Shown: piece by piece, positions 1 through 64,000 of the stretch | Numbering within the stretch: the first letter of the stretch is position 1 | Layout: the number at the start of each line of letters is the position of its first letter | NCBI GenBank assembly: GCA_030524635.1 | Contig: JAUNGG010000012.1 | Coordinates: forward strand, 1-64,000 | Source: Lachnospiraceae bacterium | GTDB taxonomy: Bacteria > Bacillota > Clostridia > Lachnospirales > Lachnospiraceae | Reading direction: 5' to 3' | DNA: 64,000 bases | Notes under the pieces: model-generated | Told to the model about the DNA's origin: nothing | Database searches by the model: none | The model's input: the letters and a program-made list of their open reading frames with translations, nothing else | Position numbers and translations under genes: made by a program

Positions 1-1324
1 TATTCTGAAGAGCCTCACCGATCTTCTTGTGGTTGTCAGCAGTGTTGTATAAGTACTCAACCGTTGGGAAGCCTTCGCCGTTTGGATAGCCAGCCTCTGC
101 AAGCAGAGCACGAGCCTCTTCACAGTTCTTCTCGTAATCTTCCTCAGCTACGCTGTAGTACTCGCCGCCTACGGTGCGGTAATCATCGCTGCCTGGGCCT
201 GCTGCATCGTTTACACCTGCAGGTACGAATCCGGTTGCCGGAACCTCACCAGCCTGGGATACGTTCTCTACAATGTAGTTGCGGTCGATAACCAGGGAGA
301 ATGCCTTACGGATCTTAGGATCAGAGAAGATCTCATCCTCGGTGTTAAAGCATACATAGTAGGTTCCAAGGTAATCTGCAATATCTACCTCGCCGGAAGC
401 CAGGTAATTTGGCAGCTCGTCCATTGGGAAGTTCTCAATGAAATCCAGCTCGCCGCTCTTGTATGCAGCCAGCATAGCGTTCTCATCATCTAACAGGGTG
501 AACTTAATCGTAGCTGGTCCAAGGTTTGCAACATCATAGTAGTTCTCGTTCTGCTCTGCTAAGATGTATGCGTTGTGGGACCATTCCTTCATCTTATATG
601 GGCCGTTGCCGATGTAGGATGCTACATCGTAGGTCCACTCGTCATTGCCCTCAACCATGTCCTTACGAACCGGGAAGGTTGCCGGGAATGCTGCTACTTC
701 CTCAAAGTATGGGCAGTCATAGGATAATACCACTTCCAGAGTGGAATCGTCGATTGCCTTGATGCCAAGAGTATCTGGATCTGCGCTGCCGTCAGCAACC
801 TCAGCATAGCCCTTAACCATATCGATCATGTAGCAGTAGTCTGCTGCAGTATCTGGATTAGCCAGACGCTTCCAGCTGTACTCGAAGTCACCTGCGGTAA
901 CTGGCTGGCCGTCAGACCACTTTGCGTCGGAACGCAGCTTGAAGGTATAGGTAACGGTTCCGTCATCATTTACAACCTTCTCAGAAGATTCTGCCTGGCC
1001 TGGTGCAAGAACGGCATTGCCCTCGCCGTCATCGACCCACTTGGTCAGACCTTCAAACATATGGTTGATCATGATTGCTCCGTCTACTGCGGAGTTTAAT
1101 GCAGGATCAATAGACTGGGGCTCGGAAGCCAGGCAAACTGCCAGGTCATAGCTACCGTCAGAAGCAGCCTCGGACTCTGCCGGTGCCTCAGTCTCAGCAG
1201 CTGCGGTGGTCTCAGCGGCCGGAGCTGCGGTGGTGGTCTCTGTGCTGCTTCCGCCGCAGGCTGCTAAGGACAGTGCCATGGTAGACGCAAGAGCAAGAGA
1301 CAGGAATTTCTTTGTCTTTCTCAT
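1..1324 (-). CDS. oppA: Oligopeptide ABC transporter substrate-binding lipoprotein (partial, C-terminus off window)
   Basis: This is the extracytoplasmic peptide-binding protein of the Opp system (SBP family 5). The start is ATG at 1324, preceded by AAGGAGG at a normal distance. The first 22 residues form a signal peptide ending in the lipobox LAAC, followed by a Ser/Thr/Ala/Glu-rich linker of about 30 residues, which is usual for Firmicute lipoproteins. The mature part carries family motifs such as DPALNSAVDGA and WSDGQPVTAGDFEYSWKR. About 441 residues are visible and the reading frame runs off the left edge, so roughly the last 100 residues are missing. It is the last visible gene of the oppBCDF-A cluster, 72 bases after oppF. 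Peptide specificity cannot be told from sequence; nickel- or dipeptide-type members of the family are alternatives. Confidence 0.93.
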   Translation of the reverse strand, partial: MRKTKKFLSLALASTMALSLAACGGSSTETTTAAPAAETTAAAETEAPAESEAASDGSYDLAVCLASEPQSIDPALNSAVDGAIMINHMFEGLTKWVDDGEGNAVLAPGQAESSEKVVNDDGTVTYTFKLRSDAKWSDGQPVTAGDFEYSWKRLANPDTAADYCYMIDMVKGYAEVADGSADPDTLGIKAIDDSTLEVVLSYDCPYFEEVAAFPATFPVRKDMVEGNDEWTYDVASYIGNGPYKMKEWSHNAYILAEQNENYYDVANLGPATIKFTLLDDENAMLAAYKSGELDFIENFPMDELPNYLASGEVDIADYLGTYYVCFNTEDEIFSDPKIRKAFSLVIDRNYIVENVSQAGEVPATGFVPAGVNDAAGPGSDDYRTVGGEYYSVAEEDYEKNCEEARALLAEAGYPNGEGFPTVEYLYNTADNHKKIGEALQN

Positions 1325-1396
1325 AATGATCATCCTCCTTTTTTATTTCATGTATCTTAAAAGTTCCTGACGGAACCTGATACCAGGTTATAGCCC

Positions 1397-2410
1397 TTAC
1401 TGATCCAGCAGATGGCATGCTGCCCAGTGCCCAGGCTCATGCTCCTTAAACTTCGGCATCTCCTGGCTGCACTTTTCCGTGGCATACGGGCATCTGGTGT
1501 GGAACCGGCAGCCGCTTGGCGGGTTCATCGGGCTTGGAATATCGCCCTGAAGCACGATCCTCTGTCTGGTGCGGCTGAGCTTGGGATCCGGCACCGGAAC
1601 TGCGGATAACAGCGTCTGGGTATAGGGGTGGATCGGGTGGCGGTTCAGCTCGTAGCTTTCTCCCAGCTCTACCAGAGAGCCTAAATACATAACACCGATC
1701 CGGTTGGAAATGTGACGAACGACGGATAAGTCATGGGCAATGAACAGATAGGTCAGACCCATATCCGCCTGCATATCCTCCAGCATATTTACTACCTGGG
1801 ACTGGATGGATACGTCCAGCGCGGAGATCGGCTCGTCACAGACGATGAATTCCGGCTTCACCGCTAATGCGCGGGCAATTCCCACACGCTGCTGCTGGCC
1901 GCCGGAGAACTCATGAGGATACCGGTTGGCATGCTCTGTATTTAATCCAACCCGGCGGAGCAGCTCCTTGATCATATCAGCCCGGTCGCCTTTGCTGGAT
2001 GCCAGCTTATGGATATCGATGGCCTCACCGATGATCTCGCCTACCGTCATACGCGGGTCAAGGGATGCAGACGGATCCTGGAAGATGATCTGCATCTTCC
2101 GGCGGTAAGGAAGCATATTTACTGCCTTTGCCTTTCCCACAGGAGTTCCGTCCGGCTTTAACGGATTCTCATAGATGGGGGTTCCGTCATAAATAATAGA
2201 TCCCCCCGTCGGTTCATAAAGGCGGAGAATGGTTCTGCCCAGAGTAGTCTTGCCGCATCCGGACTCGCCAACCAGACCTAAGGTCTCGCCCTTTTTAATA
2301 TAGAAGGAAACGTCCTGGACCGCCTGAACTCCCGGCCCCTTCACGCCTTTGATTGGAAAATATTTCCGCAAATCTTTTATTTCAAGGAGAATCTTCTCAT
2401 CGTTTGCCAT
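1397..2410 (-). CDS. oppF: Oligopeptide ABC transporter ATP-binding protein OppF
   Basis: Cytoplasmic ATPase of the peptide importer, paired with OppD. Walker A is GESGCGKT at residues 48-55, the signature is [15 protein letters not shown] near 168, and Walker B is [12 protein letters not shown] near 188. The C-terminal oligopeptide-transporter extension includes a Cys pair around [14 protein letters not shown], which in this family can bind an Fe-S cluster. Length 337 residues, normal for OppF. The start at 2410 has AAGGAGG nine bases upstream. The gene lies one base after the oppD stop, so the two are translationally coupled. Confidence 0.95.
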
Positions 2411-2411
2411 C

Positions 2412-3425
2412 TTACTTTTCCTCCTTGTTCATCATCTCCTGTACCCGCAGCCAGCAGGCGGAACGATGGTTCTCGCCCACCTCCACGTAAGGAGGCATCT
2501 TTTTCAAACAGATCTTCATACATTTATCGCAGCGCGGTGCAAATGGACAGCCCTCCGGCGGATTCAGCATATCAACCGGAGTGCCCTCGATGGGGATCAG
2601 ACGCTCATAGCTCTCTGCATCCACACGAGGCATGGAACGGAGAAGTCCCATGGTGTAAGGATGAGCCGGCTTATAGAAGATATCATCTACCGGTCCCTGC
2701 TCCACGATCTTGCCTGCATACATAACCGATACCTTGTCGCAGATATCTGCCACCACGCCAAGGTTGTGGGTAATAAAGATGATTCCCATCTTCGTCTTCT
2801 TCTGCAGATCCTTCATCAGCTCCAGGATCTGTGCCTGAATGGTAACATCCAGCGCCGTGGTCGGCTCATCTGCAATCAAAAGCTGCGGATGGCAGATCAG
2901 GCCCATGGCGATCATAACTCTCTGACGCATACCGCCGGAGAACTCATGCGGGTACTGCTTCATACGCTTCTCCACATTGTTGATGCCAACCATCTCCATC
3001 ATCTCCATGGCCCGCTTCTCCGCCTCCGGCTTGGAGATATTTTTATCATGGGCGCGGAGAGCCTCCACCAGCTGATTGCCGATGGTGTAAACCGGGTTCA
3101 GACAGGTCATAGGGTTCTGGAAGATCATCGCCACCTTGCTGCCCCGGAAGGAGGTCATCTCCTCCTTGGAGAAGGAAAGCACGTCCTGTCCCTCAAAGGT
3201 GATGGAGCCGCCGATTACTTTACCTGGCGACTGCAGAAGGCCCATGATCGAGTAAGCCTCCTGGCTCTTTCCGGAGCCGGACTCGCCTACCACACCCATA
3301 ACCTCTCCGTAATTTAAGTCGTAGGAGATTCCTCCTACTGCCTTTACCTCACCGGCAGGTGTAAAGAAGGAAACACGAAGGTCTTTCACTTCCAATAATT
3401 TCTTGTTTGTATTCTGCTCAGACAT
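2412..3425 (-). CDS. oppD: Oligopeptide ABC transporter ATP-binding protein OppD
   Basis: First ATPase of the Opp complex, which powers peptide import with OppF. It has Walker A GESGSGKS (residues 48-55), signature FSGGMRQRVMIAMGL, Walker B LLIADEPTTALDVT and the C-terminal oligo_HPY extension with clustered cysteines (CPFAPRCDKC). 337 residues is typical. It starts 14 bases after oppC and runs straight into oppF. No feature suggests a function other than peptide uptake, though dipeptide and nickel transporters share the architecture. Confidence 0.95.
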   Translation of the reverse strand: MSEQNTNKKLLEVKDLRVSFFTPAGEVKAVGGISYDLNYGEVMGVVGESGSGKSQEAYSIMGLLQSPGKVIGGSITFEGQDVLSFSKEEMTSFRGSKVAMIFQNPMTCLNPVYTIGNQLVEALRAHDKNISKPEAEKRAMEMMEMVGINNVEKRMKQYPHEFSGGMRQRVMIAMGLICHPQLLIADEPTTALDVTIQAQILELMKDLQKKTKMGIIFITHNLGVVADICDKVSVMYAGKIVEQGPVDDIFYKPAHPYTMGLLRSMPRVDAESYERLIPIEGTPVDMLNPPEGCPFAPRCDKCMKICLKKMPPYVEVGENHRSACWLRVQEMMNKEEK

Positions 3426-3439
3426 CTTGCTCCTCCTTT

Positions 3440-4792
3440 CTATTTCTTAAGCTTCGGGTCTAAGGCATCACGCAGGCCGTCACCGAATAAGTTAAATGCC
3501 AGAATCATGATACTCAGGATAATGGACGGAATGATCAGACGGTACGTATAGGTATACATGCCGCTCAGCGCATCAGTAGCCATAGAGCCTAAGCTTGGCA
3601 GCGGAGCCGACACACCTACACCAAGGTAGGATAAGAAGGACTCCAGGAAAATAGCAGAAGGGATCTGCAGACAGGTGGTAACTACGATCTGTCCGATACA
3701 GTTGGGAAGCAGATGCTGACGGATGATCCGCCCGCCGGATGCGCCCAGAGCTCTTGCCGCAGTTACGTACTCCTGCTGCTTTAACTGCAGCACCTGACCG
3801 CGGATAATACGGCTCATGGTAACCCAGTACAAAGCGCCGAAGGCAATAAACATGGAGATCAGGTTCGGTCCCAGGATATTGACAAAGGACTTGATGGGGT
3901 TGCTGCCGCCGGAATTAACATATTCTGTTAAAATCGGCTTTAACGCGGTGGCGATCAGAAGCACCACCAGCATCTCCGGAACCGAATAGATCAGCTCCAC
4001 AATACGCTGCATCACTGCATCCACCATGCCGCCGCAGTAGCCGGAGATCGCTCCGTAGGTAGCGCCGATCACCAGCACCAGAAGAGCCGCACAGATACCA
4101 ACTGCCATAGATACTCTGGCTCCGTACATCACGCGGACCATGATATCACGGCCATACATATCCGTTCCGAATACATGGGGGAATACATGCTCGCCTGCTG
4201 CCTTTCTCTCCAGCTCCCCAGCGGAATAACCGAAGAGATGCTTTTTAATTCCAAGCTCCTTGCGGATGGCCTCCGGATCTGCATCCTCTGCATTCTGGGA
4301 AGCAGATTTCGCTGCAACCTTCGCCTGAGCCTTGATAACAGCCTCGTCCTTTTTTGTAAACTTCTTGCCTGCAGCCTCGGCCTCTGCCTTGGCCTTCTCG
4401 ATCATCGCATCCACATCCAGAGTTTCCGTCTGGGTCCTTGCTGCGATCTCTGCATCCAGACGCTTCTGGTCTTCTAATGTATAATGGTATGGGTACAGGT
4501 TCTCCGCACCCTTATTAAACTGCTCATAGCCGTAAGGAACCAGATAAGGTCCTACAAAAGCAAACAAGAACAGGAACACGATCACACCCAGGGCGACCAT
4601 CGCTACCACATTCTTTTTCAGACGGCGCCATGCATCCTTCCAGTAAGAAACGCTCTGGCGGTCCTGAATAAAATCAGCCCGCTCTTCTGCCGATGCCTGG
4701 CTGAAATCATCGGGGGACAAGTCCTTCAGCATATCCTCAATGTCCGGCTGAAAGCTGACCGGACAACGCTTCATCTTCTTATCTTCTGCCAT
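3440..4792 (-). CDS. oppC: Oligopeptide ABC transporter permease OppC with an enlarged periplasmic-side loop
   Basis: Inner-membrane permease subunit of the Opp importer (BPD_transp_1 family). An N-terminal cytoplasmic tail precedes TM1 (near residues 43-62). The permease core with the EAA loop (RALGASGGRIIRQHLLPN) is in the C-terminal half. At 450 residues it is about 150 longer than typical OppC. The extra length lies between TM1 and TM2 and is a charged Ala/Lys/Glu stretch (about residues 95-200) that should face outside. The conserved HVFGTDMYGRDIMVRVMYGAR motif follows it. Such insertions occur in some Clostridial OppC proteins. It starts 2 bases after the oppB stop. Confidence 0.93.
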   Translation of the reverse strand: MAEDKKMKRCPVSFQPDIEDMLKDLSPDDFSQASAEERADFIQDRQSVSYWKDAWRRLKKNVVAMVALGVIVFLFLFAFVGPYLVPYGYEQFNKGAENLYPYHYTLEDQKRLDAEIAARTQTETLDVDAMIEKAKAEAEAAGKKFTKKDEAVIKAQAKVAAKSASQNAEDADPEAIRKELGIKKHLFGYSAGELERKAAGEHVFPHVFGTDMYGRDIMVRVMYGARVSMAVGICAALLVLVIGATYGAISGYCGGMVDAVMQRIVELIYSVPEMLVVLLIATALKPILTEYVNSGGSNPIKSFVNILGPNLISMFIAFGALYWVTMSRIIRGQVLQLKQQEYVTAARALGASGGRIIRQHLLPNCIGQIVVTTCLQIPSAIFLESFLSYLGVGVSAPLPSLGSMATDALSGMYTYTYRLIIPSIILSIMILAFNLFGDGLRDALDPKLKK

Positions 4793-4794
4793 TA

Positions 4795-5742
4795 TCAGTT
4801 TCCTCCCTTCGTCAGATTGATTCTCGGGTCTGCCACCTTGTAGAGGAGGTCTACCACTACGTTCATCAAAATGATAAAGGTTGCCAGGAAAATGGTGGTA
4901 CCCATGATAACCGGATAGTCACGGTTCTGGATGGACTGTACGAAATACCGTCCCAGCCCAGGAATGGAAAATACACTCTCCACAACGAAGCCGCCGCACA
5001 GGGTAAATGCAACCTGAGGGCCCAGATAGGTGATAACCGGGATCAGGGCATTCCGCAGAGCATGCTTGAAGATGATCTTAAAATTCTTAAGTCCCTTTGC
5101 CCGGGCGGTCTTAATGTATTCCTGATTCAGAGAATCCAGCATGGCCGAACGGGTCTGACGGGCCGTATAGCACATAGGATAAAAGCCCAGAGAGAAACAG
5201 GGAAGCACGTAAGAACGCCAGCCCAGATTCGGGTCAAAGATCGTGGGGAAGATCTTTAAAGCTGCAAGGCCGCCTGCCAGCGTTACCAACAGTACGGAAG
5301 CTACCACGAAGCTTGGCATGGAGATACCCAGCGTACAAACCACACGCAGGATACTATCTGTCAGCTTGCCTCTCTTAAATGCTGCCAGACAGCCTAAGGG
5401 CACTCCCACCAGCACGGCCCAGGTCAGCGCCAGTGCACCTACCTTGGCAGAAACAGGGAACATCTCCCGGATAATGCTGGTCACAGCACGGTTCTTCTGC
5501 ATCTTTAAGGATACGCCGAAATCTCCGTGCAGCAGATTCCCAAGATATTTCATCAGCTGAATATGCACCGGCTGGTCCAGTCCATATTTCGCATTCAATG
5601 CTGCCAGAGTTGCCTCAGACGGAGTTTTCTCGCTTAACCAGGGGCTTCCCGGCACTGCGTTCATCAACAGGAAGGTCAGACAGGTTACCAGGAAGATCGT
5701 AACCAGAGCCATTCCGATACGTTTTGCAAAATATTTGCCCAT
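4795..5742 (-). CDS. oppB: Oligopeptide ABC transporter permease OppB
   Basis: First gene of the peptide-transport operon and partner permease of OppC. It is a 315-residue protein with an N-terminal TM helix, the conserved TFLLMNAVPGSPW segment, the EAA loop (TARAKGLKNFKIIFKHALRNALIPV) and a C-terminal TM ending before DPRINLTKGG, all standard for OppB. It sits about 100 bases downstream of a good sigma-A promoter, so the operon order is oppB-C-D-F-A. Role: passage of oligopeptides through the membrane, giving amino acids to the cell. Confidence 0.95.
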   Translation of the reverse strand: MGKYFAKRIGMALVTIFLVTCLTFLLMNAVPGSPWLSEKTPSEATLAALNAKYGLDQPVHIQLMKYLGNLLHGDFGVSLKMQKNRAVTSIIREMFPVSAKVGALALTWAVLVGVPLGCLAAFKRGKLTDSILRVVCTLGISMPSFVVASVLLVTLAGGLAALKIFPTIFDPNLGWRSYVLPCFSLGFYPMCYTARQTRSAMLDSLNQEYIKTARAKGLKNFKIIFKHALRNALIPVITYLGPQVAFTLCGGFVVESVFSIPGLGRYFVQSIQNRDYPVIMGTTIFLATFIILMNVVVDLLYKVADPRINLTKGGN

Positions 5743-5786
5743 TTTATCACATCCTACTCTTTTTTTCCTCAGCGCCTTTTTGGTTC

Positions 5787-5815
5787 TGACAGAAACAAAA
5801 CGCCTTTTTCTGTCA
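5787..5815 (-). other. Stem-loop in the opp leader
   Basis: A perfect 9-bp inverted repeat, TGACAGAAA and TTTCTGTCA, with an 11-base loop, between the promoter at 5850-5878 and oppB. There is no U-run, so it is not an intrinsic terminator; an operator or an mRNA structure element is possible. Confidence 0.45.
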
Positions 5816-5849
5816 TGTCAGCACATCTCGTCAACTTGCTACAGACGGT

Positions 5850-5878
5850 ATTCTACCTGATAGAAACGGGTACGTCAA
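5850..5878 (-). promoter_or_regulatory. Sigma-A promoter of the opp operon
   Basis: On the minus strand TTGACG is followed by exactly 17 bases and TAGAAT, close to consensus. Transcription would begin near 5843, leaving a leader of about 100 bases before the oppB ATG at 5742. Confidence 0.7.
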
Positions 5879-6011
5879 TAGAAGTACCTGCTCTTTCCGG
5901 TGAATATCACTGCCATTTCTGAGATATTATGTAACTGCAAAAGTACAGAATCATTATGATTTTTTGACTTTTACCTATGTACATTTGTCTTTGTCAAAAA
6001 CACAGGGCTCA

Positions 6012-6046
6012 ATAAAAGCCCTTGAAGTCAGATTTCCTCAAGGGCT
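6012..6046 (-). terminator. Intrinsic terminator ending the 6260-6012 unit
   Basis: On the minus strand AGCCCTTGA and TCAAGGGCT form a perfect 9-bp stem with a 12-base loop followed by TTTTATT. It lies about 280 bases past the MATE stop codon and directly ends the orphan unit that starts at the 6267-6295 promoter. Confidence 0.65.
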
Positions 6047-6260
6047 ATCATAACCTGGGGATGACAAACATACGATAACTCATCCAGGCCTTTTACGCAA
6101 AAGCACTGAGCAAAAAACTGGTAAAAAACCTGCATAAAGTATGATAATTTACAGCTGCAGCAATGCATAAATCCGGCACTGCATGACTGTGTTCTTCGAC
6201 CCTCCCCTGCATATGCTGATATGTGAAACATATAAAAATATATAAAAATGACATAATATG
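6013..6260 (-). ncRNA. Candidate small RNA (or mRNA for a 67-residue peptide) between a strong promoter and a terminator
   Basis: A near-consensus promoter (6267-6295) and an intrinsic terminator (6012-6046) bracket about 245 bases with no recognised gene. The only frame of note is 6028-6231 on the minus strand, a 67-residue Cys-rich peptide whose stop lies inside the terminator stem, but no Shine-Dalgarno sequence precedes its ATG. Local inverted repeats (for example around TGCATTGCTGCAG) allow structure. It does not match the landmarks I know for 6S RNA, SRP RNA, tmRNA or RNase P. Small RNA is the simplest reading; a peptide gene is possible. Confidence 0.4.
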
Positions 6261-6266
6261 CTTCCC

Positions 6267-6295
6267 ATTTTACATGGTACGGTAAAACTTGTCAA
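6267..6295 (-). promoter_or_regulatory. Strong sigma-A promoter upstream of the orphan unit
   Basis: TTGACA, 17 bases, TAAAAT on the minus strand. It lies just downstream of the MATE stop codon and points away from it, so it can only serve the 6260-6012 interval or, by readthrough, opp. Confidence 0.7.
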
Positions 6296-6324
6296 GATTA
6301 AGCATTATAAAATTTCTATTAATA

Positions 6325-7680
6325 TCACAGCTCTTTCTGTCCCTTCAGACTGACCATCCAACCTTTTTTTCGAAACAGCAGGAGGGAAATTCCAAGGCGT
6401 ACACACTCCTCCAAAGATAAAATAAAGTATACATACGGAATCGTCAGCCTCCATAGAAAGGCTGATATCAGCCCTAAGGGAACACCGAACAGCCAGGTTC
6501 CCACCAGATCGATCCACATAACATAATTGGTTTTCCCTCCGCTTCGGATGATACCTCCTCCCAATATCATATTCTGCACCTTCACCGGTGCAATCAGCGC
6601 AAATGCAGTCAATACCTGCCTGGCCGCCATTTTTACCGGCTCCTCCACCTGATAAATCTTCACATAAAAATATTCTGTCAGCAAGAGCACCAGGGATAAT
6701 GCCAAAGATCCCCAAAAGCCATACCACATTAATTTCTTCGACTCCTCGTAGGCCCGGTCATGTGCACCGCTTCCCAGCGTTTTTCCAATGATAATGCCTG
6801 CTGCCTGGGAAACCCCGCTGAGGGCGCCGATCATCAGCACCTGGATGGGGATCGTCAGCGTCATCGCTGCACAGGCCTCCGTTCCCATGCGGCCATAGAT
6901 GGCTGTATATACATTTTCCCCCAGGCTCCAGAAAAATTCGCAGGTCAGGACCGGCATCAGCATTGCGATATATTGAAGCCGTTCCTTCCGATCCATTCGA
7001 AAGACCAGCCGCAGCTTCCATTCACTTCTGCGGTAATGATGGAAAAACAGCATCAGGATCAGCAGACAGCTTACCATCTGTGAGATTACTGTTGCAAAGG
7101 CCGCTCCCCGGACTCCCATTTTGGGAAATCCCAGTTTTCCAAAAATCAGCACATAATTCAGTCCTGTATTGACCACTGCGGCAAGCATACCGGCATAAAG
7201 CGGGATCACCGCGGCCTCCATGCAGCGCAGCAGGGTGGAGAGCAGGGTTCCCGCTGCCATGGGAAAACAGGACAGGGCAAGGACCCGCAGGTATTCTGCT
7301 GCTGCCCTTCGAGTCCTCTCATCCTCCGTATAAAGTCCCATGATCTTCCAGGGAAACATCATACATAATATGGTAAAAAGACATGCCAGCCCTAACGCCA
7401 GAAATAAATTCACAAAAAAGCTCCGGCTGATCTCCTGTTCATCCTCCTTTCCCATATACTGGGCGATCATGATTCCCGCCACCGCGGCAATTGCAGATAC
7501 CAGCACGGAAAAAAGGGAGGAAAATCTTCCTCCCAAACCAATGCCTGCAATGCTGACGCTTCCCAGCTGTCCGGTCATAATCTGATCCACAACACTGAAT
7601 GAGGATTGAAGCATGGACTGGAGCGTTACCGGAAGGGCAATCTTTAATACTGTCTGATAAAAACGTTTTTCCTGTTTCAT
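6325..7680 (-). CDS. MATE family efflux transporter
   Basis: Multidrug and toxin extrusion family membrane protein that exchanges cations (H+ or Na+) for organic substrates. 451 residues, with about twelve hydrophobic helices in two six-helix bundles. The N-terminal segment ALPVTLQSMLQSSFSVVDQIM is typical of the family. It lies downstream of a LacI-type regulator gene with its own promoter (7733-7761) and a nearby palindrome, so it may be controlled by that regulator. A second, distinct MATE gene is at 54705-56084. The substrate is unknown; purine-related compounds are a guess from the neighbours only. Confidence 0.9.
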   Translation of the reverse strand: MKQEKRFYQTVLKIALPVTLQSMLQSSFSVVDQIMTGQLGSVSIAGIGLGGRFSSLFSVLVSAIAAVAGIMIAQYMGKEDEQEISRSFFVNLFLALGLACLFTILCMMFPWKIMGLYTEDERTRRAAAEYLRVLALSCFPMAAGTLLSTLLRCMEAAVIPLYAGMLAAVVNTGLNYVLIFGKLGFPKMGVRGAAFATVISQMVSCLLILMLFFHHYRRSEWKLRLVFRMDRKERLQYIAMLMPVLTCEFFWSLGENVYTAIYGRMGTEACAAMTLTIPIQVLMIGALSGVSQAAGIIIGKTLGSGAHDRAYEESKKLMWYGFWGSLALSLVLLLTEYFYVKIYQVEEPVKMAARQVLTAFALIAPVKVQNMILGGGIIRSGGKTNYVMWIDLVGTWLFGVPLGLISAFLWRLTIPYVYFILSLEECVRLGISLLLFRKKGWMVSLKGQKEL

Positions 7681-7732
7681 AGCACACCTCTGACTTGTAT
7701 TCGCTCTTATAAAGAGCCGATTTCTTTCAATT

Positions 7733-7761
7733 ATTTTATTTCACAAGTCTCCGGCCCACAA
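7733..7761 (-). promoter_or_regulatory. Promoter of the MATE gene
   Basis: TTGTGG, 17 bases, TAAAAT on the minus strand, about 50 bases before the MATE ATG. Confidence 0.5.
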
Positions 7762-7763
7762 TA

Positions 7764-7779
7764 GGTTAAACGCGTAACC
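7764..7779. promoter_or_regulatory. Candidate LacI-family operator
   Basis: GGTTAAACGCGTAACC: outer arms GGTTA/TAACC flank a CGCG core, as in many LacI/PurR-type operators. It abuts the -35 of the MATE promoter and lies between the LacI-type gene and the MATE gene. Confidence 0.4.
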
Positions 7780-7819
7780 CATTCCAAAAATGAGGTGTGC
7801 ATTTTGTTTATTTTGCCGA

Positions 7820-8878
7820 TTATGTATACTTTACATCTGGCCTTATCTCATGTCCTGTACTCTGACGCACCACCAGCGTTACCGGCAAGGTGATGGAACT
7901 TCCCTCTCCATTCCCGGCTTTTAATTCCTGCAGCATGGAAACTGCCAGCTGGGCCCTTCTGGCCCCATCCTGCCGGATGGTGGTCAGAGGCGGATACACC
8001 ATCCGGCAGATGGGGCAGTCATCAAATCCGGCAATTGCCATCTCCTCCGGAATCCGGATCCCCTGTGCCTGCAAAAACTGCATCAATTCCACTGCATAAT
8101 AATCCGACACCACAAAGACCGCCGTATACTGCCTGATCCATTCCAGCTTTTCCTGATAAAAGAGTCTGCGCTCCCTTTCCGCCATAGGGATCTGCAGAAA
8201 ATCTGCCCGTTCCCCAAAAGCCGCCCGAAAGCCCTGATACCGCTCCAGATCCACGCAAATATCATTATCCGAGATGCATAACGCCCTCTGATGCCCTAAT
8301 GCTTTTAAATACTCTCCCAGCTGCCGTCCGCCGTCGAAATTGTCAATGCTCAGATTGCAGATTCTGCCCGGCTCCTGAAAATATCCGTCATACACCACAA
8401 AGGGAATGTGCATGGACTCCCGCAGCTTCTTGTAATCCTGCTCGCAAAAGCCGATGATTACCATCCCTTCCAGATTCCACATCGAGGCAAACCGGACGAT
8501 CTCATCCCACAGCTTGGTCACCTTCACCATCATAAAGTATCCGGCCTTCTCGATCTCAGCAGACAGGGCATTGAGAGAGGATGCAATAAATGCATCCTCC
8601 AGCGCCCGGGATTCATACTTTTCGTGGTCATTTACCACTACTCCGATGATCCTGGAATTGTTCTGTGCCAGCAGGATTCCTGCCATGCTGGGAATATAGG
8701 AACGGGCCTCCAGAAGCTCCTGGACACGGCGCACCGTTTCATCTGATATTTTCTTTGTTTTTCCGTGTATCACATTGGATACCGTAGCAGTGCTGACTCC
8801 CAGCTCCTCTGCAATATCAACAATTCTGGTCCGCTGGCTATCTGCTCCTGCCGCCCTGGCGCTCTTCTGATCCTTCAT
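7820..8878 (-). CDS. LacI family transcriptional regulator
   Basis: Ligand-responsive DNA-binding repressor. The N-terminal LacI HTH is clear at about residues 17-65 (IVDIAEELGVSTATVSNVIHGK, then a hinge-like SYIPSMAG). The rest is a periplasmic-binding-protein-like sensor of about 280 residues, giving 352 in all, normal for the family. It lies 34 bases after guanine deaminase and could be co-transcribed with it. Its position between guanine deaminase and a MATE pump suggests a purine or related effector, but the sensor sequence does not prove this. No strong ribosome binding site is visible before the ATG, so expression may be low. Confidence 0.9.
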   Translation of the reverse strand: MKDQKSARAAGADSQRTRIVDIAEELGVSTATVSNVIHGKTKKISDETVRRVQELLEARSYIPSMAGILLAQNNSRIIGVVVNDHEKYESRALEDAFIASSLNALSAEIEKAGYFMMVKVTKLWDEIVRFASMWNLEGMVIIGFCEQDYKKLRESMHIPFVVYDGYFQEPGRICNLSIDNFDGGRQLGEYLKALGHQRALCISDNDICVDLERYQGFRAAFGERADFLQIPMAERERRLFYQEKLEWIRQYTAVFVVSDYYAVELMQFLQAQGIRIPEEMAIAGFDDCPICRMVYPPLTTIRQDGARRAQLAVSMLQELKAGNGEGSSITLPVTLVVRQSTGHEIRPDVKYT

Positions 8879-8912
8879 GCTTTGAAATCAACCTGTCCTT
8901 TCTGTGAAGAAG

Positions 8913-10193
8913 TTAAAACAGCTTCTGCCCGGCCACATATTTTCCAGTCAGCCTTCCTTGCTCCCCGGCCAGGTAAAGATACCGCTCTACCCGCTCCTTC
9001 ACCGTCAGCGGCCTTGCACAGCGCTCATGACCATCCTCCACAATCAAGGCATCCAACTCATACCCTTTCTCAAAGCTTCCCACCTTGCCGAAGAAGGAGC
9101 CGCCTCCCACAGTAGCCAGGTAAAAGCCTTCCTCCGCCGTCAGCGGCTTCCAGCTCTGATCCGCCAGCCTCCAGCGAAGCTTGGAAACGGCGATGGCATC
9201 TGCAATACAGCGGAACATGGAAAGGTTGGCCCCGCCTGCAATATCGGTCCCCAGTCCTACCTTCAGTCCGCGGTCTAAATATTTCCGGACCGGAGCGATT
9301 CCGGAAGACAGATTGGTGTTGGACTGGGGGCAGTGAGCGATATAAACGCCGTTTCTCTCGATCAAGCTGATCTCTTCCTCTGAGGAGTAGACGCAGTGAG
9401 CCATAATGGTATTCCCATTCTTCCCAAACAGTCCAAAATGATCATAGGCGTCTCCGTAGCAGGTTGACCATGGACAAAGCTCCTTCACCCAATCAATTTC
9501 CGACAGATTTTCCGACAGATGAGACTGTGCGGGAAGCTGATACTGCTTCTGAAGCTGTCCCAGCCCTTCCATCAGCTCGTCGCTGCAGGTAGGGACAAAC
9601 CGAGGAGTCAGAATCGGCTTGGTATTCTGATACCGCCCCATGGTTTCCTCCAGCCATTTTTTTGTCTCCTCCAGGGATGCACCGGCACCTGCCTCCCGCA
9701 GGTAATCGGCACAATTCCGGTCCATATTGACCTTGCCCACATAGGTTTTCAAACCGGTGGCCTCCAGCTGATCCATCAGCAGTTTGGTTGCCGGTCTGTG
9801 AATAGTGGCAAATATCACGGCTCTGGTGGTGGCGCTGTTCTTTAAATCCTCTGTAAAAATGCCATATGCCTTTTTTGCATATTCCATTTCCTGATACCGG
9901 CTTTCCTCCGGAAAGGTATGGGTTTCCAGCCATTCCAGAAGCTCTAAGTCCATCCCCAGCCCGCGGAACGTATATTGGGGCGCATGGATGTGCAGGTCTG
10001 TCATGCCTGGAAGGATCAGGGCATCGCCGTAATCCGTTACCGGAAGACCTGCGTATTGCTCCGGAAGCCTTTCATAGACTCCCTGGGATATCCCATCGAT
10101 ACAGACCAGATACCCCTGTTCTGTGACGGCAAATTCTTCTTTCGATTTACTGTAGCAGATATTTCCTTTTAAAATAAATGATTGTTTTGTCAT
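8913..10193 (-). CDS. guaD: Guanine deaminase (amidohydrolase superfamily)
   Basis: Converts guanine to xanthine and ammonia in the cytoplasm, feeding xanthine dehydrogenase. The metal-dependent TIM-barrel signature is present: HIHAPQY near residues 69-75 (Zn ligands), the guanine-deaminase motif FRGLGMDLELLEWLETHTFP, AHCVYSSEEE, and GTDIAGG with the catalytic Asp. A longer frame exists, but the ATG at 10193 has AAGGAAG at good spacing, giving 426 residues. It follows a purine permease remnant and guanine-class riboswitches and precedes a LacI regulator. This context supports guanine over related substrates such as 8-oxoguanine. Confidence 0.9.
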   Translation of the reverse strand: MTKQSFILKGNICYSKSKEEFAVTEQGYLVCIDGISQGVYERLPEQYAGLPVTDYGDALILPGMTDLHIHAPQYTFRGLGMDLELLEWLETHTFPEESRYQEMEYAKKAYGIFTEDLKNSATTRAVIFATIHRPATKLLMDQLEATGLKTYVGKVNMDRNCADYLREAGAGASLEETKKWLEETMGRYQNTKPILTPRFVPTCSDELMEGLGQLQKQYQLPAQSHLSENLSEIDWVKELCPWSTCYGDAYDHFGLFGKNGNTIMAHCVYSSEEEISLIERNGVYIAHCPQSNTNLSSGIAPVRKYLDRGLKVGLGTDIAGGANLSMFRCIADAIAVSKLRWRLADQSWKPLTAEEGFYLATVGGGSFFGKVGSFEKGYELDALIVEDGHERCARPLTVKERVERYLYLAGEQGRLTGKYVAGQKLF

Positions 10194-10300
10194 GATGCTT
10201 CCTTCCCTTCTGCCGGCATGGCAGAAATGCACGGCGATCTCCTTTGTTTTCTTCCTGTGATACCATTTTACCACGATTTTACCTTATTTGCCGCTATCTT

Positions 10301-10733
10301 TTATCCCAGGGTCATAAATGCATATCTTATCACAAAGATAATTGAAATTGCCAGGGTAAGAGCCTTCACATCCTTCTTCTGTCCGGTAAAAAGCTTCATC
10401 AGGCAGTAACTGATCAGACCGAAGGCCACTCCATTGGCGATGGAATAAGTAAACGGCATAAATACGATGGTACAGAATGCAGGAAGTGCATTGCTCATAT
10501 CACTGAAATCTACGTCCTTAATATTTCCCAGCATCAGAATTCCAACGAAGATCAGCGCCGGAGCTGTTGCTGCAGCCGGAACGATGCTGACGATAGGTGC
10601 GAAGAGGATGGAGCCTAAGAACAGAAGGGCCGCCACCAGACTGGTCAGGCCGGTTCTTCCGCCTTCTGCGCTCAGTCCTGACTGTAGTTTGATTTTCCTT
10701 CAGCTGAAATAACTTCTCTAACTTACCGTTCAT
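10301..10733 (-). pseudogene. NCS2 purine permease (PbuG/AzgA type), large internal deletion with frameshift
   Basis: The start is normal: a ribosome binding site (GAAGGAGAAGG), then ATG at 10733 and the canonical N-terminus MNGKLEKLFQLKENQTTVRTE. From about 10680 the DNA jumps, in another frame, to the C-terminal third of the same family (GLSAEGGRTGLTSLVAALLF onward, to the stop at 10301). About 300 residues covering most transmembrane helices are gone. The two parts are fused around the sequence CAGGACTGAG, consistent with a deletion between short repeats. The frame that begins at the normal ATG ends after about 71 residues in nonsense. The intact ancestor would have imported guanine, hypoxanthine or xanthine. 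Confidence 0.85.
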
Positions 10734-10872
10734 GATTATCCTTCTCCTTCATAAGATTGTTTTTGTCCCGTTTTCAGGACTGGATTTATCTTACCGGAAG
10801 TGCTCCTGCCCCCACTGGAACACCCCTTATTCTTTTTCTGTCGCCTATCCCCTCCTTTTTGAAAGAAATAGA

Positions 10873-10933
10873 CTTATAGACAACTATTACGGTAGTTGGT
10901 AGAGACATTCATCCAATTATGAATTTATATAAG
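10873..10933 (-). ncRNA. Purine riboswitch aptamer 2 (guanine class, variant junction)
   Basis: Read on the minus strand: P1 CTTATA/TATAAG, P2 ATTCAT/ATGAAT with loop AATTGG, J2/3 GTCTCTACC, P3 AACT/AGTT with loop ACCGTAAT, J3/1 GTC. The key C (position 74 equivalent) is present, arguing for guanine or xanthine over adenine. Two core bases differ from the usual GTTTCTACC and GAC: a C for U48 and a U for A73. No convincing intrinsic terminator follows it. It is the second of two tandem aptamers before the NCS2 remnant and guaD. Confidence 0.8.
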
Positions 10934-10958
10934 CTACTTCACCCTTATTTACTAACAC

Positions 10959-10994
10959 AAAAAAAGTTGACCACATAACACTATGTAGTCAACT
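10959..10994 (-). terminator. Riboswitch-controlled terminator of aptamer 1
   Basis: AGTTGACTACATA pairs with TATGTGGTCAACT (13 bp, one G-U) around a GTGT loop, followed by at least seven U. Its 5' arm is the 3' arm of aptamer P3 plus J3/1 plus P1, so aptamer and terminator cannot form together. Ligand binding should therefore permit readthrough. Confidence 0.85.
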
Positions 10995-11042
10995 CTTACG
11001 GTAGTTGGTAGAAACTTTGGGCCGATCCCCAAAATATACATA
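10982..11042 (-). ncRNA. Purine riboswitch aptamer 1 (guanine class)
   Basis: On the minus strand: P1 TATGTA/TACATA, P2 TTGGG/CCCAA, J2/3 AGTTTCTACC, P3 AACT/AGTT with the conserved loop ACCGTAAG, J3/1 GAC followed by TA. The specificity base is C (GAC), as in guanine riboswitches. It begins about 40 bases after the stop codon of the XDH1 FAD gene and controls the permease remnant and guaD. With the overlapping terminator it has the layout of an ON switch like pbuE. Confidence 0.9.
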
Positions 11043-11083
11043 AATACGGAATGCTTTATTTAGTTGCGGGTTCTCTGATGGGT

Positions 11084-11902
11084 TTAAATCCCCTTCTCCT
11101 CCAGGAACCGGTTCAGAAGCTTCATGCACACCTTTTTCCGGTAATCTGCCGATACACGGCCCCGGATCGGGCAGATAGCTTCCTCATAGGAATTCACAAA
11201 CTGCTCCTTCAGTTCCTTTGCCTCAGCAATGGTCTTACCCTCCAGAAGCTTCTCCAGTTCTCTGCGGCGCACTACCGTGCCCTCCACAGCACCGAAGGCA
11301 ACTGCGATATGGCGGATCACATCCCCATCCATCTGGATAATGCCGGCGAAGGACACACGGGAGATGGCAAGGGCATTTCTTGCTCCTACCTTTTTATAGC
11401 TGTAATTGTCCAGTCCGGTCTTAGGAAGAAGGATCTCGGTGATCAGCTCATCCTTGTGCAGATCCAACTGCTTTCTTCCCTTATAAAAATCCGTGATATC
11501 CACGATTCTCTGTCCGTCTGCACTGGATAACACCAGCTTGGCATCGGCCACAAACTCGATCAGCACAGAGTCTGCCTTGGCAGAGCCGTTTCCGATATTT
11601 CCGGCCATGGTTCCGATGTTTCGGATCGCAGGAGCTGCAATGCGGGATACGGCTTCCTTCATCAGCTGGGGAACCAGCGGAGAAGCCAGCACCTCCGTAA
11701 AGGTACAGGAGCCGCCGATGCGGATGTAATCGGCATCCTCCACGATCTGCCTCATCTCCGGAACCTTATGTAAAAACAGATAGGATACATTCTCCGGCGC
11801 CTCGATCATCAGATCGGTGCCGCCGCCGTAGGGAACTACATCCTGTTCTTTTCTGATCTGTAATGCTTCTGCAAGAGAAGCTGCCACATATCCGTTTACC
11901 AT
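11084..11902 (-). CDS. XDH1 FAD-binding subunit
   Basis: FAD subunit of a xanthine dehydrogenase-family molybdenum hydroxylase. It passes electrons from the [2Fe-2S] subunit to the acceptor. The PCMH-type FAD motifs YGGGTDLMI (near residue 25) and IRNIGTMAGNIGN (near 93) are present, followed by the CO dehydrogenase flavoprotein C-terminal domain. 272 residues is normal. The ATG at 11902 overlaps the end of the upstream [2Fe-2S] gene by 7 bases. It is the last gene of the XDH1 operon, and a guanine-class riboswitch follows 40 bases on. The purine role is inferred from guaD and the riboswitches. Confidence 0.9.
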   Translation of the reverse strand: MVNGYVAASLAEALQIRKEQDVVPYGGGTDLMIEAPENVSYLFLHKVPEMRQIVEDADYIRIGGSCTFTEVLASPLVPQLMKEAVSRIAAPAIRNIGTMAGNIGNGSAKADSVLIEFVADAKLVLSSADGQRIVDITDFYKGRKQLDLHKDELITEILLPKTGLDNYSYKKVGARNALAISRVSFAGIIQMDGDVIRHIAVAFGAVEGTVVRRRELEKLLEGKTIAEAKELKEQFVNSYEEAICPIRGRVSADYRKKVCMKLLNRFLEEKGI

Positions 11903-12369
11903 AATCCTTCTCCCTCCTTAGCTGCGATCTTGATTGCCCGAACGATGGCATTGTATCCGGTGCACCGGCACAGATTGCCGGAAAGCCCTTCCCGGATATC
12001 TGCATCTGTAGGATGGGGAACCTTCGAAAGCAGTGCCTCCGTTGCCAGCACCATGCCTGGGATGCAGTAGCCGCACTGTACGGCAGACACCTGGGCGTAG
12101 GCGTGATCAATCACCTCAAACCGTTTTGTTCCCTTAAAGCCCTCGATGGTCACGATGGAGCTTCCCTCGCATCTTCCCATCGCCACCATGCAGGAATTTA
12201 CCAACTCTCCGTCCATCAGCACGGAGCATGCGCCGCATTCTCCTTCCTTGCAGCCGCACTTGACACCAGTCAGATGATAGGTGTCCCGCAGAACATCCAG
12301 AAGGCGGTCGGTGGCCTTTCCGGTATATTCCACTTCTTTATGATTCAATGTAAATGTAATATTTCCCAT
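11896..12369 (-). CDS. XDH1 [2Fe-2S] subunit
   Basis: Iron-sulfur subunit carrying two [2Fe-2S] clusters between the Mo site and FAD. The plant-ferredoxin-type cluster has the ligands CGCKEGECGAC (near residues 38-48) with a further Cys at about 60. The second, all-alpha domain has CGYCIPGM and CRCTGY. 157 residues is standard for stand-alone small subunits. Start ATG at 12369. The gene sits between the Mo subunit (40 bases upstream) and the FAD subunit (overlapping). Confidence 0.93.
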   Translation of the reverse strand: MGNITFTLNHKEVEYTGKATDRLLDVLRDTYHLTGVKCGCKEGECGACSVLMDGELVNSCMVAMGRCEGSSIVTIEGFKGTKRFEVIDHAYAQVSAVQCGYCIPGMVLATEALLSKVPHPTDADIREGLSGNLCRCTGYNAIVRAIKIAAKEGEGLW

Positions 12370-12408
12370 ATTCGCTCTCCTATGCTTTCTTAACTATCTG
12401 CCAAACCC

Positions 12409-14520
12409 TTACAATGCCTTCATCGTATCTTCTGCTGTAAATGGTACATGATTCACCTTCTGTCCGTTCTGCAGCGCCTGCTCTACCGCCTGTGCGTAGG
12501 CAGCCGGAACTCCTACTAACGGAAGTTCGCCTGCTCCCTTGGCTCCGTATGGGCCGTAAGGGAATTTCTCCACATGAAGCTGTATCTGCAGATTCGGGAC
12601 ATCCATGGAGGTTGGGATGATGTAATCCGCGAAGGAATTATTGCGGATCCTTCCCTTATTGTCATAGGTCATATACTCGGTGGAGGAGTAGCCCAGTCCC
12701 TGCAGGAAGCCGCCCTCCATCTGTCCGATTACAATGTTCTGATCGATTGGGGTTCCCACATCAAAGTTTCCGTATGCGCCCAGCACCTTAGCCAGACCGG
12801 TATCCGTATCCACCTCCACTTCAATGGCGCTGACGCCCCAGGCATAGGTGGGGTAAGCATCGCCCTTGAAATCATTCAGGCTGAAGGGGATCATGTAATC
12901 CGGCTGCACGTAATGCTCCTCAACCCACTGCTCTTCGCCTTCCTTCCACTCGCTTCTTAAGTGGATGGCAGCACGGCGGAACAGCTCACCTACGGTCATC
13001 AGACTTCTGGAAGCTACCGTTGGGCCGGAATCCGGAACCTTATCCGTATCCGGATAATTATAATTCACCTTGTCTAACGGAATGTTCAGCTCATTTGCCA
13101 CGATCTTGGAGAAGGTGGTGCGCAGTCCCTGACCGATCTCAGAGTTGGAGCCAAGGGCAATCACGGATCCGTCCGGAAGCTTGTGGAGCTTTGCCACTGC
13201 CTTGATAGAATCCCGCTCTGCAGAGCCGGTAAAGCCTGCGCCGTGGAAATGCATGGAAATACCGATGCCTCTGCGGAACCGTCCAGTCTGCTCCTTCTGA
13301 TACTGGGCATATTTCTTCCGGAAATCACAGGCTGCATCGATCTCTGCGATCATGTCCGGAAGCGGAACCGGATAATGATACTTACCGGAGGTAGAGGTAC
13401 CATCACCCTGCTTCACCAGATGGGCCTCCTTAAATTCCAGCGGATCCACTCCTAAATCGGCTGCAATATGGTTCATCATCATTTCCACTGAGAAGAAGGT
13501 CTGGGGAGCGCCGAAGCCACGGTATGCGCCGCATGGAGTGGTATTGGTCTTTAATGCCCGGCCGCGCACATGAAGATTGGTAACATTGTAAACGCCGTCC
13601 GCGCAGATCAGGCCTCTCTGAAGTACAACGGCTGACAGGGTGGTATAAGCGCCTGCATTGAATTTTACATCAATGTCCATAGCCGTAACCTTTCCGTCCT
13701 TTACCGCTACCCGGTATGTATTCAGGGACGGATGACGCTTGGAGGTAAACTCCAGATCCTCCCGGCGCTCAAACACACAGCGAACCGGCTTTCCTGCCTT
13801 CTTTGCCGCCACGGCTACCTGGCATCCTAAAATGGATGGAAATGCCTCCTTGCCGCCGAAGCCGCCGCCTGTTACCTCCTGGGCGATCCGTACCTTGTCC
13901 GGGCCTAAACCCATGGCACGCATCACAGCGCCCTTTACATAGTAAGGACACTGCATGGAACCGCTGACAGAAACCTTGCCGTCCTCCAGCATCTCTGCCA
14001 TCATGGCCTGGGTCTCTAAATAGGTCTGGTCCTGATATCCAGTCTCAAACTCTTCCTCATAAACCTTGTCTGCCTCTGCAAAGGCTGCCTTCCAGTCGCC
14101 TTTCTCGTATTCATAATTAAAAAGCGCCTCAGTTGCCAGACGCAGATCCAGAACCGGCTCCAGCTCCTCATACTCGATCTCCGTCCGCTTCCACAGATCC
14201 TCCACAACCTTTTGATCCGGGCCGCAGAGCATACCGATGGGCTCACCGATGTACTCCACGATCTCATTAGCATAAACCGGAGTATCATCCTTTACAATAT
14301 TTACGTTATTGTCCCCTGGTACATCATCCCGGTTTACATAGCAGTAGCCTTCCGGAAGCTCTGGAACACTCACCTTCAGCACTTTCGCCCTCGCCTTGGA
14401 GGAGCGTACCAGCTTACCGAACAGAATATCCGGGTTCTGATAATCTCCTGTGTAAATTGCCTCTCCGGATATTTTTGCGGCATGGTCTTTTCTTACAACA
14501 GATTCACTGATTTTTTCCAT
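12409..14520 (-). CDS. XDH1 molybdopterin-binding catalytic subunit
   Basis: Catalytic subunit of a xanthine dehydrogenase-family hydroxylase with molybdopterin cytosine dinucleotide. It hydroxylates an N-heterocycle or aldehyde with water as oxygen source. Hallmarks are GGGFGGKEAF, the CGAYRGFGAPQ arginine motif, the GQG-type motif in EIGQGLRT, and the catalytic-Glu region GAKGAGELPLVGVPAA near the C-terminus. The longer frame to 14628 lacks a ribosome binding site; ATG at 14520 has AAAGGAG seven bases upstream and sits 34 bases after the predicted transcription start. That gives 703 residues. It is the first gene of a Mo/[2Fe-2S]/FAD operon. Xanthine or hypoxanthine is the likely substrate because guanine deaminase and guanine-class riboswitches follow; this is inference. 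Confidence 0.9.
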   Translation of the reverse strand: MEKISESVVRKDHAAKISGEAIYTGDYQNPDILFGKLVRSSKARAKVLKVSVPELPEGYCYVNRDDVPGDNNVNIVKDDTPVYANEIVEYIGEPIGMLCGPDQKVVEDLWKRTEIEYEELEPVLDLRLATEALFNYEYEKGDWKAAFAEADKVYEEEFETGYQDQTYLETQAMMAEMLEDGKVSVSGSMQCPYYVKGAVMRAMGLGPDKVRIAQEVTGGGFGGKEAFPSILGCQVAVAAKKAGKPVRCVFERREDLEFTSKRHPSLNTYRVAVKDGKVTAMDIDVKFNAGAYTTLSAVVLQRGLICADGVYNVTNLHVRGRALKTNTTPCGAYRGFGAPQTFFSVEMMMNHIAADLGVDPLEFKEAHLVKQGDGTSTSGKYHYPVPLPDMIAEIDAACDFRKKYAQYQKEQTGRFRRGIGISMHFHGAGFTGSAERDSIKAVAKLHKLPDGSVIALGSNSEIGQGLRTTFSKIVANELNIPLDKVNYNYPDTDKVPDSGPTVASRSLMTVGELFRRAAIHLRSEWKEGEEQWVEEHYVQPDYMIPFSLNDFKGDAYPTYAWGVSAIEVEVDTDTGLAKVLGAYGNFDVGTPIDQNIVIGQMEGGFLQGLGYSSTEYMTYDNKGRIRNNSFADYIIPTSMDVPNLQIQLHVEKFPYGPYGAKGAGELPLVGVPAAYAQAVEQALQNGQKVNHVPFTAEDTMKAL

Positions 14521-14560
14521 GTCTATCTCCTTTCTTTTTCCTTCCTGTTTTGTTGTCCTT

Positions 14561-14589
14561 AGTATAGCGTAAAAAAACAGAGCCCTCAA
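14561..14589 (-). promoter_or_regulatory. Promoter of the XDH1 operon, inside the preceding terminator
   Basis: TTGAGG, 17 bases, TATACT on the minus strand. The -35 lies in the 3' arm of the terminator hairpin at 14571-14620 and the spacer contains its U-tract. Predicted start near 14554. Confidence 0.6.
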
Positions 14590-14620
14590 ATACTTTGTCA
14601 TTAGGATTTGAGGGCTCTGT
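14571..14620 (-). terminator. Intrinsic terminator of the tri-domain regulator gene
   Basis: A perfect 15-bp stem (ACAGAGCCCTCAAAT / ATTTGAGGGCTCTGT) with a 14-base loop is followed on the minus strand by seven U. It lies 12 bases after the 14633 stop codon. Confidence 0.9.
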
Positions 14621-14632
14621 ACCGTCATAATA

Positions 14633-15970
14633 TTATTTTAGTTTTCTTTTAAATTCCGAAAATTGTTTTTCAAATTCATCTTTTGCATACAATTTAACAC
14701 TTTCCTCATACTCACGGAAAAACTGCAGAAAGTACTCTCCTTCCCGGGTCAGCTTCGTCTGCCGCTCCCGGCTTCCGCCCTGCTGCCTCTGAACCAAAGT
14801 AATTCCCAGAGTCTTTTCCATTCTGGTGATCATATCCCAGGCTTTTCCCCGGGAAATGGCCATCTGCTTACAGGCACCTTGAACCGAATGAAATTCCTGA
14901 ATCAAAAACAGAAGGAGCTTCGCCCGCCCATCGAAGAAAATCTGGTCCGTTTCAATGCTTAAACGGACAAAAGGATGGAGAAGGCTTTTATTGTGCTCCG
15001 CCAGAGAATCCTCCAGCCGGGCGATATTTTCTGTGCTTAAAAGGACACCTTTATCCTTCACCTCCAGAAGCTTCCGTTTACAGCCGCAGGTCCGCATGGC
15101 TCCCCGCAGCCCGTCCTCTCCCTGATAAGCTAAAAAATCCGGGATCACGCTGGCATCCAGCAGCAGCGGATGCCCGCTTACTCCCTGAAACTGGGGAATC
15201 ACGATCATTGCCTCTTCTTCCATCATATTCAAAAGAGTGTCCGGCATAAACATGGGAATCTTCACAGAGGTAAAAAAGATTTTGTCGCATTTATTCTGAA
15301 GAAACCCCATGCCAAGCTGAAAGGAGGCCAGCTTATCTGATTGTTCGAAGTTCTCATTGTGGAGAAAGATCACACCGTAGTCGGACAGATGGTGCTCCAG
15401 TTCCAAAGCCTGGTATCCCGTCACCACCACAATGGGGGAAATGTGAGCCTGCTGAAAGATCAGCACGATCCTACGGATCAGGGAGGTGGTTCCCAGATTC
15501 ATAAAAGGAGAGACGCCCCCGTTTTCATTGAATATGCCCGCCGCAGCAATCAATGCGCCAACCTTTTTTGAGCCTTTTTGATGCCGCCTGTTTTTATGTG
15601 GCTCTGGCCCTTGGACAGATTGATCTGCTGTTACCTCCGCCGATGTTTGGGCTGGTTTCTCTGCTGGTACTTCCACCGTTCTTTCTGCTGGTTTCTCTGC
15701 CAATGCTGCTTTCGGCTTTTCTGCTGCTTTTTCTATCGTTTTTTTCTCTGCTCTCCCATGCACAATCGCCAGCTTCGCCGCCTCCGATTCCGACTGACTG
15801 CTTTCCTTCCTTTTTCTGGGATCCTCCGGCTTCTCTGCATCCATGGGGATAACCCAGGATCTTCCAAACCGCATCAGTCCCGGGATCCGGCCCTCCTTGC
15901 AGTACTGATGAACTCTCCTCTCTGAGATCTGCCACCGCCTGGCTGCCTGCTGTACTGATTGGTATTCCAT
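14633..15970 (-). CDS. Tri-domain protein: HTH, degenerate MobA-like nucleotidyltransferase, winged HTH
   Basis: Three parts are visible. Residues 1-42 are an excisionase/MerR-like HTH (VQQAARRWQISERRVHQYCKEGRIP). Residues 45-135 are a low-complexity Ala/Glu/Lys/Pro linker with repeated EKPA. Residues 137-325 resemble MobA/MocA-like NTP transferases (VVVTGYQALELEHHLSDYGV; HPLLLDASVIPDFLAYQG), and about 335-445 form a ModE/LysR-like winged HTH (VQGACKQMAISRGKAWDMI). The transferase motifs are degraded: the AAG loop lacks the S-x-R-M-G residues, and the catalytic DVP is replaced by K-I-P (SVKIPMF). The domain is thus probably a ligand sensor for cofactor or molybdate status (inference). A promoter with an overlapping palindrome precedes it, suggesting autoregulation. 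Confidence 0.8.
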   Translation of the reverse strand: MEYQSVQQAARRWQISERRVHQYCKEGRIPGLMRFGRSWVIPMDAEKPEDPRKRKESSQSESEAAKLAIVHGRAEKKTIEKAAEKPKAALAEKPAERTVEVPAEKPAQTSAEVTADQSVQGPEPHKNRRHQKGSKKVGALIAAAGIFNENGGVSPFMNLGTTSLIRRIVLIFQQAHISPIVVVTGYQALELEHHLSDYGVIFLHNENFEQSDKLASFQLGMGFLQNKCDKIFFTSVKIPMFMPDTLLNMMEEEAMIVIPQFQGVSGHPLLLDASVIPDFLAYQGEDGLRGAMRTCGCKRKLLEVKDKGVLLSTENIARLEDSLAEHNKSLLHPFVRLSIETDQIFFDGRAKLLLFLIQEFHSVQGACKQMAISRGKAWDMITRMEKTLGITLVQRQQGGSRERQTKLTREGEYFLQFFREYEESVKLYAKDEFEKQFSEFKRKLK

Positions 15971-16041
15971 TTTTCTTCCGTCCTCTCTGACCGATGCTGT
16001 ACCACATCATTTTTTCCGCCCCGTACCGTTGGTTTTTTCTG

Positions 16042-16055
16042 TACGGATATCCGTA
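16042..16055. promoter_or_regulatory. Perfect palindrome at the tri-domain regulator promoter
   Basis: TACGGATATCCGTA lies immediately downstream of the TATAAT at 16062-16067 (minus strand), over the predicted transcription start. It is a candidate operator, most simply for the adjacent HTH protein. Confidence 0.5.
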
Positions 16056-16061
16056 TATTTT

Positions 16062-16067
16062 ATTATA
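16062..16067 (-). promoter_or_regulatory. -10 element of the tri-domain regulator gene
   Basis: TATAAT on the minus strand, with only a weak -35 (TGTTCA) 17 bases upstream. Predicted start near 16055, about 85 bases before the ATG at 15970. Confidence 0.5.
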
Positions 16068-16100
16068 ACAGCAAAACAGCCCGATGAACAGCTCTCTTTT

Positions 16101-16141
16101 AAAAAAAGAAGCTCTGCACCAGCGCACTGATGCAAAGCTTC
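16101..16141 (-). terminator. Intrinsic terminator of the phosphatase-HD gene
   Basis: On the minus strand GAAGCTTTGCATCAG pairs with CTGGTGCAGAGCTTC (15 bp with G-U pairs, loop TGCG), followed by seven U. It lies 23 bases after the stop codon at 16164. Confidence 0.92.
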
Positions 16142-16163
16142 CAAAATAATCCATTTCTTGTAT

Positions 16164-17285
16164 TCACTGTTTAAATCCTGACAGCCGGAGCCGCTTCTCG
16201 ATCTCCACCGACTGCATATAAAGCCGCTCATGCTTGTCAAAGGCCTCTCTGCACTTACACTTTACCCGGCTTGCCTGAAACCGTTCATCCAGAGACACAA
16301 CCGAATCCTCCATCACCCGCTTGTCCGCATAAAACAGCAGGGATTTCGGTGATAAGATCTCCCACTCCCGATCCGGCAGGCCGTGATGGACCTCCACCAG
16401 ATCAGCAATCTCCTCATATCCTGCGCTCCGCAGCACTTTTGCTCCTTCGATTGCATGGCACTTCCGGTCACGCACCAGATCATGGACCAATGCAGACTGG
16501 ATCAAGATATCTTTTGCACTGGCAGCATCCCAGCCGGAACGCCAGTCCGTTTCTCCGGATTTCTCCAGATGATCCACCATCCGCCCCAGGAAATCTGCAA
16601 CCGCCTCCATATGCCGCTTCACCGGTTCAGAGGTCTGGTATTTCTGAAACAGCCGCCCCATCTCCTCCCGATCCAGAAATGCAGATGGTTTATATCCGAT
16701 CTTCTCAAAATGGATGCCTTCCTCTGATTCCTTGATCACATTGATCCCGGCATAGGGCTGGGGAATGTTCATCACCTGGTTGAAGGAAATCCCCTGCTGC
16801 AGACAGACAAAGCCCCGGTTCACACCGCCGTGGGCCACCACAATAGCATCCTCCGCTCCGTCCAGCACCGGTTTTAGGCTCTCAGAAAACCGCAGCCCGG
16901 CTTGCTGGAAGGACTCTCCTCCCGGCGGCGCATAATATCCCAGGTTCTTTCCCCGCTCCTCATACTCCTTCGGGTACTTCTCCCGGATCTCACGGAAGGT
17001 CATATTTTCCCACTGGCCTACCTCCATCTCATGCAGGCCTTCCATTGGGATCACTTCCATCTGCCCATCTGCAATCATTTCCGCCGTCTGGCGACACCGC
17101 TTTAGCGGGCTGGTATAAATCCTCCGGATCCCCTTATCCCGGAACCAGGTCTTCAGCTTTCCTGCCTCTCGTCTGCCGTAGTCCGTAATGGGCACATCGG
17201 TAAGGCCCACACACCGGCGGCTGTTTCCGGCATGTAAAGGCTCTGCGTGGCGGAGGAGGTAGATGGTTTTTTCGTTTGTCTTCAT
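16164..17285 (-). CDS. Histidine phosphatase - HD domain fusion protein
   Basis: Residues 1 to about 200 are a histidine phosphatase (phosphoglycerate mutase-like) domain: YLLRHAEPL carries the catalytic His, SPLKRCRQTAEMI follows, and the second His is in VVAHGGVNRG. Residues about 210-373 are an HD metal-dependent phosphohydrolase: SALVHDLVRDRKCHAIEG, EVHHGLPDREW and YADKRV. The start ATG at 17285 is one base beyond the stop of the MocA-like gene and has AAGGGAG upstream, so the genes are coupled. The substrate is unknown; the coupling to a molybdenum-cofactor cytidylyltransferase suggests a phosphorylated cofactor intermediate or nucleotide (inference). Confidence 0.85.
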   Translation of the reverse strand: MKTNEKTIYLLRHAEPLHAGNSRRCVGLTDVPITDYGRREAGKLKTWFRDKGIRRIYTSPLKRCRQTAEMIADGQMEVIPMEGLHEMEVGQWENMTFREIREKYPKEYEERGKNLGYYAPPGGESFQQAGLRFSESLKPVLDGAEDAIVVAHGGVNRGFVCLQQGISFNQVMNIPQPYAGINVIKESEEGIHFEKIGYKPSAFLDREEMGRLFQKYQTSEPVKRHMEAVADFLGRMVDHLEKSGETDWRSGWDAASAKDILIQSALVHDLVRDRKCHAIEGAKVLRSAGYEEIADLVEVHHGLPDREWEILSPKSLLFYADKRVMEDSVVSLDERFQASRVKCKCREAFDKHERLYMQSVEIEKRLRLSGFKQ

Positions 17286-17286
17286 C

Positions 17287-17955
17287 TCACACCACTCCCT
17301 TCTGCATCTGCTCGTTTCGTGCAGCAAATAGGGGAATGGCAATCGCGCCAAGCTGCTTTGCCTTCATCATCCGTGTATCATACAGCGCCGTCAGCTGTTT
17401 AAAATCTTCCTTTGTATCTGCATCCATCAGGATCCCTTCATCCTCAATAGAAATCCTGACTGGCTTTATCTCCAAACTGTCCAGCGCTCCCTTTAAGCCA
17501 CGCTGGCCTTTATACTGCAAAATTAGGGGCACAAGCTTAGAGTCCAGTATGATCGGATGGCCGATCGTTTCCCGGCAAACCGGAAAAATCAGTGCCCCAT
17601 CCGCATCAAGCAGCATTTTCACCGTTGCTGATGAGAACAGCGGAACATCAACCGGACAAAACAGGATCCTATCGCAGTAATTCTGCAGATAGGACAGCCC
17701 AAGCTTTGCTGAATCAAACATCTGAGTCGTGGCATAATCCGGATTTCTCAGGATCGTAACACCTAAGTTCCAGATCTCATGCTCGATCTGTTCTGCCTGA
17801 TATCCTGTCACCACCACGATCTCGTCCACACCGGCAGCTTTAAAATTCATGATCACCTGCTGGGCCATGGTGAAGGCACCGATCTTCATCCGCTGCTTAC
17901 ACTGCTTCATTCGGGTGGACATTCCTGCTGCAACAATCACTGCTCCCACTTTCAT
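17287..17955 (-). CDS. MobA/MocA-like molybdenum cofactor nucleotidyltransferase
   Basis: Probable CTP:molybdopterin cytidylyltransferase, which makes the dinucleotide cofactor used by xanthine dehydrogenase-type enzymes. Motifs: VIVAAGMSTRMKQ at residues 5-17 (nucleotide loop), VVVTGYQAEQIEHEI, and the metal-binding CPVDVPLF, all intact, unlike in the paralogue at 14633-15970. A longer frame reaches 18003, but ATG at 17955 has AGGAGGAGG six bases upstream, giving 222 residues. A candidate activator site and a TATAAT element lie just upstream. MobA (GTP) and sugar-nucleotide transferases are alternatives; the three nearby hydroxylases favour the CTP enzyme. Confidence 0.82.
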   Translation of the reverse strand: MKVGAVIVAAGMSTRMKQCKQRMKIGAFTMAQQVIMNFKAAGVDEIVVVTGYQAEQIEHEIWNLGVTILRNPDYATTQMFDSAKLGLSYLQNYCDRILFCPVDVPLFSSATVKMLLDADGALIFPVCRETIGHPIILDSKLVPLILQYKGQRGLKGALDSLEIKPVRISIEDEGILMDADTKEDFKQLTALYDTRMMKAKQLGAIAIPLFAARNEQMQKGVV

Positions 17956-18021
17956 AGCGGCCTCCTCCTCTGACAGAAATCGTATCGTTCCAATTTCCAT
18001 CATACCGTTTCTTATGCCTCT

Positions 18022-18027
18022 ATTATA
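18022..18027 (-). promoter_or_regulatory. -10 element of the mocA-like operon
   Basis: TATAAT on the minus strand, start near 18015. The GTAG-N6-CTAC site at 18052-18065 is centred about 43 bp upstream and no good -35 is seen, as expected for activator-dependent promoters. Confidence 0.55.
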
Positions 18028-18051
18028 AAGATAAGCGCAGAATCATTGCCA

Positions 18052-18065
18052 GTAGTCTCAGCTAC
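18052..18065. promoter_or_regulatory. GTAG-N6-CTAC site upstream of the mocA-like gene
   Basis: GTAGTCTCAGCTAC, with both 4-base half-sites perfect. Centred about -43.5 from the predicted start of the mocA-like operon. Member of the motif family described in the findings. Confidence 0.55.
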
Positions 18066-18110
18066 ACACAGCGGAATTTCTGTTATATTTTCGTCAATCT
18101 TTTGGCAGCG

Positions 18111-18821
18111 CTACAAAAGCAGCCGCTCCTGATGCCGCTTCAATCGCTCCACATCCCGGATGCAGTAATATCCATTGATCTGCTCGATCAGGGACATCTC
18201 CTTTAATGATTTAATAGCACGCACAGCCGTCACCCGGTTGATCCCCAGCAGGTTGGACAGAAGCTGCTGGCTGACCTTTTCCTTGATTAAAATCTTTCCA
18301 TCATAAGGAACCCCATACCGGTCAGCAAAGATCAGCAGCAGATCACAGATCTTCCATTCTGCATTGTGAAAATTAGCATGGCGGATCTGGTCCATGGAGG
18401 ACATAAATTTTGTGGCAAGAGATTCCATCACATCCATGGAAACCTGCGGATCCCGGGAAATCGCTTCTAATAATGTTTCCTTATCAATGCAGATCAGTTC
18501 AGAAGGCAATGTGGTTTTAAAATTAACCGGCGACACGTAGTCAAACAGCACGTTTGCCTCCAGAAGCAGAGAATTGCATTCATTAAAATTATAAATGCGT
18601 TCCTCCCCTCCTATGGTATATTCGTATGCTGCAACACGCCCGCTTTTCACGATGTAGCAGTACTTCGGTATCGCTCCGGCACGAACCAGCTCATAGTTCT
18701 TGGGAAATATTTTTCTCTCCCCCAATTCCACCAGACGGCTGATTCCCCGCGGCAGATACAGCAGCCTGGAAACAAAATCTGCATGCGGAGCCTGGATCGT
18801 CTTCTTTATCTCCTGTTTCAT
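18111..18821 (-). CDS. Crp/Fnr family transcriptional regulator
   Basis: A 236-residue activator-type regulator. Residues about 30-125 form the cyclic-nucleotide-binding-like beta barrel (YCYIVKSGRVAAYEY with the conserved Gly), followed by the dimerisation helix. A winged HTH lies at about 183-223 (SQQLLSNLLGINRVTAVRAIKSLKEM). The recognition helix has NRVTAVR where Crp and Fnr have a conserved Glu (RE-T-x-x-R), so its DNA site should not be the classical TGTGA or TTGAT. There is no Fnr-like N-terminal Cys cluster. It is divergent from a TylF-like gene, and a GTAG-N6-CTAC site lies between them. I infer that it controls the molybdenum-hydroxylase regulon. Confidence 0.88.
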   Translation of the reverse strand: MKQEIKKTIQAPHADFVSRLLYLPRGISRLVELGERKIFPKNYELVRAGAIPKYCYIVKSGRVAAYEYTIGGEERIYNFNECNSLLLEANVLFDYVSPVNFKTTLPSELICIDKETLLEAISRDPQVSMDVMESLATKFMSSMDQIRHANFHNAEWKICDLLLIFADRYGVPYDGKILIKEKVSQQLLSNLLGINRVTAVRAIKSLKEMSLIEQINGYYCIRDVERLKRHQERLLL

Positions 18822-18842
18822 CTATGTTATCCTCCCCATAAC

Positions 18843-18862
18843 GATCAATTCCCGAATTGATC
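18843..18862. repeat. Inverted repeat in the leader of the Crp/Fnr gene
   Basis: GATCAATTC-CC-GAATTGATC, a perfect 9-bp repeat with a 2-base centre, between the TATAAT at 18873-18878 (minus strand) and the ATG at 18821. It could be a second operator or an mRNA hairpin near the ribosome binding site. Confidence 0.5.
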
Positions 18863-18872
18863 ATTATTTATC

Positions 18873-18878
18873 ATTATA
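18873..18878 (-). promoter_or_regulatory. -10 element of the Crp/Fnr gene
   Basis: TATAAT on the minus strand; start near 18866. The site at 18920-18933 is centred about 60 bp upstream, a class I activator distance. No good -35 is seen. Confidence 0.5.
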
Positions 18879-18919
18879 TACTCGTTATTCTTTTAACACA
18901 CGTAGTGCATGTCATAATT

Positions 18920-18933
18920 GTAGCATAAACTAC
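18920..18933. promoter_or_regulatory. GTAG-N6-CTAC site between the Crp/Fnr gene and the first TylF-like gene
   Basis: GTAGCATAAACTAC, perfect half-sites. It is centred near -60.5 for the Crp/Fnr gene and near -50.5 for the plus-strand gene (TATAAT at 18965-18970). Its position suggests autoregulation. Confidence 0.6.
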
Positions 18934-18964
18934 TTGAGAAGTATACAAAACTTTTTCAAGCTGA

Positions 18965-18970
18965 TATAAT
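18965..18970 (+). promoter_or_regulatory. -10 element of the first TylF-like gene
   Basis: TATAAT, about 35 bases before the predicted leader region ends at ATG 19012. The -35 position (TATACA at 18942) is poor. Confidence 0.5.
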
Positions 18971-19011
18971 GAAACATATACAAATAGATTATCAATGGAA
19001 GGAATTTTGCT

Positions 19012-19866
19012 ATGAACACCATCGTGATCCTCGGCGCCGGGCAATTCGGACGCACGGCTGCCAGCCTGTTAAATACAAATCATTTGAAGCTTCTTGCATT
19101 TGGCGATAATAATCCCAAACTCCAGGGAACCAGCATCCAGCAGGTTCCGGTTCTTTCTGTGGAGCAGGCGGTACAGCTGAAACCGGATTATCTCCTGACC
19201 GGCGTCATTGATGAGGTCCGCTCCGGGCAGCTCCGCAGCCAGGCCGTGGCAGCAGGATTTCAGGGAACATGGATTCTGCTGGGTGACCTCTACCGTCAGC
19301 TTGATGTCCGCAGTGCCACTTTGTTCCGGCTTGCCTCCCGGATCCTCCAGGGCAATGTACCAGGCGATATCGCAGAACTTGGGGTATATCAAGGAGATCT
19401 GGCCTGGAAGCTGAATGCCTGGTTTCCAGGGCGCAGGTTATACTTATTTGATACCTTTGAAGGGTTTGATGTGCGGGATATTTCAATCGAGCAGGACTTA
19501 AGCTGTTCGAAAGCCCAGGAGGGCGATTTTTCCGATACCAGTGAAGCCTTCGTGCTGAAGCGTCTGCCTCACCCGGAAACTGCTGTCATCCGAAAGGGCT
19601 ATTTCCCCGATACTGCCAAAGGACTGGAAGAAAATCGGTATGCCTTTGTCAGCCTGGATGCTGATCTCTATGCGCCGATCCTGGCCGGGCTTACCTATTT
19701 CTATCCCCGGCTAAGCCCGGGCGGCATGATCCTTCTACACGATTATAACAATGAGCGGTTTCGGGGAGCCAGGCAAGCCGTGGAGGATTTCGAATCCAAA
19801 TCCGGCTCTCTGTCCCTGGTTCCCCTCTGCGATCTTCATGGAAGCGCGGTGATCGTGCATCCATAG
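19012..19866 (+). CDS. TylF-like methyltransferase with N-terminal Rossmann domain (paralogue 1)
   Basis: Residues 1-100 look like a nucleotide- or sugar-binding Rossmann domain (VILGAGQFGRTAASLL, then GDNNPKLQG). Residues 115-284 match the TylF/macrocin O-methyltransferase family: DIAELGVYQGDLAWKLN (SAM loop), LYLFDTFEGFD, and the metal-binding residues D216/D218 (SLDADLY) and H243-D244 (LLHDYNN). The start has AAGGAATTTTGCT before ATG. It is one of few plus-strand genes here and is divergent from the Crp/Fnr gene across a shared operator. A paralogue lies at 30236-31123. The substrate is unknown; a role with molybdenum enzymes is suggested only by shared regulation. Confidence 0.82.
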   Translation: MNTIVILGAGQFGRTAASLLNTNHLKLLAFGDNNPKLQGTSIQQVPVLSVEQAVQLKPDYLLTGVIDEVRSGQLRSQAVAAGFQGTWILLGDLYRQLDVRSATLFRLASRILQGNVPGDIAELGVYQGDLAWKLNAWFPGRRLYLFDTFEGFDVRDISIEQDLSCSKAQEGDFSDTSEAFVLKRLPHPETAVIRKGYFPDTAKGLEENRYAFVSLDADLYAPILAGLTYFYPRLSPGGMILLHDYNNERFRGARQAVEDFESKSGSLSLVPLCDLHGSAVIVHP

Positions 19867-19907
19867 TTTGCTCTGCATTTTTATATCACAATCATTTTTT
19901 AAGATGC

Positions 19908-21116
19908 CTATTCCACAAGCTCCACTTCCAGCATCTCTCCTGCCTGGTGAGCCGGCTCAAACAACCCTGTCACATACTGGGCATCCGAGCTAAGGAGCGC
20001 TGCTGTGCTGCTCTGGCGCATGGGGATCGGATAAATTTCGGCTGTGCCGTCCTCACGTTCCACCACATTCAGGCGGTGAAGGATCTGTACCGGACCGCCT
20101 TTGTCCATGGGAGCTGCCAGCACTCCTGTTATCTTCCTCCTCTCCTTGCGGACGCTTCCCAGCCATCGGCTGACCAGTGCTCCCAGACACCAGTCTGTCA
20201 CAAAATATGCAGCAAGGGTAGGGCCTGGTACATTGATAACCGGCTTATCCTGAATCAGGGCCAGTGATACTGGCCTTCCCGGCACAGCGGCCACCTGATG
20301 GCAGATCACACGGCCCTGTTCCTTCAGCAGATGGACATTAAAATCCTCGCCGCCCTTGGAGGAGCCGCCGTTAATAATCACCAGATCCGCCTGTTTCAGC
20401 GCCTGATCCAGGGCTTCCTTCAGCTTCTCCTTTTCATCCCGCACGATGGGGAATACGATCGTTTCCGCACCCATAGCTTCCAGCTGTGCGCTGACCATGG
20501 CGCTGTTGGTGTCAATATTATCGCCCCGCTTCACTCTTTCACCTGGGGGAATCAATTCAGAGCCAGTGGGGATCAAGGCAACAACCGGCTTTTTCACCAC
20601 CGGAACAGCTGGGTAATTTCCCACTGCCAAAGCCGCCAGATCGGTGGGACGGATCCAGCTTCCTTGCTTTAAAAGCAGATCTCCTTCCCGGATCATACTG
20701 CCTGCCGGCCGGGTCATGGTTCCCGGTTTTACTGGAAATGGAAGAGGAAGCTCCAGCTTTACAGAGCCATCCTCCATCAGCTTCACCTTCTCGATCATAA
20801 TAATAGCATCATAGCAGTCCGGAAAGTCATCTCCGGTATCAGCCCTTTCATAATCCACTCCTGGCTTCCAGGAAGAGGTATCCGGGTCACCATCTTCAAA
20901 TGCCTTGGACTTCACTGCGATCCCGTCCATGGCAGAGACCCGGTACATGGGAAGTGTAACCCTGGAATACAGATCCTGTGCCAGAACGCGGCCTGCCGCA
21001 TCCTTTAAGGATACCTCCTCGATCAAAGGGGACGGTGTCCATGCCTGGAAAAATTGTTCCAGAGCCTCCTGCTTTGTTATCATTTTTTTCTCCTGCTTAC
21101 GCTCAAGTGCAGCCAT
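19908..21116 (-). CDS. moeA: MoeA-like molybdopterin molybdotransferase
   Basis: Inserts molybdate into adenylated molybdopterin, the last common step of molybdenum cofactor synthesis. The conserved MoeA regions are clear: RVSAMDGIAV near residue 63, IPTGSELIPPGE, the GDNIDTNS segment, IINGGSSKGGEDF (the family usually has SGGVSVG) and the VPGPTLAAYFV segment (family P-G-N/F-P). 402 residues is normal. A second start at 21083 (CAGGAG upstream) is equally possible. It follows the importer genes by 22 bases, so import and insertion of the metal are probably co-transcribed. Several residues differ from housekeeping MoeA, so it may be specialised for the hydroxylase cofactor. Confidence 0.88.
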   Translation of the reverse strand: MAALERKQEKKMITKQEALEQFFQAWTPSPLIEEVSLKDAAGRVLAQDLYSRVTLPMYRVSAMDGIAVKSKAFEDGDPDTSSWKPGVDYERADTGDDFPDCYDAIIMIEKVKLMEDGSVKLELPLPFPVKPGTMTRPAGSMIREGDLLLKQGSWIRPTDLAALAVGNYPAVPVVKKPVVALIPTGSELIPPGERVKRGDNIDTNSAMVSAQLEAMGAETIVFPIVRDEKEKLKEALDQALKQADLVIINGGSSKGGEDFNVHLLKEQGRVICHQVAAVPGRPVSLALIQDKPVINVPGPTLAAYFVTDWCLGALVSRWLGSVRKERRKITGVLAAPMDKGGPVQILHRLNVVEREDGTAEIYPIPMRQSSTAALLSSDAQYVTGLFEPAHQAGEMLEVELVE

Positions 21117-21137
21117 ATATTCTGCTCCTTCTCCTGT

Positions 21138-22286
21138 TTATTTTCCTTCCAGAATCTCCTGGGCCGCTGCCTCATCGATATCTGTGTGATACCATTCCTT
21201 GAAAAAGTCAATCACCACCTGCTCCATATCCACATCTTCAAATAATTCCGGATATAAGATCGTACCCAGCCACGGAGTCATCATCGCATTTTCTCCGCTC
21301 CGAACGCCCCACAGATAGATGCCCTGCGGCGTATTGTAAACTCTGCCTTCTTTTACTGCCTTTACCTGAGCCAGTGCCGGATCGGCAAGGATCTCATCCA
21401 TTCCCTGCTGATTCAGGGTAATGATCACATCCGGATCCCAGGCCAGGATCTGCTCTGCATCGATGGAAAGACCGCTGTTGCGCCCGCCTGCCGGACGGTC
21501 ACCAGAGCCTGCCGGATTATAATCCGCTGCCACATTGATGCCACCTGCCTCAGAAAGAATGGAGGTAAAGATATCAGTCCGATTCACAGTGGAATAGGCG
21601 CCGCCATTTACACTTAACCGCAGCACCTTCACCCGCTCCTCATCACTTAAATCCCTGGTTCTGCTCTGGCAGTCATCGATGCTTGCCTGCCAGTAATCAC
21701 AGAATTCTTCTGCACGTTTTACTTCTTCCTGTCCCAGAATACTGCCGATCAGACGATAGCTTTCCATCATTTCAGCGGAATCACTTACCTGACTGATATT
21801 TACATAGATGATTCCAGCCTGCTCCATCTGTTCAATCTGTTCTTCACTGTAGGCGCTTGCCGGGCCGTATGCCACCTGCACGCCGGCTGCGATCAGATCC
21901 TCCACACTGCCGGAATCATAATCATTGGGGTTGGTCTCCTTGTAATCCCCAAAGATTTCCTTAAAATAATCGGAGATCTGAGCAGTAGAGGCTGCTGCGA
22001 TCTTTCCTGGTGACAGCATTTCCGTAACCTGGGCAAATGCACCGATGGTTGGGGCTACCTTCGTCACCTGATAGGGAATGGTTACCTCCTTGCCGTCAGA
22101 ATCCTTTACGATTCTGGTTTCCAAAACTGCTTCAGCCTCAGCTGCTCCTTCTGTCTCATTGGTTTCCCCTTCATCAGCCGCCGCAGCTGCCGCTGTGGTA
22201 CTGGTACTGCCCGACTGTCCGCAGGCTGTCATCATACAGCCTGCCGCCATCATCCATACTGCGATTACTGCTGCACTTCTCTTCAT
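21138..22286 (-). CDS. ABC transporter substrate-binding lipoprotein (FecB/BtuF/MolA type)
   Basis: Extracytoplasmic binding protein of a FecCD-type importer. The signal peptide ends in the lipobox MTAC, then a Ser/Thr/Ala/Glu-rich linker leads to a two-lobed helical-backbone binding domain (VTKVAPTIGAFAQVTEML; AWDPDVIITLNQQG; VYNTPQGIYLWGVRSGE). 382 residues. The ATG at 22286 has AGGAGG seven bases upstream. The family takes up ferric siderophores, cobalamin, haem or, as in MolA of Haemophilus influenzae, molybdate and tungstate. Location between moeA and three molybdenum hydroxylases favours molybdate or tungstate, which remains inference. Confidence 0.85.
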   Translation of the reverse strand: MKRSAAVIAVWMMAAGCMMTACGQSGSTSTTAAAAAADEGETNETEGAAEAEAVLETRIVKDSDGKEVTIPYQVTKVAPTIGAFAQVTEMLSPGKIAAASTAQISDYFKEIFGDYKETNPNDYDSGSVEDLIAAGVQVAYGPASAYSEEQIEQMEQAGIIYVNISQVSDSAEMMESYRLIGSILGQEEVKRAEEFCDYWQASIDDCQSRTRDLSDEERVKVLRLSVNGGAYSTVNRTDIFTSILSEAGGINVAADYNPAGSGDRPAGGRNSGLSIDAEQILAWDPDVIITLNQQGMDEILADPALAQVKAVKEGRVYNTPQGIYLWGVRSGENAMMTPWLGTILYPELFEDVDMEQVVIDFFKEWYHTDIDEAAAQEILEGK

Positions 22287-23103
22287 ATTCTATTTCCTCC
22301 TGTTGATCATCACTGCCAGCTTCCAGAACCGGCTGACATATTTTTATCCTTTTATTCTGGATCGGAACCTGGGCGATCCATACCGGGACCTCATAGGCCT
22401 TCAGCATATGTTCCTGGGTCACCACCGCCTCTGCCGGGCCGGTAAGGATCTGTTTGTCCCGCATCATTAACACCACATTGGCATCACATTGAAAGACCTG
22501 ATCCGGATCATGGGTAGTCATGATCACCCCAAGCCCCAGATCTGCCAGCTTTCGGATATTTTTCAATACTTTGGCCTGATTCCCGAAATCCAGATTTGAG
22601 GTAGGCTCATCCATCATCAGGAATCTGGGCTGCTGGGCCAGGGCTCTTGCAATCAGCACCATCTGTTTCTCGCCTCCGGAGATCTCGGTAAAGATCTGAT
22701 CTGCAAGGTGAGCGATGCCCAGACTGTCAAGTGCCTGCCAGGCGGCATCCATATCCTCTTCCTTGGGCGATGCAAAAAAATCGAGATACGCGATCCGCCC
22801 CATCAGCACCACATCCAGCACAGAAAAGGCGAAGGGCGAATTATGTGCCTGGGGTACATAGCTGATCCATCTGGCCTGCTCCTTCCGGGACATGGTATTC
22901 ATCTCCCTCCCGTCCAGAAAAATTCGTCCGCCCTGTCTGGGAAGATTGCCTAAAATCGTATTAAATAGTGTAGTTTTTCCCACTCCGTTGGGGCCCAGGA
23001 TACAGAGAATCTCTCCCGGCTCCACAGAAACAGAAAAATCCTGCACCACATTTTTTGTTCCGTAGCCGCACTGCAGATGTTCGATAACAAGACTCATGTC
23101 CAC
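22174..23103 (-). CDS. ABC transporter ATP-binding protein (FecE/BtuD/MolC type)
   Basis: ATPase of the FecCD-type importer. Walker A is GPNGVGKT near residue 38, the signature is ISGGEKQMVLIARAL, and Walker B is FLMMDEPTSNLD. The usual family end is near residue 260; here about 38 additional residues run, out of frame, across the first 113 bases of the substrate-binding protein gene before a stop at 22174. The tail has low-complexity Ser/Gly/Asp character and looks like readthrough rather than a domain. The start overlaps the permease stop by 10 bases; a second ATG 6 bases on is also possible. Confidence 0.9.
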   Translation of the reverse strand: MDMSLVIEHLQCGYGTKNVVQDFSVSVEPGEILCILGPNGVGKTTLFNTILGNLPRQGGRIFLDGREMNTMSRKEQARWISYVPQAHNSPFAFSVLDVVLMGRIAYLDFFASPKEEDMDAAWQALDSLGIAHLADQIFTEISGGEKQMVLIARALAQQPRFLMMDEPTSNLDFGNQAKVLKNIRKLADLGLGVIMTTHDPDQVFQCDANVVLMMRDKQILTGPAEAVVTQEHMLKAYEVPVWIAQVPIQNKRIKICQPVLEAGSDDQQEEIEYEEKCSSNRSMDDGGRLYDDSLRTVGQYQYHSGSCGG

Positions 23104-24149
23104 TCCTTCCTTCCGCGAAAAAGCAGATAGATAAATAAGGGCGCTCCAAGCAGTGAGGTAAGGATCCCGATGGGCAGTTCTCCTGGAATGATCACTCTGG
23201 ACACATTGTCCACCACCAGCAGGAACAGTCCTCCCATCAGCATAGATGCAGGAAGCAGCCCCCGGTAATTAGGCCCTACTAAAAAACGGGTAATATGAGG
23301 CATGATCAGTCCCACCCATCCGATGGTGCCGCAGATGCAGACGCTGGATGCAGTCAGAAGCGTGGAGCAGAAGATGATGATCCCTCTGGTCCGCCTGACA
23401 TTGACGCCCAGGGCCTGAGCTTCCTGCTCCCCAAAGGACATGGCATTGATATTCCAGCGCATCATAAGAAGGGGTGCGGTGCCAGCCAGGGCAACTGCCA
23501 GCATAATGAATACATTCTTGTAATTCCCGCTTTTAGTAAAGCTGCCCATCAGCCAGAAGGTGATGGCTGGAAGCTGCTCATCCGTATCCGCCACATACTT
23601 CATCAACGAGGTGAAGGAGGAGAAAATGGACGAGATCACGGACCCTGCCAGCACCATGATCAGAATCCTGGTATTTCCTTTTCCGATGGTTCTTGCAAGC
23701 ACAACCACGAAAAAGACGGCTCCTGTGCCGAATAAAAAGGCCAGCACATGGACCCAGCCGGAGCTTAACCCCAGAAGCAGTCCCAGTGCCGCGCCAACGC
23801 TGGCTCCGCTGGAAACCCCCAGAATATCCGGTGATACCATAGGATTCTGAAATAATCCCTGATAAGCAGCACCAGATATGGCTAAGGCCGCTCCCACCAG
23901 AATTGCCAGAAGGATCCTGGGGATCCGGATCACAAACAGCACCGTGGCTTCTGCCCGGTCCCCATCCTGGAGCGTTCCGGTAACGGCTCTTCTAAGCAGA
24001 ACCAGGATCCGGTCCAGTGGAATGGCATACCTTCCCACTGTAATGGACAAAATACTGGCTGCCAGCAGAAGAACTGCCAGCAAAAGCAGGATCATCCGCT
24101 CCTTCTGCAGTTCCTTTCTCACATGCATATATCGTTCGTTACTGCTCAT
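23094..24149 (-). CDS. FecCD family ABC transporter permease
   Basis: Membrane subunit with about ten helices for import of a metal chelate or oxyanion. Typical FecCD segments: RIPRILLAILVGAALAISGAAYQGLFQNPM, GASVGAALG, and GTIGWVGLIMPHITRFLVGPNYR. I place the start at 24149: that ATG overlaps the upstream stop codon (ATGAGCAGTAA) and gives 351 residues; a longer frame begins at 24173. Downstream genes encode the ATPase, binding protein and MoeA, making one operon that begins with the small LRR gene. Confidence 0.9.
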   Translation of the reverse strand: MSSNERYMHVRKELQKERMILLLLAVLLLAASILSITVGRYAIPLDRILVLLRRAVTGTLQDGDRAEATVLFVIRIPRILLAILVGAALAISGAAYQGLFQNPMVSPDILGVSSGASVGAALGLLLGLSSGWVHVLAFLFGTGAVFFVVVLARTIGKGNTRILIMVLAGSVISSIFSSFTSLMKYVADTDEQLPAITFWLMGSFTKSGNYKNVFIMLAVALAGTAPLLMMRWNINAMSFGEQEAQALGVNVRRTRGIIIFCSTLLTASSVCICGTIGWVGLIMPHITRFLVGPNYRGLLPASMLMGGLFLLVVDNVSRVIIPGELPIGILTSLLGAPLFIYLLFRGRKEWT

Positions 24150-24597
24150 ATACCACTTCCACAATATGCTCATTGGAATGTGACTGCTGCCAGCCGTCCT
24201 GGCGTTTCATCTCCTGGATGGTCTGATCCATAAAGGAGCCTTCCTTGCAGCGGATCTGGGGATAATATTCCTTGCTCTCCACCACATGGGTAAAACCGCA
24301 GTTGCTCTCGATCTTCTTCACCAGCGCTCCTTCTCCCAGGCGCTCCACCGACTCCGGCACCCGGACATACTCCAGGTTCTGACAGCCATTTACGGTATAC
24401 TTTCCGATGGTGACAACTCCATCCGGCAGATACAGGCCGGTCAGCTTCTTATTCCGGTAAAATGCCTGGTCTCCGATCCCAGTCACGCCATCCGGTACCC
24501 GGACCTCCCCCTCACATGCCTTTCCATTCTTCACCACTCCATTTTCAATCACAAGACCTGACTGTGTGGTTCCGGTAAATAATGTGTTTTCTTCCAT
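24139..24597 (-). CDS. Small BspA-like leucine-rich repeat protein
   Basis: A protein of about 152 residues with two or three LRR_5 (BspA/TpLRR) repeats: VRVPDGVTGIGDQAFYRNKKLTGLYLPDGVVTIG style units near residues 33-90. No signal peptide or membrane helix is seen, so it should be cytoplasmic, which is unusual for this repeat type. Start: ATG at 24597 preceded by AAGGAGG; an upstream in-frame ATG at 24618 lacks a binding site. It is the first gene of the importer-moeA operon and overlaps the permease by 11 bases. Function unknown; it may be a protein-binding adaptor. Confidence 0.75.
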   Translation of the reverse strand: MEENTLFTGTTQSGLVIENGVVKNGKACEGEVRVPDGVTGIGDQAFYRNKKLTGLYLPDGVVTIGKYTVNGCQNLEYVRVPESVERLGEGALVKKIESNCGFTHVVESKEYYPQIRCKEGSFMDQTIQEMKRQDGWQQSHSNEHIVEVVYEQ

Positions 24598-24641
24598 GGT
24601 AATCTGATCCTCCTTCATAAAGCCTTTTGCCCTGCAATAAC

Positions 24642-24682
24642 AGCAGAGGCGTAAATCCGATGTCCGGATTTACGCCTCTGCT
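24642..24682 (-). other. 18-bp perfect hairpin in the leader of the importer operon
   Basis: AGCAGAGGCGTAAATCCG and its exact complement are separated by 5 bases. It starts about 13 bases after the predicted transcription start (24695). On neither strand does a U-run follow, so it may be a weak terminator for XDH2, an attenuator or an RNA-stabilising structure. Confidence 0.6.
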
Positions 24683-24701
24683 ACTCAACATGTATGGGTG
24701 T

Positions 24702-24707
24702 ATTATA
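24702..24707 (-). promoter_or_regulatory. -10 element of the LRR-importer-moeA operon
   Basis: TATAAT on the minus strand; start near 24695. No consensus -35; the GTAG-N6-CTAC site is centred at about -42.5 instead. Confidence 0.6.
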
Positions 24708-24730
24708 ATCAATTTCCAATTAGACGACAA

Positions 24731-24744
24731 GTAGTGTAAACTAC
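24731..24744. promoter_or_regulatory. GTAG-N6-CTAC site upstream of the importer operon
   Basis: GTAGTGTAAACTAC, perfect half-sites. It overlaps the last codon and stop of the XDH2 FAD gene (24741) and is centred at -42.5 of the importer promoter, the class II activator position. Confidence 0.65.
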
Positions 24745-27161
24745 AGACCTGCCCGCAGAATCGCGGTGCATAGCAGATCCTTCATCATGTAAAGCTTGTA
24801 CTCGTTCTTTCCCATGGGAGTTGCATCCTTCACAGCCAGCTCTGCAGCCTCCTGCGCAAGCTCCTGGGTCACAGCCTTTCCCGCCAGCAGCGCTTCCACC
24901 TGCTCCATCCGATACGGAACAGGAGCCACACCGCCGAATACGATGCGTGCTTCTCGAATCACACCATCCTCCACCTCAAAACGGGATGCCAGGGAAACGA
25001 TGGCAAAATCAATGGCATCGCGGACACGCTTTTTATCATAATGGGTGATTCCCTTCTGCTTGGGAACCTGGATCTCCTTTACCAGCTCTCCCGGTGCCAG
25101 AATATGCTGTACTGTCAGCTCCTTTGTAAACAGGTCAGCTGCCGGGATCACACGCTCTGTGGTCACGATCTGAGCATCTGCCATCACCAGAACCGGGCTG
25201 ATATCCGATGGGCTGACGGCGTAGCAGCCGCAGTTCATGCAGCGTCCTGCCTCCTTCAATGCCGTTTCCATATCAAAGGTCTCTGCATCCTCCTTCGTCA
25301 GAGACCGCACGCCCAGCGGAACCTCCTTCAGCTTATTCGCTGCTGCGGCATCAACGCCAACCGGATCAAAGTGGAGGAATGGATCCGGTTGCTCCTTTGT
25401 CACTGTCTTAACCTGCTCCTGCAGCTTCCCTTCTGCACAGTCAGCTGCCGCACCGGTTCCCAGATCCCGGTTCATTCCGGCTGCCGCTGTGCGGCCTGCT
25501 GCAATTGCCCGGATAGCCACATTGGGCCCGGTCACAGCATCACCGCCTGCATACACGCCGTGCTTCTTCGTCTGATAGGACTCTGCGTCCGCTTCGATCA
25601 GACCGCGTTCTGAACGGATCTGGGAAGCAAAGCTTTCTCCCAGGAAATCCAGATCCACCCGCTGTCCCGTCGCCAGGATAATGGTATCCGCCTGGATGAC
25701 CTGGCGGTCCGCCTCATCGTAAACAGGAGCAAAGTGGTGTGCTTCATCGTAAACAGACAGGCAGCGCTTCGCCTCCAGTCCGGCGGCTTTGCCCGTTTCA
25801 TCGGTTACTACCTTTCCAAGCCCCCAGCCGTTATAAAGAACCACTCCCTCTTCCTTCGCTCTGGCAACCTCTTCTGCGGATGCAGGCATTTCCTGCTCCC
25901 GCTCTAAGCAGACCAGCTTCACGCTCTTTGCACCCAGGCGGACAGCCGTCAGCGCCACGTCCATGGCTACATTTCCGCCGCCGCACACTAAAACCTCATT
26001 GCCGATGGCTCTCTTCAGGTAGGTGTTCACCTCTACCAGGAAGTTTAATCCAAACTCAGTCAGATTCTCTCCCTCCAGGCCCAGCACCGGCTGCTTCCAT
26101 GCACCGGTTCCAAAATAAATGGTATCATAAGACTTCTCGATCTCTTCCACGGTAATATCCCGTCCCACCTGGGTGCCAAGGCGGAATTCTACGCCCATCT
26201 TCCGAAGGGCATCCACATATGCGTCCACGATGGTCTTGGGCAGACGGTAATGGGGGATCCCGTACTGGAGAACGCCGCCGGCCTTTTCCATCTGGTCAAA
26301 TATCGTTACGCTGTGGCCTGCCTTCCGAAGATAAAAGGCAGCAGACAGACCTCCTGGACCTGCACCGATAATGGCAGCCTTCTTTCCGGTCTCCTGCTCT
26401 GGAGAAGGAGCCGCATAATACTGATCGGCATGGGCCAGAATATAATCTCCCAGAGAGCGCTCTACACCATGTACATTAACACTGTCGCCGTATACAGTCT
26501 GGTTGCAGTCGCTCTGACAGGTGTGAGGACAGATGCGGGAGGTCATCATAGGCATTGGATTGTATTTCATAATGGTTCTGGCTGCTCCATCCCAGTCGCC
26601 CTTCCGAAGCTGTGCCATGTATCCGGCAATGTCGGTTCCTGCCGGGCAGGCCTTGGCACAGGCGGAGCCGCCGCAGCTCATTCCGCCGAATACAGAATGG
26701 TAGCGGTTTTCACCATTAATAGCATAGCAGGTCTTGCCGCCCTTCCGCTTGCAGTCTAAGGTATCGCCAACAGAATCGGGATACCGGTAATACCAGCAGC
26801 GCACATCCTGGCAGATATTTCCGCCGATGGTTCCAATGTTCCGGATCAGCGGAGATGCTACGGAGTGAGCCGCTTCGGCAAGCGCCTGACAGTTCTCCTT
26901 CACGGCTGCATCTGCGGCCACCTTCGTCAGCTTGCTGTTGGCGCCGATGGACACACACCCTTCTGCAGCCTGGATCTGGCTGCTGCCTGGGATCTGCTTT
27001 AAGTTGATCACCGTTTCCGGATAGGTCTTTAACAGATTATCTTTATATACACCCAAAAGGTCCGAGCCCCCGGCCATAGCCTGGGCTGTTCCCCTGGATT
27101 CCTTTATCATTCTTCCAGCTTCCTCAAAGCTGGCTGCATTTACATGTTCAAAATGTTTCAT
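24741..27161 (-). CDS. XDH2 FAD subunit with a nested GltD-like NAD(P)H oxidoreductase
   Basis: An 806-residue fusion. Residues 1-160 are the N-terminal part of a molybdenum-hydroxylase FAD subunit (AMAGGSDLL; IRNIGTIGGNICQ; RYHSVFGG). Residues about 163-645 are a complete GltD/DPD-type module: a Cys-rich [4Fe-4S] region (CGGSACAKACPAGTD; CPHTCQSDC), the FAD loop IIGAGPGGLSAA, the NAD(P) loop VCGGGNVAMD and AGGDAVTGPN. From about 648 the FAD-subunit sequence resumes exactly where it broke (CYAVSPSDISPVLVMADA) and runs through the flavoprotein C-terminal domain. Electrons could thus flow between the Mo enzyme and NAD(P)H or ferredoxin-like centres within one chain (inference). Good AGGAGG before ATG. 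Last gene of the XDH2 operon. Confidence 0.88.
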   Translation of the reverse strand: MKHFEHVNAASFEEAGRMIKESRGTAQAMAGGSDLLGVYKDNLLKTYPETVINLKQIPGSSQIQAAEGCVSIGANSKLTKVAADAAVKENCQALAEAAHSVASPLIRNIGTIGGNICQDVRCWYYRYPDSVGDTLDCKRKGGKTCYAINGENRYHSVFGGMSCGGSACAKACPAGTDIAGYMAQLRKGDWDGAARTIMKYNPMPMMTSRICPHTCQSDCNQTVYGDSVNVHGVERSLGDYILAHADQYYAAPSPEQETGKKAAIIGAGPGGLSAAFYLRKAGHSVTIFDQMEKAGGVLQYGIPHYRLPKTIVDAYVDALRKMGVEFRLGTQVGRDITVEEIEKSYDTIYFGTGAWKQPVLGLEGENLTEFGLNFLVEVNTYLKRAIGNEVLVCGGGNVAMDVALTAVRLGAKSVKLVCLEREQEMPASAEEVARAKEEGVVLYNGWGLGKVVTDETGKAAGLEAKRCLSVYDEAHHFAPVYDEADRQVIQADTIILATGQRVDLDFLGESFASQIRSERGLIEADAESYQTKKHGVYAGGDAVTGPNVAIRAIAAGRTAAAGMNRDLGTGAAADCAEGKLQEQVKTVTKEQPDPFLHFDPVGVDAAAANKLKEVPLGVRSLTKEDAETFDMETALKEAGRCMNCGCYAVSPSDISPVLVMADAQIVTTERVIPAADLFTKELTVQHILAPGELVKEIQVPKQKGITHYDKKRVRDAIDFAIVSLASRFEVEDGVIREARIVFGGVAPVPYRMEQVEALLAGKAVTQELAQEAAELAVKDATPMGKNEYKLYMMKDLLCTAILRAGL

Positions 27162-27186
27162 CGTTTTCCCCTCCTGACACGGACTT

Positions 27187-29493
27187 CTACTGATTGGACG
27201 TTGCTGCCTGGTCGGTTCCCAGCTTTCCCATGGCCTTCAGCACCACATTCGGCGTAACCGGATATTCCTTCACCTCATGGCCGATGGCATTGGACACCGC
27301 CATCAGGATGGCAGATGGAGCAGGAGAACCGCTGATCTCACCAAAGCCCAGTGCGTGGAAGGATTCGGTGTTGAACTGGCTTTCCAGGATCACCGTATCA
27401 AACTGAGGGAATTCGTTAAAGGTACGCCACTTGTAATCGATCATATTGCCGGTCATAAAGCGTCCCAGCTTCTTGTCCATGACCATCTCTTCGAAAATAG
27501 CGGTGTCTGCACCGGCTGCACCGAAGGATCCTTCCGCCTGCATCCGCACATTGACCGGGTCGATGATCTGGCCAACATCAGTGCCTTCCAGGGCGCGGAC
27601 TAACTTCGCCTCTCCAGTTTCTAAGTTTACTTCCATCTCCGCAAAGTAAAGAGCAAAGTTTGGCTTATCAAAGTTCTGCTTGTAAACGCCTACACCGGTG
27701 ATGGTCATCTCAGGAGTTCCGGTAATGGCGATCCATGGCAGGCACACCTGATCCTGGTGCCCCTTCTGGAATACCATGAAATTTTCTGTATCCAGCTCAT
27801 CCACATCGATATTCAGCTTTTCAGAAGCTAACTGGAGAAGCTTTCTCTTGGCATCCTTTGCCGCACGGACAGCGCAGGTTCCCATGGTTATGGTTCCACG
27901 GGAGCCGATCATGCCGGCATCGTAGCCGGTTCCGTGGGTATCGGAATTTACCAGCTGTACACCGTCAAATGGCACCTTCATTACCTCCGCCACCATCTTC
28001 TGAACACCGTGACGCTGGGCGCCTCCCGTCTCACCGATGCAGATCTCTACAGTAACCGAGCCAAATGGATGGAGCTTGACAAAGCCTTCTGTGGGGTCCT
28101 CACCGATATCTGCATTGCCGTGAACGCCTACGCCCACACCGATGGCACGCTTGCCGTCCGGGCTGACCCAGGTAGGAACCTCCCAGCCTTTCCATTTATC
28201 CTTCCAGCCAAATGCTTTGGCAGACTCTTCAAATGCGGCGGTAAAGTCAACGGAACGAACCTCCCACCACTTATAATCACGCCAGATATAGGAATCTCCG
28301 GCCTTTACGAAATTCTTCTTAAATACCTCATATGGGTCCATGTTGGCAGCACGGATGGCAGTACATACCAGAGGGATCATGGCTCCCTTTAACTCCTGAC
28401 CGCCGAAGCCGCGGATTGGCGCCTGAGAGCTGTGATTGGTGGCAACCAGAACCGTATCCAGATCCCAGTTCTTACACTTGCCGCAGAAGGCCTGCGCCTC
28501 GCCAAGTCCTACTGCTGTCATAGCCTGTGCGTAGGTGGAAGACATGCCGGAATCGATGTACCACATACCCTGGATAGCGTTAATAATGCCGTCCTCCGTA
28601 ATGCCTACCTTGCCGCGGATCCGGCTTCCCTGACGCAGCTCGTAGGATAAGAGATGATCGGTACGGTCCATCATCAGCTTCACCGCATGGCCGGTTTCCT
28701 TCGCCAGAGCGATGGCCTGCAGCGCCAGATGAGGAATCAGCTGCTTGCTGCCGTAGGAGCCGCCTGCATGACAGGCAATGACTCTCACTGCCACGCCTGG
28801 AATGGATGCTTCTGTATTAAATTTCTGCAGATGAGGAGCGCCGCCATTGTAGTGAAGGGTGACTGCACTGGGACTGGTCCACTCTGCGATCACGCCTGGA
28901 GATTCAGGAGGCAGCGGATGAGGCCACTTGTCATAGCAGTAATAGCCCTCTGCCACATACTTGGACTCCTTGAAGGCTTCCTCCACATTGCCTACATGGA
29001 TCTGGTTAAAAGGCTCCTCGCTGAAGGGCGTGGTCTTGGGGATAATATTGCCTGGAAATTCCTCGTAGAGCTGAGGAGCATCCGGCTTTAAGGCTTCCTC
29101 GCAGTCCAGAACGAAGGGAAGCTGCTCGTACTCCACCTCAATTAATTTTAAGGCTTCATTGGCAATTTCAATGGACTCTGCCGCAACTAATGCCACGCTG
29201 TCCCCTACGAAACGGACTCTGGAATCCAGAACCTTTCTGTGCTGAGGCAGGCCACATTTCCAGCCTGGTGCGTTCTTATAGGTCAATACGGCTTTTACCC
29301 CTGGAAGGGCCTCCGCCTTCTCTGTCTCGATCCTGGTAATATTGGCATGTGGATAAGGGCTTCTTAAGACCCGGGCATACAGCATTCCCGGAATCCGGAT
29401 ATCATCGATAAACTGACGGCGTCCAGTAATCAGTTCTTTGGCATCTGCACGGTTCACATGCTTTCCTATGTATCTGTAATTATTCTCGCCCAT
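27187..29493 (-). CDS. XDH2 molybdopterin-binding catalytic subunit
   Basis: Large subunit of a second xanthine dehydrogenase-family hydroxylase, 768 residues from the ATG at 29493 (GAAGGAGG upstream; the longer frame to 29565 overlaps the previous gene). The family fold is clear (RVLRSPYPHANI, PIRGFGGQELKGAM, GETGGAQRHGVQKM, and the C-terminal catalytic-Glu region GFGEISGSPAPSA). The usual GGGFGGK loop is GGSYGSK here, so the pocket near the Mo site is not that of classical xanthine dehydrogenase. The substrate is unknown; a purine, other N-heterocycle or aldehyde are all possible. Confidence 0.88.
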   Translation of the reverse strand: MGENNYRYIGKHVNRADAKELITGRRQFIDDIRIPGMLYARVLRSPYPHANITRIETEKAEALPGVKAVLTYKNAPGWKCGLPQHRKVLDSRVRFVGDSVALVAAESIEIANEALKLIEVEYEQLPFVLDCEEALKPDAPQLYEEFPGNIIPKTTPFSEEPFNQIHVGNVEEAFKESKYVAEGYYCYDKWPHPLPPESPGVIAEWTSPSAVTLHYNGGAPHLQKFNTEASIPGVAVRVIACHAGGSYGSKQLIPHLALQAIALAKETGHAVKLMMDRTDHLLSYELRQGSRIRGKVGITEDGIINAIQGMWYIDSGMSSTYAQAMTAVGLGEAQAFCGKCKNWDLDTVLVATNHSSQAPIRGFGGQELKGAMIPLVCTAIRAANMDPYEVFKKNFVKAGDSYIWRDYKWWEVRSVDFTAAFEESAKAFGWKDKWKGWEVPTWVSPDGKRAIGVGVGVHGNADIGEDPTEGFVKLHPFGSVTVEICIGETGGAQRHGVQKMVAEVMKVPFDGVQLVNSDTHGTGYDAGMIGSRGTITMGTCAVRAAKDAKRKLLQLASEKLNIDVDELDTENFMVFQKGHQDQVCLPWIAITGTPEMTITGVGVYKQNFDKPNFALYFAEMEVNLETGEAKLVRALEGTDVGQIIDPVNVRMQAEGSFGAAGADTAIFEEMVMDKKLGRFMTGNMIDYKWRTFNEFPQFDTVILESQFNTESFHALGFGEISGSPAPSAILMAVSNAIGHEVKEYPVTPNVVLKAMGKLGTDQAATSNQ

Positions 29494-29495
29494 GC

Positions 29496-29996
29496 CTATC
29501 TTTCCTCCTTCATTCTCTGGATCGCGTCCTCCACAGCTGTGGCCACCTGATAATGGCTGATGCACCGGCAGTAATTTCCCGACAGCGCCTCCATGATCTC
29601 CTCATGATCCGGCTCCGGATTCTGATTCAGCAGCGCCTGGGCGGACATCACAATGCCTGGGGTGCAGAAACCGCACTGGAATGCAGAATGATCCACAAAC
29701 GCCTGCTGAAGGGTATTTAACTCACCTGTCCTGGGATTTTCCAGTCCCTCGATGGTGGTCACCTCCGCGCCGTCGCAGTCTGCTGTTAAGATCATGCAGG
29801 ATGCCACTGCATCGCCGTTCATAATAACCGTACAGTTGCCGCAGGCTCCATGATTGCAGCCCTCCTTGGTTCCGGTCAGATTCAGCCGGTCACGCAGAGT
29901 CTGAAGCAAGGTCTCCTCCGGCTTCACACATCCCTCTTCCTCTCCGATGATGAATTTCCGCAGTACCCCATTAATTCGAATCGCTACTCTCTCCAT
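29496..29996 (-). CDS. XDH2 [2Fe-2S] subunit
   Basis: First gene of the XDH2 operon, a 166-residue protein with two [2Fe-2S] clusters: CNHGACGNC (near residues 47-55) with a following Cys, and CGFCTPG plus CRC in the helical domain. AACAGGAGG precedes ATG. The Mo subunit starts 3 bases downstream. About 120 bases upstream is a GTAG-N6-CTAC-type site shared with the divergent TylF-like gene. Confidence 0.92.
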   Translation of the reverse strand: MERVAIRINGVLRKFIIGEEEGCVKPEETLLQTLRDRLNLTGTKEGCNHGACGNCTVIMNGDAVASCMILTADCDGAEVTTIEGLENPRTGELNTLQQAFVDHSAFQCGFCTPGIVMSAQALLNQNPEPDHEEIMEALSGNYCRCISHYQVATAVEDAIQRMKEER

Positions 29997-30089
29997 ATCT
30001 TCCTCCTGTTACGCTCCAAATATTAGTTTGAAAATATTTTAACATTTTCAGGTACAAAAAATAAGTATGGCAGGATTCACATGGAAGGT

Positions 30090-30161
30090 ATGATGCAGGT
30101 GTAATCCGTGATCCTTATGTAACTTACACTACTTGTTGTATCAATGGGGCTGATTCATAAT
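30090..30161. promoter_or_regulatory. Divergent promoter pair for XDH2 and the second TylF-like gene
   Basis: Minus strand: CATCAT at 30095-30090 (4 of 6 to TATAAT). Plus strand: CATAAT at 30156-30161 (5 of 6). Both place the site at 30119-30132 at -42.5. Neither has a good -35. Confidence 0.45.
30119..30132. promoter_or_regulatory. GTAG-N6-CTAC-type site between XDH2 and the second TylF-like gene
   Basis: On the plus strand GTAACTTACACTAC; on the minus strand GTAGTGTAAGTTAC, one half-site base off. The flanking ACAAGTAGTGTAA is identical to that of the site at 24731. Confidence 0.6.
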
Positions 30162-30235
30162 AAAGAAAACAAATATCGAAAAAACGGAAGAAATTTCAGA
30201 ACCATATCAACCTGCGAAATGAGGAGGCACCGCAC

Positions 30236-31123
30236 ATGAAGACCGTTGTAATCCTGGAAACGGAACATTTATCCATCCCTGTTTCCGATCTGCTGAATCC
30301 AAAGGAAATGAAACTGGTCGGCATTGGAAATTCCAACTCGGACACCTGGAATGTATTTGCCAATGAAGAAACCGGAGAATTGAAAGAAAATATGGAAGGA
30401 ATACCGGTAATGCCCATCGATCTGGCAGTATCTCTCCAGCCAGATGTGATCGTGATCGCAGCAACGGACGCCGAGAAAAGCCACGCACTCCAGTATATGG
30501 CGATCCGGGCCGGCTTCTTAAACGACATTTTATTTATCAACGACCTTTATACCCAGTTCACCGTTAAAGGCTCTGTTATCCGACGTCTGACCAGACGGCT
30601 GGGAACCTTGGGTGTAGCTGGAAATGTGGCGGAGCTGGGCTGCTACCAGGGCGATCTGGCCTGGCAGTTTAATATCCTGATGCCTGACCGGAAACTGTAC
30701 CTGTTCGATACCTTTGAAGGGTTTGATGAGAGGGATATTGCAAAGGAACAAGAGCTGAACTGCTCCCCGGCAAAAATCGGACAATTCTCCCAAGCCAAAG
30801 AAGAACGGCTGATGGAACGGATGCCGGTGCCGGAGCAGGTAATCGTAAAAAAGGGCTGGTTCCCGGAATCAGCTTTTGACATGGAGGACGAGAAATTTGC
30901 GCTGGTTCACATCGATGCCTGTCTGTATCAGCCTACCTACTGCGGAATCCAGTTCTTCTTCCCGCGGATGAGCCAGGGCGGCGTGATCCTGCTCTCCGGC
31001 TATGAGGATACCAGCTATACCGGAGTCCGTCGGGCTGTGCAGGACCTGGAGGAGAAGTACGGGGCATTTCTGCTGCTGCCGTTAGGAGATCTGAAGGGGA
31101 CTGTGATGATCGTTCATCCGTGA
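30236..31123 (+). CDS. TylF-like protein (paralogue 2), probable loss of metal ligands
   Basis: A 295-residue paralogue of 19012-19866, with matching order: N-terminal Rossmann-like part, then NVAELGCYQGDLAWQFN, LYLFDTFEGFDERDIAKEQELNCS and a shared C-terminal end (GTVMIVHP versus GSAVIVHP). Differences matter: the N-terminal Gly loop is lost (VVILETEHLS instead of VILGAGQFG), and the metal-site residues H-D become S254-G255 while D-A-D becomes D-A-C. It may bind SAM without the usual catalysis, or have a new role. AGGAGG precedes the ATG. It is divergent from XDH2 across a shared operator. Confidence 0.8.
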   Translation: MKTVVILETEHLSIPVSDLLNPKEMKLVGIGNSNSDTWNVFANEETGELKENMEGIPVMPIDLAVSLQPDVIVIAATDAEKSHALQYMAIRAGFLNDILFINDLYTQFTVKGSVIRRLTRRLGTLGVAGNVAELGCYQGDLAWQFNILMPDRKLYLFDTFEGFDERDIAKEQELNCSPAKIGQFSQAKEERLMERMPVPEQVIVKKGWFPESAFDMEDEKFALVHIDACLYQPTYCGIQFFFPRMSQGGVILLSGYEDTSYTGVRRAVQDLEEKYGAFLLLPLGDLKGTVMIVHP

Positions 31124-31147
31124 TTGATGGAATCGTATCCACTTAAA

Positions 31148-31181
31148 AATCCTCCGTTTTTCATGTGAAAAGCGGAGGATT
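31148..31181 (-). terminator. Terminator between convergent TylF-like and nuclease genes
   Basis: AATCCTCCG / CGGAGGATT stem with inner TTTTC/GAAAA pairing. On the minus strand it is followed by UUUUU, ending the ATPase-nuclease operon. On the plus strand no U-run follows. Confidence 0.65.
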
Positions 31182-31184
31182 AAG

Positions 31185-31928
31185 TCAAATCAGGTTTCTG
31201 GTTTGCTCAACGTATACATGCACTTCTTTTCCTGCTGTTTTCGTTGTTCTTGAAAGTGATTTTCTAAAATTTCCCACATCATGTATAATTTTTTGCTTAT
31301 CGTATATGTAAATAATTAATCTTGAACAGCGATAAAAATAGCCGTCTTCACCTAACTCACGATATAACTTTGCTTCCGAATGATCCTTTCTGGTACATTT
31401 AATTTCAATTACAGTATCAATCTCTTCTATCACAATATCATATCGAACCGTTCCATAACCAGTATCCTGACTTACCTCTCTTCTTGCCGAAGGATAAAGA
31501 GCCTTGATTACTGCATACATGATATGCTGCACATCATATTCATTCTGAATGGTCACCTGATCGAGCAGTTCCTGCTGCAAGGTTGCCTTGTTTTCCGGTT
31601 TTGTCCGAAACATGTTTTGTAAAAATAAATCAAAATTGCAAATCACCCTCTCCAAAGCATCTGTTTCCTGTCCGAACACTTCTGCATCCTGAAGAAGCTT
31701 TATTCCTCGTTTCACACAGGAACGATACTTTACCAGGATTTCTTCTTTCGACTCAAATGGAGTTTCAACCATATGAAGCTGAATTCTGCACTGCTCCATA
31801 ATATAATCATTCCGGCTGGCGTACTCGATCACCATGTTTTTCCACTCCTCATAACATTCACGAAGCAGAGACAATTCTGATAGCGTTTCAAGCGCTAACC
31901 CTTTCTCAATCAGTTGTTCTTTATTCAT
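31185..31928 (-). CDS. PD-(D/E)XK nuclease-fold protein, partner of the upstream ATPase
   Basis: A 247-residue protein. Residues 1-120 are helical with no recognised domain. Residues about 128-220 show the restriction-endonuclease-like core common in defence systems: N-E130-YDVQ, R-Y-D164 in RYDIVIEE, E175-I-K177 in VIEIKCTR, and the closing strand IIYIYD. These match E...D...E-x-K of the PD-(D/E)XK superfamily. The ATG overlaps the end of the ATPase gene by 8 bases, and GGAGGAG lies inside that gene. The pair is clearly more AT-rich than the surroundings. A DNA- or RNA-cutting effector is the likely role; no target is known. Confidence 0.75.
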   Translation of the reverse strand: MNKEQLIEKGLALETLSELSLLRECYEEWKNMVIEYASRNDYIMEQCRIQLHMVETPFESKEEILVKYRSCVKRGIKLLQDAEVFGQETDALERVICNFDLFLQNMFRTKPENKATLQQELLDQVTIQNEYDVQHIMYAVIKALYPSARREVSQDTGYGTVRYDIVIEEIDTVIEIKCTRKDHSEAKLYRELGEDGYFYRCSRLIIYIYDKQKIIHDVGNFRKSLSRTTKTAGKEVHVYVEQTRNLI

Positions 31929-33102
31929 CTCTCCTCCATCTTAAGTAGAATAAAAAAAGCGGATCCCGAAAGGTTAAGGTTTTATCTTTCCAATCAAATA
32001 CCTTATCCGCTTCGTATTTACTTTCTTCTAATATGGAAAACATCAGTTTGATTGTTCCTGCTATATTTTGCGCAGTCAATTTTGTCATTGTTTTTTCCGT
32101 ATCCAAAATTTCCTTGGCTCGTTCATAAATCTCTGCTGTTGTGATCGATTTTAAAGGCGGATTTTTAGCCAAAGTTTCTAACAATAATCCGTATCGATCC
32201 ACAGTCATTCCATTCTTCAAATAGTACACGGCCCTCTTCTGTCCACGGGAGGAAGGACCGGACAATAACTTCGAATACAATTCCTGATATGTCAAATAGT
32301 CTGCTCTCAGATAACAGCTTCTCGTAATGTCTTCATCCCGCAATACCATATCGTCTGAAATATAATGCCCAATATTCTCACAAATTGATTGAATCGTCTG
32401 AGGCGAATTAATACATTCCATCACCAGCCTGTCAATCAACGTTTTCGATGCAGTCACCTTAAGCTTGCGAAATCCCATTTCTGGAATTTTAGCTAATTCC
32501 TCATCCTTCCACGGTTTTAATGTGATATTCATAATCCTGCCTTGTAAATCTGGATTATTCTTCACCGTTTCGTCCACTCTGCCTGGAAGTGATACAATAA
32601 CAGCCTTCAAATTAGAACGAATTGCTTCCTTTAACTGGCATGCAGCATCAAGCTGCATCTTCTCATCCGCATAATGAAAATCATCCAGTAGCAGCACCTT
32701 TTTATGGTCCAGAAAGTATTTTAATACTCTTTCTTTGTTTGTACTGTACTGAGAGATATATTTTGTACGAACCTGCTCTCCCTGCCCTGATACCGTGCTT
32801 GCATTCTCTACCTCTCCTCTTAGCGGAATATCTGCTTTCTTTGCAACTACAGACCAAAAATCGTTCTCACCTTTAAAATCATTTCCAGTCATTGATACCA
32901 GCTTATCTTTTCCAATTACAGCCTCACACAAAACAGTCTTCCCGATTTTAGACGGTCCATCTATTATGATCAAATAACCAGCCTGCTGAAGTGCAATCTG
33001 CAATCGCTCTTCATAAGTAAAACCCTGTGAACTTTTTCGGTTTACATACGTATACTCAGGAAATGTTGCGGAAGAAAAAACAGAATTAAACGTATAGTTC
33101 AT
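31921..33102 (-). CDS. P-loop ATPase (AAA/STAND-like) of a two-gene cassette
   Basis: A 393-residue ATPase. Walker A is GPSKIGKT near residues 49-56 and Walker B is VLLLDDFHYAD near 137-147. An arginine-rich sensor region and an all-helical C-terminal half follow, ending FRDPLFLFYLRWRRDE. The FRDP-LFxFYLRW ending is common in ATPases of mobile and defence cassettes. ATG at 33102 is preferred over an upstream TTG. It is AT-rich, flanked by unrelated metabolic genes, and coupled to a nuclease gene. I infer an ATP-dependent sensor or loader for the nuclease, in defence or DNA processing. Confidence 0.72.
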   Translation of the reverse strand: MNYTFNSVFSSATFPEYTYVNRKSSQGFTYEERLQIALQQAGYLIIIDGPSKIGKTVLCEAVIGKDKLVSMTGNDFKGENDFWSVVAKKADIPLRGEVENASTVSGQGEQVRTKYISQYSTNKERVLKYFLDHKKVLLLDDFHYADEKMQLDAACQLKEAIRSNLKAVIVSLPGRVDETVKNNPDLQGRIMNITLKPWKDEELAKIPEMGFRKLKVTASKTLIDRLVMECINSPQTIQSICENIGHYISDDMVLRDEDITRSCYLRADYLTYQELYSKLLSGPSSRGQKRAVYYLKNGMTVDRYGLLLETLAKNPPLKSITTAEIYERAKEILDTEKTMTKLTAQNIAGTIKLMFSILEESKYEADKVFDWKDKTLTFRDPLFLFYLRWRRDE

Positions 33103-33284
33103 GTTGCTCACCCACTTTCCAGGCAAAACCTGCTGCCACTTACTTTTTAATTTAGCAACATCATTATATCATAATTTTCACCACTAATACATGCTTTTAT
33201 ATACCTTTTGCATATTTTTAATCATGCAATTTCACTTAATAGATACCTTTTAACACCTATATATACTTTTTACGACAAAAATAA

Positions 33285-33349
33285 AGCAAAAAACCGCTGA
33301 TCAGGATTTGGGGAGTTCATTCTTTCCATTCAGCGGTTTCTTATCACTT
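33285..33349 (-). terminator. Terminator of the Cys-rich small protein gene
   Basis: On the minus strand AAACCGCTGA and TCAGCGGTTT (10 bp) close a 39-base loop, followed by TTTTTTGC. It lies 25 bases after the stop at 33374. Confidence 0.6.
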
Positions 33350-33373
33350 CATTCTGCTATATTCTTCTCAATT

Positions 33374-33646
33374 CTACATCCGGTCCGCCCCTTCATAGGA
33401 ACATCCATGCCCCTCCTGATAATATTGGCAGGTAGGACATTCTGTGATATATCCCACATATTTTTCCGATTCCATATACGCCCCGCAGCGTCCTACATGC
33501 TTTGCATACACCTGAAGGCACATGTTGGCAACCATATTGCAGGCTGTGGCCTTCCCGCCGCAGTATCTGCAGATATAATTTACACATCCCTTTTCTTCTA
33601 CTAAAACTCCACTGTCAAGCCGCATTTTTTTCAAAGTATGCCCCAT
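33374..33646 (-). CDS. Cys-rich small protein, probable zinc-binding
   Basis: 90 residues from ATG at 33646, with GGAGAGGAG eight bases upstream. It has C-x2-C pairs at YICRYCGG and ECPTCQYY plus several more Cys, in a pattern that suggests two zinc knuckles. No family is recognised. It lies between the AT-rich ATPase-nuclease pair and the XDH3 operon with its own terminator. Function unknown. Confidence 0.6.
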   Translation of the reverse strand: MGHTLKKMRLDSGVLVEEKGCVNYICRYCGGKATACNMVANMCLQVYAKHVGRCGAYMESEKYVGYITECPTCQYYQEGHGCSYEGADRM

Positions 33647-33796
33647 ATTCAGCACTCCTCTCCTGAAATGAAATGATGCAATCCAAATTTCTTTTCAGCC
33701 GCATCTCCTCTGCAAAAACTTAGATTGCACAAAGAGAGACGATTCCAATAACCGCCTCTCCTTCGCTTATCATGATGAAATAACGTTCAACCGGCC

Positions 33797-34273
33797 TTAA
33801 TCGCCAACCTGGAACGGCGGCTGCCCCAGGATCTTACAGGCAGCGTGAAAGGCCATCTTCTCATAAACTAAAGGAAACAAAAGACTGATTACATACATCG
33901 GAACGAGCTGACTGCCGATTGCAGGCCATAAATAAGGATGAGTAAATCCCATGCCGCAGCCGGTCAGCATCACGGTAACGACCGTATTAAAAAACAGGGT
34001 ACGAACTGCATTGGATACGACAAAGAAACCAAACCCTTCCGGTTTAAGCTTCAGGGACAGGGCAGCTTTGTCACCGATCATTTTTACCGGCAGGATAATA
34101 CTGACGATAGTAAAGCTTAAGAAAGCAGCTCCCCAGTTTAAGATCCAGCTTTCAACATGGAAGCCAAGCTGGGCGTAATTCCAGATCACGCCTACCGTCG
34201 CCATACTGAAAGACATAAACAGGGCAACGTATATCGAGATGATCAAGCCGAAATGATTCTTAAAATAATGCAT
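33797..34273 (-). CDS. Small four-helix membrane protein (DUF2798-like)
   Basis: 158 residues with about four hydrophobic segments: IISIYVALFMSFSMATVGVI, FLSFTIVSIILPV, LFFNTVVTVMLTG, and LVPMYVISLLFPLVY. The paired F-(M/L)-S-x-x-M and P-V features resemble duplicated DUF2798 units. It lies 23 bases after the XDH3 Mo subunit and is probably the last gene of that operon. A substrate carrier or membrane anchor for the hydroxylase is conceivable, but nothing shows it. Confidence 0.7.
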   Translation of the reverse strand: MHYFKNHFGLIISIYVALFMSFSMATVGVIWNYAQLGFHVESWILNWGAAFLSFTIVSIILPVKMIGDKAALSLKLKPEGFGFFVVSNAVRTLFFNTVVTVMLTGCGMGFTHPYLWPAIGSQLVPMYVISLLFPLVYEKMAFHAACKILGQPPFQVGD

Positions 34274-34296
34274 ACTTCTCCTCCGATCTTCACATT

Positions 34297-36660
34297 CTAT
34301 TTGGAGTTACGATCGTCTTTCAGTCCCCGCATTGCTCTCCAGATATGCTCCGGATCCAATGGCAGTTCCGTAAAGTAAATGCCGGTTGCCATATTCACTG
34401 CATTGGCGATTGCCGGTGCCACTGGTGCTGCAGAGCCTTCTCCGGCTTCCTTTGCTCCTAACGGGCCTTCCTCGTCCGGTGTAAAGTCGTAGAAGGTGCG
34501 CATCTTCGGCATATCAAGAGCCGTTGGCAGACGATAGTCACGGAAGTTTGGATTCAGGATCTTTCCTTCCTTGGTTACGGTATGCTCGTATACGGCATAG
34601 CCCAGGCCCATTCCGATGGAGCCTTCCAGCTGGCCCTCTACTGCACGGCGGTTTAGTGCACGGCCGCAGTCATGTGCAAATACGAATTCATCAATATCCA
34701 GAACACCGGTCTCCTCATCTACGGTCAGGTGAGCCGCTCCAGTAGAGAAGCTGTATGCAGGAGCATAGTTGGTGGTGTTGACACCATTGTACTGAGAGTT
34801 ATCGGTTCTGTGGTAGTAGGAGCCGATTCCCACTAACTCATCGCCGCCCTTAACGGTCATGTACTTGAACATGGCATCACCGATGGACATCTGAAGCTCA
34901 GCTTTCTCCTTGCTGATTACCTTTCCATCCAGGCATTCCAGGGTCTGAGGCATCACGCCCCACATAGGAGCGATCACTTCGAACAGCTGACGCTTTGCAT
35001 CAACGGCTGCACGGCGTGCTGCATTACCAGCTAAGAAGGTAACACGGCTTCCGTAAGAACCGGAATCCCAAGGGGTTAAGAAGGTATCGGACATGAAGGT
35101 CTTTACCATATCCATTGGCAGACCTAATTCCTCTGCCACGATTGCGGTCATAACCGTATCAGAACCCTGGCCGATATCATGGGAACCGATGTACAGGGTT
35201 GCCATACCGCGCTTATTCATACGAAGGGTCACGCAGGCAGAGCTCTGATTCGGAGCCTCCAGAACGGCAAAACCAGTACCGGATACGAAACCGGTTCCGG
35301 CAAAACCAATGCCCTCGCCCTTCTTCATCTTGCCCTTCTTCTCATACCAGCCGATCTCCTTGGCTGCGGTATCCAGAGTTTCCTTGTAAGCACAGCTGGT
35401 GATGGCCAGGCCGGCAGGTGCTACATAGCCAGGGTCAGCAGCGCTGATCTTACGGAATTCAACTGGGTCGATGCCCATCTGATCTGCTGCATACTGCATG
35501 TTCAGATCATGTGCGAAATGCACCTGGCATGCGGTATATCCACGCATGGCTCCGGCTACCGGGTTATTGGTATAGACACGGCGTGCCAGGAAGTCTACGG
35601 AATTCATCTTATATGGGAAGTTTGCCCACAGAGTCGCCTGTGCACAGGAAGCCACGCCCGAACCGCCGTAAGGGCCGCCGTCCAGAACATGGTAACACTT
35701 CTTTGCCAGAAGCTTTCCGTCTGCACCGAATGCAGTGTCGATCTTCATATAGATGGGATGGCGATGACGGGTGGACTGGAATACTTCCTCACGGGTCAGG
35801 ATCATACGAACCGGCCGTCCGGTCAGCTCTGCCATCTTTGCCGCACACAGACCGAAGGAATAGGAATCCAGCTTGCCGCCGAAGCCGCCGCCTACTAATG
35901 GCTTGATCACCCGGACATGATTCTCCGGAACGCCCAGACACCGTGCATACCAGAACTGGTCTACATATGCCATCTGGGTAGACATCCAGATGGTGTAAGT
36001 ACCATTGCGGTAAGTTGCCACTGCGCCGTGAGGCTCCATAGCTGCATGAACCATACGGTGGGTGCTGTATTCTCTGTGCTGCACGTAAGCAGCATTGTTA
36101 AATTCTTCATCAATATCGGTTCCGGCCTTCATCACAGACTGCATACCGATGTTGTTTAAGCCCTTGCCCTCCCAGTTTACTTCCGGAGCGTCATCCTCCA
36201 TGGCCTCGAATGGATCGAATACCCCTGGGAGCACTTCATATTCTACCTTGATTAAATCGGCTGCGATCTGAGCAGTCTCCTCATCGACGGCCGCTACTGC
36301 TGCCACATCATCGCCTACCTGGCGGACGATCTCGGAGCAGAGTACTTCCTTATCTGCAAACTCGGCTGCAAACTCGCCGTTTCCTACTTTAGCCTTCCAC
36401 TCAAAGTCCTTTGCAGTCAGGATACACTTCACACCTGGAACCTTCTCTGCTTCGCTGGTGTCGATGGAGATGATTCTGGCTCTGGCATAAGGGCTGCGAA
36501 CCATGCGTCCGGTCAGCATATCCGGGAACATAATATCGCCTACATACTGTCCGTGGCCCGTTACCTTGTCCTCTGCATCAATGCGGACATAGTTGTTTTC
36601 ACCGGTCAGACGGTAAAATTCCGGTTTCTTGAAATAATGCTTATCACAATCTTTATGCAT
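34297..36660 (-). CDS. XDH3 molybdopterin-binding catalytic subunit
   Basis: A 787-residue catalytic subunit of a third molybdenum hydroxylase. Motifs: GGGFGGKLDSYSF, AGAMRGYTACQVHFAHD (the R-G arginine loop), IGSHDIGQGSDTVM, and GAKEAGEGSAAPVAPAI with the catalytic Glu. The ATG at 36660 has GGAGGAGG upstream and follows the [2Fe-2S] gene by 3 bases. The R-G-Y-T-A loop differs from R-G-F-G-A of XDH1, so the substrate probably differs. Nicotinate, purines and aldehydes are family substrates, and none can be chosen here. Confidence 0.9.
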   Translation of the reverse strand: MHKDCDKHYFKKPEFYRLTGENNYVRIDAEDKVTGHGQYVGDIMFPDMLTGRMVRSPYARARIISIDTSEAEKVPGVKCILTAKDFEWKAKVGNGEFAAEFADKEVLCSEIVRQVGDDVAAVAAVDEETAQIAADLIKVEYEVLPGVFDPFEAMEDDAPEVNWEGKGLNNIGMQSVMKAGTDIDEEFNNAAYVQHREYSTHRMVHAAMEPHGAVATYRNGTYTIWMSTQMAYVDQFWYARCLGVPENHVRVIKPLVGGGFGGKLDSYSFGLCAAKMAELTGRPVRMILTREEVFQSTRHRHPIYMKIDTAFGADGKLLAKKCYHVLDGGPYGGSGVASCAQATLWANFPYKMNSVDFLARRVYTNNPVAGAMRGYTACQVHFAHDLNMQYAADQMGIDPVEFRKISAADPGYVAPAGLAITSCAYKETLDTAAKEIGWYEKKGKMKKGEGIGFAGTGFVSGTGFAVLEAPNQSSACVTLRMNKRGMATLYIGSHDIGQGSDTVMTAIVAEELGLPMDMVKTFMSDTFLTPWDSGSYGSRVTFLAGNAARRAAVDAKRQLFEVIAPMWGVMPQTLECLDGKVISKEKAELQMSIGDAMFKYMTVKGGDELVGIGSYYHRTDNSQYNGVNTTNYAPAYSFSTGAAHLTVDEETGVLDIDEFVFAHDCGRALNRRAVEGQLEGSIGMGLGYAVYEHTVTKEGKILNPNFRDYRLPTALDMPKMRTFYDFTPDEEGPLGAKEAGEGSAAPVAPAIANAVNMATGIYFTELPLDPEHIWRAMRGLKDDRNSK

Positions 36661-36663
36661 GCT

Positions 36664-37149
36664 CTATTCCTCCTCCCAGTTCATCTCAGCTGCTGCTGCC
36701 TGGATCGCCTCCACGATCTTGGCATAACCGGTACAGCGGCAAAGGTTTCCTTCGATAGCTTCTCTGATCTCCAGCTCGGTTGGATGGGGATTTACATCCA
36801 GAAGTGCCTTCGCAGACATAATCATACCTGGAGTGCAGTAACCGCACTGCATGGCCCACTTGTCAATAAACTGCCTCTGGATCGGATGGAGCTGTCCATT
36901 CTTTGCGATTCCCTCAACGGTCACGATATCATGGCCGTCACACTCCACTGCCAAAGTACAGCAGGAGTTTACCGGCTTTCCATCTAACAGAACGGTACAG
37001 GCGCCGCACTCGCCTTCCTCACAGCCCTTCTTGGTTCCGGTCAGGAATAACTGGTCGCGCAGGAAATCCAGCAGGGTCAGGTTGTCTTTTACGATGGCTT
37101 CCACCGGATCGCCGTTGATAATCAAACTGATACTGTGTTTATGCTTCAT
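36664..37149 (-). CDS. XDH3 [2Fe-2S] subunit
   Basis: 161 residues from ATG at 37149 (AGGAGG nine bases upstream; the longer frame runs into the FAD gene). Cluster ligands: CEEGECGAC (near residues 43-51) with a following Cys, then CGYCTPGM and CRCTGY. Middle gene of the FAD/[2Fe-2S]/Mo operon, an order different from XDH1. Confidence 0.93.
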   Translation of the reverse strand: MKHKHSISLIINGDPVEAIVKDNLTLLDFLRDQLFLTGTKKGCEEGECGACTVLLDGKPVNSCCTLAVECDGHDIVTVEGIAKNGQLHPIQRQFIDKWAMQCGYCTPGMIMSAKALLDVNPHPTELEIREAIEGNLCRCTGYAKIVEAIQAAAAEMNWEEE

Positions 37150-37162
37150 GTTCTCTCGCCTC

Positions 37163-38029
37163 CTATAAACTTTCCATAGCCTGTTTGATGGCACGCTTGG
37201 TAAATACCCGAATCATATCCTTCCGGTACTCGGCTGATGCACGGATATCGGAGATCGGATTACAGGAATTCATTGCTTCCTCAGAGGCTTTGATGATCAC
37301 ATCGTCCGTCAGCTCCTTGCCGATCAGGGCCTCCTCAGCCTTCGGAGCACGAATCGGGGTAGTTGCTACTGCGCCAAGTGCAATCTTTGCATCGGTGCAG
37401 ATACCATTTTCCACCTTGATTTTAACCGCTACACCGATGATGGCTAAGTCCATTGCTTTTCTTACGGCATGCTTGATATATGCGGCTGCCTCATTCTCTG
37501 CCAGCGGCGGGATCACGATGCCGGTCACGATCTCACCTGGCTCCAGGGAAGTCTTCTTTACGCCTAAGAAAAAGTCCTCAATTGCGATCACACGATCCTT
37601 ATTTGGGCCCTGTACCAGGATCTTAGCGCCCTGAGCCAGCAGGTTCGGACCGCTGTCGCAGGATGGGGATGCGTTGCAGATATTGCCTGCCATCGTTCCC
37701 TTGGCACGGATCTGGGTGGATGCAATCACCTTTGCTGCATGTGCTGTAGCCGGGTTTTTCTCCTTCACTAACGGAGAGGTCTCGATGGTGCGGAGCGTAG
37801 TCAGAGCACCGATCTTCAAGCCTTCCTTTTCGTCATATTCCAGATAATCAAGTCCTGGGATCTTTTTGATGTCAATGAGATACTCGGCGGTAAATGCCTT
37901 ATCTCTCATTGGCGGGATTAAGTCGGTGGCACCTGCCATCACCTTTGCGCTGCTGCCTAATTCCAGAAGCAGGTTGCATGCTTCTCCTATGGTTGTAGGA
38001 GCCAGATACTCAAACTGAGGTAATACCAT
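37163..38029 (-). CDS. XDH3 FAD-binding subunit
   Basis: 288-residue FAD subunit and first gene of the XDH3 operon. The FAD loops are AGATDLIP (near residues 32-39) and IRAKGTMAGNICNASP (near 107-122), followed by the flavoprotein C-terminal domain. AAGGAGG precedes the ATG. Two candidate GTAG-N6-CTAC sites lie 108-155 bases upstream. Confidence 0.92.
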   Translation of the reverse strand: MVLPQFEYLAPTTIGEACNLLLELGSSAKVMAGATDLIPPMRDKAFTAEYLIDIKKIPGLDYLEYDEKEGLKIGALTTLRTIETSPLVKEKNPATAHAAKVIASTQIRAKGTMAGNICNASPSCDSGPNLLAQGAKILVQGPNKDRVIAIEDFFLGVKKTSLEPGEIVTGIVIPPLAENEAAAYIKHAVRKAMDLAIIGVAVKIKVENGICTDAKIALGAVATTPIRAPKAEEALIGKELTDDVIIKASEEAMNSCNPISDIRASAEYRKDMIRVFTKRAIKQAMESL

Positions 38030-38084
38030 TTTGTTTCCTCCTTGCCTTTTTTGGTTTCAGTTCACGAAACTGCGTTACCTGATG

Positions 38085-38090
38085 ATTGTA
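38085..38090 (-). promoter_or_regulatory. Candidate -10 of the XDH3 operon
   Basis: TACAAT on the minus strand (5 of 6); start near 38078. The two upstream sites would then be centred near -65.5 and -99.5. A TTGACA 12 bases upstream of it is too close to be its -35. Confidence 0.4.
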
Positions 38091-38136
38091 TTTTAGGAGG
38101 ATTGTCAAAAATTTGCCAGGAGTGCAGGGCACAAGT

Positions 38137-38150
38137 GTAGTGTGGGCTAC
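38137..38150. promoter_or_regulatory. GTAG-N6-CTAC site 1 upstream of XDH3
   Basis: GTAGTGTGGGCTAC, perfect half-sites. It is followed by ACAGGTGT, and a copy of CTACAGGTGT recurs at 38163-38172. Confidence 0.55.
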
Positions 38151-38170
38151 AGGTGTTTCTTGCTACAGGT

Positions 38171-38184
38171 GTAGTTTACATTAC
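38171..38184. promoter_or_regulatory. GTAG-N6-CTAC-type site 2 upstream of XDH3
   Basis: GTAGTTTACATTAC; reversed it is GTAATGTAAACTAC, differing from the site at 24731 by one base. Centre-to-centre distance to site 1 is 34 bp, about three helical turns. Confidence 0.55.
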
Positions 38185-38198
38185 AATTTCGTTATAAC

Positions 38199-38244
38199 AA
38201 AAAAACACAGAATCGCCTATCTGAAAAACAACGATTCTGTGTTT
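38199..38244 (-). terminator. Terminator of the ferritin-bfd operon
   Basis: AAACACAGAATCG / CGATTCTGTGTTT, a perfect 13-bp stem with a 16-base loop, followed on the minus strand by a run of U. It lies 42 bases after the bfd stop codon. Confidence 0.9.
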
Positions 38245-38285
38245 CCTGCTTGAATGCCTGTTTTCTTCTGTTATCACTGGCCTGA

Positions 38286-38462
38286 TCAGTCAGCCAGCTT
38301 CTTCACCAGCTTTTTTATCTTTTTCTTGCAGTGCCCGCAGGCCTTGCCTGCCTTCGTCTGCTTCTTGACTTCCTTAAAGGTGGCTGCCCCATTCTCTACG
38401 GCATCGGCAATGTCGCCCTTCGTAATGCCATAGCAGGAACAGACCACTTTCTTCCGGTTCAT
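38286..38462 (-). CDS. BFD-like [2Fe-2S] protein
   Basis: A 58-residue protein similar to bacterioferritin-associated ferredoxin, which reduces the iron core of (bacterio)ferritin to release Fe2+. The ligand pattern is complete: C8-S-C10 and C42-G-H-C45 (C-x-C, 31 residues, C-x2-C), with the BFD helix between and a Lys-rich C-terminus. AAAGGAG lies five bases before the ATG at 38462. It follows ferritin by 10 bases in the same operon. Related BFD domains also serve as electron-transfer modules in NirB or NifU, but length and context fit iron release. Confidence 0.85.
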   Translation of the reverse strand: MNRKKVVCSCYGITKGDIADAVENGAATFKEVKKQTKAGKACGHCKKKIKKLVKKLAD

Positions 38463-38472
38463 TCAGCTCCTT

Positions 38473-38991
38473 TTACAGAACTAAAGATGGCGCAGAGTAT
38501 ACTCTGGCAGCCAGCTCATTGTCCAGCATGTAAAGAGCTCTCGGATCGGATCCGAACAGGTCAAACTTCTTGATCAGACCTTCTGCATTGGTCTCTTCCT
38601 CGCCCTGCTCCTTGACAAACCAGTCTAAGAACTGCATAGTACGGAAATCCTTTACTGCGCTGGCGGCATCATAGATCGTATGGATCAGGCTGGTCACATA
38701 CTGCTCATGCTCATAACCGGCATTCAGCGGGTCTGCGAAGGAAGCAAACGCTTGATCCGGCTTATCAATCGCCTCCAGGGTTACCTTGCAGCCATTATTC
38801 TGGAGATACTGCATAAACAGCATTGCATGATCCCGCTCCTCCTGAGCCTGGATCTTATACCAGTTTGCAAAGCCCTCCAGCCCCTGCTCCATGTAGTAAT
38901 TAGAAAAATCCAGGTATAAATATGCGGAATAAAACTCCTTATTTACCTGAACATTCAGCAGTTTGGCAACTTTTGCATCTAACATCTTCAT
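38473..38991 (-). CDS. ftnA: Non-haem ferritin
   Basis: Iron-storage protein forming a 24-subunit shell. The diiron ferroxidase ligands are visible: E in NKEFYSAYLYLDF (near residue 19), the E-E-R-D-H motif in QAQEERDHAMLF (near 51-57), and E and Q in the third helix (VKEQGEEETNAE). 172 residues is standard. First gene of a two-gene operon with the BFD-like protein. Confidence 0.95.
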   Translation of the reverse strand: MKMLDAKVAKLLNVQVNKEFYSAYLYLDFSNYYMEQGLEGFANWYKIQAQEERDHAMLFMQYLQNNGCKVTLEAIDKPDQAFASFADPLNAGYEHEQYVTSLIHTIYDAASAVKDFRTMQFLDWFVKEQGEEETNAEGLIKKFDLFGSDPRALYMLDNELAARVYSAPSLVL

Positions 38992-39140
38992 ATCCTCCTT
39001 TTAACCAGGCATTTTCCTGCCTGTCTCCGCTTTTTATATGTTCTGTTATGCTGCGGCTGCTTTATTTTATCATAATCTTGGAAAAAAATCACTACTTTTA
39101 TCGCGGATTATGTCTGATGCAGACCCTTCATCCTTACTGT

Positions 39141-40865
39141 TCACTTCACTGACTGGCCGGAAACCAGCATAACTGCCTCATAGGGCCTTAGCTGCTCCTC
39201 CAAAACCTCTCCTGGATAATTATGAATCAGGGTCTCAGCATTCTTCCAATCCCTCAACAGGCTGCATGCCGCCGGACGGTCTGAGAAATTGGCACATACC
39301 AGAACCTGCTTTCTATGTTTTCTATGATCCTGGGCAGCAGCTTCTGATGCCTGATCGCTGCCTGCTCCGGCCTCATCCTTTTGCTCATCTTCTATCCCCG
39401 TTTCCGTCCGCGTATAAGCAAAAATCTGCTCATCTTGTTCCAGAAGAAGATCAAAACGTCCAGTTACCAGCACATCCAGCTGCTTTCTCAGCTGGATCAG
39501 CTTCCGGTAGTACTGGAAGATGGAATCTGGATCCTCAAGCTGCTGCCGGGCATTGATCCTGGTGTAATTCGGGTTCACTTCCATCCATGGTGTTCCGGCA
39601 GTAAAGCCGGCATTCGGCTCGCTGCTCCACTGCATTGGAGTGCGGGCATTGTCCCGTCCCTTTGCATAGATGGATTCCATCACCGCTTCCTTCGGATAAC
39701 CCTGCTGGATTCGCTCCTGATACATATTTAAGATCTCAATATCCCGGTACTGGCTGATATCATCAAAGCGGACATTGGTCATTCCAAGCTCTTCTCCCTG
39801 ATAGATGTAGGGAGTTCCCTGCATTCCGTGAAGGACTGTCGCCAACATCTTAGCCGATTCGATCCGGTAGGCGCGGTCATCACCCCAGCGGGACACGATC
39901 CTTGGAAGATCATGATTATTCCAGAACAGACTGTTCCAGCCGCATCCGTAAAGCTCCTGCTGCCATTTTGCCAGAACCTGCTTCAGCTTCACAAAGGGAA
40001 GGGGCGCCAGATCCCACTTGGATTTTCCCGGCTGCTGATCCAGAACCATATGCTCAAACTGAAATACCATGGAGAATTCGCTTCCGTCTGGATTGCTGTA
40101 CAGCTTCGCCCGCTGGGTATCCGCTCCCCATGCCTCTCCCACGGTAATATAATCGCCCTTCTGGAAGGTCTCCCGGCTTAATTCCCGGATAAATTCATGA
40201 AGCCTTGGACCATTGCTGGTAATCCCTTGATCTGGCTCCTTGGCAATCTGGTCGATCACATCCAGGCGGAAGCCTCCCACGCCCTTGTTCATCCACCAGA
40301 GGATCATATCGTATATTTCGCGGCGCACCTTCGGGTTCTCCCAGTTCAGATCCGGCTGCTTTACTGAAAACTGATGGAAATAATACTGTTTAAGCTCCGG
40401 CACCCATTCCCAGGCGGAACCGCCGAAGGCTGACTTCATCTCATTCGGAAGAATGCCTTCCTCTCCATCCCGCCATACATAATAGTCATGGTAGGGATTC
40501 TCCCGGCTTTTCTTCGCTTCCAGAAACCACCGGTGCTCATCGGAGGAATGATTCAGCACAAGATCCATAATAATGCGGATGTTCCGCTTTTTCGCCTGGC
40601 CAATCAATTCCTCCATATCCGCCAGCGTGCCGAACATAGGGTCGATATCCTGATAATCGGAAATATCATATCCATTATCATCCTGCGGAGATCTGCATAC
40701 CGGAGAAAGCCATAGGGCATCAACACCAAGCTCCTCCAGATAATCCAGACGGCGGATGATTCCCTTCAGATCTCCGATGCCGTCCCCATTGTCATCCTGG
40801 AAGCTTCTGGGATAGATCTGATATACTACCGCCTGCTTCCACCAGTGCTGTGCCTGTTCCTTCAT
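39141..40865 (-). CDS. GH13 alpha-glucosidase (oligo-1,6-glucosidase type)
   Basis: Intracellular hydrolase of isomalto- or malto-oligosaccharides. 574 residues from the ATG at 40865 (AAAAGGAGG upstream; a longer frame has no binding site). GH13 regions: DLVLNHSSDEH, GGFRLDVIDQIAK with the nucleophile Asp, YITVGEAWGAD with the acid/base Glu, and FWNNHDLPR. The QDxNxDGxGDLKGI calcium-like loop lies near the N-terminus. There is no signal peptide. It lies downstream of the two-component system but with about 90 bases between, so it may be separate. Confidence 0.92.
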   Translation of the reverse strand: MKEQAQHWWKQAVVYQIYPRSFQDDNGDGIGDLKGIIRRLDYLEELGVDALWLSPVCRSPQDDNGYDISDYQDIDPMFGTLADMEELIGQAKKRNIRIIMDLVLNHSSDEHRWFLEAKKSRENPYHDYYVWRDGEEGILPNEMKSAFGGSAWEWVPELKQYYFHQFSVKQPDLNWENPKVRREIYDMILWWMNKGVGGFRLDVIDQIAKEPDQGITSNGPRLHEFIRELSRETFQKGDYITVGEAWGADTQRAKLYSNPDGSEFSMVFQFEHMVLDQQPGKSKWDLAPLPFVKLKQVLAKWQQELYGCGWNSLFWNNHDLPRIVSRWGDDRAYRIESAKMLATVLHGMQGTPYIYQGEELGMTNVRFDDISQYRDIEILNMYQERIQQGYPKEAVMESIYAKGRDNARTPMQWSSEPNAGFTAGTPWMEVNPNYTRINARQQLEDPDSIFQYYRKLIQLRKQLDVLVTGRFDLLLEQDEQIFAYTRTETGIEDEQKDEAGAGSDQASEAAAQDHRKHRKQVLVCANFSDRPAACSLLRDWKNAETLIHNYPGEVLEEQLRPYEAVMLVSGQSVK

Positions 40866-40956
40866 AACGTTGTTCCTCCTTTTGATCATCAAAAATTGCC
40901 TGCAGCCGTTCCGATACCTTCCCTGTAACGATTGCTCTGTATTGATACACGAACTA

Positions 40957-42234
40957 TCATACCATTTTATTGACAAAAGGGATACGATTTTCTCTTTTTC
41001 TTCCTTTTTCTGTTTTCTCACCCTTCAGTTTCAGATAAAAGCAGTTTCTCCTTCCATCCCACTCCACCCCCATGGTTCCTCTGTGGTTCTTTATGATGGC
41101 CTGCGCAATGGCAAGTCCAAGCCCATAGCTGTCCTGACTGCTTCTGGATGCATCGCCCCGGTAAAACCGCCGGAAAATGGCTGTTCTCTGTTCTTTCGGG
41201 ATTTCATTTCCCTCGCTTTTTACCCACAGACATATCCGTTTTCTGCCGCAAAGCTCCAGCCGCACTTCTGTCTGTCCCGTTTCCTTCGAGTACTTTGCTG
41301 CATTGTCAAGCAGGATCTTTATCACCTGCCTTAACTGTTTTAAGCTGCCCCTCACCCGCACAGAATCGCAGATCTCATAGTCCAAAATTTTCCCCAGCTG
41401 GAAGAAAACCGGCTCAAAGGTCAGGATCTCCTCCGTCAGCAGGTCTGAAAAATCAAAAAACTCCCAGTCTGTATGATTCTTTTTTGCTGCGTCACTTCTG
41501 GCAAGCATGAGAAGGCTTTCTACCAGATGACGCATCTGCACACATTCCTGATTCACATTGTCCAGCCATTTATCGATCTCCGGCGCCATTCCCTGGCACC
41601 GGTCCTTCAGTAATTCTGCATTGGCTGTAATGATCGTCAGAGGTGTTTTCAGCTCATGGGACGCGTCCGCCACAAACTGCCTTTGGTGCTGCATGGCATC
41701 TGCCACAGGCCGCACTGCCCATCGGGCAAAAAAGTAGGACAGCACCAGAAAGCCCAGCCAGATCACACAGCAGACGATCCCTCCGTTTACCAGCATTTCA
41801 TCGATCATTGCCTCCTCATAGGAGGTGTCGGCAAATGCAATCAGGTATCCTTCCGGGGACGGGACCCGCAGATAGCGCAGGCTGTAATCCTCAAGCGCCC
41901 CCTGTTCTCTTGATTCCTCCATTCCCATCAGCGCTACCTGTTCCAGAAATTCCTGGTTGGGAAATGAGTTATATACCCCTTCCTGCAGCTTAACAGAACC
42001 GTCTGTCTGCACCACGACCGAAAAGTAAGGCACCCGGACCGGAGAGGAAAGCTCGAAGATCAGCGCCTCCGCCGCATTCTCCTCCGCCGCCTGAGACAGC
42101 ACAGCAGCTACCTCCTGACGGCCCCGCTGCTTCACCAGCAGCGCTGCCGCGCAGAAGGTAACTCCGATCACGGCTGTTACGATCAGCATATTGTACAGCA
42201 TAAATTTCCATCGCAGCCGGTCAAGCTCTTTCAT
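40957..42234 (-). CDS. Sensor histidine kinase
   Basis: Membrane sensor kinase, 425 residues from ATG at 42234 (AGGAGG upstream; overlaps the response regulator by 14 bases). TM1 is near residues 14-34 and TM2 near 150-170, enclosing an extracytoplasmic sensor of about 115 residues. Then HisKA with DASHELKTPLTIITANAELL (phospho-His), followed by the ATPase with N box LLDNAAKYS and G2 box GLGLAIAQAIIKNH. Signal unknown. Confidence 0.92.
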   Translation of the reverse strand: MKELDRLRWKFMLYNMLIVTAVIGVTFCAAALLVKQRGRQEVAAVLSQAAEENAAEALIFELSSPVRVPYFSVVVQTDGSVKLQEGVYNSFPNQEFLEQVALMGMEESREQGALEDYSLRYLRVPSPEGYLIAFADTSYEEAMIDEMLVNGGIVCCVIWLGFLVLSYFFARWAVRPVADAMQHQRQFVADASHELKTPLTIITANAELLKDRCQGMAPEIDKWLDNVNQECVQMRHLVESLLMLARSDAAKKNHTDWEFFDFSDLLTEEILTFEPVFFQLGKILDYEICDSVRVRGSLKQLRQVIKILLDNAAKYSKETGQTEVRLELCGRKRICLWVKSEGNEIPKEQRTAIFRRFYRGDASRSSQDSYGLGLAIAQAIIKNHRGTMGVEWDGRRNCFYLKLKGEKTEKGRKRENRIPFVNKMV

Positions 42235-42913
42235 GGGACTCCTCCTTTTCACACAGGCGGTAGCCCAGATTCCGAATGGTGACGATAGCCACATGTGCCT
42301 TTAAAAATGTCAGCTTTTTTCTTAAAAAGGAAATATAAATCTCTACATTATTTTCCACTGCCTCTGACTGGCTTCCCCACACATTTAAAAGCAGCGTTTC
42401 CTTGGAGATGATCTGGTTGTGGTTTTGCATCAGGATCCGCAGAATATCATATTCCTTCCGCCCCAGCTGGATGGATCGCTCCGGCCCGGACAAGGTATAA
42501 TCCCCCTGATTCAGAGAAAGATCACAAAAGGTCAGGCAGTCGGGGAGCAACTCTCCCCGGCGCCTGACGATCGCCTTCATCACGGCCAGAAGCTCCTGCT
42601 TATCAAAGGGCTTGGTCAGATAATAATCTGCTCCGCCCTCCAGCCCCCGGACCTTATCCTCCACCTCGCTTTTCGCAGTCAGAATCAGCACCGGGATCCG
42701 GCAGCCCTGCTCCCTGGCCTCCTGAAGCAGCGTAATGCCGTCCTTTCCCGGCAGCATCAGATCCAGAATCATGGCATCATACGCGCCTTCCTGAAGCTGA
42801 TAGCCTCCGCTGATTCCATCTGTGCAGATATCCGAATCATACCAGATCTGTTTTAAAATATCTTGAATCGACTGTGCAAGCCGCAAATTATCCTCCACGA
42901 TCAAAACTCTCAT
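42221..42913 (-). CDS. OmpR family response regulator
   Basis: 230 residues. The receiver domain has phospho-acceptor Asp in MILDLMLPGKDG (near residue 51) and Lys in LTKPF. The winged-helix DNA-binding domain follows from about 130 (GRKEYDILRILMQNHNQIISKETLLLNVWGS). AAGGAG precedes the ATG and a promoter lies at 42977-43005. Likely controls itself or the neighbouring ABC exporter genes. Confidence 0.94.
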   Translation of the reverse strand: MRVLIVEDNLRLAQSIQDILKQIWYDSDICTDGISGGYQLQEGAYDAMILDLMLPGKDGITLLQEAREQGCRIPVLILTAKSEVEDKVRGLEGGADYYLTKPFDKQELLAVMKAIVRRRGELLPDCLTFCDLSLNQGDYTLSGPERSIQLGRKEYDILRILMQNHNQIISKETLLLNVWGSQSEAVENNVEIYISFLRKKLTFLKAHVAIVTIRNLGYRLCEKEESHERA

Positions 42914-42976
42914 TGTCCGCGCTCCTTTTTATCCTGCTGCTTTTACTTCACCCTGCTGTTTCTTCATCTCAGCGCT

Positions 42977-43005
42977 ATCCTACCTCGATTTGCATCTTTC
43001 TGCAA
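42977..43005 (-). promoter_or_regulatory. Promoter of the two-component operon
   Basis: TTGCAG, 17 bases, TAGGAT on the minus strand, about 65 bases before the response regulator ATG. The inverted repeat AGTACT/AGTGTACT lies just upstream. Confidence 0.45.
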
Positions 43006-43113
43006 GTACTAGTGTACTGACGGTTCACATTTCGCCTAATGACTTGCCTGAATTTCCATCTGCGGCAGCGGCTCGTCCAGCCGTGAGCATCCGCCAGAAT
43101 GCGTTTTTTTTCA

Positions 43114-44181
43114 TCATCTGCTGCGGATCTCTTTCCGCATAAAGGCAATATAGGAAATTGCAAATATTACAGCCGTCAATGCCAAAAGCCCGATCAGATG
43201 GGGCCACACCAGAAGAACACTCTGTCCCAGAGAAAGGTATCCTGTGATGGCGCCGGAAAGCTGCTGGGGCAGGATGATATTGTTGGAGCGGACGCTTGGA
43301 TTCATAATGGTGCTGACCGCTTCGCTGTACAGATAATAGGGCGACAGCCGGTTTAAATTGGCCTGACATTCATAATAATCCATAATGGAGCCAACGGAAG
43401 TCATCTGATCGGTTGGATACAGGATCCCAGTCAGGATATTGACCACCAGGCTCATAAACAGGGCAAAGAAGATCCAGAGAGCGATCCCCAGCATGGCCGA
43501 GGTGGCGGCATGGCGGCAGATCACAGAAAACAGGATGGACAATGCCAGCCAGAAGCAGATATATACTGCAGTGAATAGAAGGCAGACGAAAATCCGTCCC
43601 ACCTCTTCCCCTTCCGGCGGAATCCCGATCACCAGCAGACCCACCGCACTGATCAGCAGTCCCATAGAAAATACCATCAGAACAATCATGGTGGCGCCTG
43701 CCAGAAATTTACCGTTTATAATGGAATCCCGATAAACCGGCTGGGAGACCAGACAGTTTAAGGTTCCCTCCGAGCGCTCGCTGTTAATGGCATCAAAGCC
43801 CAGGGTCAGCCCCACAAAGGGTCCAAGCAGTGCAATGAAGGAGATAAAAGAGGGAATGGAGCTTCCGCTTGTGATAAACAACTGCAGAAACCGGTAATCT
43901 GTGCTGGTATTGGTGCCGTCCCACATCCCGGAAACCGCCCCGTAAATGCTGGCAAAGCTGGTCAGCAGCACCAGCCCCAGCACGATCAGGAACCGCCGGC
44001 TTCGGATATGATCTGCCATCTCCTTGTGATAAATCGCAGACAGGCCGCTTCCGAAGCGGTTCGCTCCCTTTGGCTGCTTCTGTGCTTCGTCTTCCTTATC
44101 CCTTTTCCTCCAGATCATGTTCCTGCTGCCGGCTTCCGAATCCGGCAAATCGTTTCTGTTTCTTCTTATGGTCATCTCCAT
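43114..44181 (-). CDS. ABC-2 type exporter permease
   Basis: 355-residue membrane protein with six predicted helices of the NosY/ABC-2 type. A 40-residue charged tail precedes SAIYHKEMADHIRSRRF, the typical pre-TM1 motif. SERSEGTLNCLVSQPVYR after TM2 is a hallmark of ABC-2 permeases. The ATG at 44181 has GAGGTG upstream and lies 86 bases inside the ATPase gene in another frame; a shorter start at 44118 is possible. Substrate unknown. Confidence 0.85.
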   Translation of the reverse strand: MEMTIRRNRNDLPDSEAGSRNMIWRKRDKEDEAQKQPKGANRFGSGLSAIYHKEMADHIRSRRFLIVLGLVLLTSFASIYGAVSGMWDGTNTSTDYRFLQLFITSGSSIPSFISFIALLGPFVGLTLGFDAINSERSEGTLNCLVSQPVYRDSIINGKFLAGATMIVLMVFSMGLLISAVGLLVIGIPPEGEEVGRIFVCLLFTAVYICFWLALSILFSVICRHAATSAMLGIALWIFFALFMSLVVNILTGILYPTDQMTSVGSIMDYYECQANLNRLSPYYLYSEAVSTIMNPSVRSNNIILPQQLSGAITGYLSLGQSVLLVWPHLIGLLALTAVIFAISYIAFMRKEIRSR

Positions 44182-45142
44182 GATTCACCTCTGCCTTCTC
44201 AAAATATCTCCGATAGATCTCATCCAGATCATTTCCTCTCTGGCGCAGGTGGGTAAGGGTAAAGCCGGCATCCAGGGATCTGCGGATCAGCTCCCGCTTA
44301 ATATCCCAGCTGGAATGTACCACATACACCTCGCCCTCCCGCTCCACCTGATTCACATTGCCCAGGCTTTCCAGAAGCTTTGGAAATTCCGGATTGTCCG
44401 GAAGTGCTGCCGTTTCCAGGACATAACACCCCTCCTGCTGCATCTGCTTCGCCAGCTCCTCGATGGTTCCGCAGGCGATCAGCGTTCCATCTACAAACAA
44501 TCCCACCCGGTCACAGATCTGCTGGATCTGGTGCAGCTGATGGGAGGAGATCAGGATCGTTCTTCCATCCTCCTCCGCCAGACGCCGGATCAACTGGATC
44601 AGTTCCCGCATGCCCTCCGGGTCGATTCCCAGGGTAGGCTCATCCAGAATCACCACCTTCGGATCCTTCATCAGCACATCTGCGATTCCCAGTCTCTGCT
44701 TCATACCTCTGGAATAGGTGCCTGCCTTCTGATCGGCCGCATAGGTCATTCCTACCTTTTCCAGAAGGCTTGTGATCCGTTCCTCGATCACCGGTTCCGG
44801 CAGTCCGTTCAGCCGGCCGGTAAACCGAAGATTTTCTCTCCCGGTCATATCTGCGTAAAATCCTACGTTGTCCGGAAGATATCCGGTGATCCGCTTAATG
44901 GCGATGGGGTCTCGGATGCAATCCTTTCCATCGATCCAGGCCGCTCCTGATGTCGGCTCCGTCAGCCCCAGCAGCATCAGGGTGGTGGTAGTCTTGCCTG
45001 CTCCATTAGGACCTAGCAGGCCGAAGATTTCCCCTTTGCGGATCTCCAGGCTTAAGTTGGAAACGGCCGTCTTTTCGCCGTAGCATTTTGTCAGCTCCTG
45101 AATGCGGATGATCACATTTTCTGCCATTTCATGTTCAGACAT
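44096..45142 (-). CDS. ABC exporter ATP-binding protein
   Basis: 348 residues. Walker A is GPNGAGKT near residue 44, the signature is YSRGMKQRLGIADVL (first residues Y-S-R-G), and Walker B is VVILDEPTLGIDP. The C-terminal 100 residues are a regulatory DUF4162-like extension. Pairs with the ABC-2 permease, and the NEW3 protein gene is upstream in the same operon. Confidence 0.92.
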   Translation of the reverse strand: MSEHEMAENVIIRIQELTKCYGEKTAVSNLSLEIRKGEIFGLLGPNGAGKTTTTLMLLGLTEPTSGAAWIDGKDCIRDPIAIKRITGYLPDNVGFYADMTGRENLRFTGRLNGLPEPVIEERITSLLEKVGMTYAADQKAGTYSRGMKQRLGIADVLMKDPKVVILDEPTLGIDPEGMRELIQLIRRLAEEDGRTILISSHQLHQIQQICDRVGLFVDGTLIACGTIEELAKQMQQEGCYVLETAALPDNPEFPKLLESLGNVNQVEREGEVYVVHSSWDIKRELIRRSLDAGFTLTHLRQRGNDLDEIYRRYFEKAEVNHGDDHKKKQKRFAGFGSRQQEHDLEEKG

Positions 45143-45166
45143 CTGCTGTTCCTCCCTCCTCCAGGC

Positions 45167-46384
45167 TTACCGTCTTCCGTATTTTTTAAACACATATCCC
45201 AGACCGCCGGCGGTGCAGAGGATCAAAAGCACTGCCACGATGCCCCATACGGTGCTGGTCTTTACCGACACGCGGAATTCTGCGCTGTCGGAAACCTCAT
45301 TGGTTTTAACGCTGAATGAAGTTACATAGTCACCGGTGATGGCATCGGAGCTTGGCTTCACATGGGCAATGACTTCCGTGGTAGTTCCTGCCGGAATAGA
45401 TTCGATAATATTGTCTTCAGTATCATAGGTGACGGTCCAGCCGGAAGGTGCGGTGGAATTCAAGGATACATTTTCCAGATCTACATTTCCTGTATTCTGG
45501 ATCTGAAGCGTTACATCCGACTCCTTGTTTGCATGTGCGTCAAAGCTGAGCCGTCCATCTGGTGTGCCAAGTGCAATTCCATAGGTTCCTGTAATAGTGA
45601 CTGTAAGGTCCAGATTCAGCGTTTCCTCTGCCGATACCGCACTGCAGGAAATCTGATATTCCCCTGCATCAACCGTCTCCGGCGGCACTACTGACACGTT
45701 AAGTCCCTGGCTGACGCCGGATTCCACCTGGATGGCTGCAACCTTTGTGGTCTCCCCAGATGGAGTGAAGCTTACATTCCAGCCAGAAGGTGCATTGGAT
45801 GACAGGCTATAGGACTGAGGCTTCAGACCGTTGTTGATCAGGGTCGTGCTGAAGCTGAAATCAGTCCCGGAAGCGCCTTCCTGCTCCGGATATTCTGAGG
45901 TAAAGCTGCCCTTTCCTGCTTCCTTTTCATTCACCAGAAACTGAATTTCCAGATGATCGGAGGCACCAGCGGCGGAAGCTGCCCAAACCTCTACGGTGTA
46001 GGTTCCCTCTTCCAGCTGGTCCGGAAGTGTTACATGCAGTGTCAGTTCCGCTCCATCCTCCCCAGGCTTTACATACACCCGGCTTACCTGATAGTTGCCG
46101 CCCTGAAGATATCCCTCCCAGTTCTCCGGCAGCGAGCGGATCGCTACATCAGCCTCCATTCCGGCTCCGCTGGCATTGTCGATCTGGATGGGAATGCTTA
46201 AGCTGTCACCTGGCTTGGCAGAAATGCCCGGATACTGGGTATTCAGCTCCAGGCCGCCGTCTGCATGGGCCGGAAATGTCCACATGGTCATAAAGGTAAC
46301 TGCCATCAGACTGACCGCCATCAGCCATACCAGGGCCCTGCGCCGGTATTCTCTTATAATTTCAACTGCTTTTGTTTGCTTCAT
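45167..46384 (-). CDS. Membrane-anchored NEW3-domain surface protein
   Basis: 405 residues from ATG at 46384 (AAGGAGG upstream). An N-terminal signal or anchor helix (ALVWLMAVSLMAVTFMTMW) is followed by an outer part with three tandem Ig-like NEW3 repeats (LPENWEGYLQGG; APSGWNVSFTPSG; APSGWTVTYDTE), and a C-terminal TM helix with a short basic tail (FKKYGRR). This is the arrangement of COG1470 proteins that sit next to ABC-2 exporters. It may receive or present the exported substrate. First gene of the three-gene exporter operon. Confidence 0.85.
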   Translation of the reverse strand: MKQTKAVEIIREYRRRALVWLMAVSLMAVTFMTMWTFPAHADGGLELNTQYPGISAKPGDSLSIPIQIDNASGAGMEADVAIRSLPENWEGYLQGGNYQVSRVYVKPGEDGAELTLHVTLPDQLEEGTYTVEVWAASAAGASDHLEIQFLVNEKEAGKGSFTSEYPEQEGASGTDFSFSTTLINNGLKPQSYSLSSNAPSGWNVSFTPSGETTKVAAIQVESGVSQGLNVSVVPPETVDAGEYQISCSAVSAEETLNLDLTVTITGTYGIALGTPDGRLSFDAHANKESDVTLQIQNTGNVDLENVSLNSTAPSGWTVTYDTEDNIIESIPAGTTTEVIAHVKPSSDAITGDYVTSFSVKTNEVSDSAEFRVSVKTSTVWGIVAVLLILCTAGGLGYVFKKYGRR

Positions 46385-46564
46385 AATGTCCTCCTTTTTG
46401 CGGTAAACGCGCATCATGTGCTGGCTGCAGACAGTCTCATTCCTTTTATTTGTCTGCAGCCTTATGAGAACATCATAACGGAGAAACCTTTAGCCAAGCT
46501 TTAATCTTTTTGAAAGAATTGTGAAATTCCTTTCTCATCTGCCGGAAGGCTGACCAAAATCCAT

Positions 46565-47014
46565 CTATCTCATCTCCAGACACTTCTCCATATACACGCA
46601 GGTAAAGGTCTCTCCCTCAATCACCCGATTAAAATCCGCCTTGTACCCCAGCTTTTCATAAAAACCGACTGCCACATCCCGGCTCTCCAGAACGATCTTC
46701 TGATAGCCCTGTTCCCGGATCCACTTCTCAGCCTCCTCCATGGCAAGCCTTCCCAGCCCCTGCTTTTGATATTCCGGCAACACAACCACCCGGCCCACCA
46801 TAACACTGCTTTCATCCATCTCATACATGCGGCAGGTAGCTACAGGGAATTCCTCATCCAGCAAAACGATGTATTTTGTGTCCGGCCCGTCATGCTCATC
46901 AAACTCCTGCCTTAACGTAATATGGTGTTCCCTGGCCATGGCCTGGATCCGCACATAATAGGCTCCGGCCTGCTGCCAGGTCTCAGTTGCTCTAAGTACC
47001 TTCACAGATAACAT
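46565..47014 (-). CDS. GNAT family N-acetyltransferase
   Basis: 149 residues with the acetyl-CoA loop in VVVLPEYQKQGLGRLAMEEAEKW (Q/R-x-x-G-x-G/A) and the C-terminal GFYEKLGYK motif. N-acetylates an amine of unknown identity. It stands alone, convergent with nothing, beside gene remnants. Confidence 0.88.
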   Translation of the reverse strand: MLSVKVLRATETWQQAGAYYVRIQAMAREHHITLRQEFDEHDGPDTKYIVLLDEEFPVATCRMYEMDESSVMVGRVVVLPEYQKQGLGRLAMEEAEKWIREQGYQKIVLESRDVAVGFYEKLGYKADFNRVIEGETFTCVYMEKCLEMR

Positions 47015-47058
47015 CCTCCTCTAATCGTTCCATTCTTGTCACATTCATTTTAATTATT

Positions 47059-47185
47059 TTATAACTGCTTCTCCCTGATCGCAGCAAAATTTTTCTCCAT
47101 AAGCTTCAATGCCTGATAAATCATCTCCTGCTCATCGTCTGAAAGCCCCTTTGTAATCGCCTGATTTAAGCCCAATAATTCCGTT
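47059..47185 (-). pseudogene. C-terminal remnant of a MarR family regulator
   Basis: The minus-strand frame ending at 47059 encodes about 40 residues (ELLGLNQAITKGL, then SDDEQEMIYQALKLMEKN) that match the C-terminal dimerisation helices of MarR proteins. The DNA-binding part is absent, and no start codon or binding site precedes the frame. Confidence 0.55.
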
Positions 47186-47405
47186 TAATATTTTGTAAAA
47201 TTTTGTTGCATTTCTGCTGATTTTTTGATATAGTGGAAATATCTGGATGATATGCATTCCGCATAGAAAACTTAAAGCCTAGCAAGTATACAGGGGGGCC
47301 GAGCAGTTGCTGATTTCTGTAATCAGTTTCATTTATTTCCATTTAAATTATTTCCCAACCTTTGCAAAGACCAATAATTATAGTAAAATAGAAGGAGAAC
47401 GGAAT

Positions 47406-47714
47406 ATGACTGATACAAAAGAGGTAACAAGCAACCGTAAATATAAGGACCGACTGTTAACAAAGCATCGAGCGGAGGTGAGGTTTATGATCTTAAGTGA
47501 ATACGATGAAGAATTGCATTTAAAGGATACCTATAATTGCGGATATCACGATGGAAAAGCTGAGGGAAAATTGGAAGGTGAAAAACGAGGCAAGGATTGT
47601 ATCAATGCACTTAATCAAATACTGCTCCAGCAGAACCGGATTAGTGATCTGAAAAAAGCTTCTGCCGATGAAGCCTTTCAAAAGAAGCTGTTAAAAGAGT
47701 TTCACCTTGACTGA
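47406..47714 (+). CDS. Shortened Rpn-type (PD-(D/E)XK transposase/nuclease) protein
   Basis: 102 residues from ATG at 47406 (AGAAGGAG upstream). NRKYKDRL near the start matches the N-terminus of Rpn/TIGR01784 proteins, and FMILSEYDEELHLKDTYNCGY followed by the Lys/Glu/Gly-rich stretch matches their C-terminus. About 200 residues with the nuclease core are absent, yet the frame stays open. It may be an in-frame deletion derivative or a decaying gene. Confidence 0.6.
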   Translation: MTDTKEVTSNRKYKDRLLTKHRAEVRFMILSEYDEELHLKDTYNCGYHDGKAEGKLEGEKRGKDCINALNQILLQQNRISDLKKASADEAFQKKLLKEFHLD

Positions 47715-47799
47715 GAATACCACTTTCCCCATTGATTTACCTAGTAACCTTGTTGTATAATAGGATTCAGAATCTTACAAGTCAATGGAGGAAACGTGT

Positions 47800-48231
47800 A
47801 TGATGGTTTCAACAAAAGGGCGGTATGCCCTGCGAATTATGATCGATCTGGCTGAGCATCAGTCGGAGGGCTACGTTCCTCTGAAGGAAACAGCCAACCG
47901 ACAGGAAATATCAGAAAAATATCTGGAAGCAATCTTAAAAATTCTTGTAAAAAATAAGCTTTTAACTGGTCTGCGAGGCAAAGGCGGCGGTTACAAGCTG
48001 ACTAAATCACCAGATCAGTACACAGTAGGCAGCATTCTGCGGCTGACAGAGAATTCACTGGCCCCGGTTTCCTGCTTAGAGCCCGGGCAGCAGGCCTGCC
48101 CGCGAATGGCGGCCTGCAGGACACTGCCCATGTGGCAGGGACTGGATAAGCTGATCAATGATTACCTGGATGGGATCACATTGGCAGACCTGATGCACCT
48201 GGAACAGCCAGGGGATGACTATGTGATCTAG
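47800..48231 (+). CDS. Rrf2 family transcriptional regulator
   Basis: 143 residues from ATG at 47800 (GGAGG eight bases upstream). The N-terminal winged HTH begins MMVSTKGRYALRIMIDLAEH, typical of Rrf2, with LRGKGGGYKL in the wing. Three cysteines (SCLEPGQQACPRMAAC, near residues 90-105) match the Fe-S ligand region of IscR-like members. It could sense Fe-S status or, like CymR, sulfur supply; the transsulfuration operon is next door on the other strand. Confidence 0.9.
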   Translation: MMVSTKGRYALRIMIDLAEHQSEGYVPLKETANRQEISEKYLEAILKILVKNKLLTGLRGKGGGYKLTKSPDQYTVGSILRLTENSLAPVSCLEPGQQACPRMAACRTLPMWQGLDKLINDYLDGITLADLMHLEQPGDDYVI

Positions 48232-48257
48232 CAACCGCACACCAGGCGAATCTATTC

Positions 48258-49433
48258 TCACCGCGAATGCGGCTGGATCAGTTCCGCCACCAGCCGTGCT
48301 CCCAGTTCCAGATCCTGGAGTTTTGTGTATTCCCGGACAGAGTGCACCTCATACATGCCGCAGGACAGCACAATGCCCGGGATTCCATTTCGCATAAAAT
48401 TGTGATTGTCGCTGCCGCCGAAGGTACTGGTCAGCTTCCAGGGAATCCTCAGCCTGTCACAGCAGCTGGTAAAATGCTCCACCACCGGTGCAGTCGGATC
48501 CACCTGATATGCCACCAGATCTATATGGCTGTTCAGATGAAATCCGGCGCCTGCTGCTTCTGCTGCCTGATGAAACTGATCCCGCACCGATTCCAGCGCT
48601 GCAAGCGCTTTTCCATGATTCAAGCTGCGGATCTCACCCCGGCAGACACAGGTGGGAGGAACGATATTGGTTGCCTCACCACCGGAGATCAGCCCAATAT
48701 TCAATGTAGTTTCCTGATCTACATGGCCCTGCGGTATTTCCCCAATCACACGGCACATGATCTGGAGGGCATGAATGCCATCCTCCGGATTAAAGCCTGC
48801 ATGAGCCGCCCGTCCATTCACTGTGACCGCAAAGGAAATCAGGGTCGGGGCCTTCAAAGCAGCAGCCCCCACAGGACCGCTTAGATCCAGTACATATGCC
48901 TCCTTCGCCCGTATCTGACTGAAATCAAACCACTCCGTACCCTTGAGATAAACTTCTTCTGCAATCGGGAAAAGCACCTCCACATCCCGATGGGGAAGCC
49001 CTGCCTCCTGAACGCAGCGAATTCCTTCTAAGATCTCCACAAGGCCGGCCACATCATCTGCCCCGAGAATGGTATCCCCTTCACTGGTTACTGTTCCATC
49101 CTCTGCAAATACAGATCGTTTCCCAATTCCCGGCTTCACCGTATCCATATGAGCCGACAAAAGCACGCCTGGTCCGGGAACAGTGCCTTTTAAATATCCG
49201 TAAACATTTCCGGCTGTTCCGCCGCAGTAAGCACCTGCCTGATCCTCCCTGACCTCAAAGCCCAGCGTTTTTAACCGCGCCTTTAACTGATCTGCCATCT
49301 GACGTTCTGAAAAGCTGACAGAATCAATGGCGGTCAGTCTGGCAAACTCCTCCCGCAGCCTTTCCCGATCTACTGAAACAGAAGGCACTGCCTTCTCCAC
49401 CTGTGTTGGGGCCCACTTAGATTGATCTCCCAT
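48258..49433 (-). CDS. M20 family metallopeptidase (PepT-like)
   Basis: 391 residues. Co-catalytic zinc motifs: SAHMDTVKPG (H and D), GADDVAGL, and FPIAEEVYLKGTEW with the catalytic Glu pair. The small dimerisation domain carries VNGRAAHAGFNPEDG, and HNFMRNGIPGIVLSCG holds the last ligand region. Related to tripeptidase T or YgeY-type hydrolases. Last gene of the operon that starts with the PLP enzyme. Confidence 0.88.
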   Translation of the reverse strand: MGDQSKWAPTQVEKAVPSVSVDRERLREEFARLTAIDSVSFSERQMADQLKARLKTLGFEVREDQAGAYCGGTAGNVYGYLKGTVPGPGVLLSAHMDTVKPGIGKRSVFAEDGTVTSEGDTILGADDVAGLVEILEGIRCVQEAGLPHRDVEVLFPIAEEVYLKGTEWFDFSQIRAKEAYVLDLSGPVGAAALKAPTLISFAVTVNGRAAHAGFNPEDGIHALQIMCRVIGEIPQGHVDQETTLNIGLISGGEATNIVPPTCVCRGEIRSLNHGKALAALESVRDQFHQAAEAAGAGFHLNSHIDLVAYQVDPTAPVVEHFTSCCDRLRIPWKLTSTFGGSDNHNFMRNGIPGIVLSCGMYEVHSVREYTKLQDLELGARLVAELIQPHSR

Positions 49434-49463
49434 TTTTACATCTTCCTTTCTTCTGCCGGCCTG

Positions 49464-50084
49464 CTAAATGAAGTATTCGATCGTCTTTTCCGCCGTCAGC
49501 TTTGTCTTCTCATTAAACAGCAATACTGCCTCCCGGCCCTCATAGGGTCCCAGTGCATAGATTTCCCGGGACTCCTGGTTAAAATAATACTCCGGCACCA
49601 CCCGGTTATATGTATTAGGATGATCCTCCACCATCCAGATATCTGCCTGCTCATAAGGTTCTTCCCAATAATAAGGGTCAAATATCAGCAGCTTCCCATC
49701 CTGCTCACCAGTCAGCAGCACGTAATGCTCTACATCGTAATACAGGCGCACCACAACTGCACCGCCCCGGCGAAGAGCATCATTGATCAGGCTGTCCTGT
49801 CCCAAATATACGCTTTTCCCGGACAGGTAGCGGCTGGAAATATTCAGCCTTCCAATCTTTCCAAAGCCGCACAGCCAGTTGCTCAAAAACATCATGGCTG
49901 CCGTGGAGGTCCCGCATTTGCCCGGTACACCTTCTGCATTATAGCAGTCCAGGCAGTACAGCATAATATTGCGGATCACCTCCGGCGGAATCTCCTCCCG
50001 TTCAAACAGATAGCTGACAGCATTCAGCATGGAGGTAGGACCGCAGTCATATTCTGATATTTGATAGCGAAGTGGATTTTTCAT
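49464..50084 (-). CDS. C39-like papain-fold cysteine peptidase
   Basis: 206 residues starting MKNPLRYQISEYDCGPTSMLNA: the Q...DCGPTS motif gives oxyanion Gln and catalytic Cys (residue 14), and VEHYVLLTGE plus FDPYYWEE give His and Asp. No signal peptide, so it acts in the cytoplasm. The ATG overlaps the stop of the PLP enzyme gene by 4 bases (ATGA). A role in releasing or cleaving sulfur-containing peptides with the M20 enzyme is inference. Confidence 0.78.
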   Translation of the reverse strand: MKNPLRYQISEYDCGPTSMLNAVSYLFEREEIPPEVIRNIMLYCLDCYNAEGVPGKCGTSTAAMMFLSNWLCGFGKIGRLNISSRYLSGKSVYLGQDSLINDALRRGGAVVVRLYYDVEHYVLLTGEQDGKLLIFDPYYWEEPYEQADIWMVEDHPNTYNRVVPEYYFNQESREIYALGPYEGREAVLLFNEKTKLTAEKTIEYFI

Positions 50085-51256
50085 ACCTGGCTCCTTCCTG
50101 TCGTATCCTTTCCATTCAATGCCTGATCCAGATCTGCAATCAGATCATCCACATGTTCGATTCCCACTGATATCCTAAGAAAGGTTTCCGTGATTCCCAG
50201 CCGTTCCCGCACTTCAATCGGTACATCACCATGAGTCTGCAGCATTGGATACGTGATCAGCGATTCCACGCCGCCCAGGCTTTCTGCATAGGAGATCAGC
50301 CTGACACGTTCCAGGAGCCTTCTGGCTGTCTCCTCCGTATCAGTCTGAAGTGAGATCATGCTGCCAAAGCCCCTTGCCTGCCTCCGATTCACCTCATATC
50401 CCGGATGCTCCGGAAGTCCCACATAATAGACCTTTTTTATCTTTTTCTGGCTCTGCAGCCACTTCGCGATCTTCTGTGCATTGCTCTGCTGCCGCTCCAG
50501 GCGTACCGCCAGCGTCTTGATTCCCCGCAGCATCAGAAAGCTGTCAAAAGGCGCCAGTCCGGCCCCTGTAGTCTTATAAAGATTCCGGATCGGCCCCACT
50601 AAATCCTTCCTGGCCGTACAGAGAAAGCCGGCAAGCGTATCATTATGCCCGCACAGAAACTTGGTCCCGCTGTGGATCACCAGATCGGCTCCAAAGGCAA
50701 TGGGATTTTGAAAATAGGGCGATAAAAAGGTGTTATCCACGATCAAAAGCAGGTGATACCGGTCCGCCAGCTCCCGCATCCTGGCCAGGTCCGTGACACC
50801 CATGGTGGGATTGCTTGGCGTTTCGATATAAAGCGCCTTCGTGTTCTCTGTGATTGCAGCCTCCACCTGTTCTGCATCTGCCGTATCCACGTAAGTAAAG
50901 GTCCGTCCCCTTCTCTCTCCTATGGTCTGGAAGATCCGCACCGAACCGCCGTAAAGATCCTCCGAACAGATGATATGTGCTCCTGCTTCAAATAATTCCA
51001 GACACAGGCTGAGCGCTGCCATTCCTGATGAACATGCCACCGTATCTGCCGCACCCTCCATGGAAGAAATAATATGCTCCAGCTCCGCCCGTGTAGGATT
51101 GCTCTCTCTCGTATAGTTATGACCTGTGGTTTCTCCGATCCCTGGATGAGAAAAGGTAGCTGTCTGGTAGATGGGAGCAGCGATCGCCCCATAAGGATGC
51201 GCTTCTCTCTGTCCTTCCTCTCCGCAGATGCATCGTGTTTCAACCCGATATGCCAT
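50081..51256 (-). CDS. Cystathionine gamma-synthase/lyase family PLP enzyme
   Basis: 391 residues from ATG at 51256 (AGGAGG upstream). Fold type I transsulfuration enzyme: YTRESNPTRAELE near the N-terminus, SSGMAALSLCLE, the PLP-binding Asp in LLIVDNTFLSPY, and the Lys in VIHSGTKFLCGHNDTLAG. It joins cysteine or H2S to an activated homoserine, or cleaves cystathionine; sequence alone does not separate the two. The Met-rich leader peptide and terminator upstream favour a methionine-forming role. Confidence 0.9.
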   Translation of the reverse strand: MAYRVETRCICGEEGQREAHPYGAIAAPIYQTATFSHPGIGETTGHNYTRESNPTRAELEHIISSMEGAADTVACSSGMAALSLCLELFEAGAHIICSEDLYGGSVRIFQTIGERRGRTFTYVDTADAEQVEAAITENTKALYIETPSNPTMGVTDLARMRELADRYHLLLIVDNTFLSPYFQNPIAFGADLVIHSGTKFLCGHNDTLAGFLCTARKDLVGPIRNLYKTTGAGLAPFDSFLMLRGIKTLAVRLERQQSNAQKIAKWLQSQKKIKKVYYVGLPEHPGYEVNRRQARGFGSMISLQTDTEETARRLLERVRLISYAESLGGVESLITYPMLQTHGDVPIEVRERLGITETFLRISVGIEHVDDLIADLDQALNGKDTTGRSQV

Positions 51257-51299
51257 ATCGATCTCCTCCTTAAACAAAGTCTGAATAGATTTTTGATAC

Positions 51300-51327
51300 A
51301 AAAAAACAGGAAGCGTATTCGCTTCCC
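51300..51327 (-). terminator. Attenuator terminator in the transsulfuration operon leader
   Basis: GGAAGCG-AATA-CGCTTCC then TG and seven U on the minus strand, 43 bases before the PLP enzyme start. It lies between a leader peptide ORF and its structural genes, the place of an attenuator. Confidence 0.88.
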
Positions 51328-51372
51328 ATCAAACGATCCGGGGATTCCCCTGTATTTTCGCCGCAGCACTGT

Positions 51373-51403
51373 GCCAAGCAGACATGCCGCATGTCCCTTT
51401 GGC
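51373..51403 (-). other. Hairpin upstream of the attenuator
   Basis: GCCAA/TTGGC outer and GACATGC/GCATGTC inner stems form a 12-bp hairpin just after the leader peptide stop. Possible pause or antiterminator-related structure. Confidence 0.55.
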
Positions 51404-51415
51404 AGCTGCAGCAGC

Positions 51416-51568
51416 TCAGCCTTCAGCCCCCACGCAGCAATCGAGGCACAATTCGGGCAGATCGGAAGCTTGTTCCATATTCAGAAAATCCATTTCCAGC
51501 AGCGGCATCTCCAGCCTTCTGCTCATCTGCATGTAATTCATCATGGCTTCCATCATTTTCTGCATCAT
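51416..51568 (-). CDS. Met-rich leader peptide of the transsulfuration operon
   Basis: A 50-codon frame starting at 51568 with GAGGTG six bases upstream. It opens MMQKMMEAMMNYMQM and holds 11 Met in its first 31 residues, then ends in CLDCC near the stop. The stop at 51416 is followed by one hairpin and then a perfect intrinsic terminator before the cystathionine gamma-synthase-type gene. The dense Met codons early and Cys codons late would let ribosome stalling report methionine (and cysteine) supply, as in classical amino-acid attenuation. A stand-alone small protein is the alternative. Confidence 0.65.
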   Translation of the reverse strand: MMQKMMEAMMNYMQMSRRLEMPLLEMDFLNMEQASDLPELCLDCCVGAEG

Positions 51569-51677
51569 AAACTGCACCTCAATTCCAAATCATACATTTT
51601 ATAGCTTTACTTTACCGCTTAAAACCTACTTTGTCAATAGGTTTTTGAATAAAAGCCAACACGGCTGAAGCTGCGGA

Positions 51678-53615
51678 TCAGCGCAGGATCGCCACCGAAT
51701 CTCCCAGGATCTCATAATTGGAAATCGGATTATCCTGACAATTCACCTGTGAAAGCGCCTTAAGTCCTGAAAGCGGCGAAAGATCGGTCACGTAGTTGTC
51801 TGAGAAATCAATGGCACGCAGTCCGCTCAACGAAGCCGCAAAATGGATATCCGTCAGTTTATTTTCCCGAATGCTCAGTTCCTTCAGACCTTTCAGCTTT
51901 TCTAAAAAGGACAGATGCTCTGTAAAGCTCACATCATCCCAGTCAACATAGACGATCCCGCCTCCTCCGCTTACCTGAACATTCTTGTAAAGCTTAATAT
52001 CATCGATGGACAGCGCCTCCAGCGTGGTATTTTCTGCTATCTGATCAAAGTCGATCTCACATTCCATATGGCTGATATTTAACCGCTTTAAGGTGGGAAG
52101 ATTAAAGATCCCGGAAATATCTCCATAGGTGGTCGTCCCATGCAAATCCAGCTCTTCCAGTCCCGGAAGACGGGTGATAAAACTGTAATCCCGCTCTACT
52201 GCACCGAATGAGGTACAGCTCAGAACTTTTAAATTCACCAGATCGTCAAAATCAGAGGCCGCGCTTACACTGCAGCTGTCCAGGGTCAGAACCTCCAGAT
52301 CATGCATATTCTTAAGGAAGCCTGTTTCATCAAAGCTTTCCAGATACAGCTCCTTCATTCCGGTCAATCCGCCAAGCTCCGGCTGCGGGCATCCGTAGGG
52401 CAGCTCCAGAGTCAGCTTTTTCAGTCCGGTCAACGCAGAAACCGCCGACATATCCTTCAATTCGTCACAGCTTTCCACAAAAAGCTCCTCCAGTTCCGTA
52501 CAGTCACGAAGGGGGTCCAGCGTAAGCAGGGTCCCGTATTCGATATGAAGTGCTTTCAGCCCATCCAGCTGGGAAAGAAAACTAAGGTCACGAAGATTTT
52601 CCGAGCTGATGCTCAGCCGCTCCAGCCATGGCATCATTCCAAAGATGGAAAAATCCATACTGCCGTCATACATATCCGCAGAAACTGCTTTTAATGACTT
52701 AGCGCTTACCAGATTCTTCGCCTCATCAATCTGATCACTGTTAAGGATCAAGGTTTCCAGATTTGAAAACTGCTCGATTCCCTGCAGACTTACCTGGCTT
52801 CCGGTTATATCCAGATAGCGAAGCTGCTCCGGATGCCCGACCACAGCAGCAACCTCCTCCAGACTGTCAAAATATCCGCTGATTCCCGTAAGGGAAAGGC
52901 CCTCTAAGTCTTCTGCTGACAGGGTCTGCCCGGTGCTTATCATCTTAAGACCAGGAAACGCCGGAAGACAGGACAGATCCGCCTCTTCATATTCATCTCG
53001 AGGAAATTCCATCCAGGTAAGCTCTGCCTCCGGATCTGCCTGAGGGTCCGCAAAGCTGTAGCCCACCCGGCGGAAATCTATATTCGACCGGATCTCCAGC
53101 CATTGGAGCTTTGCAAGTTCACCTTCTGTGATATCCTCCACCGGCTTTCCAAACAGTCTTTCCGCAAACTCCGCCAGAAGCCCGGTGGGGATCATCTTCT
53201 TTGGAGCCTGCTGCTCCTCTGCTGCGTCCCCCTGTACTCCATCACCAAACATGGAAGCGATCCCACTTCCAACCGTTTCTCCTGCCATCTGTTCGCCATA
53301 ATCCGCCTGCCGATACACGCGGAGACCATACATCACCCCCAGGAATCCGGCAACCAAAACTGCCATGGCTGCCCCTCGCTTCCATCCATGTGCTTCCCAT
53401 CCCGTCTTTTTCTCTTCTCTTTTCTGGATCGGCTGATAGGTAATTCTTTCCGGCATCCGTTTTAAGTGGACATCTTCCTGCTGGGATCTGCCGGGATGAT
53501 CCCATTCGATCACATATTTCGTGTGACAATATTCACAAACTGCCACATTGGGATTATTTTCATCTAATTTTAAGGTTCCGTCACATGCAGAACATCTCAT
53601 TTCTGTAATCTTCAT
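51678..53615 (-). CDS. Membrane-anchored leucine-rich repeat protein with N-terminal zinc ribbon
   Basis: 645 residues from ATG at 53615 (GGGAGG upstream). Residues 7-31 form a zinc ribbon (CSACDGTLK, then CEYCHTKY), a basic linker follows, and a single TM helix lies near residues 80-97 (GAAMAVLVAGFLGVMYGL). The remaining 540 residues outside carry about fifteen internalin-like LRRs of 20-24 residues (SLTGISGYFDSL; YLDITGSQVSL; LSQLDGLKALHI; SGLRAIDFSDNYVTDLSPL). A protein-interaction receptor is likely. Divergent from a LysR gene 170 bases away. Confidence 0.85.
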   Translation of the reverse strand: MKITEMRCSACDGTLKLDENNPNVAVCEYCHTKYVIEWDHPGRSQQEDVHLKRMPERITYQPIQKREEKKTGWEAHGWKRGAAMAVLVAGFLGVMYGLRVYRQADYGEQMAGETVGSGIASMFGDGVQGDAAEEQQAPKKMIPTGLLAEFAERLFGKPVEDITEGELAKLQWLEIRSNIDFRRVGYSFADPQADPEAELTWMEFPRDEYEEADLSCLPAFPGLKMISTGQTLSAEDLEGLSLTGISGYFDSLEEVAAVVGHPEQLRYLDITGSQVSLQGIEQFSNLETLILNSDQIDEAKNLVSAKSLKAVSADMYDGSMDFSIFGMMPWLERLSISSENLRDLSFLSQLDGLKALHIEYGTLLTLDPLRDCTELEELFVESCDELKDMSAVSALTGLKKLTLELPYGCPQPELGGLTGMKELYLESFDETGFLKNMHDLEVLTLDSCSVSAASDFDDLVNLKVLSCTSFGAVERDYSFITRLPGLEELDLHGTTTYGDISGIFNLPTLKRLNISHMECEIDFDQIAENTTLEALSIDDIKLYKNVQVSGGGGIVYVDWDDVSFTEHLSFLEKLKGLKELSIRENKLTDIHFAASLSGLRAIDFSDNYVTDLSPLSGLKALSQVNCQDNPISNYEILGDSVAILR

Positions 53616-53785
53616 CTTTTCCTCCCCCAAATCAATTCCCATGATAATCCTACTCCCTAAGTGTATCACCATCTTTTTTCCATTTCAATCAGAAGCAAAG
53701 GAATCCTGCTAATTGCATTTTGAGATTGGAAATATTATACTAAACCAAAAGAACCATAAAAATGATATTAAGGAGACCTGCTTCT

Positions 53786-54670
53786 ATGATCAGTTACGAT
53801 TACTACCGGATTTTTTACTATGTAGCCCAATATCACAGCTTTACGAAGGCGGCAGAGATCCTGGAAAACAATCAGCCCAATATTACCCGCTGCATGAATA
53901 ATCTGGAGCATGATTTAAACTGCAAGCTGTTTATCCGTTCCAACCGCGGTGTCACCTTAACTCCGGAAGGACAGACGCTTTACGAGCATGTAGCTGTTGC
54001 CTGCCAACAGTTTCAGATTGGAGAAGAAAAGCTGCAGCAGAACCAGAGCCTGGAAAACGGCCTGGTTTCCATCGGAGCCAGCGAAACAGCACTGCGTCTG
54101 ATGCTGCTGGACAAACTGCAGGCCTTTCATGAGCGCTACCCTAAGGTCCGGCTGCGCATCTCCAATCACTCCACCCCTCAGGCAGTGGCAGCCCTTGAGC
54201 GCGGGCTGGTTGATTTTGCAGTTGTAACTACACCAGTCACCATAAAAAAGCCGCTTCACAAAATCCCATTGTATTCCTTCCATGAGATTTTGATCGGCGG
54301 TCTTAAATACGCAGATCTCGGCAGAAGTGTGCTGCACTTAAATGAATTAAAGGCGATTCCCATGATCTCTCTTGGAAATGATACCAGCACCCGGGAGTTA
54401 TATTTACAGTACTATTCCAGTCATAACCTCCCCTTTCATCCGGATATGGAGGCAGCCACCACAGACCAGATCCTGCCCATGGTGGAGCATAATCTGGGAA
54501 TCGGCTTTTATCCGGAAAAGCTTGCAGCCGAATCTTTGACCCAGGGGAAGATCATACAGATCCACCTGGACGAGCCCCTGCCGGAGCGTCAAGTCTGCCT
54601 GATCCACAGCACGGCACGGCCGCAGAGCATTGCGGTAAAAACCTTACAGCGAGTGCTGGCAGAGACTTGA
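53786..54670 (+). CDS. LysR family transcriptional regulator
   Basis: 294 residues from ATG at 53786 (TAAGGAG upstream). The LysR HTH lies at residues 4-60 (YRIFYYVAQYHSFTKAAEILENNQPNITRCMNNLE) and the substrate-binding domain follows from about 90. Convergent with the MATE gene and divergent from the LRR gene; its target is unclear. Confidence 0.92.
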   Translation: MISYDYYRIFYYVAQYHSFTKAAEILENNQPNITRCMNNLEHDLNCKLFIRSNRGVTLTPEGQTLYEHVAVACQQFQIGEEKLQQNQSLENGLVSIGASETALRLMLLDKLQAFHERYPKVRLRISNHSTPQAVAALERGLVDFAVVTTPVTIKKPLHKIPLYSFHEILIGGLKYADLGRSVLHLNELKAIPMISLGNDTSTRELYLQYYSSHNLPFHPDMEAATTDQILPMVEHNLGIGFYPEKLAAESLTQGKIIQIHLDEPLPERQVCLIHSTARPQSIAVKTLQRVLAET

Positions 54671-54704
54671 AAACCGGGGACCTGGATCAATCTTTCCCTG
54701 CCTC

Positions 54705-56084
54705 TTAATTCCTGCATTGCTCTGCGGTCATATGTATCTTTTTCTGCTCCCGGCTCTCCCAGGGACCTCTGCGGTAAAACAGGATAGACAGCGCGGTTGC
54801 CACCGTCCAGCCGATAGGCCATGCACACCAAATGCCGGTAGCTCCAAGAACCGTCTTTGAAAGGACCTGGGCCAGCACCACACGCAGGATCAGATCGGTA
54901 AAGGTAGCAATCATAAAATTTCGCATCAGCCCGGCGCCCCGCAGAATACCGTCTGCCACCAGCTTTGCCGAAACCACAAAATAGAATGGTGCCAGGATGC
55001 GCAGAAAAAGGATTCCCGTGTCAATGGCAGTTCCGGCAGGCTCATCCATAAATAAGTACAGCAGATACCGCCCTGCAAAGAAATAAACCAAACACAGCGG
55101 CAGACTCAGCATCCAAACCAGCTTCACGCCGGCCAGGAACCCCTCTTTCACCCGAGACAGCTTGGACGCGCCCATATTCTGCGCTGTATAATTGGAAATG
55201 CCATTTCCTAATGTGGTAAAGGAAGTAATCACCATGTTATTCAGCTTTACAGCCGCAGAATATCCGGCGATCACGCTGGCGCCGAAGCTGTTGATCACGC
55301 TCTGAATGATGATATTTCCTACGGAGATAAAACTCTGCTGCAGAATGCTTGGTACCGCGATCACCGCGATCTTTTTAAATACCGGCCAGGAGAAAATGAC
55401 GATATGGCCTTCCGCCTTGATCTCCTTCAGCCGCCCCAATACTACTGCAACGGCAAGCACACAGCTTACGCCCTGGCAGAGGAAGGTGGCCCAGGCAACA
55501 CCTGCCACACCCATATCAAACACGGTCACAAATAAAATATCAACCGCAATATTGGATGTGGAGGAGATCGCCAGAAAAACAAATGGTGTTTTGGAATCCC
55601 CCAGAGCCGAAAAGATACCAGTGGCAATATTATAAAAGAACATAAACGGCAGGCCCCACACATAAATGTCCAGGTACAGCTCCGAGTCTGCAATAATCTC
55701 TTCCGGCGTATGGATCATCCGAAGCAGCACATCACAGCCCAAAATCCCCAGGGCCATCAGGACTACGCATAAAACGGCGCTGGCGATCATGGCCGTGTAT
55801 ACCGAAGTCTTCATCTGCCCATAGTCTCTGGCTCCAAAAAACTGGGACACGATCACCGAGCATCCGATGTTGCAGCCAAATGCAAAGGCGATAAAGATCA
55901 GAGTGACCTCATAGCTGTTGCCTACCGCCGCCAGCGCATTCTCCCCGATAAACTTACCAGCCACCAGGCTGTCTGCGATATTATAAAGCTGCTGGAAGAT
56001 AATGCTGCCAAACAACGGCAGGCAGAATTTCCATAACACAGCTTCCGGCTTTCCTACTGTCAGGTCCTTATTCATTGACTTCAT
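54705..56084 (-). CDS. MATE family efflux transporter
   Basis: 459 residues, twelve helices, with the NorM/DinF-type N-terminus (LPLFGSIIFQQLYNIADSLVAGKFIGENALAAVGNS). Cation-coupled drug or metabolite exporter. GGGAGG precedes ATG at 56084. Only distantly similar to the MATE protein at 6325-7680. Confidence 0.92.
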   Translation of the reverse strand: MKSMNKDLTVGKPEAVLWKFCLPLFGSIIFQQLYNIADSLVAGKFIGENALAAVGNSYEVTLIFIAFAFGCNIGCSVIVSQFFGARDYGQMKTSVYTAMIASAVLCVVLMALGILGCDVLLRMIHTPEEIIADSELYLDIYVWGLPFMFFYNIATGIFSALGDSKTPFVFLAISSTSNIAVDILFVTVFDMGVAGVAWATFLCQGVSCVLAVAVVLGRLKEIKAEGHIVIFSWPVFKKIAVIAVPSILQQSFISVGNIIIQSVINSFGASVIAGYSAAVKLNNMVITSFTTLGNGISNYTAQNMGASKLSRVKEGFLAGVKLVWMLSLPLCLVYFFAGRYLLYLFMDEPAGTAIDTGILFLRILAPFYFVVSAKLVADGILRGAGLMRNFMIATFTDLILRVVLAQVLSKTVLGATGIWCAWPIGWTVATALSILFYRRGPWESREQKKIHMTAEQCRN

Positions 56085-56196
56085 GTGAATATTCCTCCCT
56101 TGGTTTTTTTTCCTATAGCATTATACGGCCAAGGGAGAAATATGTAAAAATCATATTTGATATAGTTGTAATATAAAAAATATATGACAGGCAGCA

Positions 56197-56913
56197 CTAT
56201 CGCCCGATCATTTCCGCCTCCCACTCAACCAAACCGCCGCTGTAGGCATCGATCGTAAACTCATACTCCATGTTATCATAGATCAATTTCCCCTCATACT
56301 CCATCCGTCCGTCATCTTCCTCCAGCTTTAACCGCACATCCTCGTCCCTTGCTCCCGGAACCCGGTCCAGCACAGCCTGTTTTGCCTGACTCTCAGGGAT
56401 GATGCTGCTGCCTGCGGAAGGGTTCTGACGAACAGAAAACTCCGCATCATACTCATAGCTGATGATCGAGCCATCCGCCACAATTAGCTTATAATCATAC
56501 TCCGTTCCATCAGAAGAGACAAATTCCACATCAAAAACTCTCCTTCCGTCATCGGTTTCCTCTTTTACATGGTGAAAGCGAATATCCTCCGCTGAAAGGC
56601 CGGCATGTGACATGGCAAGGGATAATGCGGTATCGGAGTCAATTCCCTGGGAAGCAGCTGGTTCTGTTGCCTGCAAAGCTGCCGCAGCAGCCCTCTCATT
56701 ACTGCCTTCTGCCGGCAGCCCGCCAGTCTCCTGTACTGATTCCGGATCTCCCTGACTTTGTCCTGCCTGGCTGGAGCCAATATATTCTGCTGTAGAGGAA
56801 GCAGAACCTCCCTGGCAGCCTGTCATAGCTGCAGAAGCCATAATACATGCCGCCAATGCCATCGGCCTGATATTATGATAAAGCCATATACTGTCAAATC
56901 GATTTTTTCTCAT
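56197..56913 (-). CDS. PepSY-domain lipoprotein
   Basis: 238 residues from ATG at 56913 (AAGGAAGG upstream). Lipobox SAAMTGC at the end of the signal peptide, a Gln/Ala/Ser-rich linker, then two PepSY-like units: SDTALSLAMSHAGLSAEDI with FDVEFVSSDGTEYDYKLIVADGSIISYEYD, and SQAKQAVLDRVPGARDEDV with IYDNMEYEFTIDAYSGGLVEWE. Such proteins may inhibit peptidases at the cell surface. Confidence 0.88.
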   Translation of the reverse strand: MRKNRFDSIWLYHNIRPMALAACIMASAAMTGCQGGSASSTAEYIGSSQAGQSQGDPESVQETGGLPAEGSNERAAAAALQATEPAASQGIDSDTALSLAMSHAGLSAEDIRFHHVKEETDDGRRVFDVEFVSSDGTEYDYKLIVADGSIISYEYDAEFSVRQNPSAGSSIIPESQAKQAVLDRVPGARDEDVRLKLEEDDGRMEYEGKLIYDNMEYEFTIDAYSGGLVEWEAEMIGR

Positions 56914-57071
56914 AATAAGCACCTTCCTTTTTTGAACCTATACAATAATTTTCAACTATTTTACGCACAATGCCAAAAATATGGTATGATGTGTGTATGT
57001 GCCAGTCGCAGCTGTTAAGAAAAAGCTTCTCAGCTGCCAGCAAAAATTCATTTAAAATAGGAGTACCAGTC

Positions 57072-58556
57072 ATGCCAGTATTTGATTTCAGCAGCACCCC
57101 AGACAATAAAAGCGAAGCCAAGTGTACCTACACGGTCTTCCGCTCTAATGAGGCCGCAGCCTCCCCGGAAAAACCGATCCTGATTCTGGACAACCATAAA
57201 AGAACCTGGAAGCATCATTCCTGCGGCATTTTTACGAATCCCAGCAAACGGACCGCATTCGAATTTAAAGAGGAAGACGGAACCTTCCATGCCGATATTC
57301 TTAAGATCGATGCCCGCTTTGTCAGCCTTCTTAAGTGGCTGGGTGAAAACCACATCACAGTGCGCTTATCCGGTGAAAACCAGGCAGGCGGCTATGCGGT
57401 CTACAAGATCCGGGAGATCGCCTTCGGAGGCGGCACCAAGCTTTCTGCCGAGGATGGCTTCCTCCAGTTTATGATCGACCGGCTTCTGGCCAGCAGCGCT
57501 CCGGAGGAGGAGCAGGCAGAGGAGGACCAGGAGGAAATGGGCGACAGCATGAAGCTGACCAGTCTCCAGAGCATTACGGATTTTATGACCTGCGCCGGCC
57601 GGACACTGCCGGACAATATCCGCCTCTGGGCACGAAGAAACCTGGCAGTTGCCCGCTCTCATGAGGTTACCCCGGAGGAACGGCGCCATGCACAGCGCGC
57701 CCTTTCCATTATGATGAACATTCAGTGGAAGCACAACTATTTCGAATCCATTGATCCTAAAGAGGCACGCCGGATTCTGGATGAGGAGCTTTACGGAATG
57801 GAACGGGTCAAGCAGCGGATCATTGAAACCATTATCCAGATCAACCGTACCCATACCCTTCCGGCCTACGGCCTTCTGCTGGTTGGCCCTGCCGGAACCG
57901 GAAAATCCCAGATCGCCTATGCCGTTGCCCGGATCCTGAAGCTTCCGTGGACCACCCTGGACATGAGCTCCATCAATGATCCGGAGCAGCTCACCGGCAG
58001 CTCCCGCATCTACACCAACGCCAAGCCGGGAATCATCATGGAAGCCTTCTCTATGGCCGGAGAATCCAATCTGGTCTTTATCATCAATGAGCTGGACAAG
58101 GCCTCCTCCGGAAAGGGCAACGGCAACCCTGCTGACGTCCTTCTGACTCTCCTGGATAACTTAGGCTTTACAGACAATTACATGGAGTGCACCGTTCCAA
58201 CGGTAGGTGTCTACCCTATCGCAACTGCCAATGATAAGAATCAGATCAGCGCACCTTTAATGTCGCGATTTGCCGTCATCGACATCCCGGATTACTCCGC
58301 AGAGGAAAAGAAGATCATCTTCTCAAGGTTTGCACTTCCCAAGGTGCTAAAACGCATGGGGCTGCATGAAAATGAGTGTGTTGTGACGGAAGATGCTCTT
58401 GATGCGGTGATCGAAACCTTTGCAAACACCTCCGGCATCCGCGACTTAGAGCAGGCCGCCGAGCATATGGCTGCCAATGCTCTTTATCAGATCGAGGTAA
58501 ATGGCGTTTCCTGCGTCACCTTTGATGCCGCTGCCGTGCGCAGTCTTCTGAGGTAA
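57072..58556 (+). CDS. AAA+ ATPase, Lon-like without protease domain
   Basis: 494 residues from ATG at 57072 (AGGAG eight bases upstream). The first 200 residues are an unrecognised N-terminal domain ending in an acidic stretch (EEEQAEEDQEE). The AAA+ module follows: YGLLLVGPAGTGKSQ (Walker A, near 269-278), LVFIINELDKAS (Walker B), ATANDKNQISAPLMSRFAVIDIPDY (sensor 1 and Arg finger), and GIRDLEQAAEHMAANAL (sensor 2). This resembles the Lon ATPase, but no Ser-Lys protease follows. A chaperone or remodelling role is likely. Its 3' end overlaps the convergent phosphatase gene by 41 bases. Confidence 0.8.
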   Translation: MPVFDFSSTPDNKSEAKCTYTVFRSNEAAASPEKPILILDNHKRTWKHHSCGIFTNPSKRTAFEFKEEDGTFHADILKIDARFVSLLKWLGENHITVRLSGENQAGGYAVYKIREIAFGGGTKLSAEDGFLQFMIDRLLASSAPEEEQAEEDQEEMGDSMKLTSLQSITDFMTCAGRTLPDNIRLWARRNLAVARSHEVTPEERRHAQRALSIMMNIQWKHNYFESIDPKEARRILDEELYGMERVKQRIIETIIQINRTHTLPAYGLLLVGPAGTGKSQIAYAVARILKLPWTTLDMSSINDPEQLTGSSRIYTNAKPGIIMEAFSMAGESNLVFIINELDKASSGKGNGNPADVLLTLLDNLGFTDNYMECTVPTVGVYPIATANDKNQISAPLMSRFAVIDIPDYSAEEKKIIFSRFALPKVLKRMGLHENECVVTEDALDAVIETFANTSGIRDLEQAAEHMAANALYQIEVNGVSCVTFDAAAVRSLLR

Positions 58557-59328
58557 GCCCAGGAAGCAGGCTTTGTAATTCCTCATGGATCCATCCATTC
58601 GTGGCAATGATATCCTGATTCGATGAAACATCAACCGGGCCAAGCTGAAAATCCGTTACCCTGCCGCCGGCTTCTTCCAAGATCAGAGAACCGGCGGCAA
58701 AATCCCATGGCTTCAGATTCCGCTCAAAATAGCCGTCCAAACGTCCGCAGGCCACATACGCCAGGTCAAGAGCAGCCGATCCGCTGCGTCGGATATCCAA
58801 AGACTGCTCAAAAATTCTCTGAAAGCTTTTGAAATTGGCTGGTGCCATTTCTTTATTATAAGGCGATGTGCCAATGGCAATCAGGCTGTCTTTTAAGGCT
58901 TTATTACCCGTCACCCGGACCGGACGGTTATTGAAAAAGGCGCCCTGCCCCCGCACGGCATAGAAGGTTTCTTCTGTGAAGGGATTATAAATAACTGCCC
59001 CGCTGATGTGGCCCTCCTCATAATATCCAAGGGATACTGCACTGTGGCCGTAACCATAGATCAGATTGGTGGTGCCGTCCACCGGGTCCAGGATCCATAC
59101 CGGTTTTGAAAAGTCTACATTCTGCATATGATCCTCCTCCCCCATAAACTGAACATCTGGGTACAGCTTATATAATTCCTTCTGAAGGAAACGCTGCACA
59201 GCGGTATCTACTTTTGTAACAAAGTCAGCCTGTCCCTTGACGGTAATATCATGTGACATGCATTCATCCATAATAAGAGGTCTTACCGAGTGAACCAGTT
59301 GAATCATCTGTTCTATCTTCCTATTCAT
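58516..59328 (-). CDS. Inositol monophosphatase family protein
   Basis: 270 residues from ATG at 59328 (AAGGAAGG upstream; an earlier ATG at 59349 is weaker). Metal-binding motifs of the IMPase/SuhB family: GEEDHM (Glu), DPVDGTTNLIYGY (D-x-D-G-T), and KPWDFAAGSLILEEAGGRVTDF. Hydrolyses inositol phosphate, 3'(2'),5'-bisphosphate nucleotides or a sugar phosphate; not resolvable here. Confidence 0.9.
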   Translation of the reverse strand: MNRKIEQMIQLVHSVRPLIMDECMSHDITVKGQADFVTKVDTAVQRFLQKELYKLYPDVQFMGEEDHMQNVDFSKPVWILDPVDGTTNLIYGYGHSAVSLGYYEEGHISGAVIYNPFTEETFYAVRGQGAFFNNRPVRVTGNKALKDSLIAIGTSPYNKEMAPANFKSFQRIFEQSLDIRRSGSAALDLAYVACGRLDGYFERNLKPWDFAAGSLILEEAGGRVTDFQLGPVDVSSNQDIIATNGWIHEELQSLLPGLTSEDCARQRHQR

Positions 59329-59473
59329 AATCAGCCCTTCCTTTTCCATTAATCATGGTTCTCCGCCATTTTTATCTTCTCACGTTTCCCATTATACCAT
59401 CTGCACCTCTCCAAAGCCAAGGCATATATTATAGCATAACACTTGCATCAGCAATAAAAAGAGAGGATAAACC

Positions 59474-60550
59474 ATGTATATTGATCATGAAGAATGGAAT
59501 CATTCCCCATCCAATCCAGAATCTGATGAAAAACTCTCTGCGCTGGAAACTCCGGCCAGTGAAGTCAATGGGATGAATGATCCCGGCTACGCTCCCATCT
59601 CCCCGGAAACTCCCTCCTGGGGACCGCCTTCCGGCACAAATAACGGCACCACTTCTGATCCAGGCTTTGCCCCCATCTCTCCGGAAACTCCCTCCTGGGG
59701 ACCGCCCTCCGGCACAAATAACGGCACCACTACTGACCCAGGCTTTGCCCCCATCTCTCCGGAAACGCCTTCCTGGGGACCGCCTTCCGGCACAGGCGGC
59801 AGCACCAGCGGCGGCATAGGAGGCAGTATTGGCGGCACCATCACCATCCCGCCGGTTATCGTCATCCCCGGACAGCCAACCTTTCCAAGCCGACCCACTA
59901 CCCAATATGCCAATATCCGCTTCCTCCATGCAGCGCCTAACCAGCCTGCTGTCAATATCCGGTTAGGGAACCGCACAGTGATCAACAACATGCAGTTCGC
60001 CAATTCTACGCCTTATTATCTGGAAACCGGAAACCAGCGCATTCTGATCACTATCACCAATACCCGAAACGGCATCACCTTATATCGCGGCTACCTTTAT
60101 TTCACCGGCCAGACGGCCTACACGGTTTCCATCGTAGACAGCGGCTCCGGCATTTCCCTGTATACCATAACGGATACTCCCTGCAGCCGCACCAATTACG
60201 GCTGTCTGCGTGCCGTGAATCTGTCGCCTAACAGCGGTGCGGTAGACATCTTCCTCTCCGGATACGGACGCATTTTCCAGCGCATCAACCAGTTCTCCTA
60301 CACTGGTTACCGTCTGATCAGCCAGGGATCCTACCGCGCCTCGGTTTCCGAAGCACTGCCCTGCACCAGCAGTGCCTCCATCACCATGACCGAGGATTAC
60401 GTGGAATGCAGCAATACACGGATCGCTATTATGGATACCACCACCTTAACCATTATGAATGGGGTAACCTATACCTTATATATTATCGGCCTCGCCTACC
60501 AGTTCCCTTCCCTGCAGCTTCTGCCTCTGGAAAGTGATCTGATCTACTAG
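59474..60550 (+). CDS. DUF4397 protein with Pro-rich tandem repeats
   Basis: 358 residues. Residues 36-109 hold three near-identical units DPGFAPISPETPSWGPPSG plus a TNNGTT spacer, then a Gly/Ser stretch. From about 142 two DUF4397 units follow (IRFLHAAPNQPAVNIRL and LRAVNLSPNSGAVDIFL), beta-rich folds often found on cell surfaces. No signal peptide or sorting signal is visible, so localisation is unclear; spore or surface display by another route is possible. Confidence 0.8.
   Translation: MYIDHEEWNHSPSNPESDEKLSALETPASEVNGMNDPGYAPISPETPSWGPPSGTNNGTTSDPGFAPISPETPSWGPPSGTNNGTTTDPGFAPISPETPSWGPPSGTGGSTSGGIGGSIGGTITIPPVIVIPGQPTFPSRPTTQYANIRFLHAAPNQPAVNIRLGNRTVINNMQFANSTPYYLETGNQRILITITNTRNGITLYRGYLYFTGQTAYTVSIVDSGSGISLYTITDTPCSRTNYGCLRAVNLSPNSGAVDIFLSGYGRIFQRINQFSYTGYRLISQGSYRASVSEALPCTSSASITMTEDYVECSNTRIAIMDTTTLTIMNGVTYTLYIIGLAYQFPSLQLLPLESDLIY
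59579..59797 (+). repeat. Three tandem 78-bp repeats inside the DUF4397 gene
   Basis: Units start near 59579, 59657 and 59735 (the third is shorter). Each encodes 26 residues; the DNA copies are nearly identical, with isolated silent changes, indicating recent duplication or gene conversion. Confidence 0.85.
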
Positions 60551-60573
60551 TGAAAACCGCTCCTTAGGACAGC

Positions 60574-60622
60574 AAAATGCCGGGTACAACAGAAGGTTCT
60601 GTCCTGTTGTACCCGGCATTTT
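60574..60622. terminator. Bidirectional terminator between convergent genes
   Basis: AAAATGCCGGGTACAACAG and its perfect complement (19 bp) enclose an 11-base loop. Runs of four U follow in both directions, serving the DUF4397 gene and the alcohol dehydrogenase gene. Confidence 0.85.
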
Positions 60623-60675
60623 ACGATTCATGACCAGTTTCATGCCTCTCTTTGCCTTAGTAAAAATAAAATCCG

Positions 60676-61830
60676 CTACAGCAGCTCCCGGAACACCTCC
60701 TCAAGCTCTGCCTTATCCGGCTGATAAATGTTATGGCTTAAGCTGCCGTCCAGCAGGGTCTTATCCGCCAGCACTGGAATATCCTCCGCCTTCACTCCTA
60801 GCTCCATCAAAGGACGCTTCGTGCCTGCCGCCCTGGAAAGCGCCTCGATCCTTGTAATCAAGTACTCTGCCTGCTCCTTCTCTTCCATTCCGTCACTTTC
60901 CACAGGAAACACTGCCCGGCAAAGCATAGCATACCGTTTCTGTGCCCGAAGATCCTTGCTATTCAGCCGCGAGGCGGCAGGCATCAGGATGGCATTGCAC
61001 AGTCCGTGAGGCAGATCATACAAGGCACTCAGCTGATGGGACATGGAATGGACCAGGCCGCAGCCTGCGTTTCCAAAGGCGATTCCAGCAAGGAACTGTG
61101 CCACTGCCATACCCTCCCTGGACTCCATATCTGGACTGCAGACAGCATGCTCCAGATGGCAAAAAATCAGGCGGACGGCAGCTGCAGCCAGCTCTGAGGT
61201 GATCAATGTGCTATGGATGGAAACATAGGCCTCCACAGCGTGAGTCAGCGCATCCATTCCGGTTCCGGCTGTAAGAGAAGTGGGCATATCCATCATCAGC
61301 TGATAATCATCTACTGCCAGGACCGGCATCACATTCCGGTCGGAATTTCCGTACTTTTCATTTTTCGCTTCATCTACCACCACATACTTTGTGGTACATT
61401 CGCTCCCGGTGCCTGCTGTCGTGGTAACAGCAATCAGAGGGTAGATAAAACGGCTCCGGTCAATTCCCCGGTAATCCTCGATCATGCCGCCGTTTGCAGC
61501 CACCACAGAGATTGCCTTGGCACAGTCGTGAGCTGAGCCTCCTCCTATGGAGATCAGGAAATCACAGCTATTTTCCATGAATTCCCCAGCTCCTTGGTTC
61601 ACATTTCCTGTAGTGGGATTGGGCTTAAAACGGCTGAAAAAGCAAAATTCCGTTCCCTCCTTTTCCAGAATATCTGTCACCTTCCCCACAATATCCGTTG
61701 CTCTCAACTTGTCATCGGTTACAATAAGCGCCTTTTTTAAGCCTCGCCTCCGGATTTCTCTGCAGATTCCCTGAACACATCCGGCTCCAAATAATGCATG
61801 TCCAGGGGAGTAATATTCAAATAGATTCAT
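60676..61830 (-). CDS. Iron-containing alcohol dehydrogenase
   Basis: 384 residues. NAD(P)-dependent group III alcohol dehydrogenase: FGAGCVQGI near the N-terminus, SIGGGSAHDCAKA (nucleotide loop), TTTAGTGSECT, and the metal ligands in GMDALTHAVEAYVS and GLVHSMSHQLSALYDLPHG. It reduces an aldehyde or oxidises an alcohol. Its ATG overlaps the EutH stop by 4 bases, so the two act in one pathway. Confidence 0.92.
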   Translation of the reverse strand: MNLFEYYSPGHALFGAGCVQGICREIRRRGLKKALIVTDDKLRATDIVGKVTDILEKEGTEFCFFSRFKPNPTTGNVNQGAGEFMENSCDFLISIGGGSAHDCAKAISVVAANGGMIEDYRGIDRSRFIYPLIAVTTTAGTGSECTTKYVVVDEAKNEKYGNSDRNVMPVLAVDDYQLMMDMPTSLTAGTGMDALTHAVEAYVSIHSTLITSELAAAAVRLIFCHLEHAVCSPDMESREGMAVAQFLAGIAFGNAGCGLVHSMSHQLSALYDLPHGLCNAILMPAASRLNSKDLRAQKRYAMLCRAVFPVESDGMEEKEQAEYLITRIEALSRAAGTKRPLMELGVKAEDIPVLADKTLLDGSLSHNIYQPDKAELEEVFRELL

Positions 61831-62921
61831 CCCTTCACCTCTTTACTAAATTTATCATTTCTAGTCATCAAACAGGCAAGGATAACCGCTGCTCCGCCTC
61901 CTGCCAGCTTAGCCACTGTCACAGGCCCGATCATCCCAGGATCTATAGACTGTGTATAAGCATAATGAGCTGTGATAACGCTGATCGTACTGGTATACCA
62001 TGCCGCAGTCAGCACGATTCCTCTTCGATCCATGTCTTTGACCAGGACAAAAACCGATATCACATTCACACAGGAAATCGGAATGGCTGCCACTGCCACA
62101 TCGTTAATTCCCAAAAGCTTTCCAATTTTTAAAAATGGTCGGCGCATCAATCGGATGACCAGATAGGCAAGCGGAACACTTCCCAGCTGCACCACACACA
62201 TATCTGTTACGATCTTCAGGGCATCCCCGATGGGCTCCAGCCCGTTGATAAGGGAATATCCGGTTATATGAGCAAATGCAGCAAGTCCCAGACTTACAAT
62301 CGTAATGACTCTCAAAAACCGTGCAAAACACATAAAACCTCTGATCACCTTATTTTTTGAGATAAGGAAGCCTGCAATAACCAGCCCAGAAATCAGCGCT
62401 GCCGGCATAGTATTTAATAGCAGGACTGAGAAGGAAAGCCCCATAGCCAGCCCTCCCACCATGGCCCCCGCCGGCACAGCAACAAGGCCGATCATAATTC
62501 CCATAGCAAAATCATCCTTGTTTCTGCGGTCAATCAGACCTAAACCAATGGGTATCGTATATACCAGAGTAGCCCCAAGCGTGGAGGATACGATAAGGCC
62601 GGAATAAAGACCAAGCCTCCGGTCATCCGCCATCGCCATTGCCAGCGGATATCCACCCATGTTATTGGCAAGAATACAGCCAAACATGGCCGGATCAATC
62701 CCAAATGTCCGAAACAAGGGCGATACCACTGCTGCACAGCCTCTGCCAAGGAGAGGTGCCAGGCAGATGATTCCCACCATACTCAGCGCTGCCGGTCCCA
62801 TACATAGAAATCCCTCCTCAAACTTATCTCCCAGCTTCAGCCGGTTTCCAGCCACACAATCAGCAGCTCCGATCAGCGCTCCCAGCCCTATGATCAGATT
62901 CAATCCCATTTTAAATATCAT
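61827..62921 (-). CDS. eutH: EutH-like ethanolamine permease
   Basis: 364 residues, ten or eleven TM helices. It matches EutH of ethanolamine utilisation: LIGAADCVAGNRLKLGDKFEEGFLCMG, ILANNMGGYPLAMAMA, and FLVSKN-like FLISKNKVIRGF. EutH carries protonated ethanolamine or similar amino alcohols. No eutB, eutC or shell-protein gene is in view. Flanked by an amidohydrolase and an alcohol dehydrogenase, so the transported compound may be another amine or amino alcohol. Confidence 0.88.
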   Translation of the reverse strand: MIFKMGLNLIIGLGALIGAADCVAGNRLKLGDKFEEGFLCMGPAALSMVGIICLAPLLGRGCAAVVSPLFRTFGIDPAMFGCILANNMGGYPLAMAMADDRRLGLYSGLIVSSTLGATLVYTIPIGLGLIDRRNKDDFAMGIMIGLVAVPAGAMVGGLAMGLSFSVLLLNTMPAALISGLVIAGFLISKNKVIRGFMCFARFLRVITIVSLGLAAFAHITGYSLINGLEPIGDALKIVTDMCVVQLGSVPLAYLVIRLMRRPFLKIGKLLGINDVAVAAIPISCVNVISVFVLVKDMDRRGIVLTAAWYTSTISVITAHYAYTQSIDPGMIGPVTVAKLAGGGAAVILACLMTRNDKFSKEVKG

Positions 62922-62927
62922 TTTTCT

Positions 62928-64000
62928 TCACATCCCTGACAGCTGCCCACAAATCTGCTTGACCCGCCTGACCGCCTCATACATGACCCGTTCCCGGTCA
63001 ATGGTGAGAAACTCGCCATTCCTATAAACCGGCTTTCCATCAATGACTGTCATATACAGGTCCGAGCTTTGGGCTGAATATACCAAATTGGAGAGCAAAT
63101 CATGGACCGGAACCAGATGAGGCCGATCCAATTCCAGAATGATAAAATCAGCCCGATTTCCGGCTTTAATCACACCGCAGTCCAGTCTTCCCTGTGCCCG
63201 TGCGCCATTTATGGTCGCCATCTTCAAAACCTGCTCCGGTGCCAGGATCGTGGGATCCTGAAACCTTCCTTTCCCGGCCATGGCAGCCAGATGAATCTCC
63301 TCCATCATGTTCAGGTTGTTATTGCTGGCGGCGCCATCCGTAGCTATCACCACGTTAAGTCCCCGGTCCAGATAACGGCTGATTGGAGCAATACCGCTTC
63401 CCAGCTTCAAATTTGAGGAGATGCAATGAGAAATGACTGCCTCATGCTCTGCCATGATCTCCAGGTCCTCCTCTTCCAGCCACACGCAATGAGCTGCCAG
63501 TACCGGATTTTCAAACAGCCCGCAGCTTCGGAAATACTGCACCGGCGTCTGTCCGCCGTGACGCTTTTTACATTCCTCATGCTCTTTCTGTGATTCTGAA
63601 ATATGGGTATGTATCCGAAGCCCTTGATCCTTTGCAAAACCGACTGCCGCCCTTACCAGTGCATCAGTGGACGTATATTCCGCATGCAGACCAACATCTA
63701 CACGGATCCGGTCATCCTCCCGCTGCTTCACCTGCTTCCAAAGTTTTTCCATATCCTTCCAGCCCTTCAGCTCCTCCGGCCTCACATCGGGATCCGATGC
63801 CGAAAGACCATGACAGATATTGGCCTTCATTCCCGCCTCGTCCAACGCCTGTGCAATATCCATGATATGAAAATACATATCTGAAATCGACACACATCCT
63901 CCTGCTATCAGCTCCATCGCCCCCAAAAGCGCCCCATAATAGCAGTCCTCACCTGTCAGCTTCCTCTCAAATGGAAACATTTTCTTTGTCAGCCAGTCGC
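62928..64000 (-). CDS. TRZ/ATZ-type amidohydrolase (MTA/SAH deaminase-like), N-terminus off window
   Basis: About 357 residues are visible; the frame continues past the right edge (DWLTKK precedes MFPFERKLTGEDCYY). Features of the MtaD/AtzB-type deaminase family: HTHISESQKEHEECKK, VLAAHCVWLEEED, HCISSNLKLGSGIAPI, and the catalytic Asp in IATDGAASNNNLN. The usual substrate is S-adenosylhomocysteine or methylthioadenosine, but guanidine- and triazine-type amine hydrolases belong here too. Six bases separate it from eutH, suggesting a shared substrate pathway. Confidence 0.85.
   Translation of the reverse strand, partial: DWLTKKMFPFERKLTGEDCYYGALLGAMELIAGGCVSISDMYFHIMDIAQALDEAGMKANICHGLSASDPDVRPEELKGWKDMEKLWKQVKQREDDRIRVDVGLHAEYTSTDALVRAAVGFAKDQGLRIHTHISESQKEHEECKKRHGGQTPVQYFRSCGLFENPVLAAHCVWLEEEDLEIMAEHEAVISHCISSNLKLGSGIAPISRYLDRGLNVVIATDGAASNNNLNMMEEIHLAAMAGKGRFQDPTILAPEQVLKMATINGARAQGRLDCGVIKAGNRADFIILELDRPHLVPVHDLLSNLVYSAQSSDLYMTVIDGKPVYRNGEFLTIDRERVMYEAVRRVKQICGQLSGM

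Follow-up and report, generated by a model that had tools for sequence, protein, structure and literature searches.

Sequence comparisons support a shared regulatory site in a set of molybdenum-hydroxylase genes within the 64-kb window (the whole stretch of 64,000 nucleotides that was analysed), with the neighbouring Crp/Fnr gene as the candidate regulator. The earlier note had described six copies of a GTAG-N6-CTAC inverted repeat, four perfect and two near, and all six were found where it had placed them: the copies at 18052, 18920, 24731 and 38137 are perfect, and those at 30119 and 38171 carry one mismatch. The observation of the six sites is confirmed, and the genome scan described below settles the matter. 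A matrix built from the six window sites scores those same six at 17.8-21.8, and the refined operator consensus is TGTARY-NTAN-RYTACA. The sites, their recurrence, their spacing to promoter-like hexamers, the change in the recognition helix of the Crp/Fnr protein and the co-occurrence with XDH3 were all computed.

The first candidate operator (GTAGTCTCAGCTAC, 18052-18065; matrix score 17.8) lies upstream of the mocA-like operon, with its centre at -43.5 from the predicted start (TATAAT 18022-18027, - strand). The MocA-like nucleotidyltransferase gene (17287-18003, - strand; NTP_transf_3, with a best NCBIfam match, NTPtran_DVU1551, below that family's cut-off) heads a same-strand gene run extending to XDH1. 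The second (GTAGCATAAACTAC, 18920-18933) is located between crp (18111-18821, - strand) and tylF1 (19012-19866, + strand), which encodes a TylF-type methyltransferase with an N-terminal NeuD-like stretch scoring below the cut-off; its centre is at -60.5 relative to the crp TATAAT (18873-18878, - strand) and at -50.5 relative to the tylF1 promoter (TATACA-N17-TATAAT, 18942-18970). A further palindrome at 18838-18867 forms a putative RNA hairpin ahead of the crp ribosome site and had no counterpart in the alignment examined.

The third candidate operator (GTAGTGTAAACTAC, 24731-24744) is upstream of the importer run on the - strand, which begins with the gene of a 159-aa protein with a BspA-type leucine-rich-repeat match (24139-24618; 73% homologue in L016), continues with the three genes of a FecCD-type ABC importer (permease, ATPase and binding protein; 21138-24173), whose cargo is assumed to be molybdate or tungstate, and ends with a MoeA-like protein gene (19908-21116). 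The earlier note had placed all six copies in control regions; one correction is that this copy runs into the stop codon of the gene encoding the XDH2 FAD subunit. Taken as a control element, it would belong to the Mo-importer operon, its centre being 119.5 bp upstream of the operon's start and at -42.5 from the predicted start point (TTGTCG-N17-TATAAT, 24730-24702, - strand). The fourth (GTAACTTACACTAC, 30119-30132) is between XDH2 (24741-29996, - strand; a 2Fe-2S subunit, a Mo subunit and a FAD subunit fused to a GltD-like reductase) and tylF2, which encodes a second TylF-like methyltransferase (30236-31123, + strand). Judged by promoter hexamers, its assignment to tylF2 is the surer one (centre at -42.5 from the predicted start, CATAAT 30156-30161) and that to XDH2 less sure, the hexamer search having found no good -10 for the window XDH2 at either Crp-type position. 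XDH3 (FAD, 2Fe-2S and Mo subunits; 34297-38029, - strand) is preceded by the fifth (GTAGTGTGGGCTAC, 38137-38150), with its centre at -60.5 relative to TAAAAT 38090-38095 (- strand), and by the sixth (GTAGTTTACATTAC, 38171-38184; matrix score 20.3), 34 bp from the fifth. Beside XDH3 is the gene of a 158-aa protein (33797-34273, - strand) that has no Pfam match and is conserved in this position; a relative in L084 has its own site (17.0).

The window contains four perfect copies compared with a shuffle mean of 0.25, and none of 100 shuffles reached at least four. When one mismatch was allowed, the 13 copies were not significantly above the 9.2 expected (9/100 shuffles). GTAG-N6-CTAC did not stand out in a motif-blind scan of the window's intergenic DNA (256 half-sites x 15 spacers), and since some 4-mer palindrome reached at least four copies in 115 of 200 resamples, discovery by eye from the window alone is weak evidence. 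The earlier note had held that a chance frequency genome-wide would refute its claim, and the scan spoke against chance. The 3.81-Mb genome holds 32 perfect sites, 28 of them outside the window; none of these 28 scored 13 or more (top score 12.5), and 26 are within ORFs of at least 100 aa, the other two being C71:1807 (11.9) and C80:380 (6.0). Another 400 kb of the same genome likewise gave no matrix match of at least 13.

In other genera, and also in spirochaete-family MAGs, sites reappear upstream of homologous genes. The proposed matrix scan of related genomes, which were reached via their Crp homologue, found scores of at least 13 in 26/45 upstream regions of cluster-gene homologues vs 0/398 control regions. 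Four of the 398 were afterwards noticed to be cluster genes of G409 and G407 within control stretches, which makes the control stricter; the top Enterocloster control score (9.5) is consistent with the tylF2 region of G409. Excluded from the 398 were 31 control regions of L057, L058, L059 and L061, which had been fetched for pattern matches and of which two reached 13. Sites were present upstream of mocA homologues (L017, 16.0; L018, 13.2), at XDH2/tylF2 junctions (L017, 14.8; L066, 13.6; weaker in L082, 10.9) and beside crp itself, and in the crp/tylF1 region the site was the best-conserved 16-mer in all five Enterocloster comparisons. Five crp genes (L020, L021, L022, L083 and L085) had no upstream site of at least 13, and upstream of XDH3 only 2/9 regions reached this score (Enterocloster 8.6 in 3/3; G175 6.3). 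ORFs were called as longest frames, and the XDH3 of L020 was recovered by tblastn.

A site at the Enterocloster importer genes was sought and rejected: nine FecCD loci had no high-scoring non-ORF site within 1.5 kb on each side. The same was true of 20-kb stretches around four of these loci, and at the remaining five the operon start may fall outside the 1.5-kb flanks; the single high score, 13.6 at L121:9049, is within a YhcH/YiaL gene. A looser palindrome occurred at 47 places in ten other genomes, 27 of which were inspected. High-scoring intergenic sites remote from cluster genes were found in L036 (16.4), L038 (17.2) and L046 (19.9), as were matches of 13.8-17.7 within ORFs in L030-L033, so the matrix alone is unspecific in those genomes. 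The spirochaete copies (G414:C288, 6.6 kb; G1231:C419, 12.5 kb) could be explained by misbinned contigs.

Crp-type activators act from sites centred near -41.5 to -43.5 (class II) or -60.5 (class I). In 19 of 40 site/gene rows, which share sites and ancestry, a -10 hexamer puts the centre of the site between -41.5 and -43.5, compared with a mean of 2.6 per 3-bp window, and a second peak of six rows is at -60.5; the hexamer weights are approximate values and the start points were set from the hexamer by convention. These 40 rows were picked after a fuller 50-row analysis had already revealed the peak, leaving out repeated genomes of Enterocloster as well as the weak XDH3 site of G175 and adding the G410 XDH3, two G175 xdhC rows and the G413 xdhC. 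The same peak appeared in the 50-row version (16 at k=30), together with one at -16.5 produced by the motif itself. A separate promoter scan ranked the tylF1 and importer promoters in its top three, with an overall 22 sites vs 22.1 expected.

The 236-aa product of 18111-18821 has the traits of the Crp/Fnr superfamily, with an N-terminal PF00027 (cNMP_binding) barrel domain (39 bits; cut-off 27.5) and a C-terminal PF13545 (HTH_Crp_2) helix-turn-helix (40.7 bits; cut-off 27). The two-fold symmetry of the candidate operators, whose half-sites are one turn apart, is what a Crp/Fnr operator would be expected to have. In CRP, R180 contacts G2, E181 contacts C4 and R185 contacts G4 (PMC11253593). We set the recognition helices of 19 homologues against these contacts. 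The window helix, NRVTAVR, retains Arg-180 (E. coli CRP numbering) and has Val in place of Glu-181, and the sites carry A4 where TGTGA has G4; the helix is atypical in that it lacks the Glu with which CRP recognizes G4:C in TGTGA. Both the helix change and the promoter spacing fit a Crp-type activator, and the protein is likely to be the regulator of the sites; its own gene is possibly autoregulated. The Arg-82/Ser-83 cAMP-phosphate pair is not conserved in an alignment to E. coli CRP, and the absence of any Cys before residue 55 means that there is no FNR-type N-terminal [4Fe-4S] cysteine cluster. C159 and C220 are invariant in 10/10 aligned sequences, and the predicted structure is of middling quality (pLDDT 79, pTM 0.51).

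We weighed other readings of the sites. That the palindrome is functionless, a product of chance or of by-eye selection, would suit the non-significant motif-blind resampling, the near-chance one-mismatch counts and the strong matches remote from cluster genes, but is scarcely credible in view of the recurrence beyond the training window vs 0/398 control regions, the own-genome scan and the promoter spacing. The sites could instead be real operators on which a different protein acts, for instance the fusion protein with a ModE domain encoded at 14633-15970, and the cluster would then be tied to molybdate and not to substrate. This protein joins a ModE-type domain to a MocA-like domain and the gene set includes Mo supply genes; however, the site-to-hexamer spacing is Crp-activator-like, sites repeatedly adjoin crp itself, ModE sites differ in appearance, and the fusion protein had no match at E<=1e-8 in any of six Crp-bearing loci (L020-L023, L060 and L084; loci only), which makes this a very unlikely reading.

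Unlikely, though with a somewhat better claim, is the idea that the Crp/Fnr protein is chiefly a repressor released by substrate. Five Enterocloster crp promoters have a TATAAT immediately ahead of the site, which would thus cover that start point. Nevertheless, the same five promoters have a second extended -10 that places the site at -43.5, the -42.5 spacing recurs among unrelated promoters, and repression of one crp promoter would be compatible with activation elsewhere.

We are fairly confident that all six sites serve as operators of a single regulon of activator type, controlled by the Crp/Fnr protein 18111-18821. In the proposed mechanism, for which binding, activation, effector and enzyme substrate are inferred, the homodimer would bind TGTARY-NTAN-RYTACA, with Arg-180 reading G2, and bound sites at about -41.5 to -43.5 or at -60.5 would recruit RNA polymerase. 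Its targets would be mocA and the genes behind it, importer-moeA, tylF1, tylF2/XDH2, XDH3 and crp itself, and the signal may be a phenolic substrate that the protein senses directly.

XDH3 is 93% identical to its counterpart in Enterocloster asparagiformis DSM 15981, the sole match there at E<=1e-150, and this species is reported to have a Ucdh homologue of >90% (PMC12771579). XDH3 is probably Ucdh, the urolithin C 9-dehydroxylase, a type of phenol dehydroxylase that yields the gut compound urolithin A, as judged by comparison with the E. asparagiformis homologue rather than with Ucdh itself. Its best PDB match is 4-HBCR (34.0%), and XDH3 was the top match of a 4-HBCR model in 7/7 genomes; with TIGR03194 (4-hydroxybenzoyl-CoA reductase) it scored 628.9 bits, below the cut-off of 994.55, which was exceeded in 0/7 genomes. 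In 17 genomes of the genus of G407, the Crp and XDH3 matches (five at 93-94%, one at 54%) coincide in the same six, and the other 11 have neither. Ucdh-like enzymes 89-94% identical to the window XDH3 occur across several genera; in a published RefSeq Select search all Ucdh matches outside Enterocloster were <60% (PMC12771579). Section 7 of that paper describes urolithin C inducing Ucdh, a methyltransferase and regulators together, and cites a second study in which urolithin C likewise induced its own dehydroxylase; its abstract and section 7 name no ucdh regulator or operator.

If XDH3 is Ucdh, the protein may therefore respond directly to a phenolic substrate, and the regulon may explain the urolithin C induction of that enzyme; against this, the site ahead of XDH3 scores weakly in Enterocloster. 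We tentatively suggest, as a possibility short of an expectation, that there is a subfamily of Crp/Fnr proteins that reads DNA by a code of its own, pairing a hydrophobic residue at 181 with TGTAR half-sites. In this reading the subfamily would provide the substrate-sensing switch for a mobile module of phenol dehydroxylation, made up of the Crp, a TylF-like methyltransferase, a Ucdh-type enzyme and Mo cofactor supply. The module would have spread among clostridial genera and reached spirochaetes, and in the human gut the switch would control the production of urolithin A. These data supply a candidate ucdh regulator, its putative operators and an expected signal in a setting where Enterocloster is culturable, and the match of helix and operator offers a natural test case for the Crp recognition code.

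CprK of Desulfitobacterium, a Crp/Fnr activator of reductive dehalogenase genes, and HbaR of Rhodopseudomonas palustris, a Crp/Fnr regulator of 4-hydroxybenzoyl-CoA reductase, sense phenolic or hydroxybenzoate ligands directly. The window protein would resemble CprK in its fold and as a proposed activator that responds to the phenolic compound on which its target reductive enzyme acts, whereas the CprK operator is TTAAT-type rather than TGTAR-type and the two proteins are only 14-17% identical in structural alignments. HbaR, likened here by description, controls an enzyme that is the closest solved relative of XDH3, but belongs to another phylum and another gene set. E. coli CRP shares the domains, the class I/II positions, the N6 between five-base half-sites, and Arg at position 180 and for the most part at 185, and differs in Glu-181, the TGTGA half-site and the cAMP-phosphate Arg/Ser pair. 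Although the window genome falls outside the genus group containing E. asparagiformis, its XDH3 system is similar to Enterocloster bolteae ucdh, a three-subunit xanthine-oxidase-family enzyme closest to 4-HBCR that is induced together with a methyltransferase and regulators (PMC12771579).

All six sites of the GTAG-N6-CTAC type reported in the earlier note were found at their positions in the window (18052, 18920, 24731, 30119, 38137 and 38171). The perfect palindrome occurs four times in the window compared to 0.25 copies expected, and four or more copies were seen in none of 100 shuffles. One-mismatch copies in the window were not significantly enriched (13 versus 9.2 expected), and motif-blind enumeration there did not single out GTAG-N6-CTAC, with some 4-mer palindrome occurring at least four times in 115 of 200 resamples. 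Support from beyond the window was required. We examined all 32 perfect sites across the 3.81-Mb genome, four of which are the window's own. Of the other 28, 26 lie within ORFs of at least 100 aa, the two exceptions being C71:1807 and C80:380 (contig and position), with weight matrix scores of 11.9 and 6.0. Their top score was 12.5, compared to 17.8-21.8 for the six window sites, on which the matrix was itself trained; an additional 400 kb of the genome contained no match of 13 or more. The location of most of these sites in ORFs and their lower scores thus argue against a motif at chance frequency genome-wide, the alternative considered in the earlier note.

With the window-derived matrix we scored 45 regions of 300 bp upstream of cluster-gene homologues in other genomes. 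Of these, 26 reached 13 or more, although 26 is not a number of independent events because divergent genes share sites and genomes share ancestry. None of 398 control regions reached this score (285 from the window's genome and 113 from Enterocloster and G175 stretches, four of these 113 proving to be cluster genes). For XDH3, only 2 of 9 upstream regions reached 13 (8.6 in 3/3 Enterocloster and 6.3 in G175), and no site at this threshold was found within 300 bp upstream of the crp genes of L020, L021, L022, L083 and L085; the G175 importer site, at 394 bp, lies beyond the tested span. Perfect sites precede the XDH3 operons of G410 (L020:2220) and G412 (L035:1501, with the FAD gene 98 bp downstream), which are not blind tests because the pattern itself located them. 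Eighteen flanked pattern loci in other genomes comprised 12 within ORFs and six outside, namely the G408 crp promoter, G412 XDH3, one scoring 8.6, and the intergenic palindromes of L036 (G413:C119), L038 (G411:C182) and L046 (G414:C189). These last three score 16.4-19.9 with no cluster gene nearby, and could be either further targets or chance. ORF matches reach 17.7, so the matrix by itself is no proof of function in those genomes. An AAA-domain gene adjoins the palindrome in L046, and the palindrome in L038 lies upstream of an HTH_3 gene.

The crp/tylF1 intergenic region of the window can be aligned only poorly with that of five Enterocloster genomes, yet its best-matching 16-mer is the site in all five comparisons. 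The XDH2/tylF2 site ranked in the top 9% of 16-mers in 3/3 comparisons, and the site upstream of XDH3 was not conserved in any of four. The 25 non-window sites gave the consensus TGTARY-NTAN-RYTACA, whose information content is inflated because they were selected as matches. Upstream of the ribosome site of crp, a 13-pair hairpin at 18838-18867 (-12.2 kcal/mol, z -2.31) falls on the predicted start point; no counterpart was seen in the crp/tylF1 alignment with Enterocloster.

We scored -10 hexamers downstream of sites preselected by motif and gene context. Among 40 site/gene rows, selected after earlier scoring had already revealed the peak, 19 had a -10 whose predicted start put the centre of the site between -41.5 and -43.5; a 3-bp window held 2.6 rows on average. 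Six rows formed a second peak at -60.5. These are the class II and class I Crp activator positions. Relative to predicted starts in the window, the site centre lies at -42.5 for the importer and tylF2 operators, -43.5 for mocA, -60.5 for crp and XDH3, and -50.5 for tylF1, while no good -10 hexamer at suitable spacing was found for XDH2. Comparison and promoter geometry together support well the reading of the sites as a real Crp/Fnr-type regulon, with crp encoding its candidate regulator.

The 236-aa product of crp (18111-18821, minus strand) contains both Crp/Fnr domains. The closest solved folds to its structural model belong to the Crp family, CprK included, a likeness valid at the fold level only because of the model quality (pLDDT 79, pTM 0.51) and TM-scores of about 0.4-0.5. 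Its recognition helix, N-R-V-T-A-V-R, is indeed atypical, with Val where CRP has Glu-181. On TGTGA, CRP is described as contacting G2 through Arg-180, the C opposite G4 through Glu-181 and G4 through Arg-185 (PMC11253593). All 19 homologues compared have Arg at 180. At 181 they carry Val, Ile, Ala or, in one case, Met, and none has Glu; at 185, 17 have Arg and two have Lys. In the sites, G2 and T3 are retained and position 4 is A; the Val-181 variant of E. coli CRP reportedly accepts A:T at position 4 (Ebright and co-workers, 1984). Homologues with the helices NRISITR and NRVTINR adjoin GTAA-N6-TTAC sites (L023, L024), and GTAG-type sites also occur in these loci (L023:5965; before XDH3 in L024). 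Sites neighbouring G1231a (NRITITR) and G1247 (NRITVNR) have mixed half-sites, and the helix sequence does not cleanly explain the fifth base of the half-site. cAMP is an unlikely ligand because the phosphate-binding Arg/Ser are missing; C159 and C220 are invariant in 10/10 Crp sequences, making redox input through them possible. In G175 there is also a diverged second Crp gene (L056:1576-2271; 39% identity) with two sites upstream, a short C-terminus in the longest frame and internal stops in the alignment.

At the search thresholds applied, few genomes carry the Crp homologue. An exact peptide pattern search gave nine loci in the named collection; counts including the window's genome were 3/397 for the family, 1/11 for the genus, 1/391 for the class and 1/392 for the order. 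It occurs in 6/17 genomes of the genus of G407, and a different Crp query found 4/195 in the family of G414. The same six of those 17 carry an XDH3 match and the remaining 11 lack both.

XDH3 (34297-38029, minus strand) has the subunit order FAD, 2Fe-2S, Mo. The Mo subunit shares 34.0% identity with the alpha subunit of 4-hydroxybenzoyl-CoA reductase (4-HBCR) and is the top match of the 4-HBCR model in 7/7 genomes, yet under the family cut-off. One gene of at least 89% identity was present in each of nine other genomes among 27 searched, most of them picked for having Crp. The urolithin C 9-dehydroxylase of E. bolteae, Ucdh, is described as closest to 4-HBCR (32.7%), with homologues of >90% in E. 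asparagiformis (PMC12771579), and the strain from which L017 comes, E. asparagiformis DSM 15981, was one of those tested in PMC9999415 and is listed on the pathway there. On this evidence, XDH3 is probably the Ucdh orthologue, and this probable connection to urolithin A formation gives the regulon its particular interest. Urolithin C is reported to induce transcriptional regulators, a putative transporter and a methyltransferase alongside Ucdh, and the same account includes another cluster, with Mo transport and cofactor genes (PMC12771579). The TylF-like proteins may be this methyltransferase, and the regulon could explain the co-induction of the cluster I genes; it gives no account of cluster II, which we did not locate in Enterocloster.

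The regulon is ordinary in kind, and we found no prior description in the literature searched, where the operator string was absent in all six spellings tried. At listing level no Crp/Fnr regulator linked to Mo hydroxylases, urolithin or Enterocloster appeared, and a second Ucdh study may name one.

Two short contigs of spirochaete-family MAGs, L060 (G414:C288) and L084 (G1231:C419), encode Mo subunits with 89% identity to that of the window and Crp proteins just ~50% identical, reflecting either enzyme gene transfer or misbinning. A small protein that matches no Pfam family adjoins XDH3 in several genomes (window 33797-34273; L084:1368-1916, with its own site scoring 17.0; L035:1529-1993) and is a likely partner. 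Between tylF2 and XDH3 (31185-33126) lie a gene with a DpnII/MboI-type restriction nuclease domain and one matching an AAA domain weakly. At 14633-15970, a MocA-like nucleotidyltransferase is fused to a ModE-type DNA-binding domain, possibly a second, molybdate-linked regulator. A GltD-like pyridine nucleotide oxidoreductase carrying an Fe-S domain interrupts the XDH2 FAD subunit (24741-27161) and may be a built-in module for electron transfer.
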